A stretch of DNA of 64,000 nt from Verrucomicrobiota bacterium JB022 (lineage in GTDB: Bacteria; Verrucomicrobiota; Verrucomicrobiia; Opitutales; Oceanipulchritudinaceae). Shown piece after piece: positions 1-64,000 of this stretch. The translations under genes and the position numbers were made by a program. Positions within the stretch are counted from its first letter, which is position 1. Every line of letters begins with the position of its first letter. Below the pieces are notes generated by a model. The model was not told where the DNA came from, did not search any database, and worked only from the letters and a program-made list of their open reading frames with translations. The stretch covers positions 62,001 through 126,000 of the forward strand of contig JAUTCQ010000009.1 of assembly GCA_030673845.1 (NCBI GenBank), read 5' to 3'.

Positions 1-92
1 ACTTCGCTAAATCAGGCATACGGCGTTCGACTAGAACAGGAACCGGACCACCGGGCAAGCGCTTCGGGCAGCCCTTCTGGCCTCCGCGCACG

Positions 93-121
93 AAAAAGCC
101 CCGGCAGCATCCTCCCGGGGC
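93..121 (-). terminator. Rho-independent terminator of the secreted-protein gene
   Basis: Seven-base-pair stem GCCCCGG/CCGGGGC (98-104 with 115-121). On the minus strand it is followed by TTTTTCG. It lies about 25 bases past the stop codon of the minus-strand gene that ends at 145. Bases 1-92 contain nothing I can identify. Confidence 0.8.
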
Positions 122-144
122 GAAAAGCGTTCCTGACTGTAACG

Positions 145-1641
145 CTAGTCGTTGACCATCAGCTTGGCGCCCACCGCGAAATCCCAGAAGACGCGGGTGG
201 CATCGTTGCGGCGCATGAAGCTGAACCAGCCGGTAGTGCCCTCGTAATCGTAGATCCACATCATCGGGTAAAGCTCGGGGGTGGTGTAGACCCAGCCAAG
301 CGTCTGGTCGTAATACACCATCGACGCGCCGCCGTCGCCTTGGCTCCACAGCCAGTGATGGTCGGGATGGTAGATCCAGGGGTAGTGTTGGCTCCAGTAG
401 TGGCCAAACCACGGGTTGCGCATCAGGCCGTCGTGGTCGAGCGGTTCGCTGCCGGGGTAGTAGGCCAGCGCCGGGTCGATGGCTTCGTCGCTGAGCTTGA
501 CGAAGTAGGTGGCGGAAATGTTGCCGCCATCGAAGTCCGTTTCGCCTTCCACCCGCGCGGCGAAGTTCTTGCTCGCGTTGAGGTAAAGCGGGAATTCTTC
601 GCCCTGGAAAGTCAACACGAGGTGCTGCGCCTCGACCTCCCACACGCCCTCGGCCTGATAAGGCCCGGTCATCCCTTCGGTCATGTGGGTCGGGTAGACC
701 GTGAAGGTGCCGTCGGCGCGCAGGTCGATCAAGTCGCGCTCGACCTCGCCGCCGCTGTAGGCGTTGGTGATCAAGTCGTCCCACAGGTAGAGCGCCGCTG
801 CTGCCCAGGTGCCCACCACGTCGTCGGCAACAAGGCTCGTCGGTTGGCGGAGGAACACATCTTGGGTCACGAAGGTGTCGAACGTTTCTACCTCGATCCC
901 CGCCAACAGCATGATGTCGTGCGCCGCATTGACGATGCCCATCTGGTCCGGGTTGCTCGGCATGACGAAATAGCCGCCACTGAAATTCCAGCCCACATCG
1001 CGAAACGTCAAGCCGAGCTGGTCCTCTTCATCCTCATCGGTGGTCGAGGTAAGGGCGTAATCGAGCGTGCCGTCGGCGCGGATCGTCACCATGTAGGTGC
1101 GGGCGTAAAAATCGGCGATCGTATGGAGGATCAAACCGTCGATATGGACCTCGTAGCCGGCACCGATCCAAGTCCCTGCCATGGCCTCGGCAGAGAGCGT
1201 TTCCGGGACCTTCAGCGCGACCTCGAAAAAGATGTCGCGGTCAAAGGGCTCGATCTCGTCGTCGGGAAGGGAAGTCTGGGTCGCCGGCCACAGGAGCACG
1301 TCGCCCTCGGTATTGACCCATTGGCGGATGGGCGTGCCCTCAAGGTTGGCAAAGAAAAAGCCGGTAGCGGGGCCGTGACCGAGCGTGAAGCTGCCGGATT
1401 CGGATTCGAATTCTCTGTCGTTCAGCAGATCGATCTCCGTCTGCGTAAAGGTCGAGCCGTCGACCTCGATACCGACACTATAGAAGCTGAAGAACGTGAT
1501 GTTCGTCGCGTCGCCTGTCGGTAAGTCAAAGCCTTGACCGAGAGACTGCCATTGGCCGTCCAGGTCCGGCTCTGCGAGCAACGGCGAGGTGGAAACGAGA
1601 GCGAGCGCAGCGAGAGAGGAGGCGCGGGTGATGAGTGACAT
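145..1641 (-). CDS. Secreted protein with Trp/Tyr/His-rich C-terminal domain, function unknown
   Basis: A 498-residue protein with a clear Sec signal peptide (MSLITRASSLAALALVSTS, cleavage after LLA). I chose the ATG at 1641 because the longer reading frame to 1686 only adds an unlikely polar extension before this signal. The middle holds about three beta-rich modules resembling lipocalin-like stretches (GTWIGAGYEV, GTWAAAALYLW), each describing a strand-rich barrel. The last 90 residues are packed with W, Y and H (for example FGHYWSQHYPW, LGWVYTTPELYP) and resemble a C-terminal domain I recall from many verrucomicrobial exported proteins; its role is unknown. It is separated from the upstream lipid-type cluster by about 90 bases and has its own terminator. 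No enzyme motif is visible. Confidence 0.7.
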   Translation of the reverse strand: MSLITRASSLAALALVSTSPLLAEPDLDGQWQSLGQGFDLPTGDATNITFFSFYSVGIEVDGSTFTQTEIDLLNDREFESESGSFTLGHGPATGFFFANLEGTPIRQWVNTEGDVLLWPATQTSLPDDEIEPFDRDIFFEVALKVPETLSAEAMAGTWIGAGYEVHIDGLILHTIADFYARTYMVTIRADGTLDYALTSTTDEDEEDQLGLTFRDVGWNFSGGYFVMPSNPDQMGIVNAAHDIMLLAGIEVETFDTFVTQDVFLRQPTSLVADDVVGTWAAAALYLWDDLITNAYSGGEVERDLIDLRADGTFTVYPTHMTEGMTGPYQAEGVWEVEAQHLVLTFQGEEFPLYLNASKNFAARVEGETDFDGGNISATYFVKLSDEAIDPALAYYPGSEPLDHDGLMRNPWFGHYWSQHYPWIYHPDHHWLWSQGDGGASMVYYDQTLGWVYTTPELYPMMWIYDYEGTTGWFSFMRRNDATRVFWDFAVGAKLMVND

Positions 1642-1729
1642 AGCGGCGCCAGTAATGGATCCGCCACGACGCGTTGGCAAGATCAAGCTGTAGCCATGAG
1701 GTTTTTACAGCACGTTGGCAGATCCACCA

Positions 1730-2806
1730 CTAACGCTTTTCGAAGCGATAGTGACTGACGTGCCACTGCCAGCCGTCGGCGTAGTTGAACAACTCGCTGC
1801 AGGCGAGGTAGAACATGCGCCAGCGTTGGAACCAAAGCTTTGCCTCACGTTCTCCTCCGTAAGTTTCCTCGAAGAGCGGCATGATCTGCGCCCGTGCCGC
1901 ATCGTGCCTTTGCAGCCAGGCCTCCAGCGTGCGGGAATAATGCTGCCCGTTGACGCGCCAGTGGCCGGCAATCCGCAAGTCGTCCTGGTAGCGCAGCAGC
2001 AGGTCGTCGCTCGGCATGCTGCCACCGGTAAAAAAGTAGTGGGCCATCCAGTCGTCTTCGCGGCCTTCGTCTTCAAAATGGTAGGCAAAGGTGTGATGGA
2101 CGAAGATGTGCACGAAGAGCTTGCCACCCGGGTTGAGCCATGAAGCGATGCGCTTCATCAACTGGCGGTAATTCTTCATGTGCTCGAACATCTCGATCGA
2201 GACGACGCGGTCGAAGGTGCCTTCGGGGGCAAAGCCGTTCATGTCGGCCGTCACCACACGGAGGTTCTTCAGGTGCCGCATCTCGGCCTGGCCCTGGATG
2301 TAGGCCCGCTGGGTGCGGGAGTTGGAGACGGCGACGAATTCGCTTTCCGGGAAGCGCGTGGCGGCATAGAGGCAAAAACTGCCCCAGCCGCAGCCCAGCT
2401 CGAGCACGCGCTGGCCCGGCCGGATGTCTGCCCGCTCGACCACTTGCTCCAGCGCCGCGGCCTCCGCCTCTTCCAGCGTGGCGGTGCCCGCCGGCCAGTA
2501 GCAGCAACTGTATTTGCGGTGGTGGCCCAGCACTTGGGCAAAGTATTCGCTCGGGAGCTCGTAGTGTTGCTCGTTGGCCTTGTCGGTCGCGAGCGCGATG
2601 GGGCTGTCTTCAAGCTCGGCCGCAAAATCGTCGACCGAAACGTCGTGCCCCACCCCGCGCTCTTCCACGAGCTTGGCGGCCAGCTTCTGGCGGATGGCCC
2701 AGCGCACCAGCACATCCGGGAAGGCGCCGCGTTCGGCGAGCGCGGTCAAGTTGAGGCTGGTAGTGGGTGTGGGGGCTTTGGCTTCGAGGGATGAGGTAGT
2801 GGACAT
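1730..2806 (-). CDS. Cyclopropane-fatty-acid-synthase-family SAM methyltransferase
   Basis: A 358-residue class I SAM-dependent methyltransferase of the CFA synthase (Mycolic_acid_cyclopropane) type. The SAM-binding motif VLELGCGWGSFCLY lies near residue 130, followed by the acidic strand and the family signature SIEMFEHMKNY; HIFVHHTFAYHF follows. The N-terminal region with YELPSEYF is the usual lid that holds the lipid. Family members transfer a methyl group from SAM to the double bond of membrane phospholipid acyl chains, though some relatives methylate small amines. The DUF1295 gene starts 9 bases upstream, so the two are co-transcribed. Together with the chalcone-isomerase-like gene this recalls the Cfa/DUF1295 clusters linked in Proteobacteria to singlet-oxygen response and unusual fatty acids. 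The exact substrate is inference. Confidence 0.85.
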   Translation of the reverse strand: MSTTSSLEAKAPTPTTSLNLTALAERGAFPDVLVRWAIRQKLAAKLVEERGVGHDVSVDDFAAELEDSPIALATDKANEQHYELPSEYFAQVLGHHRKYSCCYWPAGTATLEEAEAAALEQVVERADIRPGQRVLELGCGWGSFCLYAATRFPESEFVAVSNSRTQRAYIQGQAEMRHLKNLRVVTADMNGFAPEGTFDRVVSIEMFEHMKNYRQLMKRIASWLNPGGKLFVHIFVHHTFAYHFEDEGREDDWMAHYFFTGGSMPSDDLLLRYQDDLRIAGHWRVNGQHYSRTLEAWLQRHDAARAQIMPLFEETYGGEREAKLWFQRWRMFYLACSELFNYADGWQWHVSHYRFEKR

Positions 2807-2815
2807 GGGCGGAGA

Positions 2816-3649
2816 TCAGGACGGTTGCACGGGGCGGGCGGGTTTACGGGGAAACCATGGAAAAAAGGCGTGCGTCTCCTGCTGGTAGCGGCGGTAATCT
2901 TCGCCTCGGTGCTCCAGCGACTGCTGTTCGGCAAAGGGAATCCCCGTGCCTTTGACCAGCAGGATGAACATCAGCACAGGGCCCAGCAGCGTCAGCGGCC
3001 ACCAGGGGGCCAGAGACGTATCCAGAAGGGCGAGGCCGGCGACTGGGTAGGCCAGCCAGTGGCACCATTCAAAAAAGTAGTTGGGGTGGCGGGAGTAGCG
3101 CCAGAGGCCTTTGCGGCAGGTGATGCCCTTGTTTTGCGGGTTGCTCTTCCAGGCGTGGAGCTGGTTGTCGGCCACCCGTTCGAGCGCGACAGAGGCGATC
3201 ACGATAACCGCACCGACGATTTCCCAGCTCGAAAGGCCGGGCTGCGGATTTTTCATCAGCAGCAGGATGGGTGCGGTGAGGAAGATGTTGGCGAGCCCTT
3301 GGGCCTGGAAAAACCAGATGAAGTGCAGATCGGCGTGTTTGCCCCAGTGGCGGCGCAGCGCCCGGTAGCGCGGGTCTTCGCCCTCCTTGCTCAATACGCG
3401 GCGGGTGAGGATGTGTGTGCCGAGGCGCGCGGCCCAGAGGGCTGGGAGGATCGCCCACAGCAGGCGGTGCGCCAGCGGGCCATCGGTCACGAGGCCGAAA
3501 AAGAGCACCGCAGCGGCGAGGCTGTAAGGCCAGCCCACATCGACAATCGTCGCATCCTGGCGGCGCCACTGATAGACCCAGAGCAAGCCGTAGGTGACGA
3601 CGAAGCCGAGCGCCGCCCAAAGAATCAGCAGTAAGTCCGCGCGATCCAT
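2816..3649 (-). CDS. DUF1295 / steroid 5-alpha-reductase-like integral membrane protein
   Basis: A 277-residue protein with about seven hydrophobic segments, the first at residues 5-27. The family signature GLWRYSRHPNYFFEW sits near residue 182; this RHPNYF motif is shared with steroid 5-alpha-reductases and isoprenylcysteine methyltransferases and contributes to cofactor binding. DUF1295 proteins act in the membrane and probably reduce or modify lipid chains, but most have no assigned reaction. It lies in one minus-strand unit: 6 bases after the SDR gene and 9 bases before the CFA-like methyltransferase. Length is normal for the family and I see no disruption. Confidence 0.85.
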   Translation of the reverse strand: MDRADLLLILWAALGFVVTYGLLWVYQWRRQDATIVDVGWPYSLAAAVLFFGLVTDGPLAHRLLWAILPALWAARLGTHILTRRVLSKEGEDPRYRALRRHWGKHADLHFIWFFQAQGLANIFLTAPILLLMKNPQPGLSSWEIVGAVIVIASVALERVADNQLHAWKSNPQNKGITCRKGLWRYSRHPNYFFEWCHWLAYPVAGLALLDTSLAPWWPLTLLGPVLMFILLVKGTGIPFAEQQSLEHRGEDYRRYQQETHAFFPWFPRKPARPVQPS

Positions 3650-3655
3650 CTTCTA

Positions 3656-4414
3656 CTATAGCTTGGGTTTGGGCAAAATGCTGCTCATTCCGCCATCCAA
3701 ATTCCAGATTTGCCCGGTTACCCAGCCAGCGTCGGGGCCGATCAGCCAGTCGATCAGTGCGGCGGCCTCAGTAGGTTGCCCAATTCGCCCCAGCGGGTGC
3801 AGGCGGGCGGAGAGTTGCTGGGCCGCGTCGCTGGCCAAGAGTGGACCAGCAGCAGGCGTATCCATCATGCCCGGGGCAATGGCGTTGATCCGCAGGCCGA
3901 GGCTCGCATAGGTCGCAGCCGAGGCACGGACCAGACCTTCAATCCCGGCCTTCGCCGCCGCAATCGCTTCGTGGTTGGCCAAACCGGATCCAGCGGCAAC
4001 GCTGCTCACAAAGACGATGACACCATGCTTCTGCCGGCGCATCGGCTCCAGGGCAGCACGCAGGGCAATGAAAGCGCTGGTGAGGTTCGTTTCGAGCACT
4101 TCGCGAAACTCGTCGTCCTTCATCAAGTGGGCAGGCTTGAGGGCAATATTACCAATCGCGTGGACGTAGGCGTCGACTCCATCAAGCGCATCCACTGCGG
4201 CACGAAAAGCCGTAGCCCAAGCTTCGCCATCGCGCGCATCGGCGGCAAAGGCAGGCAGATCGGGGTGATCGGAGCGGAAGGCCTCCCAGCGCTCCGACTC
4301 CCGCCCCAGCCCAGCGACTTGGTCGCCCTGCTCCTGCAAACGAGCCGCCAGGGCTCGACCCAATCCGCCGGCGATCCCGCCGATCACCACTTTCCTGCGC
4401 TTCCGCTCATTCAT
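3656..4414 (-). CDS. Short-chain dehydrogenase/reductase lacking the catalytic tyrosine
   Basis: A 252-residue Rossmann-fold protein. The nucleotide-binding glycine motif is GGIAGGLGR (residues 12-20), the structural NAG equivalent is HAIGN, Asn110 is in place, and Ser137/Ser138 precede the active site. The usual YxxxK is replaced by IAAAK: Lys155 is present but Ile151 sits where tyrosine should be, 13 residues after Ser138. The C-terminal GQIWNLDGG is typical of SDRs. Start at 4414 chosen because the frame further upstream lacks family similarity. It heads the operon with the DUF1295 and CFA-like genes and is divergent from the chalcone-isomerase-like gene. It may still bind NAD(P)H, but the classical proton-donor mechanism should not work. 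Confidence 0.8.
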   Translation of the reverse strand: MNERKRRKVVIGGIAGGLGRALAARLQEQGDQVAGLGRESERWEAFRSDHPDLPAFAADARDGEAWATAFRAAVDALDGVDAYVHAIGNIALKPAHLMKDDEFREVLETNLTSAFIALRAALEPMRRQKHGVIVFVSSVAAGSGLANHEAIAAAKAGIEGLVRASAATYASLGLRINAIAPGMMDTPAAGPLLASDAAQQLSARLHPLGRIGQPTEAAALIDWLIGPDAGWVTGQIWNLDGGMSSILPKPKL

Positions 4415-4481
4415 CGCCGATAAAATCCGCCTGCCGGGTCCGCTTTGCAAAGCAGGCCTCTTGGAGACACAATCGGCTATT

Positions 4482-5051
4482 ATGAGCGGTTGCTTTTGGA
4501 CGAGGACGGCAAAGGGGGCGCTTTTTGCATTCTGCACTACGGCCTTCTTCTTCTACACCCCTATCGTGCAAGCTACGGTGCTGCGAGAGGTCTTGGGCGA
4601 AAAACTGGAGCGGCGGGCACAGGCGCATATCAACTGGCTGTTATTTACCGTATGCGAAGGCACGCTCTACACCCATGCGGGCGCGCCGGTCTCGTGGCCT
4701 GCCCTGGAGCGCCCCTTTCTGCTGGAGTTGAATTATGCGCGGGATATTTCGACTGACCAACTGGAGGAACTCAGCGAAGAGGTGCTGCGCCGTAACCACA
4801 ACGCGCCGACGCTGGAGGCGCTCCAGTCGCAGATCCAGCTCTTTTATGATGCGCTGGTGCCCATCGCAGAGGGAGATCGCTATGCGCTCCTTTTCCAGCC
4901 GAATAAAGGGACGACTCTGCTCTTCAATGGCGAACCGCAGGTGATGATCCCCGGAGAAGATTTTGCGCGCGTCTACTTTAGCATCTACTTGGGGGATCAG
5001 CCTGTGCATGAGGGGTTTCGGGACCGCCTCCTCGCAACTCAGCAAGATTGA
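4482..5051 (+). CDS. Chalcone-isomerase-like periplasmic protein
   Basis: A 189-residue protein with a signal peptide-like start (ALFAFCTTAFFFYTPIVQA) and the bacterial chalcone isomerase-like pattern: ERPFLLELNYARDIS, a long helix, then GDRYALLFQPNKGTTLLFNGE and PGEDFARVYFSIYLGDQPV at the end. Bacterial members usually lack true chalcone isomerase activity; some bind fatty acids or heme. A TTG codon at 4461 could extend it by seven residues; I favour the ATG at 4482, which has GGAG at 4463-4466 although the spacing is long. It is divergent from the SDR/DUF1295/CFA operon, and these families co-occur elsewhere, which supports a shared lipid-related role. Confidence 0.75.
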   Translation: MSGCFWTRTAKGALFAFCTTAFFFYTPIVQATVLREVLGEKLERRAQAHINWLLFTVCEGTLYTHAGAPVSWPALERPFLLELNYARDISTDQLEELSEEVLRRNHNAPTLEALQSQIQLFYDALVPIAEGDRYALLFQPNKGTTLLFNGEPQVMIPGEDFARVYFSIYLGDQPVHEGFRDRLLATQQD

Positions 5052-5078
5052 TGGCGCAGAAATTGCAGCATTTTCAAT

Positions 5079-5801
5079 ATGCGCGCGCCTCGTGAGCCTT
5101 CCGAATGGATGTTGACCCTTTCCGCCTTGCTGCTGGTGGGGGTGGTCGTGAGCTACTTCGCCGTACCCAGCTTTCAGGACTGGGCTCAAAATGCCTGGGA
5201 GGTGCTGATGTCGGACGACAAGCAGCGGATCAAGGAATGGGTCTCCCAATATGGAGCCTGGGGCCCCGCCTTGCTCATCCTCCTGATGGTGGTGCAGATG
5301 TTCCTGCTGGTGATGCCCACCGTCTTGCTGATGGTGATCGCTGTGCTGGCCTATGGGCCGATCTGGGGCACCGTGATCAACGTGGTCGCGATCCTGACCG
5401 CCTCGACTGTAGGCTATGCGCTGGGCCGCTCGCTCAGCGAAGAGTCGATGGAGCGCCTGGTGGGTCGAAAAACGGTCAAGAAGATCACGACCGAGGCCAA
5501 TCGCTACGGCCTGTGGGCGGTGGTGATCGCCCGGCTCTCCCCTTTTCTCTCCAACGATGCGATCAGCTTCATTGCGGGCATCCTGCGGCTGGGCTTCTGG
5601 CAATACCTGCTGGCGACGGTAGCGGGCATCTTGCCGCTCGCGCTCATGATCGCCTACTTTGGCCAGAACAACGACAGCATGAAGGTGGGGCTGATCGTGG
5701 TATCGGTCGTGGGCCTGCTCGTGCTGGGCGTCAAGATCTGGTTCGACCGTAAGAGCGAGCGGAAAGAAAGTTCCGGCACGCCGGCAGCGTCGGCCTCCTG
5801 A
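5079..5801 (+). CDS. TVP38/TMEM64-family (VTT domain) inner-membrane protein
   Basis: A 240-residue membrane protein with about six hydrophobic segments. The VTT/SNARE-associated core is visible: GPALLILLMVVQMFLLVMPT, then GPIWGTVINVVAILTASTVG, the re-entrant region with GYALGRSLSE, and the signature VVIARLSPFLSNDAISFIAG. Family members resemble DedA proteins and lipid scramblases and are linked to membrane homeostasis. It follows the chalcone-isomerase-like gene after 27 bases and is probably co-transcribed with it, continuing the membrane-lipid theme. The C-terminal 20 residues are charged and cytoplasmic. A strong terminator follows. Confidence 0.85.
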   Translation: MRAPREPSEWMLTLSALLLVGVVVSYFAVPSFQDWAQNAWEVLMSDDKQRIKEWVSQYGAWGPALLILLMVVQMFLLVMPTVLLMVIAVLAYGPIWGTVINVVAILTASTVGYALGRSLSEESMERLVGRKTVKKITTEANRYGLWAVVIARLSPFLSNDAISFIAGILRLGFWQYLLATVAGILPLALMIAYFGQNNDSMKVGLIVVSVVGLLVLGVKIWFDRKSERKESSGTPAASAS

Positions 5802-5927
5802 GAGGGTGCAAATTTTGCCGCCCGCGCCTACCCCATCTTTCCGACCTTAATGTAGAAGCACTTACGCAAGCTGGCGTGTCGCCCGCTTTAACACAGGCCT
5901 ACAGTCCAATTACTCCCGTTTCACAAA

Positions 5928-5965
5928 ACAACCTCCATCGGTTACCGATGGAGGTTGTCTTTTTA
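5928..5965. terminator. Bidirectional terminator between convergent genes
   Basis: A perfect 14-base-pair stem (5928-5941 with 5945-5958) and loop TTA, followed on the plus strand by CTTTTTA and on the minus strand by TTTTG. It serves the TVP38-family gene on one side and the chemoreceptor gene on the other. The rest of the 195-base gap has no gene that I can see. Confidence 0.9.
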
Positions 5966-5996
5966 TAAATCCTGAATGCTTCGCGGAACGGCGGGC

Positions 5997-8120
5997 CTAC
6001 TTGTGCTTTTCGTCGCCGTTGAGGCGGAAGAACGAGGGCGTTTCCGGCTTGTGCTCGGCCTTGAGGGCGCGGGGCTTGGACTGGCGCTTGGGCTCTTCGT
6101 CGAAGTGCAGTTCGGTTTCCTTCTGGTGCTGGAGGCGCTTGGGGGCCGGGGCTTCCTTCAGCGCATTTTCGCGACCGGCAGGCTTGGAGCCAAAGAAGGG
6201 CTTTTCGTCAAAGTCATCGTCGTCGCGGTCGCGGTGATCGTGCTCGGCTTCTTCCCAGTCTACGTTGCTTTGAGCTTGGGCGCGGGGCTTCGTCCGCGAG
6301 CCTTGGGCTTTGGCGGAGGCGACCATCTCTTCGTTCTGGCGCAGGCCGATGACGTGGAAGAGGTCGGTAACCGCTTCTTCCATCGAGCGGGACTGATCCA
6401 TCAGCATTTGGCTGGCGCTGGAGGTTTCTTCGGCCAGACCGGCGTTCTCCTGGGTCAGCTTGTCGATGTCGCTTACGGCACGCTCGATCTGGGTGATGCC
6501 CGACGATTGCTCCTTCGAGCTGGCGGAGATCTGGCCGACGAGCTGGTCGACGTTGCGGGTGCGCTCCACGATCTGGTCGAGGCTGTCGCCCACCTTATTG
6601 CAGATACGCACGCCGTTGGCGCTCTTCTGGAGGCTGTCTTCGATCTTGGCGGTGGTCTCGCGGGCGGCCTCGGCACTGCGGTGGGCAAGGCTGCGGACTT
6701 CATCGGCCACGACGGCAAAACCGGCACCGGCTTCACCCGCGCGGGCGGCTTCCACCGCCGCGTTGAGGGCGAGCAGGTTGGTCTGGAAGGCAATCTCGTC
6801 GATCGTGCGGATGATCTTGGAAATGTTGTCGCTGGACGACTGGATGGCGTTCATGGCCTCCGTCATCTGCTGCATGTCCTTGGAGCCGGTTTCGGCGGCG
6901 GAGCGCGCTTCGGTCGCGAGGCGGGAGGCCTCTTCGGCGTTGGCGGCGTTGCTGCGGGTCATGCCGGCCATTTCTTCGAGGGAGGCGCTGGTCTCTTCGA
7001 GCGAAGCGGCCTGGCGGCTGGCACCATCGGCGAGGACTTCGCTGCTGCGGGAGATCTGGCCCGAAGCTTCGCGCGTCTCACTGGAGCTGTGGAAGATGTG
7101 GTTGGCGACTTCCTGAATCCGGCGGGTAGTGCTGCGGACGATGAAGAAGCTGAGCACAAAAATGACGGCGATACCGACAACGCTGACGATGCCGACGAGG
7201 ATCTTGCCGCCATTGGTCGTGTCTTCAACGCTTTGGTTGAGGGCCACCTGGGCCTGCGAGACGTTTTCCTGAAGCTGGAGGATTCCGGCGGCAAACTGAT
7301 CGCGCAGGGGGCGGAGCGACTCGGCGGTCTCCTTGTTCGCCATCAGGACGGAGTCCTGCAGCTCGCTGACGGCGGCCGTAAGAGCGAGGAGCTGGATCTG
7401 CCACGACTCGAAGCGCTGGTAGGTGTCGGCGTCGAAGAGGGTTTCATCGAGTTCGCGGAGCTCTTCGAGCTGGCGCTTGAGCTCGCCGATGTCTTCGGAA
7501 AGCTTGTTGAGCTTCTCTTTGACTTGCGTCACGGTGGCGACTTCGCCGGTGCGCAGGAAGTCCTTCATGAGGGACTCGATGGCGTAGAGCTCGCCCAGCG
7601 AGGTGGCGGACGAAAGTGCCGAGCCGACGTTGCCCGAGGAGCGGGCGTCGGCCAGGTAGGAATTGACTTCGCCTTGCAGGAACGCGATCTGCGGCCCGAT
7701 CTGCTCGTCGCGCAGGGAGGCGATCTTTTGCTTGGCGACGGAAATCTTTTCAAAAACCACGGTGTAGGTCTCGAGGGTCTTTTCGAGCCCGGCGACCGTG
7801 GTGACGTTCAGCTCGGAGCTGTTGGCACGCAGATTGGCAATCTGATCGTGCAGCTCCACCTGCTGCTTCTTGGCTTCTTCGAGGTCTGCGGCGCGGTCGG
7901 TGGCGAGATATTCGTTGGTCGCCGCGCGCGTGCGCTGGATTCCGGCCTCCAATTGATTGACCGCATTGATTTCCTCGGTACTGGCCAGTGCCGCATGGAA
8001 ACCTCGGTTCAACTGGAGGATCCCTACATAACTACTGGCTGCGATGCCGCAGACCAGAATCACTACCAATACACAAAGGGCGACAATGCGTTGCCCGAGA
8101 CTCAGATTCTTCCAGCTCAT
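5997..8120 (-). CDS. Methyl-accepting chemotaxis protein (four-helix-bundle type, no HAMP)
   Basis: A 707-residue chemoreceptor. Transmembrane segment 1 is at residues 10-32; a helical periplasmic region that looks like a 4HB-type sensor duplicates in length to about 270 residues; transmembrane segment 2 is [20 protein letters not shown]. The cytoplasmic signalling hairpin tip is textbook: [20 protein letters not shown], then [20 protein letters not shown]. Directly after the second membrane segment I see no HAMP pattern; the chain runs straight into methylation helices. The last 100 or so residues are a charged, low-complexity tail with no CheR-docking pentapeptide. It binds CheA through CheW; cheA lies 1.4 kb away. 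Ligand unknown. It lies 12 bases after a TonB_C gene, so it may be the last gene of that operon. Confidence 0.93.
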
Positions 8121-8132
8121 TGAGAAAAGCGT

Positions 8133-8687
8133 TTAGGATTTAAATTGGATGGGAACAACCACGACTACGTTGACAGAGTTCCCGTCTTTTTTGGCCGGGC
8201 GGAACTTCCACTTGTCCACGGCTGCCAAAGAGGCGGAATTCAGACGGTCGTCTGTCGATTTCATGATAAAGGAGCGGGCGACATTGCCCTTTTCGTCTAC
8301 CACCAGCCCTACCGAGACCACGCCCTTGGTGCTGCCGAGGTTACTGGTATCGGGCCCCACGGTATGGATCGGCTCGGCCGAGCTGTCGACCTTGACGAGG
8401 GCGGACAGGCCGCCGCTGGTATCGGCCCAGTTCTGGACGGCCTTCTGGTCGGCGGCGCTCAGCGTGCCCATTTCGAGCACGCGGACGGGCTTGTCGAGCG
8501 AGTCGGAAGCCAGGTGGTAGAACACCTTCTCCCCTGCCACCAGCTTCAGCTCCGCAGACTGGCGGCTGCCGTCTTCCATCGGCAGCATGATGCCGGCGGA
8601 AAGGCAAGAGACCATGGCCAGGTGCAATGCAGCGCCCAGAGCCATCGTCTTGATGGTGGTGAAGGTGGAGAACGTGTTTCGTTTCAT
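8133..8687 (-). CDS. Secreted single-domain TonB C-terminal protein (copy 1)
   Basis: A 184-residue protein with a signal-like N-terminus (MALGAALHLAMVSCLSAG) and a C-terminal TonB_C-type domain: GVVSVGLVVDEKGNVARSF, then NSASLAAVDKWKFRPAKKDG. Unlike TonB it has neither a retained membrane anchor nor a proline-rich spanner. The middle region (ELKLVAGEKVFYHLAS) is shared with the neighbouring gene at 8797-9348, about half of whose residues are identical, so the pair is a tandem duplication. Role unknown; it cannot act as a classical energy transducer on its own. It sits immediately upstream of the chemoreceptor gene. Confidence 0.8.
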   Translation of the reverse strand: MKRNTFSTFTTIKTMALGAALHLAMVSCLSAGIMLPMEDGSRQSAELKLVAGEKVFYHLASDSLDKPVRVLEMGTLSAADQKAVQNWADTSGGLSALVKVDSSAEPIHTVGPDTSNLGSTKGVVSVGLVVDEKGNVARSFIMKSTDDRLNSASLAAVDKWKFRPAKKDGNSVNVVVVVPIQFKS

Positions 8688-8796
8688 AGTGTTGTTCAGT
8701 CCGTTAAAAAATCTTCTACAACGTGTGGGCCATCAGGGTGCTTCGGGGGTAACGCTCAAGGAGATTCATAACGGGAAACATCACGCGCGGAACGTC

Positions 8797-9348
8797 TTAC
8801 GACTTGTACTGCATGGGCACGAAAACGATGACGTTGACGGGGTCGCCACCGTTTTTGCCCGGGCGGAATTTCCATTGGTTTACGGCCGCCAGAGATGCCG
8901 CGTTAAGGCGCTCGTCGGTCGATTTGGCAATGAAGGCGCGCGCCACGTTGCCCTTGGAGTCGATCACCAGACCGATGGAGACGACGCCCTTGATGCCGGA
9001 GAGGCCTTTGGTGTCGGGACCCACGGTGTGGATCGGCTCCGGCGGCTGGTCGGCCTTGGTCACGGCCGAGTGGTCGGTATCGGAAGAGGCCCAGGCCAAA
9101 ACGGCGGACTGCCCTTCAGGGGCAAGCTCTTCCATCTTCAAGGTGCGCACGGAGGCGTCTTTGGCGTCACCGGCGAGGTGATAGTAGACTTTCTCGCCTG
9201 CGAACAAGAGGATGTCCGCATCCTCGGAGCTCCCGTCGGCCTTGGCCAAAGCAGTGCCTGCCTGGACGGCAGAGACCAGGGCGAGACAACAGGCCAAGAG
9301 CAAGAGCGGGTTAAACATACGTGTATGGGGGTAAGCAGGTCTTTTCAT
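8797..9348 (-). CDS. Secreted single-domain TonB C-terminal protein (copy 2)
   Basis: A 183-residue paralogue of the protein at 8133-8687. Signal segment FNPLLLLACCLALVSAVQAG; shared core AGEKVYYHLAGDA; TonB_C-like end GVVSIGLVIDSKGNVARAF and NAASLAAVNQWKFRPGKNGG. The start could be 9348 or the ATG at 9318, which begins closer to the hydrophobic stretch; neither has a clear ribosome-binding site. No membrane anchor or proline linker. Located between its copy and cheA, which is transcribed in the opposite direction. I cannot assign a function beyond a secreted beta-domain likely to bind another envelope component. Confidence 0.8.
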   Translation of the reverse strand: MKRPAYPHTRMFNPLLLLACCLALVSAVQAGTALAKADGSSEDADILLFAGEKVYYHLAGDAKDASVRTLKMEELAPEGQSAVLAWASSDTDHSAVTKADQPPEPIHTVGPDTKGLSGIKGVVSIGLVIDSKGNVARAFIAKSTDERLNAASLAAVNQWKFRPGKNGGDPVNVIVFVPMQYKS

Positions 9349-9395
9349 TGGGGTGAATCACGGAGAAGCGGTTTCCATAGAATTTCGTGTACCGA

Positions 9396-9411
9396 GGCTA
9401 AAACTTTAGCC
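9396..9411. repeat. Perfect inverted repeat in the cheA/TonB_C divergent region
   Basis: GGCTAAA (9396-9402) and TTTAGCC (9405-9411) separated by two bases. It lies between the divergent TonB_C gene and the cheA promoter candidate. It could be an operator or a short hairpin; it lacks a T-run in the right place for a terminator. Confidence 0.5.
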
Positions 9412-9458
9412 GTAATTGTGTAAAAATGACGACAAGAGTCACGGACTCGGAAAAGGGG

Positions 9459-9485
9459 TAAAACCTGACCGCATCGCGCCGATCT
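9459..9485 (+). promoter_or_regulatory. Candidate sigma-28 (FliA) promoter of cheA
   Basis: TAAA at 9459-9462, exactly 15 bases, then GCCGATCT at 9478-9485. The Escherichia coli FliA consensus is TAAA-N15-GCCGATAA, so 10 of 12 positions match. Predicted transcript start near 9492, about 36 bases before the cheA ATG. Confidence 0.65.
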
Positions 9486-9527
9486 ACCTCTAGAGATTTT
9501 ACCCGTACTCAACTACTTGTATTGCCC

Positions 9528-11747
9528 ATGTCCGCCGCTGACTTTGAAGTCCTCATCAATCGACTCCTGACTGAAATCATGCTGGCCCGCGGAGGTCAGG
9601 ACGAAGGCATGATCCCCGTCTACGCCCTGCTCTCGGAGTGGGCCGACATGGAGCTGGATATCCACCCGGCGCTCATCGGCTCCCGCGACCGAGCCAAGGC
9701 CCACCTCGACCAGCTGCTCGACGACGCCAAGCCGTGGGACGATGCCACCATCACCGAGTTCCGCCAGTGGCTCCAGTGGTGCGAGGCCCACGCCGGCACC
9801 GACGCGAAGGGCGCACTGGAGGCCTACCGTTTCGGTTTTGACGGCGAGGCGACCGAGGCAAATACAGCCGAAGAGGTGGAAGCAGCCGCCAGCGAAGATA
9901 CCCCGGCCGAAGAACAGCCCCAGCGCGTCGACCTCGAGTCTGACCCGGAGCTGCTGAACGAATTTCTCTCCGAGGCCTACGAACACCTCGAAGTCGTCGA
10001 GCAACAGGTGTTGACGCTTGAGAACGACCCGGAAGACGCTGAGGCCCTCGCCGCCGTCTTCCGCGCCTACCACACGATCAAAGGTGTTGCCGGCTTCCTC
10101 CAACTGGAAGCGATCCAGCGCCTGGCCCACGAAGTCGAAAGCCTGCTCGACCTGGCTCGCAACGCCACGATCAAGCTCGACAGCGTGTTGATCACCCTGA
10201 TCCTCCAGTCGCGCGACCGCCTGCTGCAGCTGACGGAGCAGATCGAAAAGGCTCTGCGCACCGGTCATCAGCCCGATGTGGCCATCCCTGTCCATGCGCT
10301 GATCGAAGAGGTAAAAGTGGCCACCCAGCGTGCGCTCTCGGGCGAAACCGCCCCTGCCCCAGTCGCCGCGCACAAGGAAGAGGAAGCAACTGGCTTTGCC
10401 GAAGAGGATGAAGAGCCGGAGCCGCTGGAGCCCGAAATCGAGGCTGTTGCCAAGGCCCCCGTCTCCCTCGCCACCGCCCGCGCCGCCGAAGCCTTGAAGG
10501 AGGCCGAGCAGCAGATGAGCGCCAACGGAAATGCCCGCGTCAACGCCACCATCCGCGTCGACTACGAAAAGGTGAGCAACCTGATGGACATGGTGGGCGA
10601 GCTCGTGATCGTGGAAAGCCAACTGGCCGCCGCGAGCGAAGAGGCGATGCATGCCAACCAGCATTTCCAGCGCATGATGAACCAGCTCAAGCGCATCACC
10701 AAGGACTTGCAGCACACTTCGATGGCGCTGCGCCTGGTGCCGATCAAGCCGAGCTTCCAGAAAGTTGCCCGCATGGTGCGCGACCTTTCCCGTGGCTTTG
10801 GCAAGAGCGTCGACTTCATCATGGAGGGTGAAGACACCGAGCTCGACCGCAGCGTGGTGGAGCAGATTGCCGACCCGCTGGTGCACATGGTGCGCAACGC
10901 CATCGACCACGGCCTAGAAGCCAACGAGGAAGAGCGTATCAAGGCCGGGAAAACCCCCTCGGGCAAGATCGCCCTCAAGGCTTACCAGATGGGCTCTACC
11001 ATCGTGATCGAGCTTTCCGACGACGGTCGCGGCCTCAACAGCGAGAAGATTCTCAAGAAGGCGACCGAGCGTGGCCTGATCGACGGCAACCGCGATCTGA
11101 CGAAGGAAGAGATCTACCAGATGATCTTCCTGCCCGGCTTCTCCACCGCCGAAAAGGTGACGGATATTTCCGGCCGTGGCGTGGGGATGGACGTGGTGCG
11201 CCGCAACATCGAATCGCTGCGCGGCACCGTGCAGGTGACTTCCGCCCCCGGCCAGGGCACGACTTTCAAGATCAAGCTGCCGCTCACCACCGCCATCATC
11301 GACGGCCTCGTGGTGCGCGTGGGCAACGAAAAGTTTGTGCTCCCGACCGGCAGCGTGCGCCAGACGATCCGCCCGGAGGCGAAGCAGATGCGCGTGCTCT
11401 ACGGCAAGGCCGAAGTCGTCGTCTTGCGCGACGAGATCACCCCGGTGATCCGCCTCTACGAGGAATTCGGCATCGAGGGCGCCGTGACCGACCCGACCAA
11501 GGGCAACCTCGTGATCATCGAAACCTTTGGCAAACACTTCGCCATGCTGGTCGACGAGATGGTCCACAAGCAGGAAGTGGTGATCAAGAGCCTGGGCGCG
11601 ATGATGCGCCGGGTGCGTGGCGTCTCGGGTGGCGCCATCCTGGGCGACGGCACCATCGCCTTGATCCTCGATCCGTTCTCCATTGTGGCCGTCGCGGCCG
11701 ACTTGCCGGAGAACGCGACCGCCGGGGCCGCCGTGGTCTCGGCCTAA
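9528..11747 (+). CDS. cheA: Chemotaxis histidine kinase CheA
   Basis: A 739-residue kinase that passes receptor signals to the response regulators. Order: an extra N-terminal helical region of about 130 residues; the Hpt domain with the phosphorylated His182 in AYHTIKGVAGF; a linker of about 100 acidic/Ala-rich residues in place of a recognisable P2 domain; dimerisation helix VDYEKVSNLMDMVGELVIV; ATPase with N-box LVHMVRNAIDHGLE, G1 DDGRGL, GFSTA and G2 GRGVGMDVV; and a C-terminal CheW-like domain from about residue 600. The ATG at 9528 is preferred over a TTG six bases upstream. No other che gene (cheW, cheY, cheB, cheR) lies in this window. A sigma-28 promoter candidate precedes it. Confidence 0.96.
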   Translation: MSAADFEVLINRLLTEIMLARGGQDEGMIPVYALLSEWADMELDIHPALIGSRDRAKAHLDQLLDDAKPWDDATITEFRQWLQWCEAHAGTDAKGALEAYRFGFDGEATEANTAEEVEAAASEDTPAEEQPQRVDLESDPELLNEFLSEAYEHLEVVEQQVLTLENDPEDAEALAAVFRAYHTIKGVAGFLQLEAIQRLAHEVESLLDLARNATIKLDSVLITLILQSRDRLLQLTEQIEKALRTGHQPDVAIPVHALIEEVKVATQRALSGETAPAPVAAHKEEEATGFAEEDEEPEPLEPEIEAVAKAPVSLATARAAEALKEAEQQMSANGNARVNATIRVDYEKVSNLMDMVGELVIVESQLAAASEEAMHANQHFQRMMNQLKRITKDLQHTSMALRLVPIKPSFQKVARMVRDLSRGFGKSVDFIMEGEDTELDRSVVEQIADPLVHMVRNAIDHGLEANEEERIKAGKTPSGKIALKAYQMGSTIVIELSDDGRGLNSEKILKKATERGLIDGNRDLTKEEIYQMIFLPGFSTAEKVTDISGRGVGMDVVRRNIESLRGTVQVTSAPGQGTTFKIKLPLTTAIIDGLVVRVGNEKFVLPTGSVRQTIRPEAKQMRVLYGKAEVVVLRDEITPVIRLYEEFGIEGAVTDPTKGNLVIIETFGKHFAMLVDEMVHKQEVVIKSLGAMMRRVRGVSGGAILGDGTIALILDPFSIVAVAADLPENATAGAAVVSA

Positions 11748-11761
11748 GAGGCTTTGATGGG

Positions 11762-11790
11762 AGCCCGGCCCTCGAAGGGATCGGGCTTTC
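11762..11790. terminator. Hairpin between convergent cheA and ATPase genes
   Basis: AGCCCG (11762-11767) pairs with CGGGCT (11782-11787), with an inner CCCT/AGGG pairing. The plus strand continues TTTCTC, a weak T-run, so it most likely ends the cheA transcript. Confidence 0.6.
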
Positions 11791-11798
11791 TCGCACCA

Positions 11799-13679
11799 CT
11801 AGTAAACGTAAGCCTGTTGGAGCCGGTTTTCGGTTTCCTGCAGGCTTTTTTTCATCCGCTGCATGCGCTGCTGGAGCGAACGCTTGCGCTCTTGCAGCGT
11901 CTTCACCTGATACTCGCGGAGGCGGCGAAGGTGACTGGGCGTAGCGTTCTCGGTCGCGCGGTTTTCGACTGGGGCGCGCGGTGCGACCGGGGCGCTTTGG
12001 GCAAACGCCGGCTGAGGGCTGCCGATATTCCCCATGATCCCCCCCATCACCAGCACCAGGCCGATGAAGCAGTAGACCACGTTGAAGTCGCGCGTGAAGA
12101 TGATCCCGTTGTAGAGGAAAAAGATACCGAGCACTTCTGCCGCGATTCCGCCGATGGTGCGGTGCAGACGGGTGGGCCCGGAGCGTTGAGGCCGGGGGGC
12201 GACGGTTTTGACAATTTGCGCCTCCCGCAGGCGGTTCTCGTCTTCCACCAGGTTTTGGTAGCTCTTCAGTTGGCGATCCAGCTCGCGCGAGCAGGAATCG
12301 AGGCGCTGCTGCAGGTCCTGGTAGTCCTTTTCCTGCTGCTCTATGTCCTTGCGCAGACCTTCCTGACGCAGCTTCCAGAGCTTTTGCACGCGACTGCGCG
12401 TCTGGCCATCGCGGTCGAAGCCCGTCAACTCGGCATAGGCCAACACCGGGCGCTGCAGCTCGGGCGAGAGCTGGTAGAGGCCCTCTACCTCGATGAATGC
12501 CTCGGGGCGCGCCTTGAGCATCGCCTCCAACGCAGCCGATTGGCCGGGGTAAACTTCTTTCAGCAGGTCGCTGGTGAAGTAGAAGAAAGGGGAAAAGAAG
12601 ACGATTTGCCGGCGGACCATCTCGTCGGGCAAGATATCCGTCAGCTCGTTGATCGCCCTCACCAGATTGTCGGGGAAAGCCGGGCGCTTGAGGACTTGCT
12701 GGGCGTATTCGAGGATTTGCTGGCGAAAGTCCGCGCCCCAGGACGTGACGCCTGCCTCTTGGAGGGCCTCGCGACAGAGGCGGGCGAATTCTTTCCACTC
12801 CTCGCCCAGCAGAGGCCGCTTGAGCAAGATTTCGATCCCATCGCGGGCAAGCTGGTGCAGGGCCGCGCCAGCGTGGAGCAAGGGGTGAAAGCGCGAGGGA
12901 AAGTCGTCGAACAAGGCCTCCACCAGGCTGAGTTGAGAGGCTTCCGCGCGCGCGGCGTTCTCCTTCTCCGCCAGCGCCAGGAGGGTGGCCGGCATCCCTT
13001 GGGCCTGCTCCACCAGCGGGCGGTGCCGGGGGCCGGGGACCCCCAGCGCGTGCAGCAGGGCCTCCGCCGCCGGAGCCGTGAGGGGGCTCAGGACGAGCGG
13101 CACCACCGACACTTCTGCGAGCCCGTAGTCTTGCCACGCCTGGGAAAGATCTTCCGCATCGTGGCCGGTGACGACGAAGTCGATGTGCTCGATGATGTTG
13201 GATTCATCGGCTCCAAGCATGCGGACGGCCGAGCGCCACTCACGCAGCTTGAACTCAGGCCAGGCGGCAAAATCTTCCAGCACGAAGACGAGCCGGGTGA
13301 GCGGAGTCCAGCCGGAGCGCGAACGGCTTTCGAACAAATCGATCAGAATTTGTGCGAGGTCGCCCTCCCCTGCTCGCGCCGACTGGCGAAAGAGCTCCGC
13401 GAGGCGCTCCAGATCGGGCTTGAGGCCTTGGACTTGGAGGGCCGACACCAAGGTGGGCCCGCCTTCGAGCAAGGTTTGCTTGTCCAGCGCCAGGACCCAG
13501 ATGGAGCGCTGCCGCTGCTTCAGCTGGGCCAGCAGCTCTTTGACGAGGCGTGTCTTTCCGATCCCCACCGGGCCCGATAGTTGCAAGCAGGCGCTGCTGC
13601 GGGCATAGGGCATCGATAACCCCTCCTGCAGCGCCTGCAACTCGGCTTCTCGGCCGATCAATGGAAGTTCGGCGGGCAC
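11799..13679 (-). CDS. Membrane-anchored STAND/AAA_16-type ATPase with terminal coiled coil
   Basis: A 626-residue protein. It opens with LIGREAELQAL, the usual entry of AAA_16/STAND ATPase modules, then Walker A GPVGIGKT (36-43) and Walker B LVFVLEDF (130-137). A long helical region follows. A predicted coiled coil rich in Q, E and R (about residues 430-490) leads into two adjacent hydrophobic segments (about 505-550: IAAEVLGIFFLYNGIIF and VVYCFIGLVLVMGGIMG). The C-terminus is a second basic coiled coil. The layout suggests an ATP-driven switch tethered to the inner membrane. It is alone on the minus strand between cheA and a lipoprotein operon. I do not recognise a named family; a regulatory or defence-like role is possible but not shown. 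Confidence 0.7.
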   Translation of the reverse strand: MPAELPLIGREAELQALQEGLSMPYARSSACLQLSGPVGIGKTRLVKELLAQLKQRQRSIWVLALDKQTLLEGGPTLVSALQVQGLKPDLERLAELFRQSARAGEGDLAQILIDLFESRSRSGWTPLTRLVFVLEDFAAWPEFKLREWRSAVRMLGADESNIIEHIDFVVTGHDAEDLSQAWQDYGLAEVSVVPLVLSPLTAPAAEALLHALGVPGPRHRPLVEQAQGMPATLLALAEKENAARAEASQLSLVEALFDDFPSRFHPLLHAGAALHQLARDGIEILLKRPLLGEEWKEFARLCREALQEAGVTSWGADFRQQILEYAQQVLKRPAFPDNLVRAINELTDILPDEMVRRQIVFFSPFFYFTSDLLKEVYPGQSAALEAMLKARPEAFIEVEGLYQLSPELQRPVLAYAELTGFDRDGQTRSRVQKLWKLRQEGLRKDIEQQEKDYQDLQQRLDSCSRELDRQLKSYQNLVEDENRLREAQIVKTVAPRPQRSGPTRLHRTIGGIAAEVLGIFFLYNGIIFTRDFNVVYCFIGLVLVMGGIMGNIGSPQPAFAQSAPVAPRAPVENRATENATPSHLRRLREYQVKTLQERKRSLQQRMQRMKKSLQETENRLQQAYVY

Positions 13680-13780
13680 AAAATTAGGTTCAGGCGCGGT
13701 GGACGCCTGCTAAACCAAAAGTCGGCCTGAAAATCGCTTTCATTACAAAAAAATAACAGGGCGGAAAAACTCTCCTCCTA

Positions 13781-13807
13781 TAAAGGATTCCCGCAAACAA
13801 CCGATTT
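13781..13807 (+). promoter_or_regulatory. Candidate sigma-28 promoter of the lipoprotein/FlgM-like operon
   Basis: TAAA at 13781-13784, 15 bases, then ACCGATTT at 13800-13807. The predicted start near 13814 lies only about 8 bases before the ATG at 13822, which has no Shine-Dalgarno sequence, so the mRNA would be nearly leaderless. Confidence 0.6.
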
Positions 13808-13821
13808 ACCTATTTGCTCCC

Positions 13822-14475
13822 ATGAAGCTCTCGTTCACGCATCTCGCCCTGCTGGCCCCGGTGCTTCTCGCGGTGGCCTTTGCCGGCTGCCAAAGCAAGA
13901 ACCCTCAAGACGCGCGGGTGCCGGTCAATAACGTCTACGAGGCGGCCCCTTCCCTGCCCCTCCATGTCCAACGTGTGGCCGTGCTTCCCGTCTACTGGGA
14001 AGATTATCAGGACTATACCGACAGCTATGTGGACGAAGTGGTGCTCCAGGCTCTGCGGCAGAGCGCGCGCTTCGAAGTGGTGGAGATCCCGCGTGAGACG
14101 TTGCGCGAGTGGTATGGCAGGCCGCAGCTGGGCAGCCAGGAGCGCCTGCCGCGCGATTTACCGCAGCGCATCGGCGATGCCTACGGTGCGCAAGGGCTGC
14201 TCGTGGTGGACTTGCAGCACTTCCGCCCCTATCAGCCGATGGAAGTCTCCATGCAGGCGCAATTGGTCGATCTTTTGACTGGAGAAACCTTTTGGAGCGC
14301 CGATCATACAGAAACGGCTGGAAATCCCGTCCTGCGCAAGGCGGCTGCCAGCACCGAGGCCAGAACGGTCGAGGCTCCGGTCGAAGCATTCGACCAGCGG
14401 GCTACTTACAGCCCCCGACGCTTTTTAGGCGTTGTCTCCCAATCACTTTTCTACACTCTGCCCCACCGTAACTGA
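13822..14475 (+). CDS. Lipoprotein with CsgG/LpoB-like domain pattern
   Basis: A 217-residue protein with a lipoprotein signal: hydrophobic ALLAPVLLAVAFAGC with lipobox AFAGC, so Cys22 would be lipidated. The mature part has the strand-helix pattern VQRVAVLPVYW, a helix with VVLQALRQSARFEVVEI, then AQGLLVVDLQHFRPY and QAQLVDLLTGETFWSADH, which resembles the fold of CsgG-N/LpoB-type outer-membrane lipoproteins. Such proteins include flagellar FlgP/FlgT-like partners, but I cannot name this one. It is the first gene of a unit with the FlgM-like and HDOD genes and has a sigma-28 promoter candidate, so a flagellar or envelope role is likely. Confidence 0.7.
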   Translation: MKLSFTHLALLAPVLLAVAFAGCQSKNPQDARVPVNNVYEAAPSLPLHVQRVAVLPVYWEDYQDYTDSYVDEVVLQALRQSARFEVVEIPRETLREWYGRPQLGSQERLPRDLPQRIGDAYGAQGLLVVDLQHFRPYQPMEVSMQAQLVDLLTGETFWSADHTETAGNPVLRKAAASTEARTVEAPVEAFDQRATYSPRRFLGVVSQSLFYTLPHRN

Positions 14476-14478
14476 GCC

Positions 14479-14754
14479 ATGAGGATTAACAACGATCGAC
14501 GCGTTTCTTCATACAAAGCCGTGCGGCGTAGCAATGGCAGCGGCAGTGCATCTTCTTCCGCCCCCGCCAGCGAAACGACCGATCAACTGGCCCTCAACCA
14601 GGTGCGCGAGATGGTCGACCGCCTGATCACGATGCCCGAAGTGCGCGCCGAAGTGGCCGAGCTGGCCAAGCGCCTCGCCCGTGATCCGAGCTACCCCTCG
14701 CCCGATATTGTGGAAGAGCTTTCCAAGATTCTCGCCAAAGCGATCCGTCTATGA
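14479..14754 (+). CDS. flgM: FlgM-like anti-sigma-28 factor
   Basis: A 91-residue protein. The N-terminus has MRINNDRRVSSYKAVRR and a Ser/Ala-rich flexible stretch, and the C-terminal half is helical and resembles FlgM: VREMVDRLITMPEVRAEVA, then LARDPSYPSPDIVEELSKIL, which parallels the 'nGxYxxdxxxiAxxLL' pattern of the sigma-binding region. FlgM holds FliA inactive until it is exported through the finished hook. It starts 3 bases after the lipoprotein gene and overlaps the HDOD gene by ATGA. fliA is at 54.6 kb. The similarity is short, so the call is tentative. Confidence 0.5.
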   Translation: MRINNDRRVSSYKAVRRSNGSGSASSSAPASETTDQLALNQVREMVDRLITMPEVRAEVAELAKRLARDPSYPSPDIVEELSKILAKAIRL

Positions 14755-15659
14755 ATCCTGCCGCGCAGCCAATGCCCCGTTCCGACGAGGTCATCCGGCA
14801 CAGCATCGACAATGTGCCGCGCCTGGCCTCGCTTCGCAGCATCAGCAACGCGCTGAGCAACCTGCTCAACACGGAATACAGCTTTACGGCCCAGATCGCC
14901 GAGATCATCAGCCGCGACCCGTCGTTGACTGCACGCCTGCTCAAGTTGGTCAACTCCGTCTTCTTCGGGATCTCGCACAAGATCACCAATATCGAGGAAG
15001 CGGTGTTTTACCTCGGGCTGCGCCAGATCAAGGAGCTCGCGCTCGCCACCCCGGTGATCGAGGACTTCGAGCAGATCCAGCGCAACGTGAAGGGCATCGA
15101 ATGGCGCCGGTTGTGGCAGCACAGCATCGGCTCGGCCTTGCTCACTCGCGAAATCCTCGCCGTGGCCGACATTGCTTACGAAGACGATACGGACTATCTG
15201 ATCGGCCTGCTCCACAAGGTGGGCAAGATCGTGATGGCCGCCGCCTTCCCGGATGAATTTGTGGACATCCACCAGCGCACCTGGGCAAACCCGCGCGATG
15301 TGGTGGAAGAAGAAAAGCGCCTCATCGGCTGGGACCACGCGCAGATCGCCTCCTATTATCTCCAGAAAAACCGGATGAAGGCGGAGATCTACGAGGGCAT
15401 CGCCCACCAGTTTGCCCCCACTCGCGCCGGTCGCTATGCGCTGACCGCTGCCGCCATCCAGCTGGCCGACCAGATGCTGGTGCAGGAGGGCATCTACGGG
15501 ATCGAGAACATCGAGCCTGCACCGGAAGCGATCGACCTGACCGAGCAACCGGGCTGGATGCTGCTCTTTGGGGGTAAGCGCCAGCAGGCCAACCTCGCCA
15601 TGGCTTCCCTCACCCGCACGCTGAAGCGTCTCCCCATGACGCTCGAGGGCATGGTGTAG
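14751..15659 (+). CDS. HDOD-domain signalling protein
   Basis: A 302-residue protein. Residues 15-215 form an HDOD domain: VPRLASLRSISNALSN, IISRDPSLTARLLKLVNS, the helix VFYLGLRQIKELALA, WQHSIGSALLTREI and LIGLLHKVGKIVM, where the HD phosphohydrolase dyad is not preserved (HK in place of HD). HDOD proteins are non-catalytic relatives of HD-GYP domains that act in signalling, often with chemotaxis or flagellar systems. It overlaps the FlgM-like gene by four bases (ATGA) and shares its transcript. No effector domain follows, so it probably acts through protein contacts. Confidence 0.85.
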   Translation: MNPAAQPMPRSDEVIRHSIDNVPRLASLRSISNALSNLLNTEYSFTAQIAEIISRDPSLTARLLKLVNSVFFGISHKITNIEEAVFYLGLRQIKELALATPVIEDFEQIQRNVKGIEWRRLWQHSIGSALLTREILAVADIAYEDDTDYLIGLLHKVGKIVMAAAFPDEFVDIHQRTWANPRDVVEEEKRLIGWDHAQIASYYLQKNRMKAEIYEGIAHQFAPTRAGRYALTAAAIQLADQMLVQEGIYGIENIEPAPEAIDLTEQPGWMLLFGGKRQQANLAMASLTRTLKRLPMTLEGMV

Positions 15660-15725
15660 AAGAGCGGAACCGGGGCTGTGGACATTTGAGCTTGCCAACG
15701 CAAGGATGCGTTGGTTTCTGAAGAA

Positions 15726-16505
15726 ATGCCCTGCTCCCTTACCCCACCCAGACGCTGTGGTCACCCTGCCGCAACGCTACTGGCGATTGCCGCAACCCTG
15801 TTCTCCCCCACGGGCGCCGTTCCGGCGGTGGAAGCTGCTCCCGCAGAAAAAACAGAGCCAGCCGGCAAGAAGCCGGCCAAGGTGGATGCCCGTACTATCT
15901 ACGCCGCCGCCGATGTCACCGAGCAGCCGCAAGTAGAAGTCTCACCAGTTTTTCGTCGGCCCCCGACTATTTCCGTACCGGCGGAGGAAGTGCTTGTCGT
16001 GCTAAGCTATGCGGTTATGGACGACGGCAGGGTCGGCCCAGTCATCATCCACGAGTCGAACGATCCGGCGTTCCGAGGCGAAATTCTTCTAGCTCTCAAC
16101 AGAGCCCGCTACAAGCCAGCAAAGATCGGGGATAAAGACGTTCATGCCTGGCAGACCAAAGCATTTGCCATTCCGGCCAATGCTCCATTCTGGAAGGATG
16201 ACAAGGAGGATAATCCCATTTATGAGCTGAGCGACGACATAGAAAAACCAACTATGATCGGGCATCCGCGTATCACATATCCGATCGCTCTAAAAAACAG
16301 GCGGATCACAGGAAGCGTTAAGCTTAAGTATTTGATAAATAATGACGGGCGTACCGGCATTATGGTGATAGAACACTCCGACCATCCCTTGTTTACCGGA
16401 GCAGTCATTTTTGCCATGCGTGATCAAAGATTCAATCCTGGCAAGAAGAACGGCAAGCCTATCAATGTATGGGTCGATCAGGAGTTTCCGTTCGACCTCA
16501 GGTAG
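15726..16505 (+). CDS. Secreted protein with two tandem TonB C-terminal-like units
   Basis: A 259-residue protein with a hydrophobic start (AATLLAIAATLFSPTGA) and a short Lys/Pro/Ala linker. Two TonB_C-like units follow. Unit 1 is VLVVLSYAVMDDGRVGPVI with ALNRARYKPAKIGDKDV; unit 2 is GSVKLKYLINNDGRTGIMVI with AMRDQRFNPGKKNGKPI. I chose the ATG at 15726; a TTG at 15711 is an alternative. Codon use becomes more AT-rich in the second half than in neighbouring genes. Its relation to the two TonB_C genes at 8-9 kb is family-level only. Function unknown. Confidence 0.7.
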   Translation: MPCSLTPPRRCGHPAATLLAIAATLFSPTGAVPAVEAAPAEKTEPAGKKPAKVDARTIYAAADVTEQPQVEVSPVFRRPPTISVPAEEVLVVLSYAVMDDGRVGPVIIHESNDPAFRGEILLALNRARYKPAKIGDKDVHAWQTKAFAIPANAPFWKDDKEDNPIYELSDDIEKPTMIGHPRITYPIALKNRRITGSVKLKYLINNDGRTGIMVIEHSDHPLFTGAVIFAMRDQRFNPGKKNGKPINVWVDQEFPFDLR

Positions 16506-16517
16506 CGCGCGGCCCAC

Positions 16518-16736
16518 TCAGCGCCGATACACGGCATAGGTGCAGACGATCTGCACCATGGTCACATTCGCCCCACCCGCTCCGGCGCGCACGCGGTGAG
16601 ATTGGCCGCAGCGGGGGCAGTTACCGACGTAAGCGGTGCCTTCGCGGTTTAAATAGAGGCGCCCGTAGGTGTTGCAGGTGACGAAGTGCGAGCCGAGGAA
16701 CTTGCGGCCGGTGGCACTGGATGGCTCACGGCTCAC
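16518..16736 (-). CDS. Small Cys-containing protein coupled to fliS
   Basis: A 72-residue protein with a GTG start that overlaps the end of fliS by 11 bases, which implies translational coupling. It contains CNTYGRLYLN and NCPRCG, giving three cysteines in a short zinc-ribbon-like arrangement plus Cys65. The length, coupling and sensible composition argue that it is real. I do not recognise the family. Position after fliS suggests, but does not show, a flagellar accessory role. It converges with the gene ending at 16505. Confidence 0.55.
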   Translation of the reverse strand: MSREPSSATGRKFLGSHFVTCNTYGRLYLNREGTAYVGNCPRCGQSHRVRAGAGGANVTMVQIVCTYAVYRR

Positions 16737-17046
16737 GGCGGTCGCGCTTTTCCAGTTGGTCCCAGATGGTGTCGAGGCCGGCCAGCATGCGGATGGCTTC
16801 GCCCCAGTCTCCCTCCCGCACAGCGGTGTCGCAGTAGTCGTAAATGCGGTTGAGGCCGAGCGCGACTTCCGGGGCCTTCTGGTAATCGAGGCCGCTACGC
16901 AGGTGCTGCAGGCCGATGAGCGCCTGCTCCGTCTCCTGATGGGTGCAATGCTCCAGCGCCCGACGCGTCACGTGGCGGAGGCGTTCCATGGGGGTGGAGG
17001 CAGTGGCCTGGACTTTCTGGTAAGCGGCTTGCACGTTGTGTTTCAT
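16726..17046 (-). CDS. fliS: Flagellar export chaperone FliS
   Basis: A 106-residue helical protein fitting FliS: AAYQKVQATASTPMERL at the N-terminus (compare the family's 'AYxxxxVxTaspxkLI'), helix LEHCTHQETEQALIGLQHL, then EVALGLNRIYDYCDTAV and the final helix with LAGLDTIWDQLEKR. FliS binds the C-terminal helix of unpolymerised flagellin in the cytoplasm and delivers it to the export gate. The ATG at 17046 overlaps the asnB stop codon (ATGA), so the two are translationally coupled; the frame upstream of this ATG is asnB sequence. The flagellin genes lie just across the divergent region. Confidence 0.8.
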   Translation of the reverse strand: MKHNVQAAYQKVQATASTPMERLRHVTRRALEHCTHQETEQALIGLQHLRSGLDYQKAPEVALGLNRIYDYCDTAVREGDWGEAIRMLAGLDTIWDQLEKRDRREP

Positions 17047-19034
17047 GGAGTGGTGGCCGAAGCCACGTCGGAGGAGGAGTTCGCGGCGGGCAGGCTTATA
17101 TCGTGAGACTCTGCCCAGAGCGCGATGTTCAACAATGGCCAAAGGGCGAGGTTGAACATGCGTTCCTGCGAACGTTCGAGCAGGAACTGTACCGCCTCTC
17201 CGTTACACAATTCATCTACCAGCTCGGAGCCCAGCAGGGTTTCGCGGGCGAAGGTGCGCCAGGGGCCAGCCAGGCATTCCTGGAAGGGCGTGGGGAACGA
17301 AACCTTGGGCCGGGTGAGGATCTCCATCGGCACTTCGTGGCGGAAGCCTTCGCGCAGCACGCGCTTGGGCAGCACGAGGCCGCGCTGGTCGAGCTCTTGC
17401 GCGTTAAGCGTCTTCCCCATCTCGCGCGCCTCGTCGTCGGCCCAGTCCAACTTCTGGTGGTCGGGCAACTGGAAGGCGAGGGTCATCAGCTCGGGATCGG
17501 TAAAGGGGACGCGGCCTTCGACGCTGGCGGCCATGGTGCTCGAATCCAGGCGGCTGAGCAGGCCTTCGAGGTTGATCTGCGCGTGCAGGTGCAGGTAGCG
17601 GTCCATCGGCGAGAGCTCCTTCAGCCCTTCCAATACCTTGAGGTAGTGGAGGAACATGGGCTCGTCGTTCTGGGTGTCGCGAATCGTCGCCGGGTTGAGG
17701 ATCTGGAACTTGAGGCTGAGCGGTACCCAGGAATTGAGCCGGAAGTAGTGCTCGGTGAGGTTGCCAAACTGGTCGACGCCGTAGAGCCGGCGCAGCGACT
17801 TCTGGTAGGCTTCGCGCTCGGCCTGAGGCCAGCCGCCGAGGGTGCCGGCGCGTTCGAAATCCCAGGCGGAGGCATAGGGCAGCGTGTAACCGGCAAAAAC
17901 TTCATCCGCCCCTTCTCCGCTAAGCGCCACGGTATATTCCTTGCGCAGCGCGCGCGCGAGGCGGTAGATGCCGACCTCGTTGGGCGTGCTGAGGGGCTGG
18001 CCTTTTTGCGCGATGAGGTGCTGCCAGTCGTCGAGGTAGTCTTCCTCGCTCAGCAGGGTCTTTTGGCAGCGCAGGTTGTAGGCCTCGGCCGCGAGGTCGA
18101 CATAGGGGAACTCGTGATAGGCTTGGCCGAAGGTGCCTTCGCGCTCATAACCGACGGTATAACAGTGGTAGTGCCCGAGGGTCAGCTCGCTGGCCTGGCT
18201 GGCAATAATGGTCGAATCGAGACCGCCGCTGAGGAAGCCGCCGAGCGGCACATCGCTGATCAACTGGCGCTGCACGGCGCGGCGCACGTGCGCGCGCACT
18301 TCTTCGGCCACTTCGCGGATGTCGCGCTGGCGCTTGGCCGAGGCGGGCACGGCGGGCAGCTGCCAGTAGCGGTGCGGCATGGCCACCGGGAGGCGGGGGC
18401 TGAGCTCGAGCATGCTCCCGGGCTCAAGCGTGCTGACGCCTTGCACGAGGGTCCGCTGCCCCAGCGTGGTGCGGATGGTGGAGAGGTAATGCGAGAAGGT
18501 GACGACGTCCAACTCGCGCTTGATCCCCGGAAATGTCAGTATGGCGCCGAGCGAGGAGGCAAAATAGCAGCGACTGCCGACGAAGGCGAAGAAGAGCGGC
18601 TTGATGCCCGCGTGGTCGCGCACCAGCCAGAGGCGGTGCTCGGCGGCGCGGTAGTAGGCAAAGGCAAACATGCCGTTGATCCGGCTGAGCGCCTGGCGCT
18701 TCCAGGCCTGAAGGGCGCGCAGGAGCACTTCCGTATCGCCTTCGCTGCGGAACGTGTGCCCTTCGGCCTCCAGCAGCGCGCGCAGCTCGCGGTAATTATA
18801 GATCTCGCCGTTGAAGACGAGGACGTCTCCCGTTTCGGCGTCGACCCAGGGCTGGGGGCTGCCCTCGACGTCGATGATGCTCAGGCGGCGGTGCGCAAAG
18901 GCGTATCCTGGGCCTTGGGCAAACCCTTCCGCGTCCGGGCCCCGACGCTCCAGGCAGGAGGACGCTTCGCGCACCCACTGCAGTGGCAGCGACTCCCGGG
19001 TCGAGGCATCAAAGGCTCCGGCAATTCCACACAT
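17043..19034 (-). CDS. asnB: Asparagine synthetase (glutamine-hydrolysing) type amidotransferase
   Basis: A 663-residue protein. It begins MCGIAGAFD, so Cys2 is the class II glutaminase nucleophile after Met removal; FNGEIYNYRELR and the RRLSIID segment complete the domain. The synthetase half has the pyrophosphate loop LSGGLDSTIIASQ near residue 268 and SGEGADEVFAGY near 368. The enzyme transfers ammonia from glutamine to an acyl-adenylate, classically of aspartate; relatives amidate uronic acids in surface glycans. Here it is coupled by ATGA to fliS and divergent from the flagellins, so amidation of a flagellar sugar is a reasonable alternative to housekeeping asparagine synthesis. Confidence 0.88.
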   Translation of the reverse strand: MCGIAGAFDASTRESLPLQWVREASSCLERRGPDAEGFAQGPGYAFAHRRLSIIDVEGSPQPWVDAETGDVLVFNGEIYNYRELRALLEAEGHTFRSEGDTEVLLRALQAWKRQALSRINGMFAFAYYRAAEHRLWLVRDHAGIKPLFFAFVGSRCYFASSLGAILTFPGIKRELDVVTFSHYLSTIRTTLGQRTLVQGVSTLEPGSMLELSPRLPVAMPHRYWQLPAVPASAKRQRDIREVAEEVRAHVRRAVQRQLISDVPLGGFLSGGLDSTIIASQASELTLGHYHCYTVGYEREGTFGQAYHEFPYVDLAAEAYNLRCQKTLLSEEDYLDDWQHLIAQKGQPLSTPNEVGIYRLARALRKEYTVALSGEGADEVFAGYTLPYASAWDFERAGTLGGWPQAEREAYQKSLRRLYGVDQFGNLTEHYFRLNSWVPLSLKFQILNPATIRDTQNDEPMFLHYLKVLEGLKELSPMDRYLHLHAQINLEGLLSRLDSSTMAASVEGRVPFTDPELMTLAFQLPDHQKLDWADDEAREMGKTLNAQELDQRGLVLPKRVLREGFRHEVPMEILTRPKVSFPTPFQECLAGPWRTFARETLLGSELVDELCNGEAVQFLLERSQERMFNLALWPLLNIALWAESHDISLPAANSSSDVASATTP

Positions 19035-19347
19035 AAGTCAGTAGACAATAAAGATACGTAAAGGTTCGGTCCGGCTAGGCATCAGTTTAGATAAACCCGT
19101 CGAAATCACGGGTCAAAGGCGGAAAAAGCTTCCCCCTTACGGTCCCTGCAGCGGTGGAAACTTTTTCCCCGCAAGTTGGCAAGAGGTGCCTGCCAAAATT
19201 GCAAAAATTTCATCTTATTGAAAATCAACGCATTCCAAGAAGTGGCATCGGTTGCGCTTAAAGAATTTTCAGCGAAATACAGCGGCCCGCCGCCGCATCG
19301 CGAATCACTCAACTTCACTCAATACACAACCAACCAGCTTCGGAAAT
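19035..19347. promoter_or_regulatory. 313-base divergent control region between asnB-fliS and flagellin 1
   Basis: No gene is visible. ACCCGT/ACGGGT form a six-pair inverted repeat around 19095-19113. GGAAAAAG (19121-19128) pairs with CTTTTTCC (19161-19168) across 32 bases. On the minus strand TGAA-N15-ACCGATGC (19271 to 19245) is a weak sigma-28 match that could serve asnB. I found no convincing promoter for flagellin 1. Confidence 0.5.
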
Positions 19348-20421
19348 ATGAGCGACATCGCACTCTCAGCCGGCATGCGGGCAAATCTGGTCTCGCTGCA
19401 AAAGACGTCCAACCTGATGAACAAGACCCAGGAGCACCTCTCCACGGGTCGCAAGGTCAACAGCGCGGTCGATAACCCCACCAACTTCTTCGCCGCCTCC
19501 AACCTCAACGACCGCGCCGCCCAACTCGAAGCGCGTCTCGACGGCATGGGCCAGGCGATTTCGACCCTGAATGCGGCCGACACCGCCATGACCTCCATGC
19601 GCAGCCTTGTCAGCGCGATGAAGGGTGTGGTCGATGAAGCCCTTTCCAGCTCCGACTCCGACGACCGCGCGGTGCTCGGCAAGCAGTTCAACGAACTGCT
19701 CTCGCAGCTCGACGGCTTCTCCCGCGATGGCTCTTATAAGGGCGTGAACCTCCTCAAGTCGTCCGAAAGCGGCCGCACCTCCGGCTCCACGACTCAGCTG
19801 ACGGTTCAGTTCAACGAAAACTTTGGCGAAAGCACGCTCGGCATCCGCGGCGTGAACATCCAGGGCTCCACCGGCGGCGTGTCGCTCGACACCAATGGCG
19901 AAATCGCCAACGCCTCCGACATCACCAGCGCCCGCACGATCGGCACCGCTACCGTGTCGCAGCAATACGCGATCACGCTGAATGTCGACGGCGCCGGCCT
20001 CACCAGCGGCGGCACCGGCGTAGCCAACCAATCGGTGGTCGGCATCCGCGCCGCCGACGTCACGGGCACGGCCTCCGCCGGCCAGAACGCCAACGGCACC
20101 AGCCACTCGATCAGCTTCGTCGACCCCAACACCTATCAGGAAAACCTCCGCGCGATGGTGCAGGACCTCGAGAAGTTCGACCAGGCCTTGGTAAACTCCT
20201 CCAAGCAACTGGCCCAGAACGTCAACATCGTGACGGTGCGCCAGGACTTCACGACCGACTTGATCAACACCCTCGAAGAAGGCGCCGACAAGCTGACGCT
20301 GGCCGACCTGAACGAGGAAGGCGCCAACTTGCTGGCCCTGCAGACCGCCCAACAGCTGGGCACGCAGTCGCTCTCGCTGGCCTCCCAGTCCAATCAGTCC
20401 GTCCTGAGCCTGCTGGGTTAA
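19348..20421 (+). CDS. Flagellin, copy 1
   Basis: A 357-residue flagellin. The N-terminal D0/D1 helices are clear (MSDIALSAGMRANLVSLQK, HLSTGRKVNSAVDNPTNFFA, DGMGQAISTLNAADTAMTS) and the C-terminal helices end in ALQTAQQLGTQSLSLASQSN. The start at 19348 matches its two paralogues; longer frames are not supported. The middle region is Ser/Thr/Gly-rich (TSGSTTQLTVQF, GGTGVANQS), offering many sites for O-glycosylation. It is the first of three tandem flagellin genes of identical length. The leader lacks the CCAGAAAGG element seen before copies 2 and 3 and has only a weak GGA near the start. Confidence 0.96.
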   Translation: MSDIALSAGMRANLVSLQKTSNLMNKTQEHLSTGRKVNSAVDNPTNFFAASNLNDRAAQLEARLDGMGQAISTLNAADTAMTSMRSLVSAMKGVVDEALSSSDSDDRAVLGKQFNELLSQLDGFSRDGSYKGVNLLKSSESGRTSGSTTQLTVQFNENFGESTLGIRGVNIQGSTGGVSLDTNGEIANASDITSARTIGTATVSQQYAITLNVDGAGLTSGGTGVANQSVVGIRAADVTGTASAGQNANGTSHSISFVDPNTYQENLRAMVQDLEKFDQALVNSSKQLAQNVNIVTVRQDFTTDLINTLEEGADKLTLADLNEEGANLLALQTAQQLGTQSLSLASQSNQSVLSLLG

Positions 20422-20478
20422 TCCCGCGGCGCGGCCTGAGACGGGAGGCGGCCTGAATCCCCTCCCCTTCCACTTTTT

Positions 20479-20510
20479 ACCGTCGGCTCGCAGAGCGGCG
20501 GTCGTTCTTT
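20479..20510 (+). terminator. Probable terminator after flagellin 1
   Basis: ACCGTCGGCTC pairs with GAGCGGCGGT (20479-20502) with a one-base bulge and loop GCA, then CGTTCTTT. The T-run is interrupted, so some read-through into flagellin 2 is possible. Confidence 0.55.
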
Positions 20511-20576
20511 GACCATAGACCTTTTCTCATTCGACTGAGTCACCTTTCGGACTGCCTTTCCTTTTGACTTTGGGAA

Positions 20577-20591
20577 GCCCCACGGTGGGGC
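20577..20591 (+). repeat. Hairpin in the flagellin 2 leader
   Basis: GCCCCA (20577-20582) and TGGGGC (20586-20591) with loop CGG. No T-run follows, so it is not a terminator. It lies 49 bases before the flagellin 2 ATG and could stabilise the 5' end of the mRNA. Confidence 0.45.
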
Positions 20592-20620
20592 CTCCCTTGG
20601 AGCTAGAACATCTCCATCCT

Positions 20621-20633
20621 TACCAGAAAGGTA
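20621..20633 (+). promoter_or_regulatory. Hairpin-embedded ribosome-binding site, flagellin 2 (CCAGAAAGG element)
   Basis: TACC-AGAAA-GGTA folds as a four-pair stem with loop AGAAA. AAAGG is the likely Shine-Dalgarno sequence and ends 8 bases before the ATG at 20640. The same loop and covarying stems occur before flagellin 3 and flbT. Confidence 0.6.
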
Positions 20634-20639
20634 GCCATC

Positions 20640-21713
20640 ATGAACTCCATCGCCCTTAGCGCCGGTATGCGCGCTAACCTCGTGTCGCTTCAGCAATCCT
20701 CCAAGCTGCTGGGCAACACCCAAGAACGTCTGGCCACTGGCCGGAAGGTGAACTCGGCCGTCGACAACCCGACGAACTTCTTCGCCGCCTCCAACCTCAA
20801 CGACCGTGCTACGCTCCTCGAAGCACGCCTTGACGGCATGGGCCAGGCGGTGAGCACGCTCGAAGCCGCCGACAATGGTATTACTGCCATGCGGGGCATC
20901 GTGAGTGCGATGAAGGGCGTGGTTGACGAAACCCTGTCCAGCTCCGACTCCACGGACCGCGCGAACCTGGGCAAGCAGTTCAACGAGCTGCTCGTCCAAC
21001 TGAAGACTTTTGCGGACGACTCTTCCTACAAGGGCGTCAACCTGCTGAAGTCCGACCAGGCCGACCGCACTTCCGGCGGGACGGAGACGATGACAGTCCA
21101 ATTCAACGAAAAGTTTGGCGATTCGCAGCTCTCGATCACCGGCATCAACGTGCAGGGTGCGACGGGTGGCGTGTCGCTGGACAGCAGCGGTGAAATCGCC
21201 AATGCCTCCGATATCACGGGCTCGCGCACGGTGGGGACCAACACGGTTTCCCAGCAGTACGCGATCACCCTCAACATCGACGGCACCGGCCTCACCAGCG
21301 GTGGCACCGGCGCGGCCAATGCGGCCGTGGTGGGCATCCGCTCGGCAGATATCACCGGTACGGCCGCCGCTGGCCAAAACGCCGGTGGCACCAGCCATAC
21401 GCTGAGCTTCGTTGATGGCGACAACTACCAGACCAACCTGCAGCAAATGGTGCAGGATCTGGAGGCGTTCGACCAAGCCCTCGTCAACACCGCCAAGCAA
21501 CTGTCCCAAAACGTGAACATCGTGTCCCTGCGGCAAGACTTCACGACGGACATGATCAACACGCTCGAAGAAGGCTCGGACAAGTTGACGCTCGCCGACT
21601 TGAATGAAGAAGGGGCGAATCTCCTCGCGCTGCAAACTTCGCAGCAGCTGGGGATTCAGTCACTGTCGCTGGCCTCGCAAAGCCAACAGTCCGTCCTCAG
21701 TCTCGTGGGTTAA
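20640..21713 (+). CDS. Flagellin, copy 2
   Basis: A 357-residue flagellin, exactly the length of copies 1 and 3 and closely similar throughout. It keeps the D0/D1 helices (MNSIALSAGMRANLVSLQQ, LATGRKVNSAVDNPTNFF) and the C-terminal half ends SLASQSQQSVLSLVG. It differs from copy 1 mainly in the middle variable part (SDQADRTSGGTETMTVQF) and in scattered positions. A good Shine-Dalgarno sequence sits 8 bases upstream within a small hairpin. A strong terminator follows. No sigma-28 match was found in the 218 bases upstream, so it may depend on an upstream promoter or on a motif I missed. Confidence 0.96.
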   Translation: MNSIALSAGMRANLVSLQQSSKLLGNTQERLATGRKVNSAVDNPTNFFAASNLNDRATLLEARLDGMGQAVSTLEAADNGITAMRGIVSAMKGVVDETLSSSDSTDRANLGKQFNELLVQLKTFADDSSYKGVNLLKSDQADRTSGGTETMTVQFNEKFGDSQLSITGINVQGATGGVSLDSSGEIANASDITGSRTVGTNTVSQQYAITLNIDGTGLTSGGTGAANAAVVGIRSADITGTAAAGQNAGGTSHTLSFVDGDNYQTNLQQMVQDLEAFDQALVNTAKQLSQNVNIVSLRQDFTTDMINTLEEGSDKLTLADLNEEGANLLALQTSQQLGIQSLSLASQSQQSVLSLVG

Positions 21714-21740
21714 TCCCTCGGACAGTGACTCCGATAAAAA

Positions 21741-21768
21741 AGCGCCCTCTCGCGGGGGCGCTTTTTTT
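21741..21768 (+). terminator. Strong rho-independent terminator after flagellin 2
   Basis: AGCGCCC (21741-21747) pairs with GGGCGCT (21756-21762), preceded by an A-run and followed by TTTTTT. Separates flagellins 2 and 3 into independent transcripts. Confidence 0.92.
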
Positions 21769-21806
21769 GTGCCCGGAAAAAATTTTCGCATCTCTCACAT
21801 TTTTCT

Positions 21807-21833
21807 CTCAACCGCGTCTAGGGCATCCGATTT
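21807..21833 (+). promoter_or_regulatory. Weak candidate sigma-28 promoter of flagellin 3
   Basis: TCCGATTT at 21826-21833 preceded at 15 bases by CTCA (or at 14 bases by TCAA). The -10 core CCGAT fits, the -35 is poor. Predicted start near 21840 would give a leader of about 70 bases containing the CCAGAAAGG hairpin. Confidence 0.35.
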
Positions 21834-21892
21834 ATAAGGCGTCGGCAAGAATTGCTGACAGCGGCAGAAGCCGCTTCCTCAAAAACATACAT

Positions 21893-21905
21893 CACCAGAA
21901 AGGTA
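21893..21905 (+). promoter_or_regulatory. Hairpin-embedded ribosome-binding site, flagellin 3 (CCAGAAAGG element)
   Basis: ACC (21894-21896), loop AGAAA, GGT (21902-21904), with an outer C/A mismatch. AAAGG ends 8 bases before the ATG at 21912. Nearly identical to the flagellin 2 element. Confidence 0.55.
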
Positions 21906-21911
21906 GTTCAC

Positions 21912-22985
21912 ATGAACGGCGTTACTCTATCCGCAGGTATGCGGTCCAACCTGGCTTCGCTTCAAAAGACGCAAGCCACTCTCGGCCAAACTCAAGAACG
22001 TCTGGCCACCGGTCGTAAGGTCAACTCCGCGATTGACAACCCGACCAACTTCTTCGCCTCGTCGAACCTCAATGACCGCGCCGGCAAGCTCGAAGCTCGC
22101 CTCGACGGTATGGGTCAGGCGATCAGCACGCTGAATGCGGCTGACAACGGCATCACCGCCATGCGCGGTATCGTCGGCGCCATGAAGGGTGTGGTTGACG
22201 AAGCCCTCGCCAGCTCCGACTCCAACGACCGCGCCAACTCCGGCAAGCAGTTCAATGAACTGATGGTTCAGCTGAACCAGTTTGCCAAGGACGCGTCCTA
22301 CAAGGGCGTGAACCTCCTGCAGTCGGCCCAGTCTGACCGCACTTCGGGTGGCACGGAAACGATGACGGTGCAGTTCAACGAATCCTTCGGCGACTCGACC
22401 CTCGAAATCAAGGGTGTGAACGTCCAAGGCTCCACCGCCGGCGTCACGACCGACTCCAACGGTGAAATCGCGAACTTCTCCGACATCACCGGTTCCCGCA
22501 CGGTCGGCACCAGCACGGTGTCCCAGACCTACGCCATCACGCTGAACGTCGACAGCTCCAGCATCGCCTCCGGTGGCACCGGCTCCGCCAACGCCGCCGT
22601 CGTGGGTATCCGCTCGGCCGACATCACCGGCGCCGAAGGCGCTGGCCAAGGCGCAGACGGCACGGCTGGCTCGATCAGCTTCGTGGACGACAGCACCTAC
22701 CAAGGTAACCTGCAGCAAATGGTGAAGGACCTCGAAGCCTTCGACCAAGCCCTGGTGAACAACGCGAAGCAACTGTCGCAGAACGTGAACATCGTTTCGC
22801 TCCGCCAAGACTTCACCACGGACCTGATCAACACCCTCGAAGAAGGTGCGGACAAGCTGACGCTCGCCGACCTGAACGAAGAAGGTGCGAACCTCCTGGC
22901 CCTGCAAACCAGCCAACAGCTCGGTATCTCCTCGCTGTCCCTGGCCTCGCAGTCCAACCAGTCGGTCCTCTCCCTCGTGGGTTAA
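21912..22985 (+). CDS. Flagellin, copy 3
   Basis: A 357-residue flagellin with the same architecture: MNGVTLSAGMRSNLASLQK at the start, LATGRKVNSAIDNPTNFF, a Ser/Thr/Gly-rich middle (VDSSSIASGGTGSANAA) and C-terminal LASQSNQSVLSLVG. The start was chosen by alignment with copies 1 and 2 and by the CCAGAAAGG leader; the frame continues 60 bases upstream without flagellin similarity. It has its own terminator on both sides, so it is a single-gene transcript. Codon choice looks the most uniform of the three (many GTC, ATC, AAG), which may mark the most highly expressed copy; this is an impression, not a calculation. Confidence 0.96.
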   Translation: MNGVTLSAGMRSNLASLQKTQATLGQTQERLATGRKVNSAIDNPTNFFASSNLNDRAGKLEARLDGMGQAISTLNAADNGITAMRGIVGAMKGVVDEALASSDSNDRANSGKQFNELMVQLNQFAKDASYKGVNLLQSAQSDRTSGGTETMTVQFNESFGDSTLEIKGVNVQGSTAGVTTDSNGEIANFSDITGSRTVGTSTVSQTYAITLNVDSSSIASGGTGSANAAVVGIRSADITGAEGAGQGADGTAGSISFVDDSTYQGNLQQMVKDLEAFDQALVNNAKQLSQNVNIVSLRQDFTTDLINTLEEGADKLTLADLNEEGANLLALQTSQQLGISSLSLASQSNQSVLSLVG

Positions 22986-23021
22986 CGACCGAGGTGGAGA
23001 CAGTATCTCCTCCTTTTCAAG

Positions 23022-23052
23022 AAGGGCAGGCCTGATCGGGCCTGCCCTTTTT
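23022..23052 (+). terminator. Strong terminator after flagellin 3
   Basis: GGGCAGGCC (23024-23032) pairs with GGCCTGCCC (23039-23047), followed by TTTTT. Confidence 0.93.
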
Positions 23053-23096
23053 GCTTATAGGGTAAGAACTTAACGCGCTACCTATGCAAAAGGCAC

Positions 23097-23123
23097 TAAC
23101 CCTGCTCCACAAGTGGTCGATAT
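23097..23123 (+). promoter_or_regulatory. Candidate sigma-28 promoter of the flagellin-like/GNAT cassette
   Basis: TAAC at 23097-23100, 15 bases, then GTCGATAT at 23116-23123. Two mismatches in the -10 and one in the -35. Predicted start near 23130 lies upstream of the ATG at 23147, which supports that start over the one at 23084. Confidence 0.45.
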
Positions 23124-23146
23124 TCCAACCCGGAAAGCTTTTCCCC

Positions 23147-24727
23147 ATGGAGCGCCTCAGTTCCCAGCAGATTCGCGAGTTCATCAACCCGCTGGCCTTT
23201 ACGACCTCGCGGAGTGCCACCGCCACGTCTTCCGCCGAAACGGCACGTGAGAAGCGGATCGTCACCTCCAATGCCAACGAATCGCTTTCCCTGATCCTCG
23301 GTGCCTCCGGTCGTCTGGACGACCTCCAATACAACCTCCAGTCGATGCGGGAATATGCGGTGCTGGGCTCCCGGGGGAGCCTGCCCGACCATAAATACGA
23401 CGAGTACTTCGGGGCGCTCCGCTCGTTGACAACCGGTTTCGAGCAGGTGGTGCAGGCCACGAAGTTCAAGAACAAGGAAATTTTCGATGGGCGCGAAGTC
23501 GTGCTCAACACCGGCGCCAGCAAGGTCAAGCTCGACATCAAGAGCCTCGGCCTCTCGGGCGACGAATCGCTCGACCTGATCAAGCGCCCTGCCGGGGCCA
23601 AGATCGACGTCGGCTACGATGTCGCCACGCTCGTCCGCAACCAGTCTTCGGGCCTCAAGGGCTTGGATATTTCGTCCGCCCGCGGCATCGAACGCACCGA
23701 CTTCATGCCGGAGCTGAAGGACGGTAACTACAAGCTGGAGATCGTCTATCAGGGGCCGGATTCGCAAATCAAGATTCGCGACCAGTTCGGCAAGTTGCTG
23801 GAGACGAAGAAGGGCGTCGACCTGAGCGGATCCGGCCAGGAAAAGGTGCAGATGGGCATCGGGATGGAGCTCACGATCGACAAGCTTCAGGTGCTGCAAT
23901 CTTACGACAAGTGGGATTACGAGAACGACGGCCCCGTCTCTCTCTACGCCGACCTCGATTACAAGCAGGTCTATTTCCACGAATTGCAGGACGGCAAGGA
24001 AGCCGCCAACCAGACGAGCAGTGTAGACTGGGACTTCAAGGCGCGCCGCCGCTACACCGGCCCCGCGCTGAACCTGTTGGGCATCGAAACCAACGGGGTC
24101 GACCCGGTGAAGCAGGAGCTGGAGAGCGGCGTCTACAATATGAAGGTGATTTACAAGGGCGCCAAATCGGTGGTGGAGCTTTACGACGCCGATGGCATGC
24201 TCAAAAGCCGCGTCGGCGGTCTCGACTTGTCGGCGCAGGGCGAACACGACATCGACCTCGGCACGGGGGTGCGCTTTACCTTCGAGAACAAGGGCTACGG
24301 GGCGGATGACCGCAAGACGATCCACGCCACTTTCAGCTACGAATCTGCCGATTCCTACGAACGCGATTTCGACTTTGCTGGCTACGTGAAGAAGATCGAC
24401 GCCGCGCTCGAAGTCATTGCCGAGCAGAAGGCGAGCTTTGCGCAGGCCCAGGATCAGGTGATGCGCGTGGTGCAGCTGCAACAGGGCTTTGCCACCGGCT
24501 CGGCCAACGGTGCTGCCGCTGCCGCCATGCTGGGCGCAGCCGGCGGCTCTTCCAACATCCTCGGCCTGATGGGCTCGATGGGGGGCGGCTCTGGGATCAT
24601 GGGGATCATTGGAGGCAATCCGGCGGCTTCGGCGCAGCTCAACGCCACGGCGGCGCAAATGCTTTCGACCATCAGCTCGGCCGGTGCCGCTGCCGGGAAC
24701 CTTTCGTCGCGCGCAATGTCCTACTAG
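23147..24727 (+). CDS. Flagellin-like filament-associated protein with duplicated beta domain
   Basis: A 526-residue protein. Residues 45-145 look like a flagellin D1 helix pair (LDDLQYNLQSMREYAVLGSR, then ATKFKNKEIFDG), and residues 412-446 resemble the returning C-terminal helix (IDAALEVIAEQKASFAQAQD). Between them are two copies of a beta domain, about residues 190-246 (GNYKLEIVYQG) and 325-381 (GVYNMKVIYKG). The last 80 residues are Gly/Ala/Met-rich and hydrophobic, unlike a flagellin terminus. The start at 23147 has GGAAAG nine bases upstream; an ATG at 23084 would lie upstream of the promoter candidate. It is neither FlgL nor a recognisable FliD. It heads a tight operon with three modification enzymes, so a minor filament or cap-like component is a fair inference. 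Confidence 0.7.
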   Translation: MERLSSQQIREFINPLAFTTSRSATATSSAETAREKRIVTSNANESLSLILGASGRLDDLQYNLQSMREYAVLGSRGSLPDHKYDEYFGALRSLTTGFEQVVQATKFKNKEIFDGREVVLNTGASKVKLDIKSLGLSGDESLDLIKRPAGAKIDVGYDVATLVRNQSSGLKGLDISSARGIERTDFMPELKDGNYKLEIVYQGPDSQIKIRDQFGKLLETKKGVDLSGSGQEKVQMGIGMELTIDKLQVLQSYDKWDYENDGPVSLYADLDYKQVYFHELQDGKEAANQTSSVDWDFKARRRYTGPALNLLGIETNGVDPVKQELESGVYNMKVIYKGAKSVVELYDADGMLKSRVGGLDLSAQGEHDIDLGTGVRFTFENKGYGADDRKTIHATFSYESADSYERDFDFAGYVKKIDAALEVIAEQKASFAQAQDQVMRVVQLQQGFATGSANGAAAAAMLGAAGGSSNILGLMGSMGGGSGIMGIIGGNPAASAQLNATAAQMLSTISSAGAAAGNLSSRAMSY

Positions 24728-24729
24728 TC

Positions 24730-25683
24730 GTGGCCGCCGCGTCGCAGTCTACCCCGCTCTACGCCAGCGCTGGCTATGCCCAGAGCTTTGCCGAATGGAT
24801 GCAACCGGTACCCTTGCCCCGCGCAGGTGGCCATTTACTTGCGCGCGCCTGGCAGGCGACAGGCTGGGATTTGATGGCGCCCTACCCTTTGCTGCAGGTG
24901 GCTAACTGGCAGGCGCTGGAAGAGGACCTCGCGGGACTCGACCCGCGTTACGCCAGCCTCGTCGGGGTGACCGATTCGCTGGCGGACGTGACGGAGGCTC
25001 AACTGCAGGCACTTTTTCCCGCCCTTTGCCGTCCCTTCAAGCAGCACCAGATCGTGGATCTGCAAAACGAGCCGGCCTCGCATTTCAGCAAACACCACCA
25101 GCGCTACGCACGTGCCGCCGCCAAAGTAGTGGAAGTCGAGGAGCTGCCTTCGCCCGTGGAGGTGCTGGACACCTGGTGCGCCCTGTATGACGAATTGATC
25201 CGCCGACACGAGATCACGGGGTTGACGCGCTTTTCCCGGGAGAGCTTTGCGGTCCTGCTCGGCCAGCCGGGGTGCCGGGCCTTTGCCGCACGCCACCGCG
25301 AGAGCGGCGAGATCGTGGGCATGATCCTGATGGCCGACGCCGGTATCGATACGCATTACCACTTGGGGGCCTACAGCCCGGCGGGCTACGAAGCGAAGGC
25401 GTCTTTCGCGCTGTTCGATGCGATTATCGCCCGCTATGCCCAGGAGGGTTTCCGCTTTCTCAATCTCGGCGGAGGTGCGGGGTTCAAGGACGACCCGAAC
25501 GACGGGCTGGCGCAATTCAAGCGGGGCTGGGCCACGATCCAGCGCCCATCTTACCTGATTGGGCGAATCATTAACCATGCTTACTATGAAAATTGGAGCA
25601 ATAGTGCCGATGCCTTAGATAGCGCCTATTTTCCAGCCTATCGTGATCCTCATCTTCGCCCATCATTTTCCGACCGCTCCTGA
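24730..25683 (+). CDS. GNAT/FemAB-like acyltransferase
   Basis: A 317-residue protein beginning with GTG two bases after the preceding stop. Residues 100-280 have the pattern of a GNAT (Acetyltransf_6/BioF2-like) domain: SKHHQRYARAAAK, the helix TWCALYDELIRRHEI, AARHRESGEIVGMILMADAG, YHLGAYSPAGYEAKASFALF and GFRFLNLGGGAGF. Proteins of this type transfer acyl or aminoacyl groups to amines, for example on nucleotide sugars or in peptide bridges. With the AMP-ligase-like gene 2 bases downstream and the formyltransferase beyond, it likely modifies an amino sugar, but the donor is unknown. Confidence 0.65.
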   Translation: MAAASQSTPLYASAGYAQSFAEWMQPVPLPRAGGHLLARAWQATGWDLMAPYPLLQVANWQALEEDLAGLDPRYASLVGVTDSLADVTEAQLQALFPALCRPFKQHQIVDLQNEPASHFSKHHQRYARAAAKVVEVEELPSPVEVLDTWCALYDELIRRHEITGLTRFSRESFAVLLGQPGCRAFAARHRESGEIVGMILMADAGIDTHYHLGAYSPAGYEAKASFALFDAIIARYAQEGFRFLNLGGGAGFKDDPNDGLAQFKRGWATIQRPSYLIGRIINHAYYENWSNSADALDSAYFPAYRDPHLRPSFSDRS

Positions 25684-25685
25684 CC

Positions 25686-27245
25686 ATGTCTAGCTATCAC
25701 TATAATCTCGGACTTTCTTTCTCTGCGGTAGCCGAACAACATGGTGACCGTCCTGCGCTCCGCTACCCGAACGGTCGCAACGTCACCTACCGTCAACTTT
25801 TGGTGCGGGCGCGGCAGATGGCCCGCCTGATGAGCTCGCGCGGGCTGGGCATGGGCGACGTGGTCTGCATTTTCCCCAACCAGTCGATCGACGCCTTCGC
25901 GACGGTCCTGGCCGCCCTGAGCATGGGCGTGATCTATACCCACCTCGACCTCAACCTGCCGGACGCCACCCTGCAGAGCATGATGGAGCAGGCCCGCCCG
26001 CAACTGGTGCTGGCCTCGCGCTCCGACCGCCTGCGCGCCTGCGCCCTCTCCAACCATGTGGGGCGTCGACTCATCTGTTTCGAGGATCCTCAGATCCAGA
26101 CCGAGCTGATGGCACACCCGGCCGATGAGCTGATGGAGACCCCGGCGGTAACGGGCCACCACCCGGCTTACCTGATGTTCGACATCGAGGCGGAGGGCCA
26201 GCCGACGGCCTCCATGATCACCCATGCGAACCTGCTGAATTTCGTGGCCTGGGTCCGGGAGCGCTTCATGGTGTCGCCCGACGACGTCTTTACGCACCTC
26301 AACCACCTCGCCTACGAAAACGGCGTCTTCGATCTTTTCGGCAGCCTTTTCAATGGTGCCTCGCTCGTGCCGATTGGCCGCGAGGTGCTGCACCAGCCGC
26401 GCGAACTGATCAATACGGTCAACGACATGGGCTGCACGATGTGGTATTCGGTGCCTTCGCTCTTGATCTACCTGCTGCGCTTGCACGCGCTGCGCCCGGG
26501 CGACCTGCGTGGCCTCTGCACGGTAGCTTTTGGCGGCGAAACGTTCCCCAAGGCTCCGCTGCGCGCGCTGGCCCGCCACCTGGGCGCCGGCATCCGCCTG
26601 ATGAACGTCTACAGCCTGGCCGAAGCGACGAGCATCGGCGCGGCCTACACCGTCAATCCACGCGACCTGGTCGAAGACCGCCTGTTACCCTTGGGCCATT
26701 TCGCCGAAAACTTCCAGGCCCACGTGCTCAACGATCAAGGCCAGCCCGTGCCGGTGGGTCAAGTGGGCGAGCTCTACCTGAGCGGTCCAAATCTCGGGCT
26801 GGGCTACTACCGCGATGCCGCCCGCACCGAGCAGGCTTTCTTCCGCTACGTAAACGAGAAGCACATCCCGGAGACGGTCTTCCGCACCGGCGATCTCGTA
26901 CGCCAGGACCCGGAGACGGGCTACTACCACTTTGTCGGCAGCCGCCGCAACCGTGTGGAGCGCAGCGGCCACGTGATCGAGCTGGAGTTGATCGAAGCCT
27001 CGCTGGGCTCGCTGGAGGGCGTGTCGGAGTGCGCGGTCGTCTACCTGCGCGACGCCCAGGGCCAAGGCCGCATCGTCGCCTACGTCAACGCGAAGGATTT
27101 CGACGGCGAGGTGCTGATGATGGCCCTGCGCTGCCGCCTGCCGCAACACATGTTGCCGGAGCAGATCGTATCGCTGTCTCCCCTGCCCAAGCACGCCGAC
27201 GGCAAGGTGAATCGACAACAGCTTGCAGAGATGACGCTCTCCTAG
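25686..27245 (+). CDS. Adenylate-forming (ANL) enzyme with degenerate P-loop
   Basis: A 519-residue protein of the acyl-CoA synthetase/NRPS adenylation superfamily. Visible motifs: ALRYPNGRNVTYRQL at the start, GGETFPKAPL, MNVYSLAEAT (A5), GELYLSGPNLGLGYY (A6), FRTGDLVR (A7), RNRVERSGHVIELELIE (A8) and the C-terminal lysine motif ADGKVNR near residue 507. The A3 phosphate loop, normally YTSGTTGxPKG, reads MFDIEAEGQPTAS around residue 163, so the Ser/Thr/Gly loop is lost. No carrier-protein domain is fused or adjacent. It starts 3 bases after the GNAT gene. It may act as an acyl-activating enzyme with altered ATP contact, or be catalytically inactive. Confidence 0.75.
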   Translation: MSSYHYNLGLSFSAVAEQHGDRPALRYPNGRNVTYRQLLVRARQMARLMSSRGLGMGDVVCIFPNQSIDAFATVLAALSMGVIYTHLDLNLPDATLQSMMEQARPQLVLASRSDRLRACALSNHVGRRLICFEDPQIQTELMAHPADELMETPAVTGHHPAYLMFDIEAEGQPTASMITHANLLNFVAWVRERFMVSPDDVFTHLNHLAYENGVFDLFGSLFNGASLVPIGREVLHQPRELINTVNDMGCTMWYSVPSLLIYLLRLHALRPGDLRGLCTVAFGGETFPKAPLRALARHLGAGIRLMNVYSLAEATSIGAAYTVNPRDLVEDRLLPLGHFAENFQAHVLNDQGQPVPVGQVGELYLSGPNLGLGYYRDAARTEQAFFRYVNEKHIPETVFRTGDLVRQDPETGYYHFVGSRRNRVERSGHVIELELIEASLGSLEGVSECAVVYLRDAQGQGRIVAYVNAKDFDGEVLMMALRCRLPQHMLPEQIVSLSPLPKHADGKVNRQQLAEMTLS

Positions 27246-27258
27246 CAAAGTCGGGCCG

Positions 27259-28143
27259 ATGCAGCCTCGGCAATACCTCCTGATCGCCAATCGTGCCTAC
27301 GCGTGGGAACGCATGGTGCGGCTGGGGCTGAACGTGGCCGGGATTGCTGCCGTGGCGGGCTCTTACCTGGAGCGGCGACTCGTAGCCGAGGGGGTGCCGC
27401 ATTTTTCCTTCGACCGCAAACGACAGTTGCTCGACTGGCTCAAGCTGCAGTCGGCCGATGTGGTCGTATCCAATGGCTGCCCGTTTATCCTGCCGATTTC
27501 GGCACTGACGGAGCCGTTGCCGGGCGTGCGGTTCGTCAACCTGCACCCGTCTTGCCTGCCCGACCTGAAGGGGCCCCACCCAATCAACGGCGCGCTGCTG
27601 CATGGCCGCGATGCGGGTGCTTCGTGCCACTTGATGGACGATGGGATCGACACCGGGTCCATCATTTCGCGGGTGCGCATCCCTTTTTCACCGGATCTCG
27701 ATGCGGGCCTGCTCTACCAGCTGTGCTTCCAGGCCGAGGCTGATGCCTTTGAGCTGGCGCTGACCCGTGATTTCGCGCCTTTGCCCGCAAGCGAAACGCT
27801 ACCTGGGCCCCGCGAGCTTCCCCTGCTCTATTACCGCGCCGGAGAAGAGGACCTGCGGATCGACTTTGGGGAAAGCGCGCAGCAGATTTGCCGCCGCATC
27901 CGGGCGTTTGCCACACGAGGCCGAGGGGCCTTCGCCATCATCGCCGGCGAGCGTTTTGTGATCCGCGACGTGGAGACGATCGAGAATCCTTACGTGCTGG
28001 AACAGTTACCGAAGCACGCCGATCGCTCGATCCTGTTCGTCTACGAAGGGCGCGTCGTCGTCCGCCTCGGGTCGGAGTGCCTGAAGCTGAAAGCGATTGA
28101 GGGGCCGGTGGAAAAATTGTCTCCCGCCCAGCGTCTCGTCTAG
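27259..28143 (+). CDS. Formyltransferase-family protein, probable amino-sugar N-formyltransferase
   Basis: A 294-residue protein. The formyl_trans_N core has the catalytic HPS motif FVNLHPSCLPDLKGPHPING near residue 94 and the catalytic aspartate motif MDDGIDTGSII near residue 130; Asn in VVSNGCPF is the third active-site candidate. The C-terminal 80 residues form an OB-like domain as in Fmt, but the sequence is too divergent for methionyl-tRNA formyltransferase. Relatives such as WbkC and VioF transfer a formyl group from 10-formyl-tetrahydrofolate to 4-amino sugars. It ends the flagellin-like/GNAT/ligase operon. A DegT aminotransferase at 46-47 kb could supply the amine. Confidence 0.75.
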   Translation: MQPRQYLLIANRAYAWERMVRLGLNVAGIAAVAGSYLERRLVAEGVPHFSFDRKRQLLDWLKLQSADVVVSNGCPFILPISALTEPLPGVRFVNLHPSCLPDLKGPHPINGALLHGRDAGASCHLMDDGIDTGSIISRVRIPFSPDLDAGLLYQLCFQAEADAFELALTRDFAPLPASETLPGPRELPLLYYRAGEEDLRIDFGESAQQICRRIRAFATRGRGAFAIIAGERFVIRDVETIENPYVLEQLPKHADRSILFVYEGRVVVRLGSECLKLKAIEGPVEKLSPAQRLV

Positions 28144-28288
28144 GCCTTTGGCATGCCGCAGGGCATGGAAAACTCTTCCGCCCGGCTGCGGAAAGGGTTG
28201 CCGCCAAGAAAAGCGTCACGAGGAGAGAAAACTTTATCGCACTGATAAAGAGCGTATTATAAAACGCGGCACCGTGGTTGCTTATTCG
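28144..28288 (+). promoter_or_regulatory. Structured leader region of the flgF operon
   Basis: No gene is visible. CATGCC/GGCATG (28152-28157 with 28162-28167) and TTCCGC/GCGGAA (28176-28181 with 28188-28193) can form hairpins, neither followed by a T-run. CTTTATC/GATAAAG (28232-28238 with 28244-28250) is an inverted repeat next to TATTAT (28255-28260), a possible -10 box. No sigma-28 or sigma-54 match. Confidence 0.4.
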
Positions 28289-29056
28289 ATGAGTATGCAA
28301 TTAGGCATGGTCCAGAGTGCAGTGGCGATGAACGGCTTGGAGCGCTGGCAACAAGCTGTGTCCCATAATCTGGCCGCAGCGCAAGTGGCGGGCTTCAAGC
28401 CTGTCCAAGGCTCCTTTCAAGCCACGCTGGCGGGCCAGCTGCCCGGTTCGACCCGTGCCGAACTGATGAGCGCGCCTTCCGAGGGCCGCTCCCCCACCTA
28501 CCAACAGACCCGCAACTTCGCGGGCGGCAGCCTCCGCTCGACCGACAACCCGAACGATGTGGCGCTGACCGGCGAGGGCTTCTTTACGATCGAGGCGGCG
28601 GGCGGCGAAACGCTTTACACCCGCAACGGCGAGTTCCACGTGAGCCCCGAGAACTACCTCGTGACCAGCAACGGCTCGCTCGTGATGGGCGATGCCGGCC
28701 CGATCCAGCTCACGCCCGGCCAAGGGCAGCTGAAGATCACCGCCGATGGCCGCGTCTCTCAAGGCCTGCTGCCGCTCGGCAACCTCCAGATCGCCCAATT
28801 CGAAAGCCCGCAAAAGCTGATCCCGACCGGCGGCTCGTTCCGCGTGGATCCGGAGAACGACCCGGGCGCCGCAGCGATGGACCAGAACGCCATCAGCCTC
28901 GCTCAAGGATTTGTGGAAGAATCCGGCGTCCAGCCCATCCAGGAGATGGTCAATTTGATCACGATCTCCCGCGCGCACGAAACCCACCAGAAGATCATCC
29001 AGAGCTACGATCAGCGTCTGCAACAGACGATCCAGACGCTCGGCGATACCCGCTAA
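28289..29056 (+). CDS. flgF: Flagellar proximal rod protein FlgF
   Basis: A 255-residue rod protein. The N-terminal rod helix is MQLGMVQSAVAMNGLERWQQ with SHNLAAAQVAGFKP in place of the usual NNLANxxTxGFK; the middle has DVALTGEGFFTIEAAGG and YTRNGEFHVSPENYLV, and the C-terminal helix ends IQEMVNLITISRAHETHQKI. Several starts are possible (GTG 28274, ATG 28289, ATG 28295); I chose 28289. FlgF polymerises in the periplasm as part of the rod. It is first in a nine-gene hook-rod-ring operon and lies 15 bases before flgG. Confidence 0.87.
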   Translation: MSMQLGMVQSAVAMNGLERWQQAVSHNLAAAQVAGFKPVQGSFQATLAGQLPGSTRAELMSAPSEGRSPTYQQTRNFAGGSLRSTDNPNDVALTGEGFFTIEAAGGETLYTRNGEFHVSPENYLVTSNGSLVMGDAGPIQLTPGQGQLKITADGRVSQGLLPLGNLQIAQFESPQKLIPTGGSFRVDPENDPGAAAMDQNAISLAQGFVEESGVQPIQEMVNLITISRAHETHQKIIQSYDQRLQQTIQTLGDTR

Positions 29057-29071
29057 CCCTGATCACCGGCC

Positions 29072-29854
29072 ATGAACCTTTCCCTTTACGCCAGCGCCAC
29101 GGGCATGGAAGCCCAGCAGCTCAACCTGAATAACATCGCGAACAATATCGCGAACGTGAATTCGACGGGCTACAAGCGCTCCAAGGTCGAATTCCAGGAT
29201 CTGCTCTACCAAAGCCAGGCCCCCAAGGGCGGCGATGTGGGCGGCGGCGGCACTGCCCCGACCGGCATCGAAGTCGGTAACGGTAGCCGCGCGGTCTCCA
29301 CCACCAAGGTGTTCTCCCAAGGCCAGCTGACCCAGACGGACAACCAGTGGGACGTGGCCATCGACGGCGAGGGCTTCTTCCAGCTGACCCGCGCCGACGG
29401 CTCCACGGTTTACACCCGCGACGGCTCCCTCAAGGTCGACCCGACCGGCCAGATCGTGAACAACAACGGTCTCGTCTACACCGGCCTCGGCGCTGTCCCG
29501 GCCAACGTCACCGGCGTGTTCGTCGCGCCGACCGGCGAAGTGAGCTTCGAGACGCCCAACGGCATCGTGCCCGGCCCGGTGATCCAGATGACCCGCTTCA
29601 GCAACCCGAACGGCCTCAAGTCGCTCGGCGGCAATCTTTACGAAGAAACCCAAGGCTCCGGCGCCCCCGTCGTCGGCAATGCCGGGACGGATGGTTTTGG
29701 CGTGCTGCGCCAGAACTACCTCGAAATGTCGAACGTCAACGTGGTCGAGGAGATGGTCAATATGATCGTCGCCCAGCGCGCCTACGAGATCAACTCGAAG
29801 GCGATCCAGACCAGTGACGAGATGATGGCCACCGTCAACCAGCTCAAGCGCTAG
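29072..29854 (+). CDS. flgG: Flagellar distal rod protein FlgG
   Basis: A 260-residue protein with a textbook N-terminus (MNLSLYASATGMEAQQLNLN, NIANNIANVNSTGYKRSKVEF), the specific middle segment QLTQTDNQWDVAIDGEGFFQ and the C-terminal rod helix NVVEEMVNMIVAQRAYEINS ending AIQTSDEMMATVNQLKR. FlgG forms the distal rod below the hook; the length is that of the family. It overlaps flgA by a single base (the G of the stop codon is the G of the GTG start). Confidence 0.96.
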   Translation: MNLSLYASATGMEAQQLNLNNIANNIANVNSTGYKRSKVEFQDLLYQSQAPKGGDVGGGGTAPTGIEVGNGSRAVSTTKVFSQGQLTQTDNQWDVAIDGEGFFQLTRADGSTVYTRDGSLKVDPTGQIVNNNGLVYTGLGAVPANVTGVFVAPTGEVSFETPNGIVPGPVIQMTRFSNPNGLKSLGGNLYEETQGSGAPVVGNAGTDGFGVLRQNYLEMSNVNVVEEMVNMIVAQRAYEINSKAIQTSDEMMATVNQLKR

Positions 29855-30675
29855 TGATCCGCATCCTCCAGTCCATTCCGCTCCTGCTCGTCGGTAGTCA
29901 GGCCCTCGTTGCCGCTCCGGCGGACAGCCTGATGGCCCTACTCGAGCCGGTCGCCATGGTGGAAGCCGCGTCGCAAAAGAGCGCCGCCCCGGTGATTACG
30001 TCCGCCCCCGCCCAAGCCAAGGTGGTCGCCGAAAGCGCCACGGTGATGGAGCTGGGCCACGAGGTGGTCGTGGGCCTGCTGCAGGCCAAGCTGGCCAGCT
30101 ATTACCGCCTGAGCGGCGACCTCGTGCTGCAGCCGCAGGGCCGAGTCGTCCCCGCTGCCGTCAAGGGCAGCTACGACCTGCAAATCCTTTCCGCTCCGGC
30201 CGACTTGAGCCAGAGCGTCTACGTGCGCTACCAAATCACGAGCGATGGCGTGCCGGTGCAACAAGCGAGCCTGCAACTGCGGGCCGAGCACTGGCTCGAA
30301 GTCTACGTCGCCCGTCAAAGCGCCCGCCGCGGTGAAGCCCCCCAAATGGCCGACCTGATCCTGGAGAAGGTCGACACATTGCGCTACCGCGAAGAGCTGG
30401 TCGACGCCGCAGTCGACCTCGGTGCTTACGAGCTGGCCCTGCCCACGCAGCCCAACCGCCCGCTCGCCTGGCGCAACCTGACGACCCGCCCCCTGATCAA
30501 AAAGGGTGCGTTGATCGACGCCCAGGCCAGCAACCTCGCCATGGTCATCACCCTGCCCGCCGTCGCGCTCGAAGACGGGCAGAAGGGTGACTTCATCCGC
30601 GTCCGCAACCTGCAAAGCCGCAAGGACATTACCGCCCGCGTCATCGATGAAAATGTGGTGCAAGTCAATTTCTAG
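29854..30675 (+). CDS. flgA: P-ring assembly chaperone FlgA
   Basis: A 273-residue protein with a GTG start and a signal-like N-terminus (LQSIPLLLVGSQALVAAP). The C-terminal half is a SAF/ChapFlgA module: LEVYVARQSARRGEAPQMADL, AWRNLTTRPLIKKGALID, VALEDGQKGDFIRVRNLQSRKDIT and ARVIDENVVQVNF at the end. FlgA is a periplasmic chaperone needed to assemble FlgI around the rod. The N-terminal half is less conserved, as usual. The end overlaps the flgH start by about 29 bases. Confidence 0.88.
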   Translation: MIRILQSIPLLLVGSQALVAAPADSLMALLEPVAMVEAASQKSAAPVITSAPAQAKVVAESATVMELGHEVVVGLLQAKLASYYRLSGDLVLQPQGRVVPAAVKGSYDLQILSAPADLSQSVYVRYQITSDGVPVQQASLQLRAEHWLEVYVARQSARRGEAPQMADLILEKVDTLRYREELVDAAVDLGAYELALPTQPNRPLAWRNLTTRPLIKKGALIDAQASNLAMVITLPAVALEDGQKGDFIRVRNLQSRKDITARVIDENVVQVNF

Positions 30676-31297
30676 CCTCGCGCTCGTCCTCGCCGTCTCT
30701 ACCGCTTCGGCGGAATCCCTCTGGAAGAAGGCGACGAACGACGAACGCGGCCTCTATACCCGCCAGACGGCTTCCCGGGTGGGCGACATCCTGACGGTGC
30801 TCGTCAGCGAAAACGCCTCCCTCTCCGCCAGTGGACCCAACATGCAGAACGCCGGCTCCACCTCGGGCCTCAAGTCGGAAATCTTCCGCCTGATCGACGA
30901 GAAGGACCTGCACCCGCTGCACATCGGCACCAACAGCAGCGGCGAGCCGATCGAGGTCGACCTCTCCAGCATCTTCCGGGGTGATTACGCGAGTGGCGAT
31001 GCGAGCTACGAGCAGACCATGAGCGTGTCTCAAGTGCCCATTTCCGTGACGGTGATCGACACCTTGCCCAACGGCAACCTGGTGGTCGAGGGCGCCAAGA
31101 TCGTCTCGGTCAACAAGGAGCGCCTCTACGCCGTGCTGCGCGGTGTCGTGCGCCCGCAGGACGTGACCGGCACCAACACCGTCACCTCCGGCCAGGTGGC
31201 CAACGCCTACGTGGAATTCGTAAGCGAAGGCAGCCTGAGCGACGCCCAAAAGAAGGGCTGGTTTACCCGCATGATCGAAAGGGCCAACCCGTTCTGA
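30647..31297 (+). CDS. flgH: L-ring protein FlgH without a lipobox
   Basis: A 216-residue FlgH. Recognised by the early SLWKKATNDERGLYTRQTAS, VGDILTVLVSENASLSAS, RGDYASGDASYEQTMSVSQ, VIDTLPNGNLVVEGAKIVS and VRPQDVTGTNTVTSGQVANA. FlgH forms the outer-membrane ring. Typical FlgH is a lipoprotein; this one has a signal peptide that appears to end STASA|ES with no cysteine near the cleavage site (only Cys5, at the start of the hydrophobic stretch). The start codon (ATG 30647 or 30653) lies inside flgA, so the two are coupled. FlgI follows 3 bases later. Confidence 0.93.
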   Translation: MKMWCKSISSLALVLAVSTASAESLWKKATNDERGLYTRQTASRVGDILTVLVSENASLSASGPNMQNAGSTSGLKSEIFRLIDEKDLHPLHIGTNSSGEPIEVDLSSIFRGDYASGDASYEQTMSVSQVPISVTVIDTLPNGNLVVEGAKIVSVNKERLYAVLRGVVRPQDVTGTNTVTSGQVANAYVEFVSEGSLSDAQKKGWFTRMIERANPF

Positions 31298-31300
31298 GCC

Positions 31301-32452
31301 ATGAAGCGCCTCTTCGCCATTTTCCTCCTCAGCCTCCTGGCCGGCCTCGCGTCGGCCCAGGCCTCCCGCATCAAAGACCTCACGGTGGTCGAAGGCGGCC
31401 GGTCTAACCAATTGATCGGCTACGGCCTCGTCGTGGGGCTGGCGGGCGATGGCGACGGCACGAGCAGCAAGGCCACGCTGCAGTCGGTCGCCAACATGCT
31501 TTCCCGCTTCGGCGTCCAGGTGGATACCGAAGACATCAAGAGCGACAATGTGGCCGCGGTCATGATCACGGCCGAGATCGGCGCCTTTACCCGTGAGGGT
31601 ACCCGCCTCGACGTGGTCGTCAGCTCCATCAGCGACGCGAAGACGATCCAGGGCGGCGTGCTGCTGCAAACCCCGCTGCGCGGTGCCGACAACGTCGTCT
31701 ACGCCGTCGCCCAAGGGCCCATCGCGGTAGGCGGCTTCCTTGGCGGCTCCGGAGGCTCCACGGTGCAGAAAAACCACCCGACGGTGGGCCGGATCCCCGG
31801 CGGCGCGATCGTGGAGCGTGAGGTGCCGACCACCATCGTGCAGCGCGACATGCTCAACCTCTTGCTGCTCAATCCAGATTTTACCACGGCGGTGCGGATG
31901 GCGCACTCGATCAACGAGCGCTTCCCCGGCGTGGCCCAGGCGACCGATTCGGCAGCCGTCAATGTGCTGGTGCCGCAAAACATGCGCAACCAGGTGGCCA
32001 ACTACCTCGCGGTGATCAACTCGCTGGAGGTCATCCCCGACATCACGGCACGGGTGATCATCAACGAGCGCACCGGCACCATCGTCGCGACCCAAAACGT
32101 GCGGATTTCGAAGGTGGCGATCAGCCACGGCTCGCTGACGGTCACGATCAGCCAGAGCAACAACGTGAGCCAGCCCAACCCGCTGGCCCCTGCCCCGCCC
32201 GCCGGTGGACAGCCCACCCAGGGCGAAGACGGCACCATCGTCGCCCCCGGCGGCAATACCGTCGTGACCGCCAACACCCAGACCGATGTGGCCGAAGAGC
32301 GCGGCGGCTTCCGGGTGATCGACGACCTGCCGACGCTCGACCAACTGACTTCCGCCCTCAACGCCCTGGGCGTCTCCACCCGCGACATGATGTCGATCCT
32401 GCAATCGCTCAAGGCTGCAGGCGCCCTCCAGGCCGAACTCATTATCCAATAA
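31301..32452 (+). CDS. flgI: P-ring protein FlgI
   Basis: A 383-residue protein with signal peptide (LFAIFLLSLLAGLASAQA). Hallmarks: RIKDLTVVEGGRSNQLIGYG, VVGLAGDGDGT, FTREGTRLDVVVSSISDAK, GGVLLQTPLRGAD, and the C-terminal SALNALGVSTRDMMSILQSL. FlgI polymerises around the rod in the peptidoglycan layer. A Pro/Gly-rich insertion (LAPAPPAGGQPTQGEDG) sits near residue 300, a spot where the family varies. Length matches the family. Confidence 0.97.
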   Translation: MKRLFAIFLLSLLAGLASAQASRIKDLTVVEGGRSNQLIGYGLVVGLAGDGDGTSSKATLQSVANMLSRFGVQVDTEDIKSDNVAAVMITAEIGAFTREGTRLDVVVSSISDAKTIQGGVLLQTPLRGADNVVYAVAQGPIAVGGFLGGSGGSTVQKNHPTVGRIPGGAIVEREVPTTIVQRDMLNLLLLNPDFTTAVRMAHSINERFPGVAQATDSAAVNVLVPQNMRNQVANYLAVINSLEVIPDITARVIINERTGTIVATQNVRISKVAISHGSLTVTISQSNNVSQPNPLAPAPPAGGQPTQGEDGTIVAPGGNTVVTANTQTDVAEERGGFRVIDDLPTLDQLTSALNALGVSTRDMMSILQSLKAAGALQAELIIQ

Positions 32453-32460
32453 CTGCCGCC

Positions 32461-32799
32461 ATGGACATTACCAACGCCATCAGCCCCATGACGACCGACG
32501 CCTCCCTCTTGCGCGACCAGCTCTCGCAGGCGGGCGCGCAGCAGGGCGCCAGCGAGGTCGAACTCGCAAGCGGCCAGTTCGAAGCCATTTTTGCCCGCCA
32601 GTTCCTGGACGAAGCCCTCAAGCCGATGTTCTCCGGCGCGCTCTCCGAGAGCGGTGCCGGGCCCGACCTCTACCGCTACATGCTGGCCGACAGCCTCTCG
32701 CAGAGCATCAGCCAGCGCGGCGTCTTCGGCATCGGCCATGTGCTGCAACACCAACTGCAATCCACCCCCGCCGCCAACGCGGATACCCTTTCCCACTAA
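32461..32799 (+). CDS. flgJ: Rod-binding protein, FlgJ N-terminal domain only
   Basis: A 112-residue protein corresponding to the rod-scaffold half of FlgJ: QFEAIFARQFLDEALKPMF, then GPDLYRYMLADSLSQSIS and GVFGIGHVLQHQL. The peptidoglycan hydrolase domain of enterobacterial FlgJ is absent, as in many phyla where a separate enzyme opens the wall. Located between flgI and the FlgN gene with 8- and 2-base gaps. Confidence 0.88.
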   Translation: MDITNAISPMTTDASLLRDQLSQAGAQQGASEVELASGQFEAIFARQFLDEALKPMFSGALSESGAGPDLYRYMLADSLSQSISQRGVFGIGHVLQHQLQSTPAANADTLSH

Positions 32800-32801
32800 C
32801 C

Positions 32802-33311
32802 ATGATCGCTCTAGACGAAGCCCAATGGCAGCCTTTGGCCGCCGCCTTGCGGGACGAGGCCCAGGAATACGCCTGGTTGCTCTCCCTCCTCGAGCAGCAG
32901 CAAAAGGGCATCCTCGAGCAGAACTACGCCGAATTTCCGGAGCTGACCCACTCGATCGAAGAGCAGCTCCGCACCACGGCCGAAAAGCGCGGCAGCCGCG
33001 AATCCCTCGCCCAACAGTTGCGCCGTCAACTGGGGATGGACGAGCGTGCGCCGCTGCGCGAAATCGTCCAACTGGTGCAGGGCCCCGCCCACGGCATGTT
33101 CGACGAGCTGCTCAAGGAGCTGCGCAGCCTGACGGAGCGCCTGCAAAACCGCTCGCGCCAAAACAAGCTGCTGCTCGCCCGTGCCAACGAACTTTCCCGG
33201 GAACTGCTGAGCTACCTCCAGCCCACGCAGAGCCAGACGACTTACAACCAACGTGGCTACCTGGCCTTCAAGACCAATAGCCGCAGCACCTCCCTGAGTC
33301 TGCAAGCCTAG
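32802..33311 (+). CDS. flgN: Flagellar export chaperone FlgN
   Basis: A 169-residue mainly helical protein matching FlgN in length and pattern: a long helix with EYAWLLSLLEQQQKGIL, then LTHSIEEQLRTTAEKR, and a final stretch LLARANELSRELLSYLQ followed by a loop with YNQRGY, where the family usually has Y.Y...G. FlgN binds the C-termini of FlgK and FlgL, the two genes immediately downstream, before export. Sequence identity in this family is always low; context carries much of the call. Confidence 0.8.
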   Translation: MIALDEAQWQPLAAALRDEAQEYAWLLSLLEQQQKGILEQNYAEFPELTHSIEEQLRTTAEKRGSRESLAQQLRRQLGMDERAPLREIVQLVQGPAHGMFDELLKELRSLTERLQNRSRQNKLLLARANELSRELLSYLQPTQSQTTYNQRGYLAFKTNSRSTSLSLQA

Positions 33312-33316
33312 CTCCC

Positions 33317-34735
33317 ATGGCCCTCCTCCAAGGCATTTCTTCCAACGCGCAAGCCCTCAACACCTACGGGCGCGCTCTGCAAGTGACGGGCAACAACATT
33401 GCCAACGTCAACACGCAAGGTTATGCCCGCCAAGTCGTCCAGGTCGGCTCCAGCCACAGCTACACGCAAGGCCGCTCGGTCCAGTCGACGGGCCTCTCCG
33501 TCACCGGCTACAGCGACGTGCGCAACAGCATGCTCGACGCCCAGATCATGCGCGAGCAGAGCGTGGCCAGCCGCTACGGCAAGGAGACCGAAATCCTCTC
33601 CGAGCTGCAGACGCTGCTGGGCGACACCCTCGGCAAGACGGAGGCCCTTTCCACCCTCGACGGCGCTTCGGAAGATACGCTCTCCGGCGGGCTGCGGGGC
33701 GACTTGCAGGCCTTCTTCTCTTCCTGGGACGCCCTCGCCGCCGCCCCCAACAACAGCTCGGCCAAGGCCCAGGTGCTGGAGGAAGCCCAAACGCTGATCG
33801 AGCGCCTCAACTCGACCGACACCCGCCTCGCCAACATGCAGGGCGACCTCGACCAACAGGCGGGCCTGTTGATCGGCCAGGTGCAAAAGCAAGTGAGCCT
33901 GATCGGCGATTACAACCGCCAGATTTCCAGCCTCGGGCCGAAACAGACCGAGCAGGCCAATGAACTGGAAAGCAAGCGCCAGCAGGCCCTCGAAGAGCTT
34001 TCCAAGTATCTCGACTTTACGCCGCAGCCGCAGGACAACGGGATGATCAACCTGATGGTCACCACCACCGACGGCTCCAACCTGAGCCTGCTCGAAGGCG
34101 CCGGCAGCACCCTGAAGCTGAGCTGGCAAGACGGCAAGCTGGTGGGCGGGCCCGATGGCGGCACCCTGCGCCTCAACAACGGCCAGCTGGCCGCGATCGA
34201 GAAGAGCCGCAACGGCATCATCGCCGAAGCCCGGGGCACGCTCGATGCCGTGGCCGGCCAGCTCGTCCAGTCCACCAACGCGGTTTACAACCCCACTGGT
34301 GCGGCGGGGCAGAACTTTTTTGCCGCCGATGGCCAGACGGCCGGCAGCCTGCGCCTCGAAACCGGCCTCACCGCCGTCACGCTGCGGGCCAACAGCCCGG
34401 GCAGCGCGACCAGCAATGATGCCGCCCTCGCCATCGGCAAGCTCGCCACGCGCGAGTTCTCGGGCGCAGCCGGCGAGGTGATCGAAGGCACTTTCGACAG
34501 CTACTTGACGGACTTGACCGTGAAGGTGGGCTCGCGTCTTCAAGGCGCTCAGCAGGATGCCGATACTCAAACGACCATCCTCACTTACCTCGAAACCCAG
34601 CGCGACAGCGAGATCGGCGTGAACCTCGACGAAGAGGTGGCGCGCATGCTCCAGTTCCAGCGCTCGTATCAAGCTTCCTCCCGCGTGATGCGGGTCATGG
34701 ATGAAATGATCCAGGACCTGCTCAACCAGATCTAG
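33317..34735 (+). CDS. flgK: Hook-filament junction protein FlgK (HAP1)
   Basis: A 472-residue FlgK. N-terminus ISSNAQALNTYGRALQVTGN-type, NNIANVNTQGYARQVVQVGS, the family's QSTGLSVTGYSDVRN, the FFSSWDALAAAP-like segment and the C-terminal helix NLDEEVARMLQFQRSYQASS with VMRVMDEMIQDLLNQI. Joins the hook to the filament together with FlgL. Shorter than the enterobacterial protein (about 550) through a reduced middle domain. The gene starts 5 bases after flgN. Confidence 0.95.
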   Translation: MALLQGISSNAQALNTYGRALQVTGNNIANVNTQGYARQVVQVGSSHSYTQGRSVQSTGLSVTGYSDVRNSMLDAQIMREQSVASRYGKETEILSELQTLLGDTLGKTEALSTLDGASEDTLSGGLRGDLQAFFSSWDALAAAPNNSSAKAQVLEEAQTLIERLNSTDTRLANMQGDLDQQAGLLIGQVQKQVSLIGDYNRQISSLGPKQTEQANELESKRQQALEELSKYLDFTPQPQDNGMINLMVTTTDGSNLSLLEGAGSTLKLSWQDGKLVGGPDGGTLRLNNGQLAAIEKSRNGIIAEARGTLDAVAGQLVQSTNAVYNPTGAAGQNFFAADGQTAGSLRLETGLTAVTLRANSPGSATSNDAALAIGKLATREFSGAAGEVIEGTFDSYLTDLTVKVGSRLQGAQQDADTQTTILTYLETQRDSEIGVNLDEEVARMLQFQRSYQASSRVMRVMDEMIQDLLNQI

Positions 34736-34757
34736 TTACTGCTAAACCGTCTGTCCC

Positions 34758-35651
34758 ATGCGCGTCACATCCGACACCCTCTCCCGCAACATCCTCCCGC
34801 AACTCAACCAGTTGCAGGCGCGCCGGCAGCAGCTCCAGTCGACCATCGCGAGCGGCGTCAAGCTTTCGAACGCCTCCGATGCGCCCGCCGACGCTGCGCA
34901 GGTCGCGCGCATGAGCACGGCCCAGCAGGCGGCGGTCAACTACCGCCGCAATGCTGACATGGCGACGACGCAGATCAAGACGAGCGACCAGCAACTGGCC
35001 TTGCTCGGCAAGTTCCACGACCAGACCAATGGCCTGCTGGAAGGATACAACCAGGACCCGAGCGCCGAGCAGCAGGCGGCGACGGTCGAGACGCTCAACG
35101 AGCTGATCGAACAGACGGTAACGGTGCTCAATGACAAGTTGAACGACCAGCCGCTCTTCGGGGCCGACGGCACTTCGACGACGCCTTTTGCCATCGCACG
35201 CGACGCCGACGGCAACATCACCAGCTTTACCTACGAGGGCGGCACGGGTGACTGGAAGCTGCCCGCCAGCGCCTCGACCCAGATCAGCGCCGCCACCAAT
35301 GGCGCGACCAACGCCAGCCTCGCCGACTGGGCCAACCAGCTGATCGCCCTGCGCGATGCCGTCGCTACCGGCGAGCGCACCGCCGTCGATACCGCCTCCA
35401 ACAATTTTGACCTCGCGGAAGACAATCTGATGCTCGCACAAGTCGAGCTGGGCGGTAAACTGGCTCGGGCCGAAGCTGTCCGCAGCTCCGAATCCGAGAT
35501 GTTCAACCTCCGTCAGGATGGGATCAACCAGCGCACCCAAGCCAACGTGACCGAAGCGATCGTCCAGTTCCAACAGGTGAACCAAGCCTACCAGGCCTCT
35601 CTGCAAGCCGCGAGCCTGACGATGAACATGTCGTTGCTCGATTTTATCTAA
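34758..35651 (+). CDS. flgL: Hook-filament junction protein FlgL (HAP3)
   Basis: A 297-residue flagellin-related protein. N-terminus MRVTSDTLSRNILPQLNQLQ, then ASGVKLSNASDAPADAAQVA, the central helix VETLNELIEQTVTVLNDKLN with PLFGADGTS, and the C-terminal helix NVTEAIVQFQQVNQAYQASL ending SLTMNMSLLDFI. It sits between FlgK and the filament. This is the last gene of the nine-gene operon; flbT follows after 52 bases. Confidence 0.94.
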   Translation: MRVTSDTLSRNILPQLNQLQARRQQLQSTIASGVKLSNASDAPADAAQVARMSTAQQAAVNYRRNADMATTQIKTSDQQLALLGKFHDQTNGLLEGYNQDPSAEQQAATVETLNELIEQTVTVLNDKLNDQPLFGADGTSTTPFAIARDADGNITSFTYEGGTGDWKLPASASTQISAATNGATNASLADWANQLIALRDAVATGERTAVDTASNNFDLAEDNLMLAQVELGGKLARAEAVRSSESEMFNLRQDGINQRTQANVTEAIVQFQQVNQAYQASLQAASLTMNMSLLDFI

Positions 35652-35657
35652 AACCTG

Positions 35658-35685
35658 CAAAGTCCATCCGCATTTCACCCGATCT
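35658..35685 (+). promoter_or_regulatory. Weak candidate sigma-28 promoter before flbT
   Basis: CAAA at 35658-35661 and CCCGATCT at 35678-35685, spaced by 16 rather than 15 bases. If used, transcription would start inside the CCAGAAAGG hairpin and remove half of it. Confidence 0.25.
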
Positions 35686-35698
35686 ATCCAGAAAGGAT
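35686..35698 (+). promoter_or_regulatory. Hairpin-embedded ribosome-binding site, flbT (CCAGAAAGG element)
   Basis: ATCC-AGAAA-GGAT, four-pair stem and the same AGAAA loop as before flagellins 2 and 3. Compared with flagellin 2, the two outer pairs are exchanged (T-A to A-T and A-T to T-A). AAAGG ends 7 bases before the ATG at 35704. Confidence 0.55.
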
Positions 35699-35703
35699 CT
35701 CTT

Positions 35704-36114
35704 ATGCCCCTCAAAATCAAGCTGAAGCCGCACGAACGAATTATCCTGGGCGGCGCCGTGATCACCAATGGCCGCAACGCCACCGAGTTCACGATCGATA
35801 ACAAGGTGACGCTCCTGCGCGCGAAGGACATCATGACGGAGGAGATGGCCAACTCCCCGAGCAAGCGCATCTATTTTGTGCTCCAGATGATGTATATCGA
35901 CCAGCGCCGCACCAAGGAGCAGTACGATACCTACCTGAAGCTGGTGAAAGATCTGCTGAAGGCGGCCCCCAGCTTGACCGATGTGGTGATGGACGTAAGT
36001 GAGGCCCTTCTCAACGACGACTTTTACAAGGCGATGAAAGCCGCCCACGTGCTGATCGAGCGCGAAACCTCCTTGATCAATCGTGCGCGCGGCGCAACGG
36101 CCCCGCAGGCATAA
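35704..36114 (+). CDS. flbT: Flagellin-mRNA regulator FlbT
   Basis: A 136-residue FlbT. Family features: MPLKIKLKPHERIILGGAVI, then NKVTLLRAKDIMTEEMA, SPSKRIYFVLQMMYID and YLKLVKDLLKAAPS. In Caulobacter FlbT binds the 5' untranslated region of flagellin mRNA and blocks translation until the hook is complete; in other Alphaproteobacteria it can act positively. It pairs with flaF 36 bases downstream. Its own leader carries the same hairpin element as two of the flagellins, which suggests shared or self-regulation. Confidence 0.9.
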   Translation: MPLKIKLKPHERIILGGAVITNGRNATEFTIDNKVTLLRAKDIMTEEMANSPSKRIYFVLQMMYIDQRRTKEQYDTYLKLVKDLLKAAPSLTDVVMDVSEALLNDDFYKAMKAAHVLIERETSLINRARGATAPQA

Positions 36115-36117
36115 CCG

Positions 36118-36144
36118 TAAATTTGCGCAACTTCCAACCGATAA
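36118..36144 (+). promoter_or_regulatory. Candidate sigma-28 promoter of flaF and the OGT gene
   Basis: TAAA at 36118-36121, 15 bases, then ACCGATAA at 36137-36144: 11 of 12 positions match the FliA consensus, the best in the window. The start would fall near 36151, at or within 10 bases of the flaF ATG, giving a leaderless or nearly leaderless mRNA. Confidence 0.65.
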
Positions 36145-36150
36145 GCAGAT

Positions 36151-36540
36151 ATGATGACCATGGCTCGCAAACCTGCTGCTTCCAGCTACGAAAAGATCCG
36201 CATGCAAACGCTCTCGGGTCGCGACGTGGAGGCTGCAGTGCTGGAAAAGGCCGCTTTCAAGCTGCGCCGTGCCCAGAATCAGATGAAGTCCGGACGCATG
36301 GATGAAGTGACGGAGGAAGCCCTCGACTTCAACAAGCGCATCTGGGACGTGCTCCGTGCCGACTGGCAAGACCCGGATTCGCACCTGCCGAAGGAAATGC
36401 GGCAAAACCTGCTCAGCCTCGCCGTCTTCATCGTGAAGCAGGGGCTGGAGCTGCGGGCCGACCCGCGCCCGGAGCGCCTCAACTCCTTCATCAACATCAA
36501 CGAGTCGCTGGCTCAGGGCCTGCGAGCTCGCGCCCAGTAA
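36151..36540 (+). CDS. flaF: Flagellar regulator FlaF
   Basis: A 129-residue helical protein matching FlaF: SSYEKIRMQTLSGRDVEAAV, LEKAAFKLRRAQNQM, FNKRIWDVLRADWQDPDS, PKEMRQNLLSLAVFIVKQGL and ERLNSFININESLAQGLR. FlaF works opposite to FlbT in Alphaproteobacteria, promoting flagellin synthesis or secretion. Start may be 36151, 36154 or 36160; the sigma-28 candidate places the transcript start close to all three. The OGT gene starts 20 bases downstream and is probably co-transcribed. Confidence 0.87.
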   Translation: MMTMARKPAASSYEKIRMQTLSGRDVEAAVLEKAAFKLRRAQNQMKSGRMDEVTEEALDFNKRIWDVLRADWQDPDSHLPKEMRQNLLSLAVFIVKQGLELRADPRPERLNSFININESLAQGLRARAQ

Positions 36541-36560
36541 AGCGCGGCAGCCTGCTCTCC

Positions 36561-39500
36561 ATGGACCCGCTCGACCAGATTCTGCGGCAGCAGGAAAAGG
36601 GCGATCTGGCCGGCGCACGGCGTGCGCTCGACCACTATCGTCGCCTGCACCCGGAATCGGTGCGCGCACTGGCCATGGCAGGGCATTTTGCTCTCGAAGC
36701 CGGCGAACTGGAAACCGCCGAGGAAAGCTTCCGCGCCGCCCTCCGCCGCCAGGAGCGCAGCCCGCACCTGCATTGCAGCCTGGCCAAGTGCCTCCAGCTG
36801 CAAGGGCGCTTGGGCGACGCGATCCGCGCCTATGCGGAGGGCCTGCGCTTGGCCCCCGACAACCAGCAGGCCTTGCAGGCGTTGGTGACGCTGCTCGACC
36901 AGAGCGGCGTGCAGGAGCCTTTGGCCGATGCCGCCATCGAGGTGATGCTGGCGCATTACGAAAAGCAGGTCCGCGCCCATCCTGGCAAGGTCGAGCACTT
37001 GGCCCAGCTCGCCCACCGCCTGGACCTCTGCCGCCGCTACGACGAGGCGCAAAAGCTTTACGAGCAGGCGCTCGAACGCTGGCCCGATAGCTACAAGCTA
37101 CACAACAATCTGGGCCTGCTGCACGCGCGTCTCGGGCGCTCCGAGCAGGCGCTGGTCAACTTGCAGCGGGCAGTCGAGTTGGCGCCGGAAGTGCCTGAGC
37201 TGCACCTGAACGTGGGCGAAACGCTCAACCGCCTCAACCGGGCCGACGACGCGATCCGCAGCTTTGAACGCGCGCTGGAACTGAAGCCCGACTTCGCAGA
37301 AGCCGGCCTCAATCTTTCCGCGCTCTACCGCGACCTCAACGACTACAGCCAGGCGCTGCACTACGCCGAAGTCGTCCGCCAATTTCATCCCGAGCGGGCT
37401 GGCGTCTACAACATGCTCGGCATCATCCAGACGGCCCTCGGCAACAGCGAGGCCGCCGTGGAGGCCTATTACGCGTGCCTGAAGCGCTCGCCCGGCTCTT
37501 CGCTCTACCACAGCAATTACCTGCTGAGCCTCAATTACGACCAGCGTCAGACCACCCAGACGCTCTACGAGGCCCATCGTGAATTTTCGCAACGCTTCGA
37601 GCCTGCGATGGATGAGCCGATCTTCCCGCAACGCATCCTGCCCAACCCGGGCAAGGTGCTGCGCATAGGGCTCATATCGGCCGACTTGCGGATGCACTCG
37701 GTCGCGTTTTTCCTGGAGCCGCTGCTCGGCCAGTTCGACCGTGAGCAGGTGGAAATCCACTGCCTGAGCAACGTGGGCCGGGCAGACCACATGACGGCGC
37801 TCCTGCGCAGCCACGCGCACCACTGGCACGAAGTCTACGGACGCCCGCCGGAGGAAGTGGCCGCCCTGATCCGCCGACTGGAGTTGGACGTGCTGGTCGA
37901 CCTGTCGGGGCACACGGGCTACCATGCATTGCCCGTCTTTATGCGCCGCCCGGCCCCGCTTCGCGTCAGCTGGCTGGGCTACCCTAACACCACCGGGCTC
38001 AATGCCATGCAGTACCGGCTCGTGGATGCCGTGGTGGAGCCGGAGGGCGAGGCAGACAAGTTTTCGAGCGAGCGCGTCGTGCGCCTGCCGGAGGGCTTCC
38101 ATTGCTTCCGCCTGCCGCAGGAAGCCCCGGAGGTCTCTCCGCTGCCCGCCGAAACGAACGGCTTCCTGACCTTCGGCTCATTCAACAACTCCTCCAAGAT
38201 CACCCCGCAGGTGACGGAGGCCTGGGCGCGCGTGCTTCTGGCCGTACCCAACTCGCGGCTCGTGCTGAAAAACAGCGGCTACATGCACCCCAACCGCAAG
38301 GAGGAGGTGCTGCAGCATTTCGAGGCGCTTGGCGTAGCCCGCGAACGGGTGGAGATGCTCCCGCGCACGCCCGACATCGCCGCGCACCTGCAGCTCTACA
38401 GCCGGGTGGACGTGGCGCTCGACACCTTCCCCTACAACGGCACCACGACCACCCTCGAAGCGCTGCACCAGGGGGTGCCGACGCTCTCGCTGCTGGGTGA
38501 CCGCCATGCCGCGAGGGTCAGCGCCAGCCTGCTCCAGCAGGTAGACTTGGGCGAATTTGTGGCGGAATCGGTCGATGATTTTGTCGCCCGCGCCGTCTGG
38601 TTGTCCCAGAATGTGCCGGTCTTGAGCCAACTGCGCGCCAGCCTGCGCGCGCGCTTCAAGGAGTCGGCCCTGGGCGACTACAGCGCCTTTGCCCGTAAGC
38701 TGGAAAACGCTTTTCGCCGCATGTGGATCGACTGGTGCCGCCACGCCGGAGCCGAAGACGATACCTTGGCGGTGGCTGAAGCGGTATTGGCCGAGCGCGA
38801 GCAGCAGGTACAGGCCCGCGCCTTGGCCCGGCGAGGGATGTTCGCCCAGCGACGCGGGCGCATCGAGGAGGCGCGGCAGTCTTTCAATCAGACCCTGGAG
38901 ATCGACGCGACGCTCGGCTATGCCTGGCAGGCGTTGGCCGAGCTGGCCTATGAGGCAGGTGACTACGCTGCGGCGCGCCCGTATTATGAGCGCGCGGTCG
39001 AGCTGATGCCGCGTCAGGCCTTGCTGCGGGCCAACCTTGGGAGCTGCTGCCAGCAACTGGGCGACTACGCGTGCGCGATCACGCACTTCCGCCTCGCGGT
39101 GCAGATCGAACCCAACCGCCCGGGGGTGTGGATGAACCTGGGCGCTACCTGGCAGGCCGCACTCGACTGGACAGAGGCCGAAGCCGCCACGCGCAAGGCG
39201 CTGGAGCTGTTGCCCGACTTCCCGGCAGCGTGGACCAACCTAGGCAGCATCCTCAAGGACCAAGGCCGCTTCGAGGAAGCGATCGAAGCCTATTTCAAGA
39301 CTCTGCAACTGCAGCCCGACGATGCGGTGGCGCACAGCAACCTGCTGGTCTGCCTCCAATACGTCGAAGGCATGAGCGAAGACGACCTCGCCGCACAGCA
39401 CGACGCCTGGGTGGGCCGTCACGCGCCCCTGCAGCGGGTGCAACTACCCGCCCGCCGCGTCGAGAAGCTGCGCGTGGCCTACCTTTCGCCCGATTTCCGC

Positions 39501-40577
39501 CAACACCCGGTCAGTGCCTTTATGGAAGGCGTCTTTGCCCACCACGACCGCGAGCAAGTGGAGGTATGGATGCTGCACGACAGCCACCGCCGCGACGCCT
39601 GCACGGAGCGTCTCGCCAAGCGGGCCGACCATGCGGAAAAAGTTGCCGGTCGGCCCGATGCCGAGCTCGCCAAGGTGATCCGTCAGGCCCGGATCGACGT
39701 GCTGGTCGAGTTGAGCGGCCATATGGCGCTCAACCGCCTGCCGTTGCTCGCCCAGCGTGTTGCACCGCTGCAACTGAGCTACCTGGGCTATCCATTCCCC
39801 ACCCACCTGCCCAATCTCGACGGTTGGCTGACCGACTCGACGATTGCCGGCACGCGCGATTGGCAACCCCAGGCCTTGCTGATCCCTGGCGGAGCCCATG
39901 CCTTTACCGCGCCGGCCAATGCCCCGGCAGTTGAACCGCTGCCCGCCAAGCAACGCGGCTACATTACCTTTGGGTGCGCCAATCAGGCCGCCAAGCTCAG
40001 CACCAGCACGCTCCAGCTCTGGGGGCGCCTGCTGCGCGAGCTGCCCAATGCCCGCCTGATCCTGAAGGCCAAACAGTTCAGCGACCCAGCCTTGGCCGGG
40101 GTCTTTGTCGAGCGCCTGGCCAAGCTTGGGCTGCCGCTCGGTCGCATTGAGCTGCGGGGCTATCGCATCGAACAGGCCACCCACCTCGCCTTTTACCACG
40201 AGATCGACATCGCGCTCGACCCCTACCCTTACAATGGCGTCACCACAACCTGTGAGGCTCTCTGGATGGGGGTGCCCGTCGTAACCTTGCGAGGAGACCG
40301 GCCAGCGGCCCGCCATGCGGCCAGCCTGCTGGAGCAGCTGGGGCACCCGGAGTGGATCGCCTCCGATGCCGACGGCTACCTCGCGACCGCCGCCAATCTG
40401 GCGCGCGACGTGGGCGCACTGGCCGCCCAACGTTTCAACCTGCGGCAGGAGTGCCAGCAATCTTCTCTCGGGGACAGCAAACGGCTCGCCCGCGAGCTCG
40501 AACGTCTGTATCGTGAGCGTCTTCCAAGGTATCACGCCCCCTCTGCCGGCACCGCGCCGGCCCACGATCAACTTTAG
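36561..40577 (+). CDS. Double-module TPR / OGT (SPINDLY-type, GT41) glycosyltransferase
   Basis: A 1338-residue protein built as TPR - GT41 - TPR - GT41. TPRs cover about residues 5-330 and 728-940 (for example YKLHNNLGLLHARLGRSEQA). GT41 module 1 runs from DLRMHSVAFFLEPLL (373) through DLSGHTGYHALPVFM, RPAPLRVSWLGYPNTTG and GSFNNSSKITP (538) to DTFPYNGTTTTLEAL. Module 2 repeats this: DFRQHPVSAFMEGV (977), ELSGHMALNRLPLL, APLQLSYLGYPFPTH, GCANQAAKLS (1137) and DPYPYNGVTTTCEAL. The key His and Lys positions look intact in both. OGT-like enzymes add a sugar to Ser/Thr; bacterial homologues glycosylate flagellin or other surface proteins. Flagellins with Ser/Thr-rich middles are the obvious target. 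Confidence 0.88.
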   Translation: MDPLDQILRQQEKGDLAGARRALDHYRRLHPESVRALAMAGHFALEAGELETAEESFRAALRRQERSPHLHCSLAKCLQLQGRLGDAIRAYAEGLRLAPDNQQALQALVTLLDQSGVQEPLADAAIEVMLAHYEKQVRAHPGKVEHLAQLAHRLDLCRRYDEAQKLYEQALERWPDSYKLHNNLGLLHARLGRSEQALVNLQRAVELAPEVPELHLNVGETLNRLNRADDAIRSFERALELKPDFAEAGLNLSALYRDLNDYSQALHYAEVVRQFHPERAGVYNMLGIIQTALGNSEAAVEAYYACLKRSPGSSLYHSNYLLSLNYDQRQTTQTLYEAHREFSQRFEPAMDEPIFPQRILPNPGKVLRIGLISADLRMHSVAFFLEPLLGQFDREQVEIHCLSNVGRADHMTALLRSHAHHWHEVYGRPPEEVAALIRRLELDVLVDLSGHTGYHALPVFMRRPAPLRVSWLGYPNTTGLNAMQYRLVDAVVEPEGEADKFSSERVVRLPEGFHCFRLPQEAPEVSPLPAETNGFLTFGSFNNSSKITPQVTEAWARVLLAVPNSRLVLKNSGYMHPNRKEEVLQHFEALGVARERVEMLPRTPDIAAHLQLYSRVDVALDTFPYNGTTTTLEALHQGVPTLSLLGDRHAARVSASLLQQVDLGEFVAESVDDFVARAVWLSQNVPVLSQLRASLRARFKESALGDYSAFARKLENAFRRMWIDWCRHAGAEDDTLAVAEAVLAEREQQVQARALARRGMFAQRRGRIEEARQSFNQTLEIDATLGYAWQALAELAYEAGDYAAARPYYERAVELMPRQALLRANLGSCCQQLGDYACAITHFRLAVQIEPNRPGVWMNLGATWQAALDWTEAEAATRKALELLPDFPAAWTNLGSILKDQGRFEEAIEAYFKTLQLQPDDAVAHSNLLVCLQYVEGMSEDDLAAQHDAWVGRHAPLQRVQLPARRVEKLRVAYLSPDFRQHPVSAFMEGVFAHHDREQVEVWMLHDSHRRDACTERLAKRADHAEKVAGRPDAELAKVIRQARIDVLVELSGHMALNRLPLLAQRVAPLQLSYLGYPFPTHLPNLDGWLTDSTIAGTRDWQPQALLIPGGAHAFTAPANAPAVEPLPAKQRGYITFGCANQAAKLSTSTLQLWGRLLRELPNARLILKAKQFSDPALAGVFVERLAKLGLPLGRIELRGYRIEQATHLAFYHEIDIALDPYPYNGVTTTCEALWMGVPVVTLRGDRPAARHAASLLEQLGHPEWIASDADGYLATAANLARDVGALAAQRFNLRQECQQSSLGDSKRLARELERLYRERLPRYHAPSAGTAPAHDQL

Positions 40578-40597
40578 CCCTCCCCCCCTTTTTGCCC

Positions 40598-41332
40598 GTG
40601 ACGACTTCCTCCAACGAGAACATTGCCGCCCAACATTACGAAGCGGCCCGGGCTACGCTCGGCGATGCCCAGAGCACCCAAGACCTGCAAACCGCCTTGC
40701 GCCACCTCACGGCGGCGGCCGAGGCAGGCCACGCCCGGGCACAGCTCGACCTGGGCACGCTTTACGCAACCGGCCAAGGCGTGGTGGAGCGCGATTACCC
40801 GACCGCCCGCCTGTGGCTGGAATCCGCCGCCGAAAAGGACAACGCCGACGCCCACTTCAACCTGGGCGTGGGCTATGCCGCCGGCTGGTTCACCGCCCTG
40901 CCCGACTACGAGGAAGCCGCGCGACACTACGCAGCCGCCTCCGATCAGGGTGTGGCCGCCGCCGCGCTCAACCTGGGGATGCTGCATTACCATACGCAGG
41001 TAGCCGCCCCCGATCCGGAGACCGCCTACGAGCAGTTTGTGCTCGCGGCTGCAGCCGGCCTGCCCGAGGGGCACTACAGCCTGGGCGTCTGCCTCTCCGA
41101 AGGCCACGGCACGGAAGCCTCACGCGATCTGGCCTTCGAGCAATACCTGATCGCGGCGGAAAAGGGCCACGTCAGCGCGCAGTTCAACCTCGGCATGTAT
41201 TACGCCACCGGCGGGGGCACCGTCGAGCGAGACCTGCTGGAGGCCGAGCGTTGGTTTGTCGCCGCCGCTCAACAGGGGCACCCCCGCGCCCAGGCCGCGC
41301 TGGAGCACCTGCACGACGGCAATCAGAGCTGA
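40598..41332 (+). CDS. Sel1-like repeat protein
   Basis: A 244-residue protein of about six Sel1-like (SLR) repeats with the pattern AQLDLGTLYATGQGVVERD, ADAHFNLGVGYAAGW, AALNLGMLHYHT, GHYSLGVCLSEGHGTE and AQFNLGMYYATGGGTVERD. SLR proteins are alpha-helical scaffolds for protein-protein contacts. No signal peptide, so probably cytoplasmic. Start: GTG at 40598 preferred over TTG at 40592. It lies 20 bases after the OGT gene and likely shares its transcript; it could adapt the transferase to its clients. Confidence 0.82.
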   Translation: MTTSSNENIAAQHYEAARATLGDAQSTQDLQTALRHLTAAAEAGHARAQLDLGTLYATGQGVVERDYPTARLWLESAAEKDNADAHFNLGVGYAAGWFTALPDYEEAARHYAAASDQGVAAAALNLGMLHYHTQVAAPDPETAYEQFVLAAAAGLPEGHYSLGVCLSEGHGTEASRDLAFEQYLIAAEKGHVSAQFNLGMYYATGGGTVERDLLEAERWFVAAAQQGHPRAQAALEHLHDGNQS

Positions 41333-41407
41333 AGAGATAGATATACTTACGCCTCTAAGTAAAATTACGTAGGGCGTTACTTCCGCATTGTCTAGGGATC
41401 AAGCTTG

Positions 41408-41436
41408 TTAATAGGTTTAGCGTCCTAACCTAATAA
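41408..41436 (+). repeat. Hairpin in the leader of the repeat-protein gene
   Basis: TTAATAGGTT (41408-41417) pairs with AACCTAATAA (41427-41436) with one mismatch, ending 7 bases before the ATG at 41444. No T-run; a translational or mRNA-stability element is possible. The surrounding 111-base gap is distinctly AT-richer than the genes. Confidence 0.5.
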
Positions 41437-41443
41437 CATAACA

Positions 41444-44080
41444 ATGCCGCTCCTGCTTACTGGGGTTGTGTCGATCCGACGCAACACGACTTTGGCACTC
41501 ATTATCGCGCTCAGTTCGCTGCCTTTCACCGTGGGCCTCCATGGTGAAATCACGCCCACTGGCTCGACTTCTCCCGACTCGGGACAGAGTTTTTGGCAAA
41601 ACGGAGGCGATGGCAGCAGCTATCTTGCCCTCGGTTACCTCTATTCGGATGGTTCTCTCACGATTGACAGCGCGACCGAGAATTACGTTCTCAGCAACGG
41701 CCACGCCGACATCGGCGCGCAACGCAATGGCACGGCGACCGTGACCGGCGCACTGGCCCAGTGGAACGTCAACGGCGAGCTGAACCTGGGCCGCAACAAC
41801 GGCGTCAATGGCAGCCTCCAGATCCTCGACGGCGCGAAGGTCTACAGCAACGCGGGCTCGGTCGGTTATTATACCGGTGCCACCGGCGACGCACTCGTCA
41901 GCGGCGAAGGTTCCCTGTGGTCCAACTCGGGCGACTTTTTTGTGGGCCGCGCAGGCTCCGGCACACTGACAATCTCCGAGGGCGGCGCGGTCACCAATAC
42001 GAATGCCACCCTTGGCAGCTCCAGCTTCAGCCCACGGTCGCAAGGCACCCTTACGGTGACGGGGGCCGGCTCTTCCTGGACGAGCAACGGCACCGTCCGC
42101 GTGGGCGACTCTGGCGACGGGGTACTGAAAATCCTCGATGGCGCATCTGCCACCACGCAGGGCAACAACTCCACGATGATCGCTGCCGGGTACAACAGCA
42201 CGGGCGCAGTCACCGTCAGCGGAGCCGATTCGCTCTGGACGACGAACTCCCTGGTGGTTGCGTCCGGCATGAACAGCACCGGCACGCTGGATGTGCTCGC
42301 AGGCGGTCAGGTCAAGAGCACCTATGGCTCGGTCGGTGCGCAATCCGGAGCCAATGGCACCGTGACGATCGACGGCGCGGGCTCCGCCTGGGAAGTCACC
42401 GGCAGCTTGAGCGTTGGCCAGAGTGGCAATGGCTGGCTCAACGTGACCAACGGCGGCTCTCTCTCGACAAATGGAGACCTTTCGATTGGCTCTCAGTACA
42501 GCTCGAGCACGGCTCTGCTCACGCTGGATGGCGGCACCGTCACCTCCGGAGGGTCTTTCTATGCCGACTCCAGCCGCGTAGTCGGCAATGGATCGGTAGA
42601 GGCCAAGGGGCTGTTCGGTCGTGGCTATGCGGCCACCGCCAATACGAGCAAGCTGGTCTTCGACGGCAGCAACGTCGCCTCCTTCAGCAAGGTGGTCGAA
42701 GATCAGGAGATCGCATTCCAGATCACGGGCGACGGGATCGGCTCTTATGGCGCCCTCGGCCTGGAAGTGATCAACGGTGCGGAAGTCGGCTTTGTCTACG
42801 TCTACACCAACTACTCCAACACTGACTCCATCACGGACAAGGTGGCGGGTGCGGGCTCGGTCCTGAACGCCAGCTCACTTTATGTGGGCTACCAGACAGG
42901 CTCCACCGTCACCAGCACGCTGGACATTCTGGACGGCGGTGTCGTCAACGCGAGCTCGGCCACCATCGGCTACAGCTCTTTCACCAATTCCACGGGCATC
43001 GTGAATGTGGATGGTGCCGGCTCCGCGCTGAACGCCGGCTACTCACTCGTCGTCGGCGAAACCGGGATGGGCATCCTGAACATCCGTAATGGCGGCGCCG
43101 TCTCGGTCGAGGGGTCGACGATCATCAACATGATGTCTGCCAACTCGTCCATCAATCTGGACAATGGCACCTTGTCGACGCAGCACCTGCGGGCCAACCT
43201 CAGCCAGCTGAACGGCAATGGCACCATCACCGCGACGGGCTTGCAGGGCAGCGGCTACGGCCAACTGAACTTCAACACCGCCGGCAGCAACCAGGCGACC
43301 TATACCAAGACCGCCGGGGCAGACGTCTTGAATGTGATCATCAAGGCCGACGGCACGGGCACCTTGATGAACAGCGCCACCATCTCCAACGGAGCTCAGG
43401 TGACGTTCCGGGACGTCAATATCGGCAATAACAACAACTCCGGCACTACGCTGAGCGTCTCGGGCCAAGGTTCGTCGCTCACCAGCACCAACAACTTCAT
43501 CCTCGGCGACAACATGATCGCCTCGATGGAAGTCACCGGCGGTGCCCAGGTGCAGACGCAATACACCTACATCGGCTACTTCACCCCCACCGGCGCCGCC
43601 AATGTGTTGCTGAGCGGCGAAGGTTCGGTCTGGACGAGCATGAACGACATGTCGATCGGCTCGTTCTACAACAACAACACCTTTACCGTGGCCGACGGTG
43701 CGCTGTTGCAGGCGGAGACGAACCTCTACATCTCCCGCTATCAGGGCAGCGACAACTTCCTGCGCCTCGACGAGGGCTTTGTCGCCCTCAAGGGCGATCA
43801 GCTCGACACCGTCGCGAGCCTGTTGTCTGCCGGCAAGATCGTCGTGTGGAATCCCGAGACCGAAGCCTGGGAAAGCGCCCTCGACAGCGATTACGTCAGC
43901 TACGCCTACTACGAAAGCGAGCTGGATGCCTTCGACTTGACGGGCTACAACGGCCTGGGTGGCTACACGATCATCGCCGGCCTCAGCATGGTGCCCGAGC
44001 CCGAGCAATATGCAGCGATGCTGGGCCTCGCCGGTCTGGCGTTTGCCGCCTACCGTCGCCGCAGCAACGCCTCCCGCTAA
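41444..44080 (+). CDS. PEP-CTERM-anchored beta-helical repeat protein (adhesin/autotransporter-like)
   Basis: An 878-residue exported protein. A signal segment (TTLALIIALSSLPFTVG) is followed by about 20 copies of a degenerate repeat of roughly 25-50 residues with the core GxGSxWxxxGxxxVGxxGxGxLxIxxGG (for example GAGSSWTSNGTVRVGDSGDG), typical of passenger-associated beta-helix repeats. The C-terminus has the PEP-CTERM layout: MVPEPEQYAAMLGLAGLAF followed by AYRRRSNASR, here with EPEQYA rather than the common EPSxxA. PEP-CTERM proteins are processed by exosortase and displayed on the surface with exopolysaccharide. No autotransporter barrel is present. Unlinked to flagellar genes; terminator follows. 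Confidence 0.85.
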   Translation: MPLLLTGVVSIRRNTTLALIIALSSLPFTVGLHGEITPTGSTSPDSGQSFWQNGGDGSSYLALGYLYSDGSLTIDSATENYVLSNGHADIGAQRNGTATVTGALAQWNVNGELNLGRNNGVNGSLQILDGAKVYSNAGSVGYYTGATGDALVSGEGSLWSNSGDFFVGRAGSGTLTISEGGAVTNTNATLGSSSFSPRSQGTLTVTGAGSSWTSNGTVRVGDSGDGVLKILDGASATTQGNNSTMIAAGYNSTGAVTVSGADSLWTTNSLVVASGMNSTGTLDVLAGGQVKSTYGSVGAQSGANGTVTIDGAGSAWEVTGSLSVGQSGNGWLNVTNGGSLSTNGDLSIGSQYSSSTALLTLDGGTVTSGGSFYADSSRVVGNGSVEAKGLFGRGYAATANTSKLVFDGSNVASFSKVVEDQEIAFQITGDGIGSYGALGLEVINGAEVGFVYVYTNYSNTDSITDKVAGAGSVLNASSLYVGYQTGSTVTSTLDILDGGVVNASSATIGYSSFTNSTGIVNVDGAGSALNAGYSLVVGETGMGILNIRNGGAVSVEGSTIINMMSANSSINLDNGTLSTQHLRANLSQLNGNGTITATGLQGSGYGQLNFNTAGSNQATYTKTAGADVLNVIIKADGTGTLMNSATISNGAQVTFRDVNIGNNNNSGTTLSVSGQGSSLTSTNNFILGDNMIASMEVTGGAQVQTQYTYIGYFTPTGAANVLLSGEGSVWTSMNDMSIGSFYNNNTFTVADGALLQAETNLYISRYQGSDNFLRLDEGFVALKGDQLDTVASLLSAGKIVVWNPETEAWESALDSDYVSYAYYESELDAFDLTGYNGLGGYTIIAGLSMVPEPEQYAAMLGLAGLAFAAYRRRSNASR

Positions 44081-44107
44081 GGCATCGACGAAGGGTTTTT
44101 AATCGAG

Positions 44108-44140
44108 GGCTCTGCATCCAGTCGGGTGCAGGGCCTTTTT
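44108..44140 (+). terminator. Terminator after the PEP-CTERM gene
   Basis: A stem of about ten pairs with G-T wobbles (GGCTCTGCATCC with GGGTGCAGGGCC, 44108-44135) followed by TTTTT. It sits between convergent genes, 3 bases before the sulfotransferase stop codon. Confidence 0.85.
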
Positions 44141-44143
44141 CGT

Positions 44144-44941
44144 TTAAAGCTCGTAGCCGAGGGCCTGGCAGGCCTGCACGTAGTCGGGCAACTGCCGGAG
44201 CTGCTGCATCTGTTTCGGGTCCAGCAGCTTGCGCTCGATCGGCTTGATCACGGTAAACTTCGACTCGTCGCCCGTATAATGCGGGTTGGTGTGCCAGCGC
44301 TGAAGCGCCGAGCTGTCGTAAGGGATGTCGAGCGCTGTGGCGATCTCGCGCAGCTTTTCGCTGGGGTGGCGGGTAAAATCTTCGTAGCGGGTAAAACCGA
44401 CGAGTTGGGCGGTTTCGGCGAAGCGGCGGTATGCCTTGAAGAACTCCAGGGCCGCAAGCTGGCCGCGCATCACATCGAGGCGGGCGAGGCTGAGGAACTG
44501 GTCCAGCGGATGCCGCACCGTCACATACGAGCGCACCGTGAAGAGCTCGGAAAGCAGTTGCGCAGTGGTGAGCTGGTAAGAGGGCTCCTGCAGGAAGGGC
44601 TTGGCGATAAAGTCGAGGTGCGTCCAGTCGCGGATCAACATGGTGCCGCCGCGCTTCTCGATGCGCAGGTAGAGCTCCATCATGAAGTCGGCAAAGCCCA
44701 TCGCGCCCCGCTCCTGCAGCAGGCGGACTTCCTGCTCGTTGAAGAGCTGGTACCACTGCTGGGCCTGGCGAAACGGGTTCTGGGGGGCGATGGCCTGCTG
44801 GTAGGCGGGCGACACCTGGCCGAGCCGCGGGTGGATCTCACTAAAGACGTAAACCCCGGGCATGGCACCGAGGCAGCGCGAGATCAACGTGCCCCCGGAA
44901 CGGGCCATATGGTGCAACACCCTGATAATTGGCTTCGCCAT
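44144..44941 (-). CDS. P-loop sulfotransferase-family protein
   Basis: A 265-residue protein. The PAPS 5'-phosphosulfate loop is HHMARSGGTLISRCL (residues 10-24), and the 3'-phosphate motif appears as YVTVRHPLDQFLSLARLD near residue 140; TRYEDFTRHPSEKLREIATAL is the usual C-terminal helix region. Such enzymes transfer sulfate from PAPS to glycans or other acceptors; related P-loop proteins may have other activities. It is divergent from the family 2 glycosyltransferase gene and is likely part of surface-glycan decoration, possibly of the flagellin sugar. No promoter match was found. Confidence 0.75.
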   Translation of the reverse strand: MAKPIIRVLHHMARSGGTLISRCLGAMPGVYVFSEIHPRLGQVSPAYQQAIAPQNPFRQAQQWYQLFNEQEVRLLQERGAMGFADFMMELYLRIEKRGGTMLIRDWTHLDFIAKPFLQEPSYQLTTAQLLSELFTVRSYVTVRHPLDQFLSLARLDVMRGQLAALEFFKAYRRFAETAQLVGFTRYEDFTRHPSEKLREIATALDIPYDSSALQRWHTNPHYTGDESKFTVIKPIERKLLDPKQMQQLRQLPDYVQACQALGYEL

Positions 44942-45008
44942 CGCTCAAGATAAAACTAGAGTTGGCACAATCAGCAATTGCAAAGCCTTCTTTCCTTTGG
45001 TTTAGCCC

Positions 45009-46145
45009 ATGCCCTCGCACCCCGAAATCTCCGTTCTCGTCATTTCCTACCGGTTTGCCCCCTATCTGCGGCAGTGCCTCGACAGCATCCTGGGCCAGAC
45101 GCTCCGCCCTTCGCAGGTGGTGGTGGTCGACGATCATTCGCCCGATGAGTCGTGGGAGATCATCCAGGAATACGCCGCCCGCTACCCGGGCGTCGTGGAG
45201 CCCCAGCGCCCGCCTCAAAATATCGGCCCGCGCGAGATCGGTGCCTTTGCCCGCCAGTTCCCCAACCGCGAGCTGTTTTGCTGGATCGACGGAGACGACT
45301 ACTGGCACCCGCAAAAGCTGGAGCGCGAGTGGGCGGCCATGGAGGCGACCGGCGCGCAGGTCGCCTACTCCAACACGGCGGTCGTGGACGAGCAGGGCAA
45401 GATCACCAGCTACTTCCACAACCCAATGCTGAAGAGCATGCCGGCGGGCGACATCTTCATGCCCGTATTGATGCGCAACCTGTTCTCGAATACCCCGAAC
45501 ATGTTCCGCAACCACCTCGGCTACCTGAAGGAGTTCAAGCGCGTCCACTTTATGCCCGACTTGAGCCTCGAAAGCGGCTGGGACTACGAGGAGAAGCTGA
45601 TGGTGGCCGCCCACCTCAAGATCGCCAGCACCGACCCGCGCGAGCCGATGGTGTTTTACCGCCGCCACTCGACGAGCTACAGCCAAAGCAGCGCAGGCGA
45701 TGCCAAGCACATCCGCTCCGAGCTGCGCATCCTGCAAAAGCACCGCGACCTGATCGAAAAGCGCAACCCCGGCGAGCGCGCACTGGGCGAGCTGTATGCC
45801 GACTTGTTGATCGCCGCCAACCGGCAACACCTCCCGGCCGAGCAGCAGGCGCAATTCGAACCGGGCAAGCTCTATGCGGCCCACAAGCAACGCATCCAGC
45901 AAAGCAAGGTGCCGGAAGTGCAACAGCTCTGGAAAAACGAATCGGGCTACTTCCGCGGTTTCAAGTTGCACGAGATCAAGGAGAAGCTGATCGCGGGGCA
46001 AGACGAGCTGGCCCTGCTGGCCTTCATCCAGCACCTGCCCGAAGATCCGCAGCTGTTGGAGGCGATCTTCAGCCTCACGCCGGAGATGTTTGGGCGCCTG
46101 CAGCGCGCCTACCGGCAGCAAATGCAAAAGGCGCGCCGGGGCTAG
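45009..46145 (+). CDS. Family 2 (GT-A) glycosyltransferase
   Basis: A 378-residue protein. The GT-A fold is clear: ISVLVISYRFAPYLRQCLDS, ILGQTLRPSQVVVVDDHSPD, the metal-binding DxD in CWIDGDDYWHPQK and the acceptor-loop ESGWDYEEKLMVAAH. The remaining 150 residues are helical and may contact the acceptor. GT2 enzymes add a sugar from a nucleotide donor. Position between the sulfotransferase and the aminotransferase suggests surface-glycan synthesis; there is no signal peptide or membrane segment, so it acts at the cytoplasmic face. Acceptor and sugar are unknown. Confidence 0.87.
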   Translation: MPSHPEISVLVISYRFAPYLRQCLDSILGQTLRPSQVVVVDDHSPDESWEIIQEYAARYPGVVEPQRPPQNIGPREIGAFARQFPNRELFCWIDGDDYWHPQKLEREWAAMEATGAQVAYSNTAVVDEQGKITSYFHNPMLKSMPAGDIFMPVLMRNLFSNTPNMFRNHLGYLKEFKRVHFMPDLSLESGWDYEEKLMVAAHLKIASTDPREPMVFYRRHSTSYSQSSAGDAKHIRSELRILQKHRDLIEKRNPGERALGELYADLLIAANRQHLPAEQQAQFEPGKLYAAHKQRIQQSKVPEVQQLWKNESGYFRGFKLHEIKEKLIAGQDELALLAFIQHLPEDPQLLEAIFSLTPEMFGRLQRAYRQQMQKARRG

Positions 46146-46160
46146 CTCCCCAGGCGCGCC
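46126..46160 (-). terminator. Long hairpin ending the DegT gene, overlapping the GT2 stop
   Basis: GGCGCGCC-GGGG (46130-46141) pairs with CCCC-A-GGCGCGCC (46148-46160) with one bulged base. On the minus strand it is followed by CTTTTG. The GT2 stop codon lies in the loop. Confidence 0.6.
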
Positions 46161-46187
46161 ATCGCGTAGCCATCGCGAAATTCAGCC

Positions 46188-47309
46188 TTACGCCACCGCG
46201 TCGCCCGTGCGGGCACCGAGGGCTTGCGCCAGTTCTTCGGTGATCGTCACCTGGATCGCGTCTTCGAGCGTATGGTAAAGCGGCAGGCAGATGATCCGGT
46301 GCGCCAGGCTCTCCGAGATCGGGCAGGCATGGGCGCAATATTGCGGATATTGCTCGGAAAGTGAGGGCGAGAAGTAGCGGCGGGGGTAGATGAAGCGGCG
46401 ACCGAGGCGCGACATGACTTCCTCCACTGCAGCTTCGCTCGGCAGCACGACCGGGAAGTAAGCGTGGTTGTAGCCTTCGGCCTCCATCAGGCGCTGGTAT
46501 TGCACGCCTTCCACGCCGGCCAGAAGCGCGCGGTAGCGTTCGCATAGCTCACGGCGGCGCTGCAGAATCTCGTCGGCAAAAGGCAGATTCGCAAGGCCCA
46601 TGGCGGCGTGCAGCTCACTGTTCTTGGCGTTGAAGCCGATCACGTCGGTCTGGTCGCCCTGGTGGATGCCAAAGTTGCGGTGTAGGTCGAGCTGGTGGGC
46701 CGTCTCTGCATCGCGCACCACGACGGCCCCACCCTCGGTCGAGTGAAAGAGCTTGGTCGCATGGAGGCTCAGCACGGCAGCATCGCCAAAATTGAGGACC
46801 GATTCGCCCTGCCATTGCACACCGAAGCAGTGGGCGGCGTCGAAGATGAGCTTGAGGCTGTGGCGACGGGCAATCTCGCTCAGTGCCTCAATGTCGCAGG
46901 GGTTGCCAAAGACGTGGGTCGCAAGGATGGCCTGCGTCTGCGGCGTGATGGCAGCTTCGACCGCAGCGGGGTCGAGGTTGTAGGTCTCGGGGTCGACTTC
47001 CGCATAGCGCGGGGTGCAGCCTTCCGCCACGATGGCCGAAGTCGTCGCGATGTGCGTAAAGGGCGTCGTGATCACCTCCCCTTTTACGCCGAGGGCGCGC
47101 AGGGCGAGTTGGAGGGCGAGCGTGCCGTTGGCCACCCAGCGCAGGTGCGGCACCTGGAGGTATTCGGCGAGGCCTTTCTCAAACTCTGCCGCCAGCGGAC
47201 CTTGGTTGGTCAGATACTGACGCTCCCAGATGCCCGGCAGATAGCGCTCGAAAGCTTCGCGGGGCGGGAGAAAGGGTTTGGTGACGTAGACAGGTTCGGA
47301 AGTGGACAT
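46188..47309 (-). CDS. DegT/DnrJ/EryC1/StrS-family sugar aminotransferase
   Basis: A 373-residue PLP enzyme. The Schiff-base lysine is Lys186 in SLHATKLFHSTEGGAVV, and Asp157 in IFDAAHCFG contacts the cofactor ring; ANGTLALQLAL is the phosphate-cup region and TTPFTHIATTSAIV follows. Family members install a 4-amino (or 3-amino) group on nucleotide sugars. FHSTEGG is typical of dTDP-4-amino-6-deoxyhexose enzymes of the WecE/VioA group. The product would be a natural substrate for the formyltransferase at 27-28 kb and for transfer by the GTs. A close sigma-28 promoter match lies just upstream, tying it to the flagellar regulon. Confidence 0.9.
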   Translation of the reverse strand: MSTSEPVYVTKPFLPPREAFERYLPGIWERQYLTNQGPLAAEFEKGLAEYLQVPHLRWVANGTLALQLALRALGVKGEVITTPFTHIATTSAIVAEGCTPRYAEVDPETYNLDPAAVEAAITPQTQAILATHVFGNPCDIEALSEIARRHSLKLIFDAAHCFGVQWQGESVLNFGDAAVLSLHATKLFHSTEGGAVVVRDAETAHQLDLHRNFGIHQGDQTDVIGFNAKNSELHAAMGLANLPFADEILQRRRELCERYRALLAGVEGVQYQRLMEAEGYNHAYFPVVLPSEAAVEEVMSRLGRRFIYPRRYFSPSLSEQYPQYCAHACPISESLAHRIICLPLYHTLEDAIQVTITEELAQALGARTGDAVA

Positions 47310-47346
47310 GGTAAGACCTTCTTTGTCTCCCGTTTCACACGGGTAT

Positions 47347-47373
47347 AAATCGACTCGCGCCGCCTCGGGTTTA
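47347..47373 (-). promoter_or_regulatory. Candidate sigma-28 promoter of the DegT aminotransferase
   Basis: Read on the minus strand: TAAA (47373-47370), 15 bases, GTCGATTT (47354-47347). Nine of 12 positions match the consensus, and the spacing is exact. Start near 47340 gives a leader of about 30 bases. Confidence 0.55.
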
Positions 47374-47404
47374 GCGAGCCGCGCAAGTTTTCCTGCTCGT
47401 TTCG

Positions 47405-47431
47405 CAAAAAAACCTTTAGGTTAACCGATAA
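47405..47431 (+). promoter_or_regulatory. Candidate sigma-28 promoter of the kinase/activator operon
   Basis: CAAA (47405-47408), 15 bases, ACCGATAA (47424-47431): 10 of 12 consensus positions. It is back to back with the candidate promoter of the DegT gene, 31 bases away. Leader about 100 bases. Confidence 0.55.
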
Positions 47432-47535
47432 AGCGGCGAAAGATTACGTCGATTCTAAGATAGTTGCGATCCGTTGATCCTGACGGAGACGTGTATGGAA
47501 TCCATCCTCCCTTTCTGACCGATCCTGGCCGACCC

Positions 47536-48711
47536 ATGCCCACCCTAGCGGAAAAGACTGTCTCCCCGGCCCCAACGGCGTCACCCACCGGAGAACAACG
47601 CCCCAGCGAGCCCAAACAGCCGTTGGCAACCGTTTTGATCGTAGACGATGCCCCTGCCAATCTCACCTTGCTGGAGGGCTATCTGTGTTTCTTCAACTAT
47701 GGCGTGCGCATTTGCGAGCGAGCAGAAGAAGCACTGCAGGCGGCCAAGGGCGTCGACATTATCTTGCTCGATGTGTTGATGCCCGGGCTCAGCGGCTTCG
47801 AGCTCTGCAAAGAGTTGAAGGCCGACCCGGCCACGCGTGAGATCCCGGTGATCTTCATGACGGCGCTGGGCCAGACGACCAACAAGGTCAAAGGCTTCGA
47901 ACTGGGCGCCGTCGACTACATCACCAAACCGTTAAACGCGGAAGAGGTGCTGGCCCGGGTGCGCACCCACCTGACCTTGCGCCAACTGCAGAAGGATCTG
48001 CAAAACGAAGTGGCAGCCAAGAACCGCGCGATTTCCGACCTCGACGCCTACGCCCACACGGTGGCGCACGACCTGAAGGGGCCGCTGAACAACATCGCCG
48101 GCTTCTCGCAGTTGCTCGCCGCCGACGCCGGTCGACTGCCCACCGAGAAGGTGGAAGAATTTTCCCGTCTGGTCCACAAGTCCACCCTCCGCCTGGGGAA
48201 CATCATCGACGAGTTGCTCCTGCTGGCCAGTGTACGGCAGGAAGATGCACCGTTGGAGCCGGTGGATATGCAGACGATCTTTGAGCAAACCTGCCAGCGC
48301 ATGAAGCAGGAAATCGACGCCGCACAGGTCGAGTTCGAGCTGCCTACAGCTTGGTCCGCCTGCCTCGGCTACGGCCCTTGGCTGGAGGAGGTTTGGGCCA
48401 ACTTCCTTGGCAACGCCCTGAAGTATGCCGGGCAGCCTCCGCGCGTGCGGATCGTGGCAGAAACGCGGCCCGAAGGCATTTATTACGCGGTCGAGGACAA
48501 TGGCAACGGCCTCAGCCCCGAGCAATGTGAGCGTCTTTTCCGCCCGTTTGAGCGACTGGACCGCACCCGCGCCCAGGGGCACGGCCTCGGGCTCTCCATC
48601 GTCAAACGCATCGTCGAGAAGCTGGGTGGCGAAGTGGGCGTCGAGTCCCCCGGGCGAGGCACCCGTTTCTACTTTTTGCTGAAGCCTGTCGAACGCCTAC
48701 CCCAGCCATGA
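47536..48711 (+). CDS. Response-regulator/histidine-kinase fusion (REC-HisKA-HATPase)
   Basis: A 391-residue cytoplasmic protein. An N-terminal receiver has the phosphoacceptor in IILLDVLMPGLSGF and the conserved lysine in DYITKPLNAEEV. A coiled coil leads into HisKA with the phosphorylated histidine in AHTVAHDLKGPLNN, then the ATPase: N-box WANFLGNALKYAG, G1 VEDNGNGL, and G2 GHGLGLSIVKRIVEKLGG. Receiver-first kinases usually respond to another phosphorelay rather than a ligand. The ATG at 47536 is preferred over 47464, which would lengthen the frame with unrelated residues. The gene overlaps the sigma-54 activator gene by ATGA, so they form a two-component pair. Confidence 0.9.
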   Translation: MPTLAEKTVSPAPTASPTGEQRPSEPKQPLATVLIVDDAPANLTLLEGYLCFFNYGVRICERAEEALQAAKGVDIILLDVLMPGLSGFELCKELKADPATREIPVIFMTALGQTTNKVKGFELGAVDYITKPLNAEEVLARVRTHLTLRQLQKDLQNEVAAKNRAISDLDAYAHTVAHDLKGPLNNIAGFSQLLAADAGRLPTEKVEEFSRLVHKSTLRLGNIIDELLLLASVRQEDAPLEPVDMQTIFEQTCQRMKQEIDAAQVEFELPTAWSACLGYGPWLEEVWANFLGNALKYAGQPPRVRIVAETRPEGIYYAVEDNGNGLSPEQCERLFRPFERLDRTRAQGHGLGLSIVKRIVEKLGGEVGVESPGRGTRFYFLLKPVERLPQP

Positions 48712-50096
48712 CTGCCGCGTCTTCCCCCACCCTTTTTTTTGCCGAAGACGACACGCAGGCCCGCTTGTTGATCGACTTCCAGCTGCGCAGCGGAAATATC
48801 GCCGCCCGCAGTTTTGAGACGGGTGACGAGCTCTTTGCGGCCATGACGCCGGAAGTCGAGGTGGTGTTGACCGATCTGCACATGCCGGGCATGAGCGGCC
48901 TCGAACTGCTCCGCCAGATCAAACAGCACTTCCCGCAGACGGAGGTGATCCTGCTGACTTCCGTCAACGAAGCGCGCGTCGCCGTCAGTGCCCTGAAGGA
49001 GGGTGCGATGGAGTACCTGACCAAGCCTTTCGACCCGGCCCAGCTGCTGCACACGGTACGGCAGGCCCAACAGCTCTTCCGGCTCAAGAAAGAGAACAAG
49101 GAGCTGAAGGAGAGCGTGGGCGGCTATACGGGCAGCCCCGACCTGGTGGCGGTGAGCACGGAAATGAAGGGCATCCTCGCCAAGGTGCCGAAGATCGCCC
49201 GCAGCGACCATACGGTGCTCCTGACCGGCGAGAGCGGCACCGGCAAGGGCGTGATGGCACGCTATATCCACAGCCAGAGCAATCGCGCTGCGGCCCCCAT
49301 CATTACCGTCAGCTGCCCCGCCATCCCGCGCGATTTGATCGAATCGGAGCTGTTCGGGCACGAAAAGGGCGCGTTCTCGGGGGCAGTGAGCAAGCGTATC
49401 GGCAAGGCCGAGCTGGCCAACGGCGGCACTTTGTTCCTCGATGAGCTGGGCGAATTGCCGCTCGACTTGCAGGCCAAGCTGCTGAATTTCCTTCAGGACC
49501 GCTTCTTTTACCGCGTGGGCGGCAGCCAGCCCGTCAATGTCGACCTGCGGATCATCGCCGCCACCAACCGCGACCTCCGGGAGCAGGTGCGAGCGGGCAA
49601 CTTCCGCGAAGACCTGTATTACCGCGTCAACGTGCTGCCGATCGAGGTTCCTGCCCTGCGCCAGCGCAAGGAAGACCTGCCCGGCTTGGCCGAGCGCTTC
49701 CTCAACCGTTGCTACGGGCGCAAGGAGCCCTTCGCCTCCTACTTTACGGCGGAGGCCGCCGATGCCGTCTTGCGCTACGACTGGCCCGGCAATGTGCGCG
49801 AGCTGGAAAACATGATGGAGCGACTGGCCACTTTTCACGACAGCGTGGCGCCGATTGCCCTGCAGGAGCTGCCGGCCGAGATTCGCCAGTCCGAAGGACC
49901 CGCACGACCCGCCGCGCCCAAGCAAAACATGTCGATCCCCTTTGTCGGTCGGACGCTGCGCGAGCTGGAGGTGCTGGCCATCGCCCACACGATCGAGATG
50001 TGCGACGGTAACAAGGCGCAGGCCGCGCGTATGCTCGGCATCAGCGAAAAGAGTATCTACAACAAGCTCAAGCGCGCTGGTATCGGCAACCAGTAA
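48708..50096 (+). CDS. Sigma-54-dependent response regulator (NtrC/FlrC/FlbD family)
   Basis: A 462-residue regulator: receiver with Asp in [14 protein letters not shown] and Lys in [14 protein letters not shown]+ domain with Walker A GESGTGKG (about residue 173), sigma-54 contact loop GAFSGA (about 220; the common form is GAFTGA), Walker [15 protein letters not shown] and R-finger region; Fis-type helix-turn-helix [20 protein letters not shown] at the C-terminus. Activators of this type drive middle flagellar genes in many bacteria. It overlaps its kinase gene by four bases. I found no clear GG-N10-GC sigma-54 promoter in the intergenic regions here, so its targets are unknown. Confidence 0.92.
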
Positions 50097-50153
50097 GCGC
50101 CCTGTTCTGTCGAATCGCCCTCCCTCCGCCGGCACTGCAAGCCGGAGAGGCGC
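50097..50153. repeat. Nested hairpin between convergent regulator genes
   Basis: CCGGC/GCCGG (50129-50133 with 50141-50145) inside GCGCC/GGCGC (50097-50101 with 50149-50153). No T-run on either strand, so termination is uncertain. Confidence 0.35.
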
Positions 50154-50168
50154 TGCTACCTAGCACCC

Positions 50169-52658
<2,490 letters not shown>

Positions 52659-52707
52659 TGCAGGTTTAGGGTCTAACCACTACCTCACCCGAAAAAGAGT
52701 GTCGGGC

Positions 52708-52959
52708 TCAGCGATCGTAGACGCAACGCAATTCGATGCGCTGCCCGTCGCTGCAGGTGATGACCACATGTTTGATGATCCCGTCTTCGGCGATGGTTTC
52801 GACCTTGGGCCGGGCTCCTTCGGCTTCGCAAACGACTTGCCGCTGCTGCCCTTTGAGCGTCGGCAGAGACTGGCCCGCCGCCGGCTTGGCGGGGCGAGCA
52901 CCTGCGGGTGGCTGGTTGCCCCACTCGATGCGCTGGCGGTTGGAGAGAAAATCTTCCAT
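52708..52959 (-). CDS. Small conserved-looking protein after motB
   Basis: An 83-residue protein starting 19 bases after motB. The N-terminal half is polar and Pro/Ala-rich (NQPPAGARPAKPAAGQ); the end (VETIAEDGIIKHVVITCSDG, then QRIELRCVYDR) forms a small beta-hairpin pattern with two cysteines. Gene-like composition and tight spacing in the operon suggest it is real. I do not recognise the family. Confidence 0.5.
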   Translation of the reverse strand: MEDFLSNRQRIEWGNQPPAGARPAKPAAGQSLPTLKGQQRQVVCEAEGARPKVETIAEDGIIKHVVITCSDGQRIELRCVYDR

Positions 52960-52978
52960 GGCGGATAAAAGGATGACG

Positions 52979-53686
52979 TTATCGGCGCGGGATGGCGAGG
53001 CTCAACTCGATCCGGTCTTGCGAGGGGTCGTCTGGCGCGTAGGCCCCCAGCGGGTCCCGGTCGGCATGGCCGCTCACCTCGTCGACGCGTGAGGGCGGCA
53101 AGGCGTAGTAGACCAGGGCTCGTCGAGTGGAATTCGCGCGATCGGCCGTGAGTTCGAAAAGCGTGTAGTCGGGGTCGGGGATCGCGTTGGAGCGAGCCGC
53201 AAAGGCGTCGATGCGGACTTGCAGCACGTAGCTGTCCATCAGCCAGGCAAGGTTGCGCATCACCAGATCGCCCCAGGGGGTAAATTCTGCCGTTCCGGGC
53301 TTGAAGAGCGGACGCTGCGGGCGGTCGAAGATCGTGACGTTGAGGCCGTTGTCTGTGATCCTGATCAAGATGGGATCTTCGTCTTCGTTCTGCAGGTCGA
53401 GCATGCGATAAAATTCGCGCGCCATATCGTGCAGCAGCGACATGTCTACCATCGACGACATGATCTCCTGGCTGTGCGGCTGGGAAACGACCGAGGCATC
53501 GCCATCGTCGAGCATGCCGGAAGAGCGCTCCAGCGGGGAATTGAAGGGATTCTGGAAGTACCGCGAGGTTGCGACGAGGATCTCGTTGTCTTGCGACATG
53601 ATCCACAGCACCATGAACAGCGCCATCAACGCGGTCACAAAGTCCGCGTAGGCCACCTTCCATGCTCCTCCTCCTTTGCCAGCCAT
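52979..53686 (-). CDS. motB: Flagellar motor stator protein MotB
   Basis: A 235-residue protein with one membrane helix, WKVAYADFVTALMALFMVLW, containing the proton-carrying Asp15 in ADFVT. The periplasmic part is an OmpA-like peptidoglycan-binding domain (VLQVRIDAFAARSN, LFELTADRANSTRRALVY, SRVDEVSGHADRDP). MotB anchors the stator to the wall and conducts protons with MotA. The plug segment after the helix is not obvious by eye. The gene lies 12 bases after motA. Confidence 0.95.
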   Translation of the reverse strand: MAGKGGGAWKVAYADFVTALMALFMVLWIMSQDNEILVATSRYFQNPFNSPLERSSGMLDDGDASVVSQPHSQEIMSSMVDMSLLHDMAREFYRMLDLQNEDEDPILIRITDNGLNVTIFDRPQRPLFKPGTAEFTPWGDLVMRNLAWLMDSYVLQVRIDAFAARSNAIPDPDYTLFELTADRANSTRRALVYYALPPSRVDEVSGHADRDPLGAYAPDDPSQDRIELSLAIPRR

Positions 53687-53698
53687 CGTGCGTACGGG

Positions 53699-54553
53699 TT
53701 AACCCAGGTCCTTCATCATTTCTTCGAGGCGCTCGGCTTCGATCATGAGCTCTTCCGGGAGGCCCCGGCGGGCGATCTCGAGGGCCATGATCGGCGACAG
53801 GCCGCGCGTGAAGCCGATGACGGCGTTCATCATCGCCTTGAAGTAGGACAGTCGGGTCGTGTTACGAAATTCGAGGTTTTTGGCCATGGGGTTCACGAAC
53901 CCATAGGCTGCGAAAATGCCGAGGAAGGTGCCCGTCAAGGCCGCCGCCACCTTGTGGCCCACCGCGTCGGGGCCTTCGGAGATGGCCGTCATCGTATTGA
54001 TGATGCCGAGCACCGCAGCGACGATGCCGACGCCGGGCAACGAGTCGCCCACCAGCAGGAGCACGCCGGTCACGTGGTGAGATTCTTCCTCCATCGCCTC
54101 CACTTCCTTCTCCATTATGGAGGTGAGCTGCTCGGGCTTGATCTTGCCGTCGATGATCGGGCGCAGCGAATTCACGAGGAACTCCAGCCGCTTGTGATCT
54201 TTGGTAAACGAGGGGTACTTGCTGAAAAGGCTGCTGCTGGCCGGGTCGGACATATGCTCGTCGAGTGCGAGCAGGCCGTTGCGGCGGCCCAGCATGAAGA
54301 GCTCGTAGAGCATCTTGAAGAGGTCGTCTACCTCGGCCTGGGTCAGCGGCGAGCCCTTGAACGAGCCCAGCAGGTCCGCCATCAGGTGCTTGAGCACATT
54401 GATCGGTGTCGAAATGATCAGGATCCCGAGGCTGATACCGCCGATGACGACGAACTCGGAGACGTGGACCAATACCGCCGGGTTGCCGCCTGCGAGGATA
54501 AAGCCCCCCATGGCGGAAATAAAGACGATGACAAAGCCGATGATGATGAACAT
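53699..54553 (-). CDS. motA: Flagellar motor stator protein MotA
   Basis: A 284-residue membrane protein with four hydrophobic helices: FIIIGFVIVFISAMGGFIL, VVIGGISLGILIISTPINVL, GDSLPGVGIVAAVLGIINTM (the conserved proline-containing stretch GVGIVAAVLG) and KVAAALTGTFLGIFAAYGF. The cytoplasmic loop between helices 2 and 3 carries the charged residues that contact FliG. Follows fliA by 9 bases and precedes motB by 12. Confidence 0.96.
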   Translation of the reverse strand: MFIIIGFVIVFISAMGGFILAGGNPAVLVHVSEFVVIGGISLGILIISTPINVLKHLMADLLGSFKGSPLTQAEVDDLFKMLYELFMLGRRNGLLALDEHMSDPASSSLFSKYPSFTKDHKRLEFLVNSLRPIIDGKIKPEQLTSIMEKEVEAMEEESHHVTGVLLLVGDSLPGVGIVAAVLGIINTMTAISEGPDAVGHKVAAALTGTFLGIFAAYGFVNPMAKNLEFRNTTRLSYFKAMMNAVIGFTRGLSPIMALEIARRGLPEELMIEAERLEEMMKDLG

Positions 54554-54562
54554 GACGCGGGA

Positions 54563-55345
54563 CTAGCGGTCCATGCGCTGGATGATCGAGCGCAGTTTGG
54601 AAATGGCCTTGGAGTGGATCTGGCTGATGCGAGACTCGGAGAGCTCGAAGGCGGCGGCGATTTCGGCCAGGCGCATGTCTTCGAAGTAATACATCGCGAG
54701 GATCTTGCGCTGGATGTCGGGCAGTTGCTTGATGCCTTCGCGGATCAGCTCCACCGTCTCCACATCTTCCATGCGGTCGCGCGCGTTGGACTGCGTGCGG
54801 TCTTCGATCGCCTCATGGAGAGAGCCGCGTTGGCTGTCTTGCCCCCCTTCGCCAAAAAGCTGGTCCAGATTAACGAGCGTGATCGGCTGGACTTGCTCTT
54901 CCAGCAACTGGAGGTCGGCCACCGGCAGGCCGAGGGCTTCCGCCAGTTCTTCGTCCTTCGGTTCGCGCCCCAGCTCTTGCGTTAGCTGGTCTTTGACGAT
55001 GTTGAGCTGCTTGGCCTGGCTGCGCATCTTGCGCGGCAACCAGTCGAGGCGGCGCAGCTCGTCCAGAATGGCCCCGCGGATGCGCAACGAGGCATAGGCA
55101 CCGAAGGCCGTTCCTTTTTTGGGGTCGTAGTGGTGCAGCGCCTGCATCAGACCGGAAACGCCGATGCTATAGACGTCGGCCATTTCCAGCGAGGGCGGCA
55201 GGTGCATCCTCATCTTGCCCACGATCGACTTTACCAGCGGCAAATACCTTTCAGCCAGCTCCGACGTAGAGTGCACAAGCGTCCCGGAGGCGTTATACAC
55301 CCCGGCGGCGGTCGAGGGACTGGTGGAGGTATTCTGGGCGCTCAT
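54563..55345 (-). CDS. fliA: Flagellar RNA polymerase sigma factor FliA (sigma-28)
   Basis: A 260-residue sigma-70-family factor of the FliA/WhiG group. Region 2: YLPLVKSIVGKMRMHLP, DVYSIGVSGLMQALHHYDPK, FGAYASLRIRGAILDELRRLD. Region 3: SQAKQLNIVKDQLTQELGRE. Region 4: QLPDIQRKILAMYYFEDM and LAEIAAAFELSESRISQIHS. FliA directs transcription of late flagellar and chemotaxis genes; TAAA-N15-CCGAT candidates are found at several loci in this window, which fits. It follows the 80-residue membrane protein gene and precedes motA. Confidence 0.96.
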   Translation of the reverse strand: MSAQNTSTSPSTAAGVYNASGTLVHSTSELAERYLPLVKSIVGKMRMHLPPSLEMADVYSIGVSGLMQALHHYDPKKGTAFGAYASLRIRGAILDELRRLDWLPRKMRSQAKQLNIVKDQLTQELGREPKDEELAEALGLPVADLQLLEEQVQPITLVNLDQLFGEGGQDSQRGSLHEAIEDRTQSNARDRMEDVETVELIREGIKQLPDIQRKILAMYYFEDMRLAEIAAAFELSESRISQIHSKAISKLRSIIQRMDR

Positions 55346-55406
55346 CAGCGTTAAGTAGATTGAGGGTAAAAGCGGACAACCCTATTATCGGCATAAACTA
55401 CATCCT

Positions 55407-55649
55407 TTATACCGATTCTTTTCCCTCTCCCTGGCGGCTTTGTTCCTCACGCATCGCACTTTCCGCGATGCTGACATTGAGGGAGTGCACGATCACACGA
55501 ACGATGATTCCGCCCACGAGGCAGCCAATTGAGCCGTCCAGCAGGGCGCGCATGGGCCCGTTGTTAAGCGCCAGGTTGGCCATGAAGGCGATGGAAAAGC
55601 CGAGAAAGCCACCAACCAGCATGCTGGATTTTACAGGAATGAGGCGCAT
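55407..55649 (-). CDS. Small membrane protein between flhF and fliA
   Basis: An 80-residue protein with two hydrophobic helices, VGGFLGFSIAFMANLALN and LLDGSIGCLVGGIIVRVIV, and a charged C-terminal tail (REEQSRQGEGKESV). It lies 20 bases after flhF and 61 bases before fliA, where many other bacteria have flhG. It is not FlhG, which is a large ATPase. Gene-like, family not recognised. Confidence 0.6.
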   Translation of the reverse strand: MRLIPVKSSMLVGGFLGFSIAFMANLALNNGPMRALLDGSIGCLVGGIIVRVIVHSLNVSIAESAMREEQSRQGEGKESV

Positions 55650-55669
55650 TTTGGTTAGGTATTAGCGGT

Positions 55670-56851
55670 TCAGGACTGCTCCAACAGCGCGGGCGGGAAG
55701 GTGCGCTCCAGCAGGCAGGCGAAGACGTCTTCGCGGATCGCATCGAGCACGCTCTGGCTGTGGGTGATGAAAAAGGGCGTTAGCTCCGATGCCAGCAGCG
55801 GGCGCCAGAGGCGGGCAGGCGAGCGGACTTCATCGAGGTGGCTGAGCACCCAGTGCGTGGCGCCGTAGTGGCGAGCCTCGGCCAGTTGATCCTTGATCAG
55901 CTCGGCATCGTAGGCGGCGTTGACCACCAGCACGCGGGTGCGCACGTCGAGGCGCTCCAGGCGGGCGACCATCTCCTGCCAGGGCTCGTGGTCGTTGAGC
56001 GTCAGGCCCGGGGTGTCGAGGTAGACGCGGCCGAGCTTGTGCTGCAGGTCGGGCGCCGTCACCGGCTCGCGGCGGAAATTGACGCCCATGACTTCGCAGA
56101 AGGTGTGGAGCGCGTCGCCGGCGTTGGGCTGGTCGTTCTCCAGCTTGACGACGCGGGGCTGCTCTTGCGCAAAGATCACGTCCTGGGTCAGGCGTTTGCA
56201 AAGGGCGGTCGTCTTGCCGCAACCTGGGCTGCCGAGGAAGGCGATGCGGGAGCCGAGCGGAGCCTGCGGGCGGGCCATGAAGATGTCGCGCAAGAGCGAG
56301 GTGAACTCCAGCAGGCCCCGACGCAGCGGCAGTTGGCTGATGCGGTCCCAGTCTTCCCGGCCTTCGAAGACGCTGAGCAGCGCCTGATCGAAGCCGAGGC
56401 GGCGCAGGACGGGCACAAGGCCGCGGCCAGACTCGACCGGCGGGCGGTGCAGCTCTTCGTCGAGCGTTTCCTTGCGCGAAGCCGAGCGGTAGGCGCTGAG
56501 GGCTTCGGCGCCGGTGCGGCGCACGGGGGCAGGCGCAGGAGCGGCTTCAGTCGGGGCAGGAGCCGTTGCAGCGGCAGCCGGCGGAGTGGCCGGCTCGGGT
56601 GCGACGGGGGCTTCGGGCGGTGTCAGGACCTCTTCCGGCACCTGCGCGATGATCTCGAGCTTGGGCGACGAAATGAAGCGCGAGAGCCCCTGCCCGCCCA
56701 CTTGGTTGACCTCCAACACGCGGGCTTTGCTGCCCATGCGCTCGCGGATGACTTCGACGGCTTCTTGTGCGCTCTTGACCGTAAAACGGTATTTCTGCCC
56801 CGGCACGATTCCGGGGGCGATCTCAGGATACTGGGCGTCGGTGGCAGACAT
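55670..56851 (-). CDS. flhF: SRP-type GTPase FlhF
   Basis: A 393-residue protein. The N-terminal start is YRFTVKSAQEAVEVIRERMG as in FlhF, followed by a Pro/Ala-rich linker (about 78-110) and an NG-type GTPase domain: P-loop LGSPGCGKTT (207-215), DTPGL (279-283, usually DTAGR) and LSHLDE (336-341, usually LTKLDE). FlhF places the flagellum, usually at the pole, with the partner ATPase FlhG. The start shares one base with the flhA stop codon. The changed G3 and G4 motifs suggest altered nucleotide handling. No flhG follows in the window. Confidence 0.9.
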   Translation of the reverse strand: MSATDAQYPEIAPGIVPGQKYRFTVKSAQEAVEVIRERMGSKARVLEVNQVGGQGLSRFISSPKLEIIAQVPEEVLTPPEAPVAPEPATPPAAAATAPAPTEAAPAPAPVRRTGAEALSAYRSASRKETLDEELHRPPVESGRGLVPVLRRLGFDQALLSVFEGREDWDRISQLPLRRGLLEFTSLLRDIFMARPQAPLGSRIAFLGSPGCGKTTALCKRLTQDVIFAQEQPRVVKLENDQPNAGDALHTFCEVMGVNFRREPVTAPDLQHKLGRVYLDTPGLTLNDHEPWQEMVARLERLDVRTRVLVVNAAYDAELIKDQLAEARHYGATHWVLSHLDEVRSPARLWRPLLASELTPFFITHSQSVLDAIREDVFACLLERTFPPALLEQS

Positions 56852-59019
56852 CAGGCGTTATGCGGTTGAGCGGAAAGCGGTGCGGGGATGTAGCCCACGG
56901 CTTCGACCTGGGTCTCGTTGGGGAGCTCCTGATAGGCAAGCACATGTAGCTGGGGGAAGCTTGGCTCAAAGAAACGGCGGAAGGCCAGCCGCAATTCGGC
57001 CGTCGTCAGCAATACGGGCACCATGCCCTGCTCCACCATCTGGTCGACCTTCGGCCCGAGGGTCTTGAGGATGTGGTCGGTCAGGTTCGGATCCATCGCG
57101 AGGCCCACTTCAAACTGCGTGCGCTTGACCCGCGGGAGGAGTTGCTGCTCCAGCATCGGGTCGAGCGTGATGGCAAACATGCGGTGCCCCTCCAGCTCGT
57201 ATTGGGCGATGAAGTAGCGGCCCAAGCGGCGGCGCACCTGCTCGGACAAGTCGTCCGGGTTCTTGGTGGCGGGCGCAAAGTCGGCAATCGTTTCGAGGAT
57301 GACCGGGAGGTTGCGGATCGGAATCTTCTCCGAGAGCAGGTTTTGCAACACGCGCTGGATGAGGCCGATGCTCACGAGATCGGGCAGCAGCTCGTTGACG
57401 AGGGTCGGGTTGCGGCCACGGACTTCCTCCACCAGTCGCTGTACGTCTTCACGCTCGATCAGCAGGTGTGCGTGGCCCTTGAGGATTTCCGACAGGTGCG
57501 TGATGAGCACCGATTCGCTGTCGACCACGGTGTAACCTTGCACTTCGGCGTTGCGGCGTTCGTCCTCCGTTACCCAGACGGCTTCGAGGCCAAAGGCGGG
57601 CTCGATGGTGGGCACACCGCGCAGCTCGACGGGTTCGCCGCCGACGTTCATGGCCATCCAGCGGTTGGGCATCAAGGTACCCTGCCCCACGACGCGGCCA
57701 CGGATGAGCAGGCGGTAGGCATTGGCCTCCAGCTCCAGGTTGTCGCGCACGGCTACGGTGGGCAGGATTACGCCCAACTCGCTGGCAATGCCTTTGCGGA
57801 TGCCGGTGACGCGCTCCAGCAGGTTGCCGCCTTTGCTTTTTTGCGCCATCGCCAGCAGGTTGTAGCCCAGCTCGACGCTCACGGGGTCGGTCGAAATCAG
57901 CTCGGAAAACGATTTTTCTTCGGTCTTGGCCTCGCCGATTTCCCCTTCGGTCGCCCCAGGCAAGGCGGGTTGGCCAGGCTTGCCGGGCGCGCCGACAGCA
58001 GTAGGGCTGTCATCTTCCTTCTGGCCCCAAAAATCGGCACCTTGCTTGGAGAGGAAGCGGGAGAAGAAGACGAGGCCGCCCCCGAGGATCGCAAAGGGCA
58101 GGAATGGCAGGCCGGGCAGCACGGCAAAGATCAGCAGCATGATGCCCGAGATGCCGAGCGCGCGCGGGTAAGTCGTCAACTGGCGTCCCATGTGGGTGCC
58201 CAGGTTGTCGTTGTCCGACGAGCGGGTGACGAGGATACCGGCGGCGACGGAGGTGATCAGCGCAGGGATTTGCGAGACGAGACCGTCGCCAATCGAAAGG
58301 AGCGTGTATTTCTGGAGCGCGTCGGTGAGGCTGAGGCCCTTTTGCATCACGCCGATCGCGATGCCGCCCACCACGTTGACCATGGTGATGAGGATGCCCG
58401 CCACGGCGTCGCCGCGCACGAACTTGCTCGCCCCGTCCATCGCGCCGTAGAAGTCGCTCTCCTTCATGATGGCCTGGCGCCGCTTGCGGGCGGTCGGCTC
58501 GTCGATGAGGCCGGAGTTGAGCTCGGCATCGATGGCCATCTGCTTGCCCGGCATCGCATCGAGGGTGAAGCGTGCGGTGACTTCGGCGATACGGCCCGCA
58601 CCCTTGGTGATGACCACGAAGTTGATGATCACCAGGATGAGGAAGATGACCGCGCCGACGACGAAGTTGCCCTGCACCACAAAGCTGCCGAACGACTCGA
58701 TTACTTGGCCGGCGTAGCCTTCGATCAGGATCAGGCGCGTGGTGGCGATGTTGAGGCCGAGGCGGAAGAGCGTCACCGCCAGGAGCAGCGTCGGGAAGAC
58801 GTTAAACTCAGGCGGGTCCTTGACGTAGACGACCATCATCAGCGTCAGCAGCGAGATGCCGATGCTGAGCGCGAGGAAAAGGTCCATCACGGCCGGAGGC
58901 ACCGGCATGATGAGCAGCGACACGACGCCGAGCAGGCCGAAGGTAAAGGCCAGGTCGGCGTTTTTAGCGAGCTTGCCCATGCGGCCTCCGCCGGGTGCTA
59001 GCATCGGGGCATCAGCCAC
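56851..59019 (-). CDS. flhA: Flagellar export gate protein FlhA
   Basis: A 722-residue protein. The first 350 residues contain about eight membrane helices (for example FTFGLLGVVSLLIMPVP, and the conserved FVRGDAVAGILITMVNVVGG, the FHIPEP/charge-transfer loop region); the C-terminal cytoplasmic part has VELGYNLLAMAQKSKGGNL, PTVAVRDNLELEANAYRLL and VNELLPDLVSIGLIQRVLQN. FlhA is the proton-powered nonameric ring of the export apparatus that binds chaperone-substrate complexes such as FliS-flagellin. Overlaps flhB by 8 bases and shares one base with flhF. Confidence 0.97.
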   Translation of the reverse strand: MADAPMLAPGGGRMGKLAKNADLAFTFGLLGVVSLLIMPVPPAVMDLFLALSIGISLLTLMMVVYVKDPPEFNVFPTLLLAVTLFRLGLNIATTRLILIEGYAGQVIESFGSFVVQGNFVVGAVIFLILVIINFVVITKGAGRIAEVTARFTLDAMPGKQMAIDAELNSGLIDEPTARKRRQAIMKESDFYGAMDGASKFVRGDAVAGILITMVNVVGGIAIGVMQKGLSLTDALQKYTLLSIGDGLVSQIPALITSVAAGILVTRSSDNDNLGTHMGRQLTTYPRALGISGIMLLIFAVLPGLPFLPFAILGGGLVFFSRFLSKQGADFWGQKEDDSPTAVGAPGKPGQPALPGATEGEIGEAKTEEKSFSELISTDPVSVELGYNLLAMAQKSKGGNLLERVTGIRKGIASELGVILPTVAVRDNLELEANAYRLLIRGRVVGQGTLMPNRWMAMNVGGEPVELRGVPTIEPAFGLEAVWVTEDERRNAEVQGYTVVDSESVLITHLSEILKGHAHLLIEREDVQRLVEEVRGRNPTLVNELLPDLVSIGLIQRVLQNLLSEKIPIRNLPVILETIADFAPATKNPDDLSEQVRRRLGRYFIAQYELEGHRMFAITLDPMLEQQLLPRVKRTQFEVGLAMDPNLTDHILKTLGPKVDQMVEQGMVPVLLTTAELRLAFRRFFEPSFPQLHVLAYQELPNETQVEAVGYIPAPLSAQPHNA

Positions 59020-60121
59020 GGTTCACCTCCCGGTCGGCCTGTTGTTGGCGCAGGCGTTTCTGATAAAAGTATTGGCGGTGGGTGCGGTAGACGTAGCCGA
59101 GGATCTCCGCCACGGCCTGGAACAGCTCCCGCGGGATCGGCGAATCGACTTTGCCCAGCTTGTAGAGCGTGCGGGCCACGGGCCGGTTTTCCACCATCGG
59201 CACCCCGGCCTCCGCCGCCGCCTTCTTGATGCGCTGCGCAAAGCGGTTTTCGCCTTTGGCCAACACGACGGGTGCCGCGTCCTTACCGCGCTCGTAACGC
59301 AGGGCCACGGCATAGTGCGTCGGGTTGGTCACCACGACGTCGGCCTGCGGCACGGCGGCGAGCATCTTGCCTTGCAGGAGGCGCTGCGCCATCTGACGGC
59401 GAGCCCGCTTCACCTCGGGGTTACCCTCCTGGTTCTTGAACTCGTCCATCACCTCCTGGCGCGTCATCTTCAGCTCGTTGAACTTGCTCTGCTTCTGGTA
59501 GAGGAAGTGGACGGCGGCGATGGCCGTCATGGCAATGACGAGGTAGACGAGCATTTGCAGCATCGTCTCGTACATGAAGTGCGCGAGGTGCGTGATCGGC
59601 ACCGGCATATGAAAGACGGGGTCTTTCATGATCTGGCGCACGAGGGCGTAGATCACGGTGCCGATGACGGCAAATTTGGCGAGGTCGACGCCCAGCTGCA
59701 CGAACTTCTTGGGCGAAAAGAGGTTTTTGGCGCCTTTGGCGGGGCTGAGCTTATCGAGCTTCATCTCCAGCGCCTTGGGGCTGAGGCGGAAGCCCGTCTG
59801 CAGGCCACCCGCGATGACGGCGGCACCGGCTGCCGCGCCGAGCAACGGGGCGATGAAGCCGATCCCCTCCTGCATCAGGCGCTGCCCCCAGTAGCCCGCC
59901 GCTTCGATCGTGATCTCGAATTCGCTGAGGCGGTAAAAGAGGGTGCGCGTAAAGAGCTGCAGCTGCTCGGCCTTGGCCGGAGCCTGAAACGCAAAGACCG
60001 CAAACGCCACCGCCAAGGCAAAGGCTGCGCCGATCTCGGGAGCCTTGGCAAAGTTGCCCTGCTCCCAAGCTTCGCGCAGCCGCTTGGGTGTAGGATCTTC
60101 GGTTTTGTCGCCGTCTGCCAT
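59012..60121 (-). CDS. flhB: Flagellar export switch protein FlhB
   Basis: A 369-residue protein. The N-terminus EDPTPKRLREAWEQGNFAKA is family-typical; about four membrane helices follow, then the linker FKNQEGNPEVKRARRQMAQR and the autocleavage site NPTHYAVALRYERGKDAAP. FlhB switches export from rod-hook to filament substrates after cleavage between Asn and Pro. C-terminal ARTLYKLGKVDSPIPRELFQ is also conserved. Ends 8 bases inside the flhA start. Confidence 0.97.
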   Translation of the reverse strand: MADGDKTEDPTPKRLREAWEQGNFAKAPEIGAAFALAVAFAVFAFQAPAKAEQLQLFTRTLFYRLSEFEITIEAAGYWGQRLMQEGIGFIAPLLGAAAGAAVIAGGLQTGFRLSPKALEMKLDKLSPAKGAKNLFSPKKFVQLGVDLAKFAVIGTVIYALVRQIMKDPVFHMPVPITHLAHFMYETMLQMLVYLVIAMTAIAAVHFLYQKQSKFNELKMTRQEVMDEFKNQEGNPEVKRARRQMAQRLLQGKMLAAVPQADVVVTNPTHYAVALRYERGKDAAPVVLAKGENRFAQRIKKAAAEAGVPMVENRPVARTLYKLGKVDSPIPRELFQAVAEILGYVYRTHRQYFYQKRLRQQQADREVNRG

Positions 60122-60127
60122 GGTGGA

Positions 60128-60889
60128 TCAGGGGGCGAGCCAGTCGAGCATGTTGCCGCCCGCCATCTGGCCGTGTTGGTAGAGCAGCGAAACGAGCAGG
60201 CCAGCCGAGGCCATGAGCAACCATAACCCAAGACCGGTGCGGACCGCAAAGCTGACCACAAAAACGTTCACATTGGGCGCCACCTTGCCGAGCACGGCGA
60301 AAGCGAGGTTGACCAGGAACATCACCGCGAGGAACGGAGCGGCCATCTGCAGGCCCACGTAAATGATCTGCGCGCTGAGGTCGATCAGGGGGCTTACGGC
60401 ATAGCCCTGAGCCAGCGCGCTGCCGGGCCGGGCAAAGTGGAGGCTGGCCACAAACGACTCCAGCACGTCGTGGTGGAAACCGCCGACAAAAAAGATCAGG
60501 CCCGCGAGGTAATACAACAAGAGGCTCATCGAGCTGTCTTGCGTGCCTTCGACAGGATTAATTGTCAGACTCATACTCAGGCCGATTTCCCGCGAGATGA
60601 ACTGACCGGCGACCTCCGCAATGCCGAAGAAGAGCCGCACCGCCATGCCCATCAGCAGGCCCACGATCAGCTCTTGCAGAGCCGCGACGATCACGCCGAG
60701 GTAAGACACCGGCAACACGGCGGCCGGGGACGTGCCCACCACCAGATGCGTAATCAAAAACGCCAACACCACCCGCACCCGCACTGGGATCATCGCCCCG
60801 CCCAAGGGCGGGCATAGCACCAGCACCATGCTGACCCGGAGGAAGATCAGCAGCGCGAGGTAGACGAAATTGGGGTCGAAGGGCAACAC
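60128..60889 (-). CDS. fliR: Flagellar export protein FliR
   Basis: A 253-residue membrane protein with about six hydrophobic helices: LALLIFLRVSMVLVLCPPLG near the start, VLAFLITHLVVGTSPAAVL, YLGVIVAALQELIVGLLMGM, the conserved EVAGQFISREIGLSM and the late VNVFVVSFAVRTGLGLWLLM. Together with FliP and FliQ it forms the export core. It starts 5 bases after fliQ and ends 6 bases before flhB. Confidence 0.94.
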   Translation of the reverse strand: MLPFDPNFVYLALLIFLRVSMVLVLCPPLGGAMIPVRVRVVLAFLITHLVVGTSPAAVLPVSYLGVIVAALQELIVGLLMGMAVRLFFGIAEVAGQFISREIGLSMSLTINPVEGTQDSSMSLLLYYLAGLIFFVGGFHHDVLESFVASLHFARPGSALAQGYAVSPLIDLSAQIIYVGLQMAAPFLAVMFLVNLAFAVLGKVAPNVNVFVVSFAVRTGLGLWLLMASAGLLVSLLYQHGQMAGGNMLDWLAP

Positions 60890-60894
60890 GGGCG

Positions 60895-61164
60895 TCAGGG
60901 TGCCATCTCGGCAATCCGGGAGAGCATGTCGGTCGTAAAGTCAACGGAGGTGCGGAGCATCCAGGGCAGCAGGGCCATGCCGACCAGACCGACGCCGATG
61001 ATCTTCGGCGCGAAGGTAAGGGTTTGCTCCTGAATACTCGTCACGGTCTGGAAGAGACTGATCGCCACGCCGATGCTGACCGCCGCCATGAGCAGGGGCG
61101 AAACCAGCGCCAGACACTGGAGGATCATCTGCTGGAGAATGTCTACGGTGTATTCTATCGTCAT
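60895..61164 (-). CDS. fliQ: Flagellar export protein FliQ
   Basis: An 89-residue protein with two helices, QCLALVSPLLMAAVSIGVAI and IIGVGLVGMALLPWMLRT, around the polar turn LFQTVTSIQEQTLTFAPK, the hallmark of FliQ. Part of the FliPQR export core in the basal body. Spacing of 5 bases on both sides. Confidence 0.94.
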   Translation of the reverse strand: MTIEYTVDILQQMILQCLALVSPLLMAAVSIGVAISLFQTVTSIQEQTLTFAPKIIGVGLVGMALLPWMLRTSVDFTTDMLSRIAEMAP

Positions 61165-61169
61165 GTCCG

Positions 61170-61928
61170 CTAAAAGTTGTAGCTCTGCACGAGGCCCTGA
61201 AGGATCAAGGTCCAGCCGTCGACGAGGACGAAGAGCAGGATTTTGAATGGGAGTGAGATCATGACCGGGGGCATCATCATCATGCCGAGGGCCATCAGGG
61301 CGCTCGAGACGACAAAGTCGATCACAAGGAAGGGGATGAAGATGATCACGCCCATCTGGAAAGCGGTCCGCAGCTCACTGAGCAGGAAGGCGGGCGCGAC
61401 GACGGTCAACGGCAGGTCGTCCACACTGGTGGGCCCTTGCTGCGAGACGCCGAGGAAGAACTCGATGTCTTCGCGGCGGGTCTGGTTGAGCATGAAGCCC
61501 TTCATCTCGTCGGTCGCGATGTCGAGGGCTTCGCCGGAGGTGATGAGCTGGTCCTGATAGGGCTGCACCGCCTCGACGTTGATGCGCTGCCAGACGGGGC
61601 TCATGATAAAAAACGTGAGGACGAGCGCCAGGCCGATGATGACCTGATTGGGCGGCGCGGTGGGGGTGCCGATCGCCTGTCGCACAAAGCCGAGCACGAT
61701 GACCAGGCGCACGAAGCTCGTCATGAGCAGCACGATGGTTGGGGCCAGCGTGAGCAGCGTCATCAGCACCACGATCTGGATGCCGACGCCGACGTCGTTG
61801 ACGCCGTCCTGCCCGTTGAGGCTCAGCTCGAGGTTGACGCCAGTGGCGCCGCCGATGGCGTTGTCTTGCGCAAAGCCGAGCAGCGGGAGGAAGCACCAGA
61901 GCAGGAGCAATAGCCAGCGCAGCTTCAT
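61170..61928 (-). CDS. fliP: Flagellar export protein FliP
   Basis: A 252-residue protein with a cleavable signal (LLLLWCFLPLLGFAQD), then IVVLMTLLTLAPTIVLLMTS, the core FVRLVIVLGFVRQAIGTP, QVIIGLALVLTFFIMSP and the end FKILLFVLVDGWTLILQGLV. FliP forms the centre of the export pore. Overlaps fliO by ATGA. Confidence 0.96.
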   Translation of the reverse strand: MKLRWLLLLLWCFLPLLGFAQDNAIGGATGVNLELSLNGQDGVNDVGVGIQIVVLMTLLTLAPTIVLLMTSFVRLVIVLGFVRQAIGTPTAPPNQVIIGLALVLTFFIMSPVWQRINVEAVQPYQDQLITSGEALDIATDEMKGFMLNQTRREDIEFFLGVSQQGPTSVDDLPLTVVAPAFLLSELRTAFQMGVIIFIPFLVIDFVVSSALMALGMMMMPPVMISLPFKILLFVLVDGWTLILQGLVQSYNF

Positions 61929-62395
61929 GACGGCTCCTCCTCGGCGGCGGGCTCTTCAAAAACGGCAGGGAATTCCGGCTCGTCGAGGCGCTTGATAAAG
62001 GTGGTGCCCTGGGGGCCCGTCGCCAATAGCAGCCGCTGGCCTTCGGCAGCGACGATCACGAGGTATTGGCGCTGCCCGATCGCACGGGTTTCGAGGATCT
62101 GCAGGTTGCCGGTGTCGCCGGGGCCGAAGGTGCGCCCCCCGACAGTGAAGCCTTTTTTGGCCGCGAGGATCCAGAGGCCAGCGCCCGCCAAAACGAGGAT
62201 CGCGATCACCTGCACCCAGAGGCTCAGGTCGACCGCGTCGTTTTGCCGTGGGCTGGAGCGGGTCGTCGATGGGTAATACAGCTCCTGCTCGGCGGGAGGC
62301 GGCTCGCTCGGGGCGGTGGTTTGGGCTTGGAGGGCAAAAGTTCCGGGCACCAGCAAGGCGAGAGCGAGGCAGAGGCACTGCCAGAGCCTAGGCAT
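61925..62395 (-). CDS. fliO: Flagellar assembly protein FliO
   Basis: A 156-residue protein: signal-like N-terminus (LCLALALLVPGTFALQAQ), a periplasmic stretch, one membrane helix LWVQVIAILVLAGAGLWILA, and a cytoplasmic part with LQILETRAIGQRQYLVIVAA and LLLATGPQGTTFIKRL, the FliO beta region. FliO stabilises FliP during assembly. The ATG at 62395 overlaps the end of fliN by 8 bases; the longer frame upstream is fliN sequence. Confidence 0.85.
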   Translation of the reverse strand: MPRLWQCLCLALALLVPGTFALQAQTTAPSEPPPAEQELYYPSTTRSSPRQNDAVDLSLWVQVIAILVLAGAGLWILAAKKGFTVGGRTFGPGDTGNLQILETRAIGQRQYLVIVAAEGQRLLLATGPQGTTFIKRLDEPEFPAVFEEPAAEEEPS

Positions 62396-62651
62396 GGATG
62401 TCTCCCACCAGTTCGGTGATCTTGACGCCAAAATTGTTTTCGACCACCACCACTTCGCCGTAGGCAATCAGCTTGCCGTTGACGAGGAGGGAGACGGGTT
62501 CCTTGGCATTCTGCTTGAGCTGCAGGACGGCGCCGGGGGTCAGCTCCACGATCTCGCGCATGGGGAGTTCGCAGGAGCCAAGCTGGATGGTGACTTCCAC
62601 CTTGATGTCCATCACCCGGCTGAAATTCTTTGCGTCGCGTATATCCATCAC
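62388..62651 (-). CDS. fliN: Flagellar motor switch protein FliN
   Basis: An 87-residue protein consisting of one SpoA/FliN domain: VMDIKVEVTIQLGSCELPMR, TPGAVLQLKQNAKEPVSLLV and GKLIAYGEVVVVENNFGVKI. FliN forms the lower C-ring, where it takes part in switching and in docking of export substrates. It is short, without the acidic N-terminal extension found in some phyla. The next gene, fliO, is coupled. Confidence 0.94.
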   Translation of the reverse strand: MMDIRDAKNFSRVMDIKVEVTIQLGSCELPMREIVELTPGAVLQLKQNAKEPVSLLVNGKLIAYGEVVVVENNFGVKITELVGDIHA

Positions 62652-62667
62652 GGGGTCTTGCTGGTGG

Positions 62668-63942
62668 TTAGAGGTCGAGGAGTTGCTCGGTTACTTGAAC
62701 GGCCACCTGGCCGTCCTGCACGCCGACTTTTCCACGATACGGCACGGTGTTATTCATGCGTAGCAGCGTTTTGTCGAGAATACCTTCGGGCATCATGACG
62801 ACATCGCCTGGCCGGAGCATGAGCAGATCGCGCACGGAGCACTCAAAACCGCTCCACTCGGCACTGATCGGCACCTTGATGTGGTCGTAGGTTTTCCACC
62901 AGTGCTGGGTCTTCTCGGTGGTATTGAGCGTGCTGAACTTTTTCGTCTCGTCCTGCAGTTTCTTGAGGACGGGCTGCATGGTGTAATACGGGAGCGCGAT
63001 CTCCAGCGTCTCGGTGCAATCGCCCATTACGGCTTCGATCACGACTACGAGCAGGATCGTATCGCGCGGGGAGGTCTGCAAAAAGCGGCCGTTGTTTTCG
63101 TTGCCGATGATGCTGGAGTTGAGCTCGTAAATGTCTTCCCACTGCGCGCACCATTCCTTCAGGATTACTTCGACCACGTCTTCTATCAGCACAACTTCGA
63201 GGTCGGTCAGGTAACGCTCGCCGCGCACGGAGTGGCCGGGGCCGCCGAGCAGGCGGTCGACCATCGTCATGGCGAGGCGCGGGTTGATGTCGACGATCCC
63301 CACCCCATTGAACTGCTCGAGCTTGAAAAGCGAGATGTGGGTGGGGCTGGAAATGGAGTTGGTGTGGTTTTGATACTGCGTGGTGAACAGCTTGGCCATC
63401 TTGAGCCCCACATCCATCCGCAGGAACATCGAGAGGCGGGCCGAGAGGTGGTGGACGAACTGCTCGTGGCGGATCCGCACTTGGCGCATCTCGCCTTCGG
63501 TCATGAAGACCGGGTTGGAAAAATCGAACTCTTCGATCGTGATCTTCTCGCCGCGGTTCACCCGGCGACCGTCGTGGCGAAAGATCAGCGTCTGGGGGGA
63601 GGTCCCGGCCTCCGCCATGATCGCGTCGATGTCCGTCTGGTTGAGGATGCTGTCGACGTCGGCCTGGCTAAACGCCTCCTCGTGGATCAGGTCGTCGTCA
63701 TCGTCGCCACCGCCACTGCTGCGGCTGCTGCCGCTGAGAATGCCCTGAAGGTCTTCCTCGCTGAGGATATCGTCGTCTTCGGAGGCCTCGGGCTCGCGGC
63801 TGCTGCCTTGGTTGAGGATCTTGGAAATTTCGTCTTCGCTGATCAGCTCTTCATCCATGGACGCGGCTTCGCCCTCTTCGCTGATCATCTCTTCGTCGAA
63901 GTTCAGGTCCTCTTCGTTCGGGTTTTTAGGTTCTTCCGCCAT
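62668..63942 (-). CDS. fliM: Flagellar motor switch protein FliM
   Basis: A 424-residue protein. Middle CheC-like domain: FVHHLSARLSMFLRMDVGLK, LFKLEQFNGVGIVDINPRLA, DRLLGGPG, RYLTDLEVVLIEDVVEVILK and the C-terminal SpoA domain with VRDLLMLRPGDVVMMPEGIL. The N-terminal 125 residues are unusually acidic (DDILSEEDLQGIL, AFSQADVDSILNQTDID) and contain two LSQ/DIDxI-like copies of the CheY-P-binding motif, one as SQADVDSILNQ. Only family-typical FliM have one copy. First visible gene of the minus-strand export/motor operon; the operon may begin beyond 64000. Confidence 0.95.
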   Translation of the reverse strand: MAEEPKNPNEEDLNFDEEMISEEGEAASMDEELISEDEISKILNQGSSREPEASEDDDILSEEDLQGILSGSSRSSGGGDDDDDLIHEEAFSQADVDSILNQTDIDAIMAEAGTSPQTLIFRHDGRRVNRGEKITIEEFDFSNPVFMTEGEMRQVRIRHEQFVHHLSARLSMFLRMDVGLKMAKLFTTQYQNHTNSISSPTHISLFKLEQFNGVGIVDINPRLAMTMVDRLLGGPGHSVRGERYLTDLEVVLIEDVVEVILKEWCAQWEDIYELNSSIIGNENNGRFLQTSPRDTILLVVVIEAVMGDCTETLEIALPYYTMQPVLKKLQDETKKFSTLNTTEKTQHWWKTYDHIKVPISAEWSGFECSVRDLLMLRPGDVVMMPEGILDKTLLRMNNTVPYRGKVGVQDGQVAVQVTEQLLDL

Positions 63943-64000
63943 GGTGAGAGTCCGGGGTGAACGAGTGCCGCGTTACTGGGTAACGAAGTCCGTAAAGTAA

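Follow-up and report, generated by a model that had tools for sequence, protein, structure and literature searches.

The closest described systems control flagellin synthesis at the leader of the flagellin mRNA. CsrA and FliW act on hag of Bacillus subtilis and on flaA of Campylobacter, CsrA reading AGGA hairpins in the leaders. For Caulobacter, Anderson and Gober reportedly described in 2000 the control of the fljK flagellin mRNA by FlbT. A further element, the flg-Rhizobiales RNA (Rfam RF01736), is one that we take to precede flagellin genes. In the accessible portions of its sources, it is presented as a candidate cis-regulatory RNA of Rhizobiales with three stem-loops (PMC2864571, PMC3765529). 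Within the same limits, the C. jejuni flaA 5' UTR harbors two stem-loops with A(U/A)GGA (PMC6692469), FlaF is a secretion chaperone in Caulobacter (PMC7591256), and FlbT acts there on the 5' UTR of flagellin mRNA (PMC4347634, PMC3930126). FlbT has been reported on such leaders since 2000, and a review table, as far as its text is accessible, leaves the recognition motif blank ('/') and gives the mechanism as 'Unresolved' (PMC4347634). Among the matches listed in the FlbT and flagellin-leader literature, the accessible text does not describe an AGAA motif (PMC4894983, PMC8306008, PMC8781033, PMC2446400, PMC11607428, PMC12363192); key subscription papers lie outside this scope, and that of Anderson and Gober may include an earlier description of part of the Caulobacter leader.

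The window, i.e., the whole 64,000-nt stretch of Verrucomicrobiota bacterium JB022 that was analyzed, resembles the Caulobacter FlbT-fljK case in the PF07378 family of the putative regulator, in a flagellin as target gene and in the flagellin 5' UTR as site. It departs from the Caulobacter account in that a loop motif, an architecture and a spread are proposed here. The flbT gene of the window is the sole PF07378 match of the whole genome, and flaF adjoins it, an arrangement also present in 13 of 15 annotated regions. The features are collected in Table 1.

Table 1. Genes and AGAA hairpins of the window (positions are those of the window)
Feature	Position	Strand	Description
Flagellin 1	19348..20421	+	ATG 19348; paralogue without AGAA hairpins of 4 or more bp
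Ribosome-site AGAA hairpin, flagellin 2	20621..20633	+	TACC-AGAAA-GGTA; 20620-20634 when an outer U-G pair is included
Flagellin 2	20640..21713	+	357 aa; Flagellin_N, E 1.2e-11; ATG 20640
Upstream AGAA hairpin 1, flagellin 3	21841..21859	+	GTCGGCA-AGAAT-TGCTGAC; 7 bp including one G-U
Upstream AGAA hairpin 2, flagellin 3	21860..21875	+	AGCGG-CAGAAG-CCGCT
Ribosome-site AGAA hairpin, flagellin 3	21894..21904	+	ACC-AGAAA-GGT
Flagellin 3	21912..22985	+	357 aa; Flagellin_N, E 8.9e-14; ATG 21912
Ribosome-site AGAA hairpin, flbT	35686..35698	+	ATCC-AGAAA-GGAT; in the 52-nt gap 3' of a FlgL-like gene
flbT, proposed reader	35704..36114	+	136 aa; Pfam PF07378 at 35704-36111, E 4e-39
flaF, flbT partner gene	36151..36540	+	Pfam PF07309, E 1.7e-26

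The original prediction placed a hairpin with an AGAAA loop over the ribosome-binding sites of flagellin 2, flagellin 3 and flbT. All three sequences are found at these places, with 7-8 nt between the GG of the 3' arm and the ATG in each. The element is genuine, but it is one part, at the ribosome site, of a larger leader with several hairpins: that of flagellin 3 assembles three tandem hairpins with AGAA in each loop, two of which had been missed, while flagellin 2 and flbT have one each. Immediately 5' of flagellin-3 hairpin 1 lies what we judge, by eye, to be a sigma-28-like promoter. The leader of flagellin 1 has no AGAA hairpin of 4 or more bp, and carries at 19243-19255 the sequence TGGCATCGGTTGC, which is sigma-54-like.

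The window contains two copies of ACCAGAAAGGT, where shuffles lead one to expect 0.01. Its shorter core CCAGAAAGG occurs three times against 0.47 expected, a number equaled by 1 of 100 shuffles and thus weaker evidence alone. Genome-wide, CCAGAAAGG has 59 copies and the reversed pattern 21; among the 56 copies located elsewhere than in the window, 6 precede by 3-16 nt the ATG of an ORF that has at least 60 codons or runs off the end of the stretch. The flagellin-3 leader folds better than its shuffles (z -3.15); those of flagellin 2 (z +1.0) and flbT (z -0.4) do not. In genome G016, the flagellin-2 leader has the corresponding ribosome-site hairpin with arms TACC/GGTA, and the counterparts of flagellin-3 hairpins 1 and 2 are CGTCAGCA-AGAAA-TGCTGATG and GCGG-CAGAAG-CCGC.

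An unselected scan ranked all 256 loop tetramers in flagellin leaders, a hairpin being a stem of 4 or more bp with at most one G-U pair. Among the FlbT-positive genomes of the order, AGAA ranks first, in 24 of 36 leaders (shuffles: mean 2.2, maximum 7), and 12 of the 15 genomes possess such a hairpin. With G-U pairs unrestricted, upstream stems of 4 or more bp are found in 23 of the 36 leaders, ribosome-site stems of 3 or more bp in 20, both in 15 and either in 28. AGAA is tied first in the delta-type leaders (6/6, or two after redundancy filtering), and first in the alpha sample, a presumed alphaproteobacterial set whose count covers fetched flagellins only (15/48; shuffles: mean 2.8, maximum 9). 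The hairpin is also found in 9 of 10 flagellin leaders adjoining flbT in named Rhodospirillales and Rhodobacterales, some of them close relatives. By the criterion of 4 bp and at most one G-U, 12 of the 36 leaders of the order are without it. ACC-AGAA is still present at the ribosome site in four of them, namely L129, L132, L133 (here with a C-A mismatch) and L134; L129 and L132 also exhibit upstream stems of 7-8 bp that are excluded solely through G-U pairs. The one-G-U rule misses some hairpins: those of L129 and L132 and, by eye, two of the second Loktanella flagellin.

The leader sets were defined as follows. Six partial matches were dropped from one set of 28 flagellin matches (L092, L100, L101, L102, L104, L105), and ten hook-associated or weak paralogues from one of 24 (L126, L135, L136, L138-L144); of the latter, L140 and L143 carry a 4-bp AGAA hairpin, and restoring all ten turns 24/36 into 26/46. 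Seven of a set of 17 were used, the six delta-type ones and L205, the rest being hook-associated, broken (L207) or hairpin-less (L219). L287 was excluded as too short. Among the loci of the named set, no flagellin is annotated near flbT in L331 and L333, and L325, annotated 'flagellin' and adjoining flgK, has no AGAA hairpin and is omitted from the count.

Leaders of the FlbT type hold one to three short hairpins, with AGAA in a loop of 5-7 nt and the one or two upstream ones ~75-28 nt before the start; many have one hairpin whose 3' arm overlaps the Shine-Dalgarno. Of the 32 sites at -75 to -28 selected by AGAA only, 26 form stems of at least 4 bp, compared to 6.5 after flank mixing (maximum 14); for all 119 unique FlbT-positive AGAA sites, the figures are 49 and 8.7 (maximum 19). 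Across these sites the loop letters are constant and the stem letters variable, and in the 29 five-nt-loop sites with stems of 4 or more bp, each of the inner four pairs occurs as 4 to 6 standard pair types. The covariation claimed from the window was thin, as it involved two outer pairs in a single comparison; across families, however, pairs 2 and 3 of the ribosome-site hairpin exceed permutation (P 0.0002 and 0.0008, 26 unique sites treated as independent of kinship). Pairing at the ribosome site past pair 1 is not significant in the alpha sample. G242 keeps the hairpin with U-A as its inner pair, although the GG of the Shine-Dalgarno is gone. The tetramer ranking, flank mixing and pair permutation bear out an RNA structure far beyond the window in which it was first suspected.

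A more trivial reading takes the ribosome-site hairpin for a Shine-Dalgarno, AGAAAGG, that is preceded by CC through coincidence and is common to paralogous flagellins. The GG of the 3' arm does belong to the Shine-Dalgarno, flagellins 2 and 3 share 81% identity, and copies of CCAGAAAGG are not uncommon genome-wide. Many hairpins, including the longest, are nevertheless situated ~30-65 nt upstream of the start, clear of the Shine-Dalgarno, and the covariation of the ribosome-site pairs across families makes such a coincidence very improbable. For the upstream hairpins, a chance or Shine-Dalgarno artefact is ruled out by the tetramer ranking, shuffles and flank mixing. The inverted repeats might also be DNA operators of a transcription factor, as four genomes have, before one flagellin apiece, the good palindrome ACATAA-AGAAC-TTATGT (5-6 bp). 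The orientation is fixed, however, with AGAA counted 24 times and TTCT 2 times, a strand bias that indicates that the motif acts as RNA; G-U pairs are present in the stems, and many of the sites are ribosome-site hairpins. A DNA operator is disfavored by this strand specificity and seems highly unlikely.

FlbT and CsrA are mutually exclusive in the genomes examined. Within the order, CsrA (PF02599) is found in 0 of 15 genomes with FlbT, G000 included, and in 32 of the 34 FlbT-negative flagellated genomes examined (P 9e-11, computed ignoring kinship); in the alpha sample, it is found in 0 of 26. The leaders follow the same division: in FlbT-negative flagellated relatives, AGAA hairpins occur in 0 of 30 leaders and the CsrA motif AGGA is tied first (18/30), at places corresponding to those of AGAA in FlbT-positive leaders. 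Conversely, AGGA hairpins occur in none of the 36 FlbT-positive leaders of the order, which hence do not display the CsrA-type loop (AnGGA); the alpha sample has 6 in 48, somewhat over the shuffle mean of 2.1 (maximum 7). These observations bear on the idea that the hairpins function without any protein, as 5' stabilizers, translation-tuning structures or thermometers. Flagellin-3 hairpin 1 is indeed at the presumed 5' end and the short ribosome-site stems could melt, but a bare stabilizer needs no AGAA, so that a loop kept constant while stems vary counts against such a role, as does the replacement of AGAA by AGGA in genomes with CsrA in place of FlbT. We regard a protein-free function as improbable.

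The explanation that we favor, and judge probable from the sequences and by analogy, is that the AGAA hairpins form an RNA operator read by FlbT and used like CsrA sites to hold back flagellin translation. The upstream hairpin(s) would serve as an anchor for FlbT binding and the ribosome-site hairpin as a lock, to which FlbT would also bind. Bound FlbT would block 30S subunits from the start site, and flagellin synthesis would be held back until relieved by flagellin export, with FlaF. This layout would parallel that of CsrA at the AGGA hairpins of flagellin leaders elsewhere. It differs from the CsrA/FliW system by the loop, AGAA versus AGGA, by the lack of any CsrA found in FlbT-positive genomes, and by the predicted C-terminal helical bundle that FlbT adds. 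AGAA is thus a strong candidate, on sequence grounds, for the RNA target of FlbT, and a four-letter one that is directly testable. Verrucomicrobiota share the loop motif with delta-type proteobacteria and at least two alphaproteobacterial orders, and the CsrA motif stands in its stead where CsrA occurs and FlbT does not; if the proposal is true, two regulators with near-identical RNA layouts do one job.

That FlbT is the reader had been proposed from the window, and the co-occurrence of hairpin and FlbT, the FlbT/CsrA exclusion and the AGGA-to-AGAA leader difference speak for it. The FlbT-positive Hyphomicrobiales (Sinorhizobium, Phyllobacterium, Methylorubrum) speak against it, with the hairpin in 0 of 6 flagellin leaders. 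In the alpha sample, 33 of 48 leaders have no AGAA hairpin, and 12 of 25 FlbT-positive genomes have one of 4 or more bp among the flagellin leaders analyzed while 13 do not. The Hyphomicrobiales would be accommodated if the hairpins were a protein operator read by a different factor that accompanies the FlbT-type flagellar cluster, e.g., FlaF, an RNA-binding protein or an endoribonuclease; the association with FlbT is by genome alone, and flaF adjoins flbT in the window and in most annotated regions, as stated above. FlbT is, however, the protein named for flagellin 5' UTRs in the accessible text of two sources (PMC4347634, PMC3930126), and FlaF is described, in the accessible part of another, as a Caulobacter secretion chaperone (PMC7591256). 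We consider a different reader unlikely, more plausible all the same than a function without protein. The Hyphomicrobiales leaders examined, devoid of AGAA hairpins, also separate the present element from RF01736 of the Rhizobiales. RF01736 is found in none of 40 loci with FlbT-type leaders (20 searched up to E 5, 20 at gathering score) and in neither of two Hyphomicrobiales stretches (up to E 0.1). The window has no match to it or to any known Rfam family at gathering score, nor do 20 loci; when hits up to E 5 are admitted, 20 short loci give three chance matches to Rfam families, and the two Hyphomicrobiales stretches give none up to E 0.1.

The hairpin before flbT had suggested autoregulation. 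Out of 15 FlbT-positive genomes in the order, two of a single genus (G000, G016) have a hairpin at the ribosome site of flbT; among the remaining 13 flbT leaders, G045 alone has an AGAA hairpin, of 4 bp and ~100 nt upstream. Delta-type flbT leaders have none (0/6), and in the alpha sample 4 of 24 carry one of 4 or more bp, near the shuffled-leader rate. Support from the leader sequences for control of flbT by its own product is thin.

Residues 1-50 of FlbT are collinear with CsrA, ending in VxxLRxKDI versus VxVxRKEV/I. Comparison of the N-terminal profiles by hhalign is collinear over 44-50 columns (probability ~1%, P 0.02-0.05), and that of whole profiles yields P 0.12-0.42. The AlphaFold2 model of the N-terminal part has five strands (pLDDT 81, pTM 0.46). 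Neither Foldseek nor VIA-align, using the whole and N-terminal models, has CsrA among the matches listed, a monomer being a poor probe of a strand-swapped dimer; the best PDB sequence match is a designed protein (E 1.6). These comparisons do not demonstrate homology of FlbT to CsrA: the sequence profiles are non-significant and CsrA is missing from the listed structural matches. It is a tentative and rather doubtful idea that both are readers of one ancient flagellin-leader architecture, possibly as remote homologues, the single-letter loop change from AGGA to AGAA marking their exchange across phyla. The C-terminus of FlbT, a predicted helical bundle, is similar to many four-helix bundles, for example that of the flagellin chaperone FliS (6lea_A, Z 6.5, rmsd 3.5, 80 aligned); the arrangement is common, and this resemblance was not retained as a meaningful relationship.

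The genome from which the window derives (4.35 Mb, 25 contigs) has Puniceicoccaceae bacterium 5H (locus L070) as the nearest named relative found, with a FlbT identity of 92%. The hairpins originally predicted over the ribosome-binding sites of flagellin 2, flagellin 3 and flbT are present as described. The flagellin-3 leader holds three tandem hairpins with AGAA in every loop, the first beginning approximately where a sigma-28-like promoter, assigned by eye, would start the transcript. This leader folds better than 200/200 shuffles (z -3.15); the folding of the flagellin-2 and flbT leaders is not distinct from shuffles. AGAA hairpins of 5 or more bp have a background rate of 0.0099 per 110 nt over 288 kb of strand (the window and four 20-kb stretches, both strands).

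Features of the window and examples of AGAA hairpins in flagellin leaders
Feature	Position in window	Strand	Sequence (stem-loop-stem)
Three flagellin genes	19.3-23 kb		
Stretch before flagellin 1, with a sigma-54-like element	19240-19350		
flbT and flaF	35.7-36.5 kb		
1338-aa TPR protein	36561-40577	+	
Upstream hairpins, FlbT-positive leaders			GTTGGC-AAGAAG-GCCAAC, ACAACC-AGAAT-GGTTGT, CAGCC-AGAAA-GGCTG, CGGTA-AGAAT-TACCG
Ribosome-site hairpins, FlbT-positive leaders			ACC-AGAAA-GGT, TACT-AGAAA-AGTA, AACT-AGAAT-AGTT
Hairpin, named alphaproteobacteria			TTTTCGCC-AGAAA-GGCGAAGA

Among 273 sampled genomes of the order Opitutales, 81 possess flagellin and 15, spread over five families, possess FlbT. 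The loop is constant in FlbT-positive leaders, and the stems vary. All 256 tetramers were scored for occurrence in a 5-7 nt loop closed by a stem of 4 or more bp with at most one G-U pair, in the 110 nt preceding the start, kinship being ignored. AGAA ranks first in the FlbT-positive leaders of the order (24/36, or 26/46 if the ten paralogues excluded from the set are counted), joint first in the six delta-type leaders (6/6) and first in the FlbT-positive leaders of presumed alphaproteobacterial genomes, the alpha sample (15/48). Redundancy filtering leaves 23/33 in the order and 14/47 in the alpha sample, and reduces to two the closely similar delta-type leaders, whose ribosome-site hairpin is TCCT-AGAAA-AGGA in all six genomes. 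Counted by genome, the hairpin is found in 12/15 (order), 6/6 (delta-type) and 12/25 (alpha sample) of those with FlbT, and, of those lacking it, in 0/30 (order) and 2/15 (alpha sample, near chance). In the tetramer scan, AGAA is found in none of the 30 leaders of FlbT-negative flagellated genomes of the order, where AGGA and AAGG come top (18/30 each).

Pairing was assessed at sites selected by AGAA and position alone, kinship being ignored. Stems of 4 or more bp flank 26 of 32 sites in the order (null mean 6.5, maximum 14); for the alpha sample the figure is 10 of 24 (null 2.4, maximum 7). With G-U pairs unrestricted, leaders of the order exhibit an upstream stem of 4 or more bp in 23/36 cases and a ribosome-site stem of 3 or more bp in 20/36 (both in 15/36, either in 28/36). 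For the ribosome-site hairpin, over 26 unique sites of the order and delta-type genomes, pairs 1-4 exceed permutation (P 0.023, 0.0002, 0.0008 and 0.032, kinship ignored) and pair 5 does not (P 0.10). Among alpha-sample leaders this holds for pair 1 alone (P 0.03), and the ribosome-site copy is therefore not established as a structure there. The AGAA hairpins are a real, widespread RNA element.

Common to the delta-type leaders (L071-L076) are, in addition, a CCCGGC-GAGATC-GCCGGG hairpin, which is shortened in L072 and differs by one base in L075, and a longer conserved upstream stretch, GTGCTCACC..GGGAGGT. Four genomes (G013, G014, G001 and G015; leaders L085, L091, L095 and L096) each carry, before one flagellin and 52-61 nt from the ATG, the inverted repeat ACATAA-AGAAC-TTATGT (CATAA/TTATG in L095), which satisfies the AGAA rule and makes a good DNA palindrome as well.

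Among named alphaproteobacteria, AGAA hairpins of 4-8 bp are found in nine of ten flagellin leaders beside flbT, some from close relatives: Azospirillum (3), Pseudoroseomonas, Alloyangia, Salipiger, Cereibacter sphaeroides, Loktanella and Paroceanicella. In the tenth, which precedes another Loktanella flagellin, two hairpins are visible by eye but violate the one-G-U rule. None was found in six leaders from Sinorhizobium meliloti (4), Phyllobacterium and Methylorubrum, which belong to the same order as Brucella. Since a review names FlbT as a proposed activator in Brucella, FlbT may have a different target there.

CsrA was searched for in 60 genomes of the Opitutales. It was found in 32 of 34 FlbT-negative flagellated genomes (of 66), and in none of the 15 FlbT-positive or of 11 flagellin-less ones (of 192), an exclusion with a Fisher P of 9e-11, kinship ignored. 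A control genome without detected CsrA, G034, has an AGGA hairpin nonetheless, which may reflect an assembly gap. In the alpha sample, CsrA occurs in 10/76 genomes, including 9/19 of the FlbT-negative flagellated ones, and FlbT in 26/76 (one match, G325, falling under the family cut-off); no genome has both. The literature gives AnGGA as the CsrA site, usually lying in a stem-loop and often close to a ribosome site, and describes the C. jejuni flaA leader as two AnGGA stem-loops. In the order, 25/30 FlbT-negative leaders show AGGA no more than 25 nt from the start, and 16/30 combine this with an upstream AGGA hairpin; the CsrA-like AGGA hairpins found in 18/30 of these leaders (L145-L174) apparently represent a second, CsrA-based system inside the same order. 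In FlbT-positive alpha leaders, AGGA hairpins (6/48) lie above the shuffle mean (2.1) and inside its range (maximum 7).

Within the cluster, FlbT is the one protein for which action on flagellin leaders has been reported, and the AGAA hairpins are likely its operator. The layout, upstream hairpins plus, in many leaders, another over the Shine-Dalgarno, together with the mutual replacement with CsrA, makes a translational operator the simplest reading. We infer binding, repression and release: the ribosome-site hairpin would block 30S binding, and release would proceed via export and FlaF, after the Caulobacter model. The proposed autoregulation of flbT is possible in one genus but unsupported as a rule, because its ribosome-site hairpin is confined to that genus in the order and AGAA hairpins of 4 or more bp precede flbT in 4/24 alpha-sample leaders.

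The 50 N-terminal residues of FlbT look CsrA-like by eye, in a collinear alignment below significance. AlphaFold2 predicts five short strands in this part, and no CsrA is among the structure matches listed for it. Residues 52-131 are predicted to form a four-helix bundle (model m4e1f88f29097), whose many bundle matches include, not distinctively, the flagellin chaperone FliS (Z 6.5).

The leader of flagellin 1 and its counterpart in genome G016, of the same genus, have no AGAA hairpin of 4 or more bp. Further paralogues (L090, L094, L122, L130 and L137) likewise lack one, and L090 shares the upstream sigma-54-like pattern of flagellin 1. Such paralogues may escape FlbT control as flagellins with an early or regulatory role. 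Caulobacter has a special flagellin, FljJ, to which a co-repressor function together with FlbT is ascribed; by analogy, flagellin 1 might, as a guess, play a similar role. The TPR protein directly after flaF contains a domain of glycosyltransferase family 41 (PF13844, E 1.3e-72) and is a candidate enzyme for O-glycosylation of flagellin, with parts that resemble Caulobacter FlmG.
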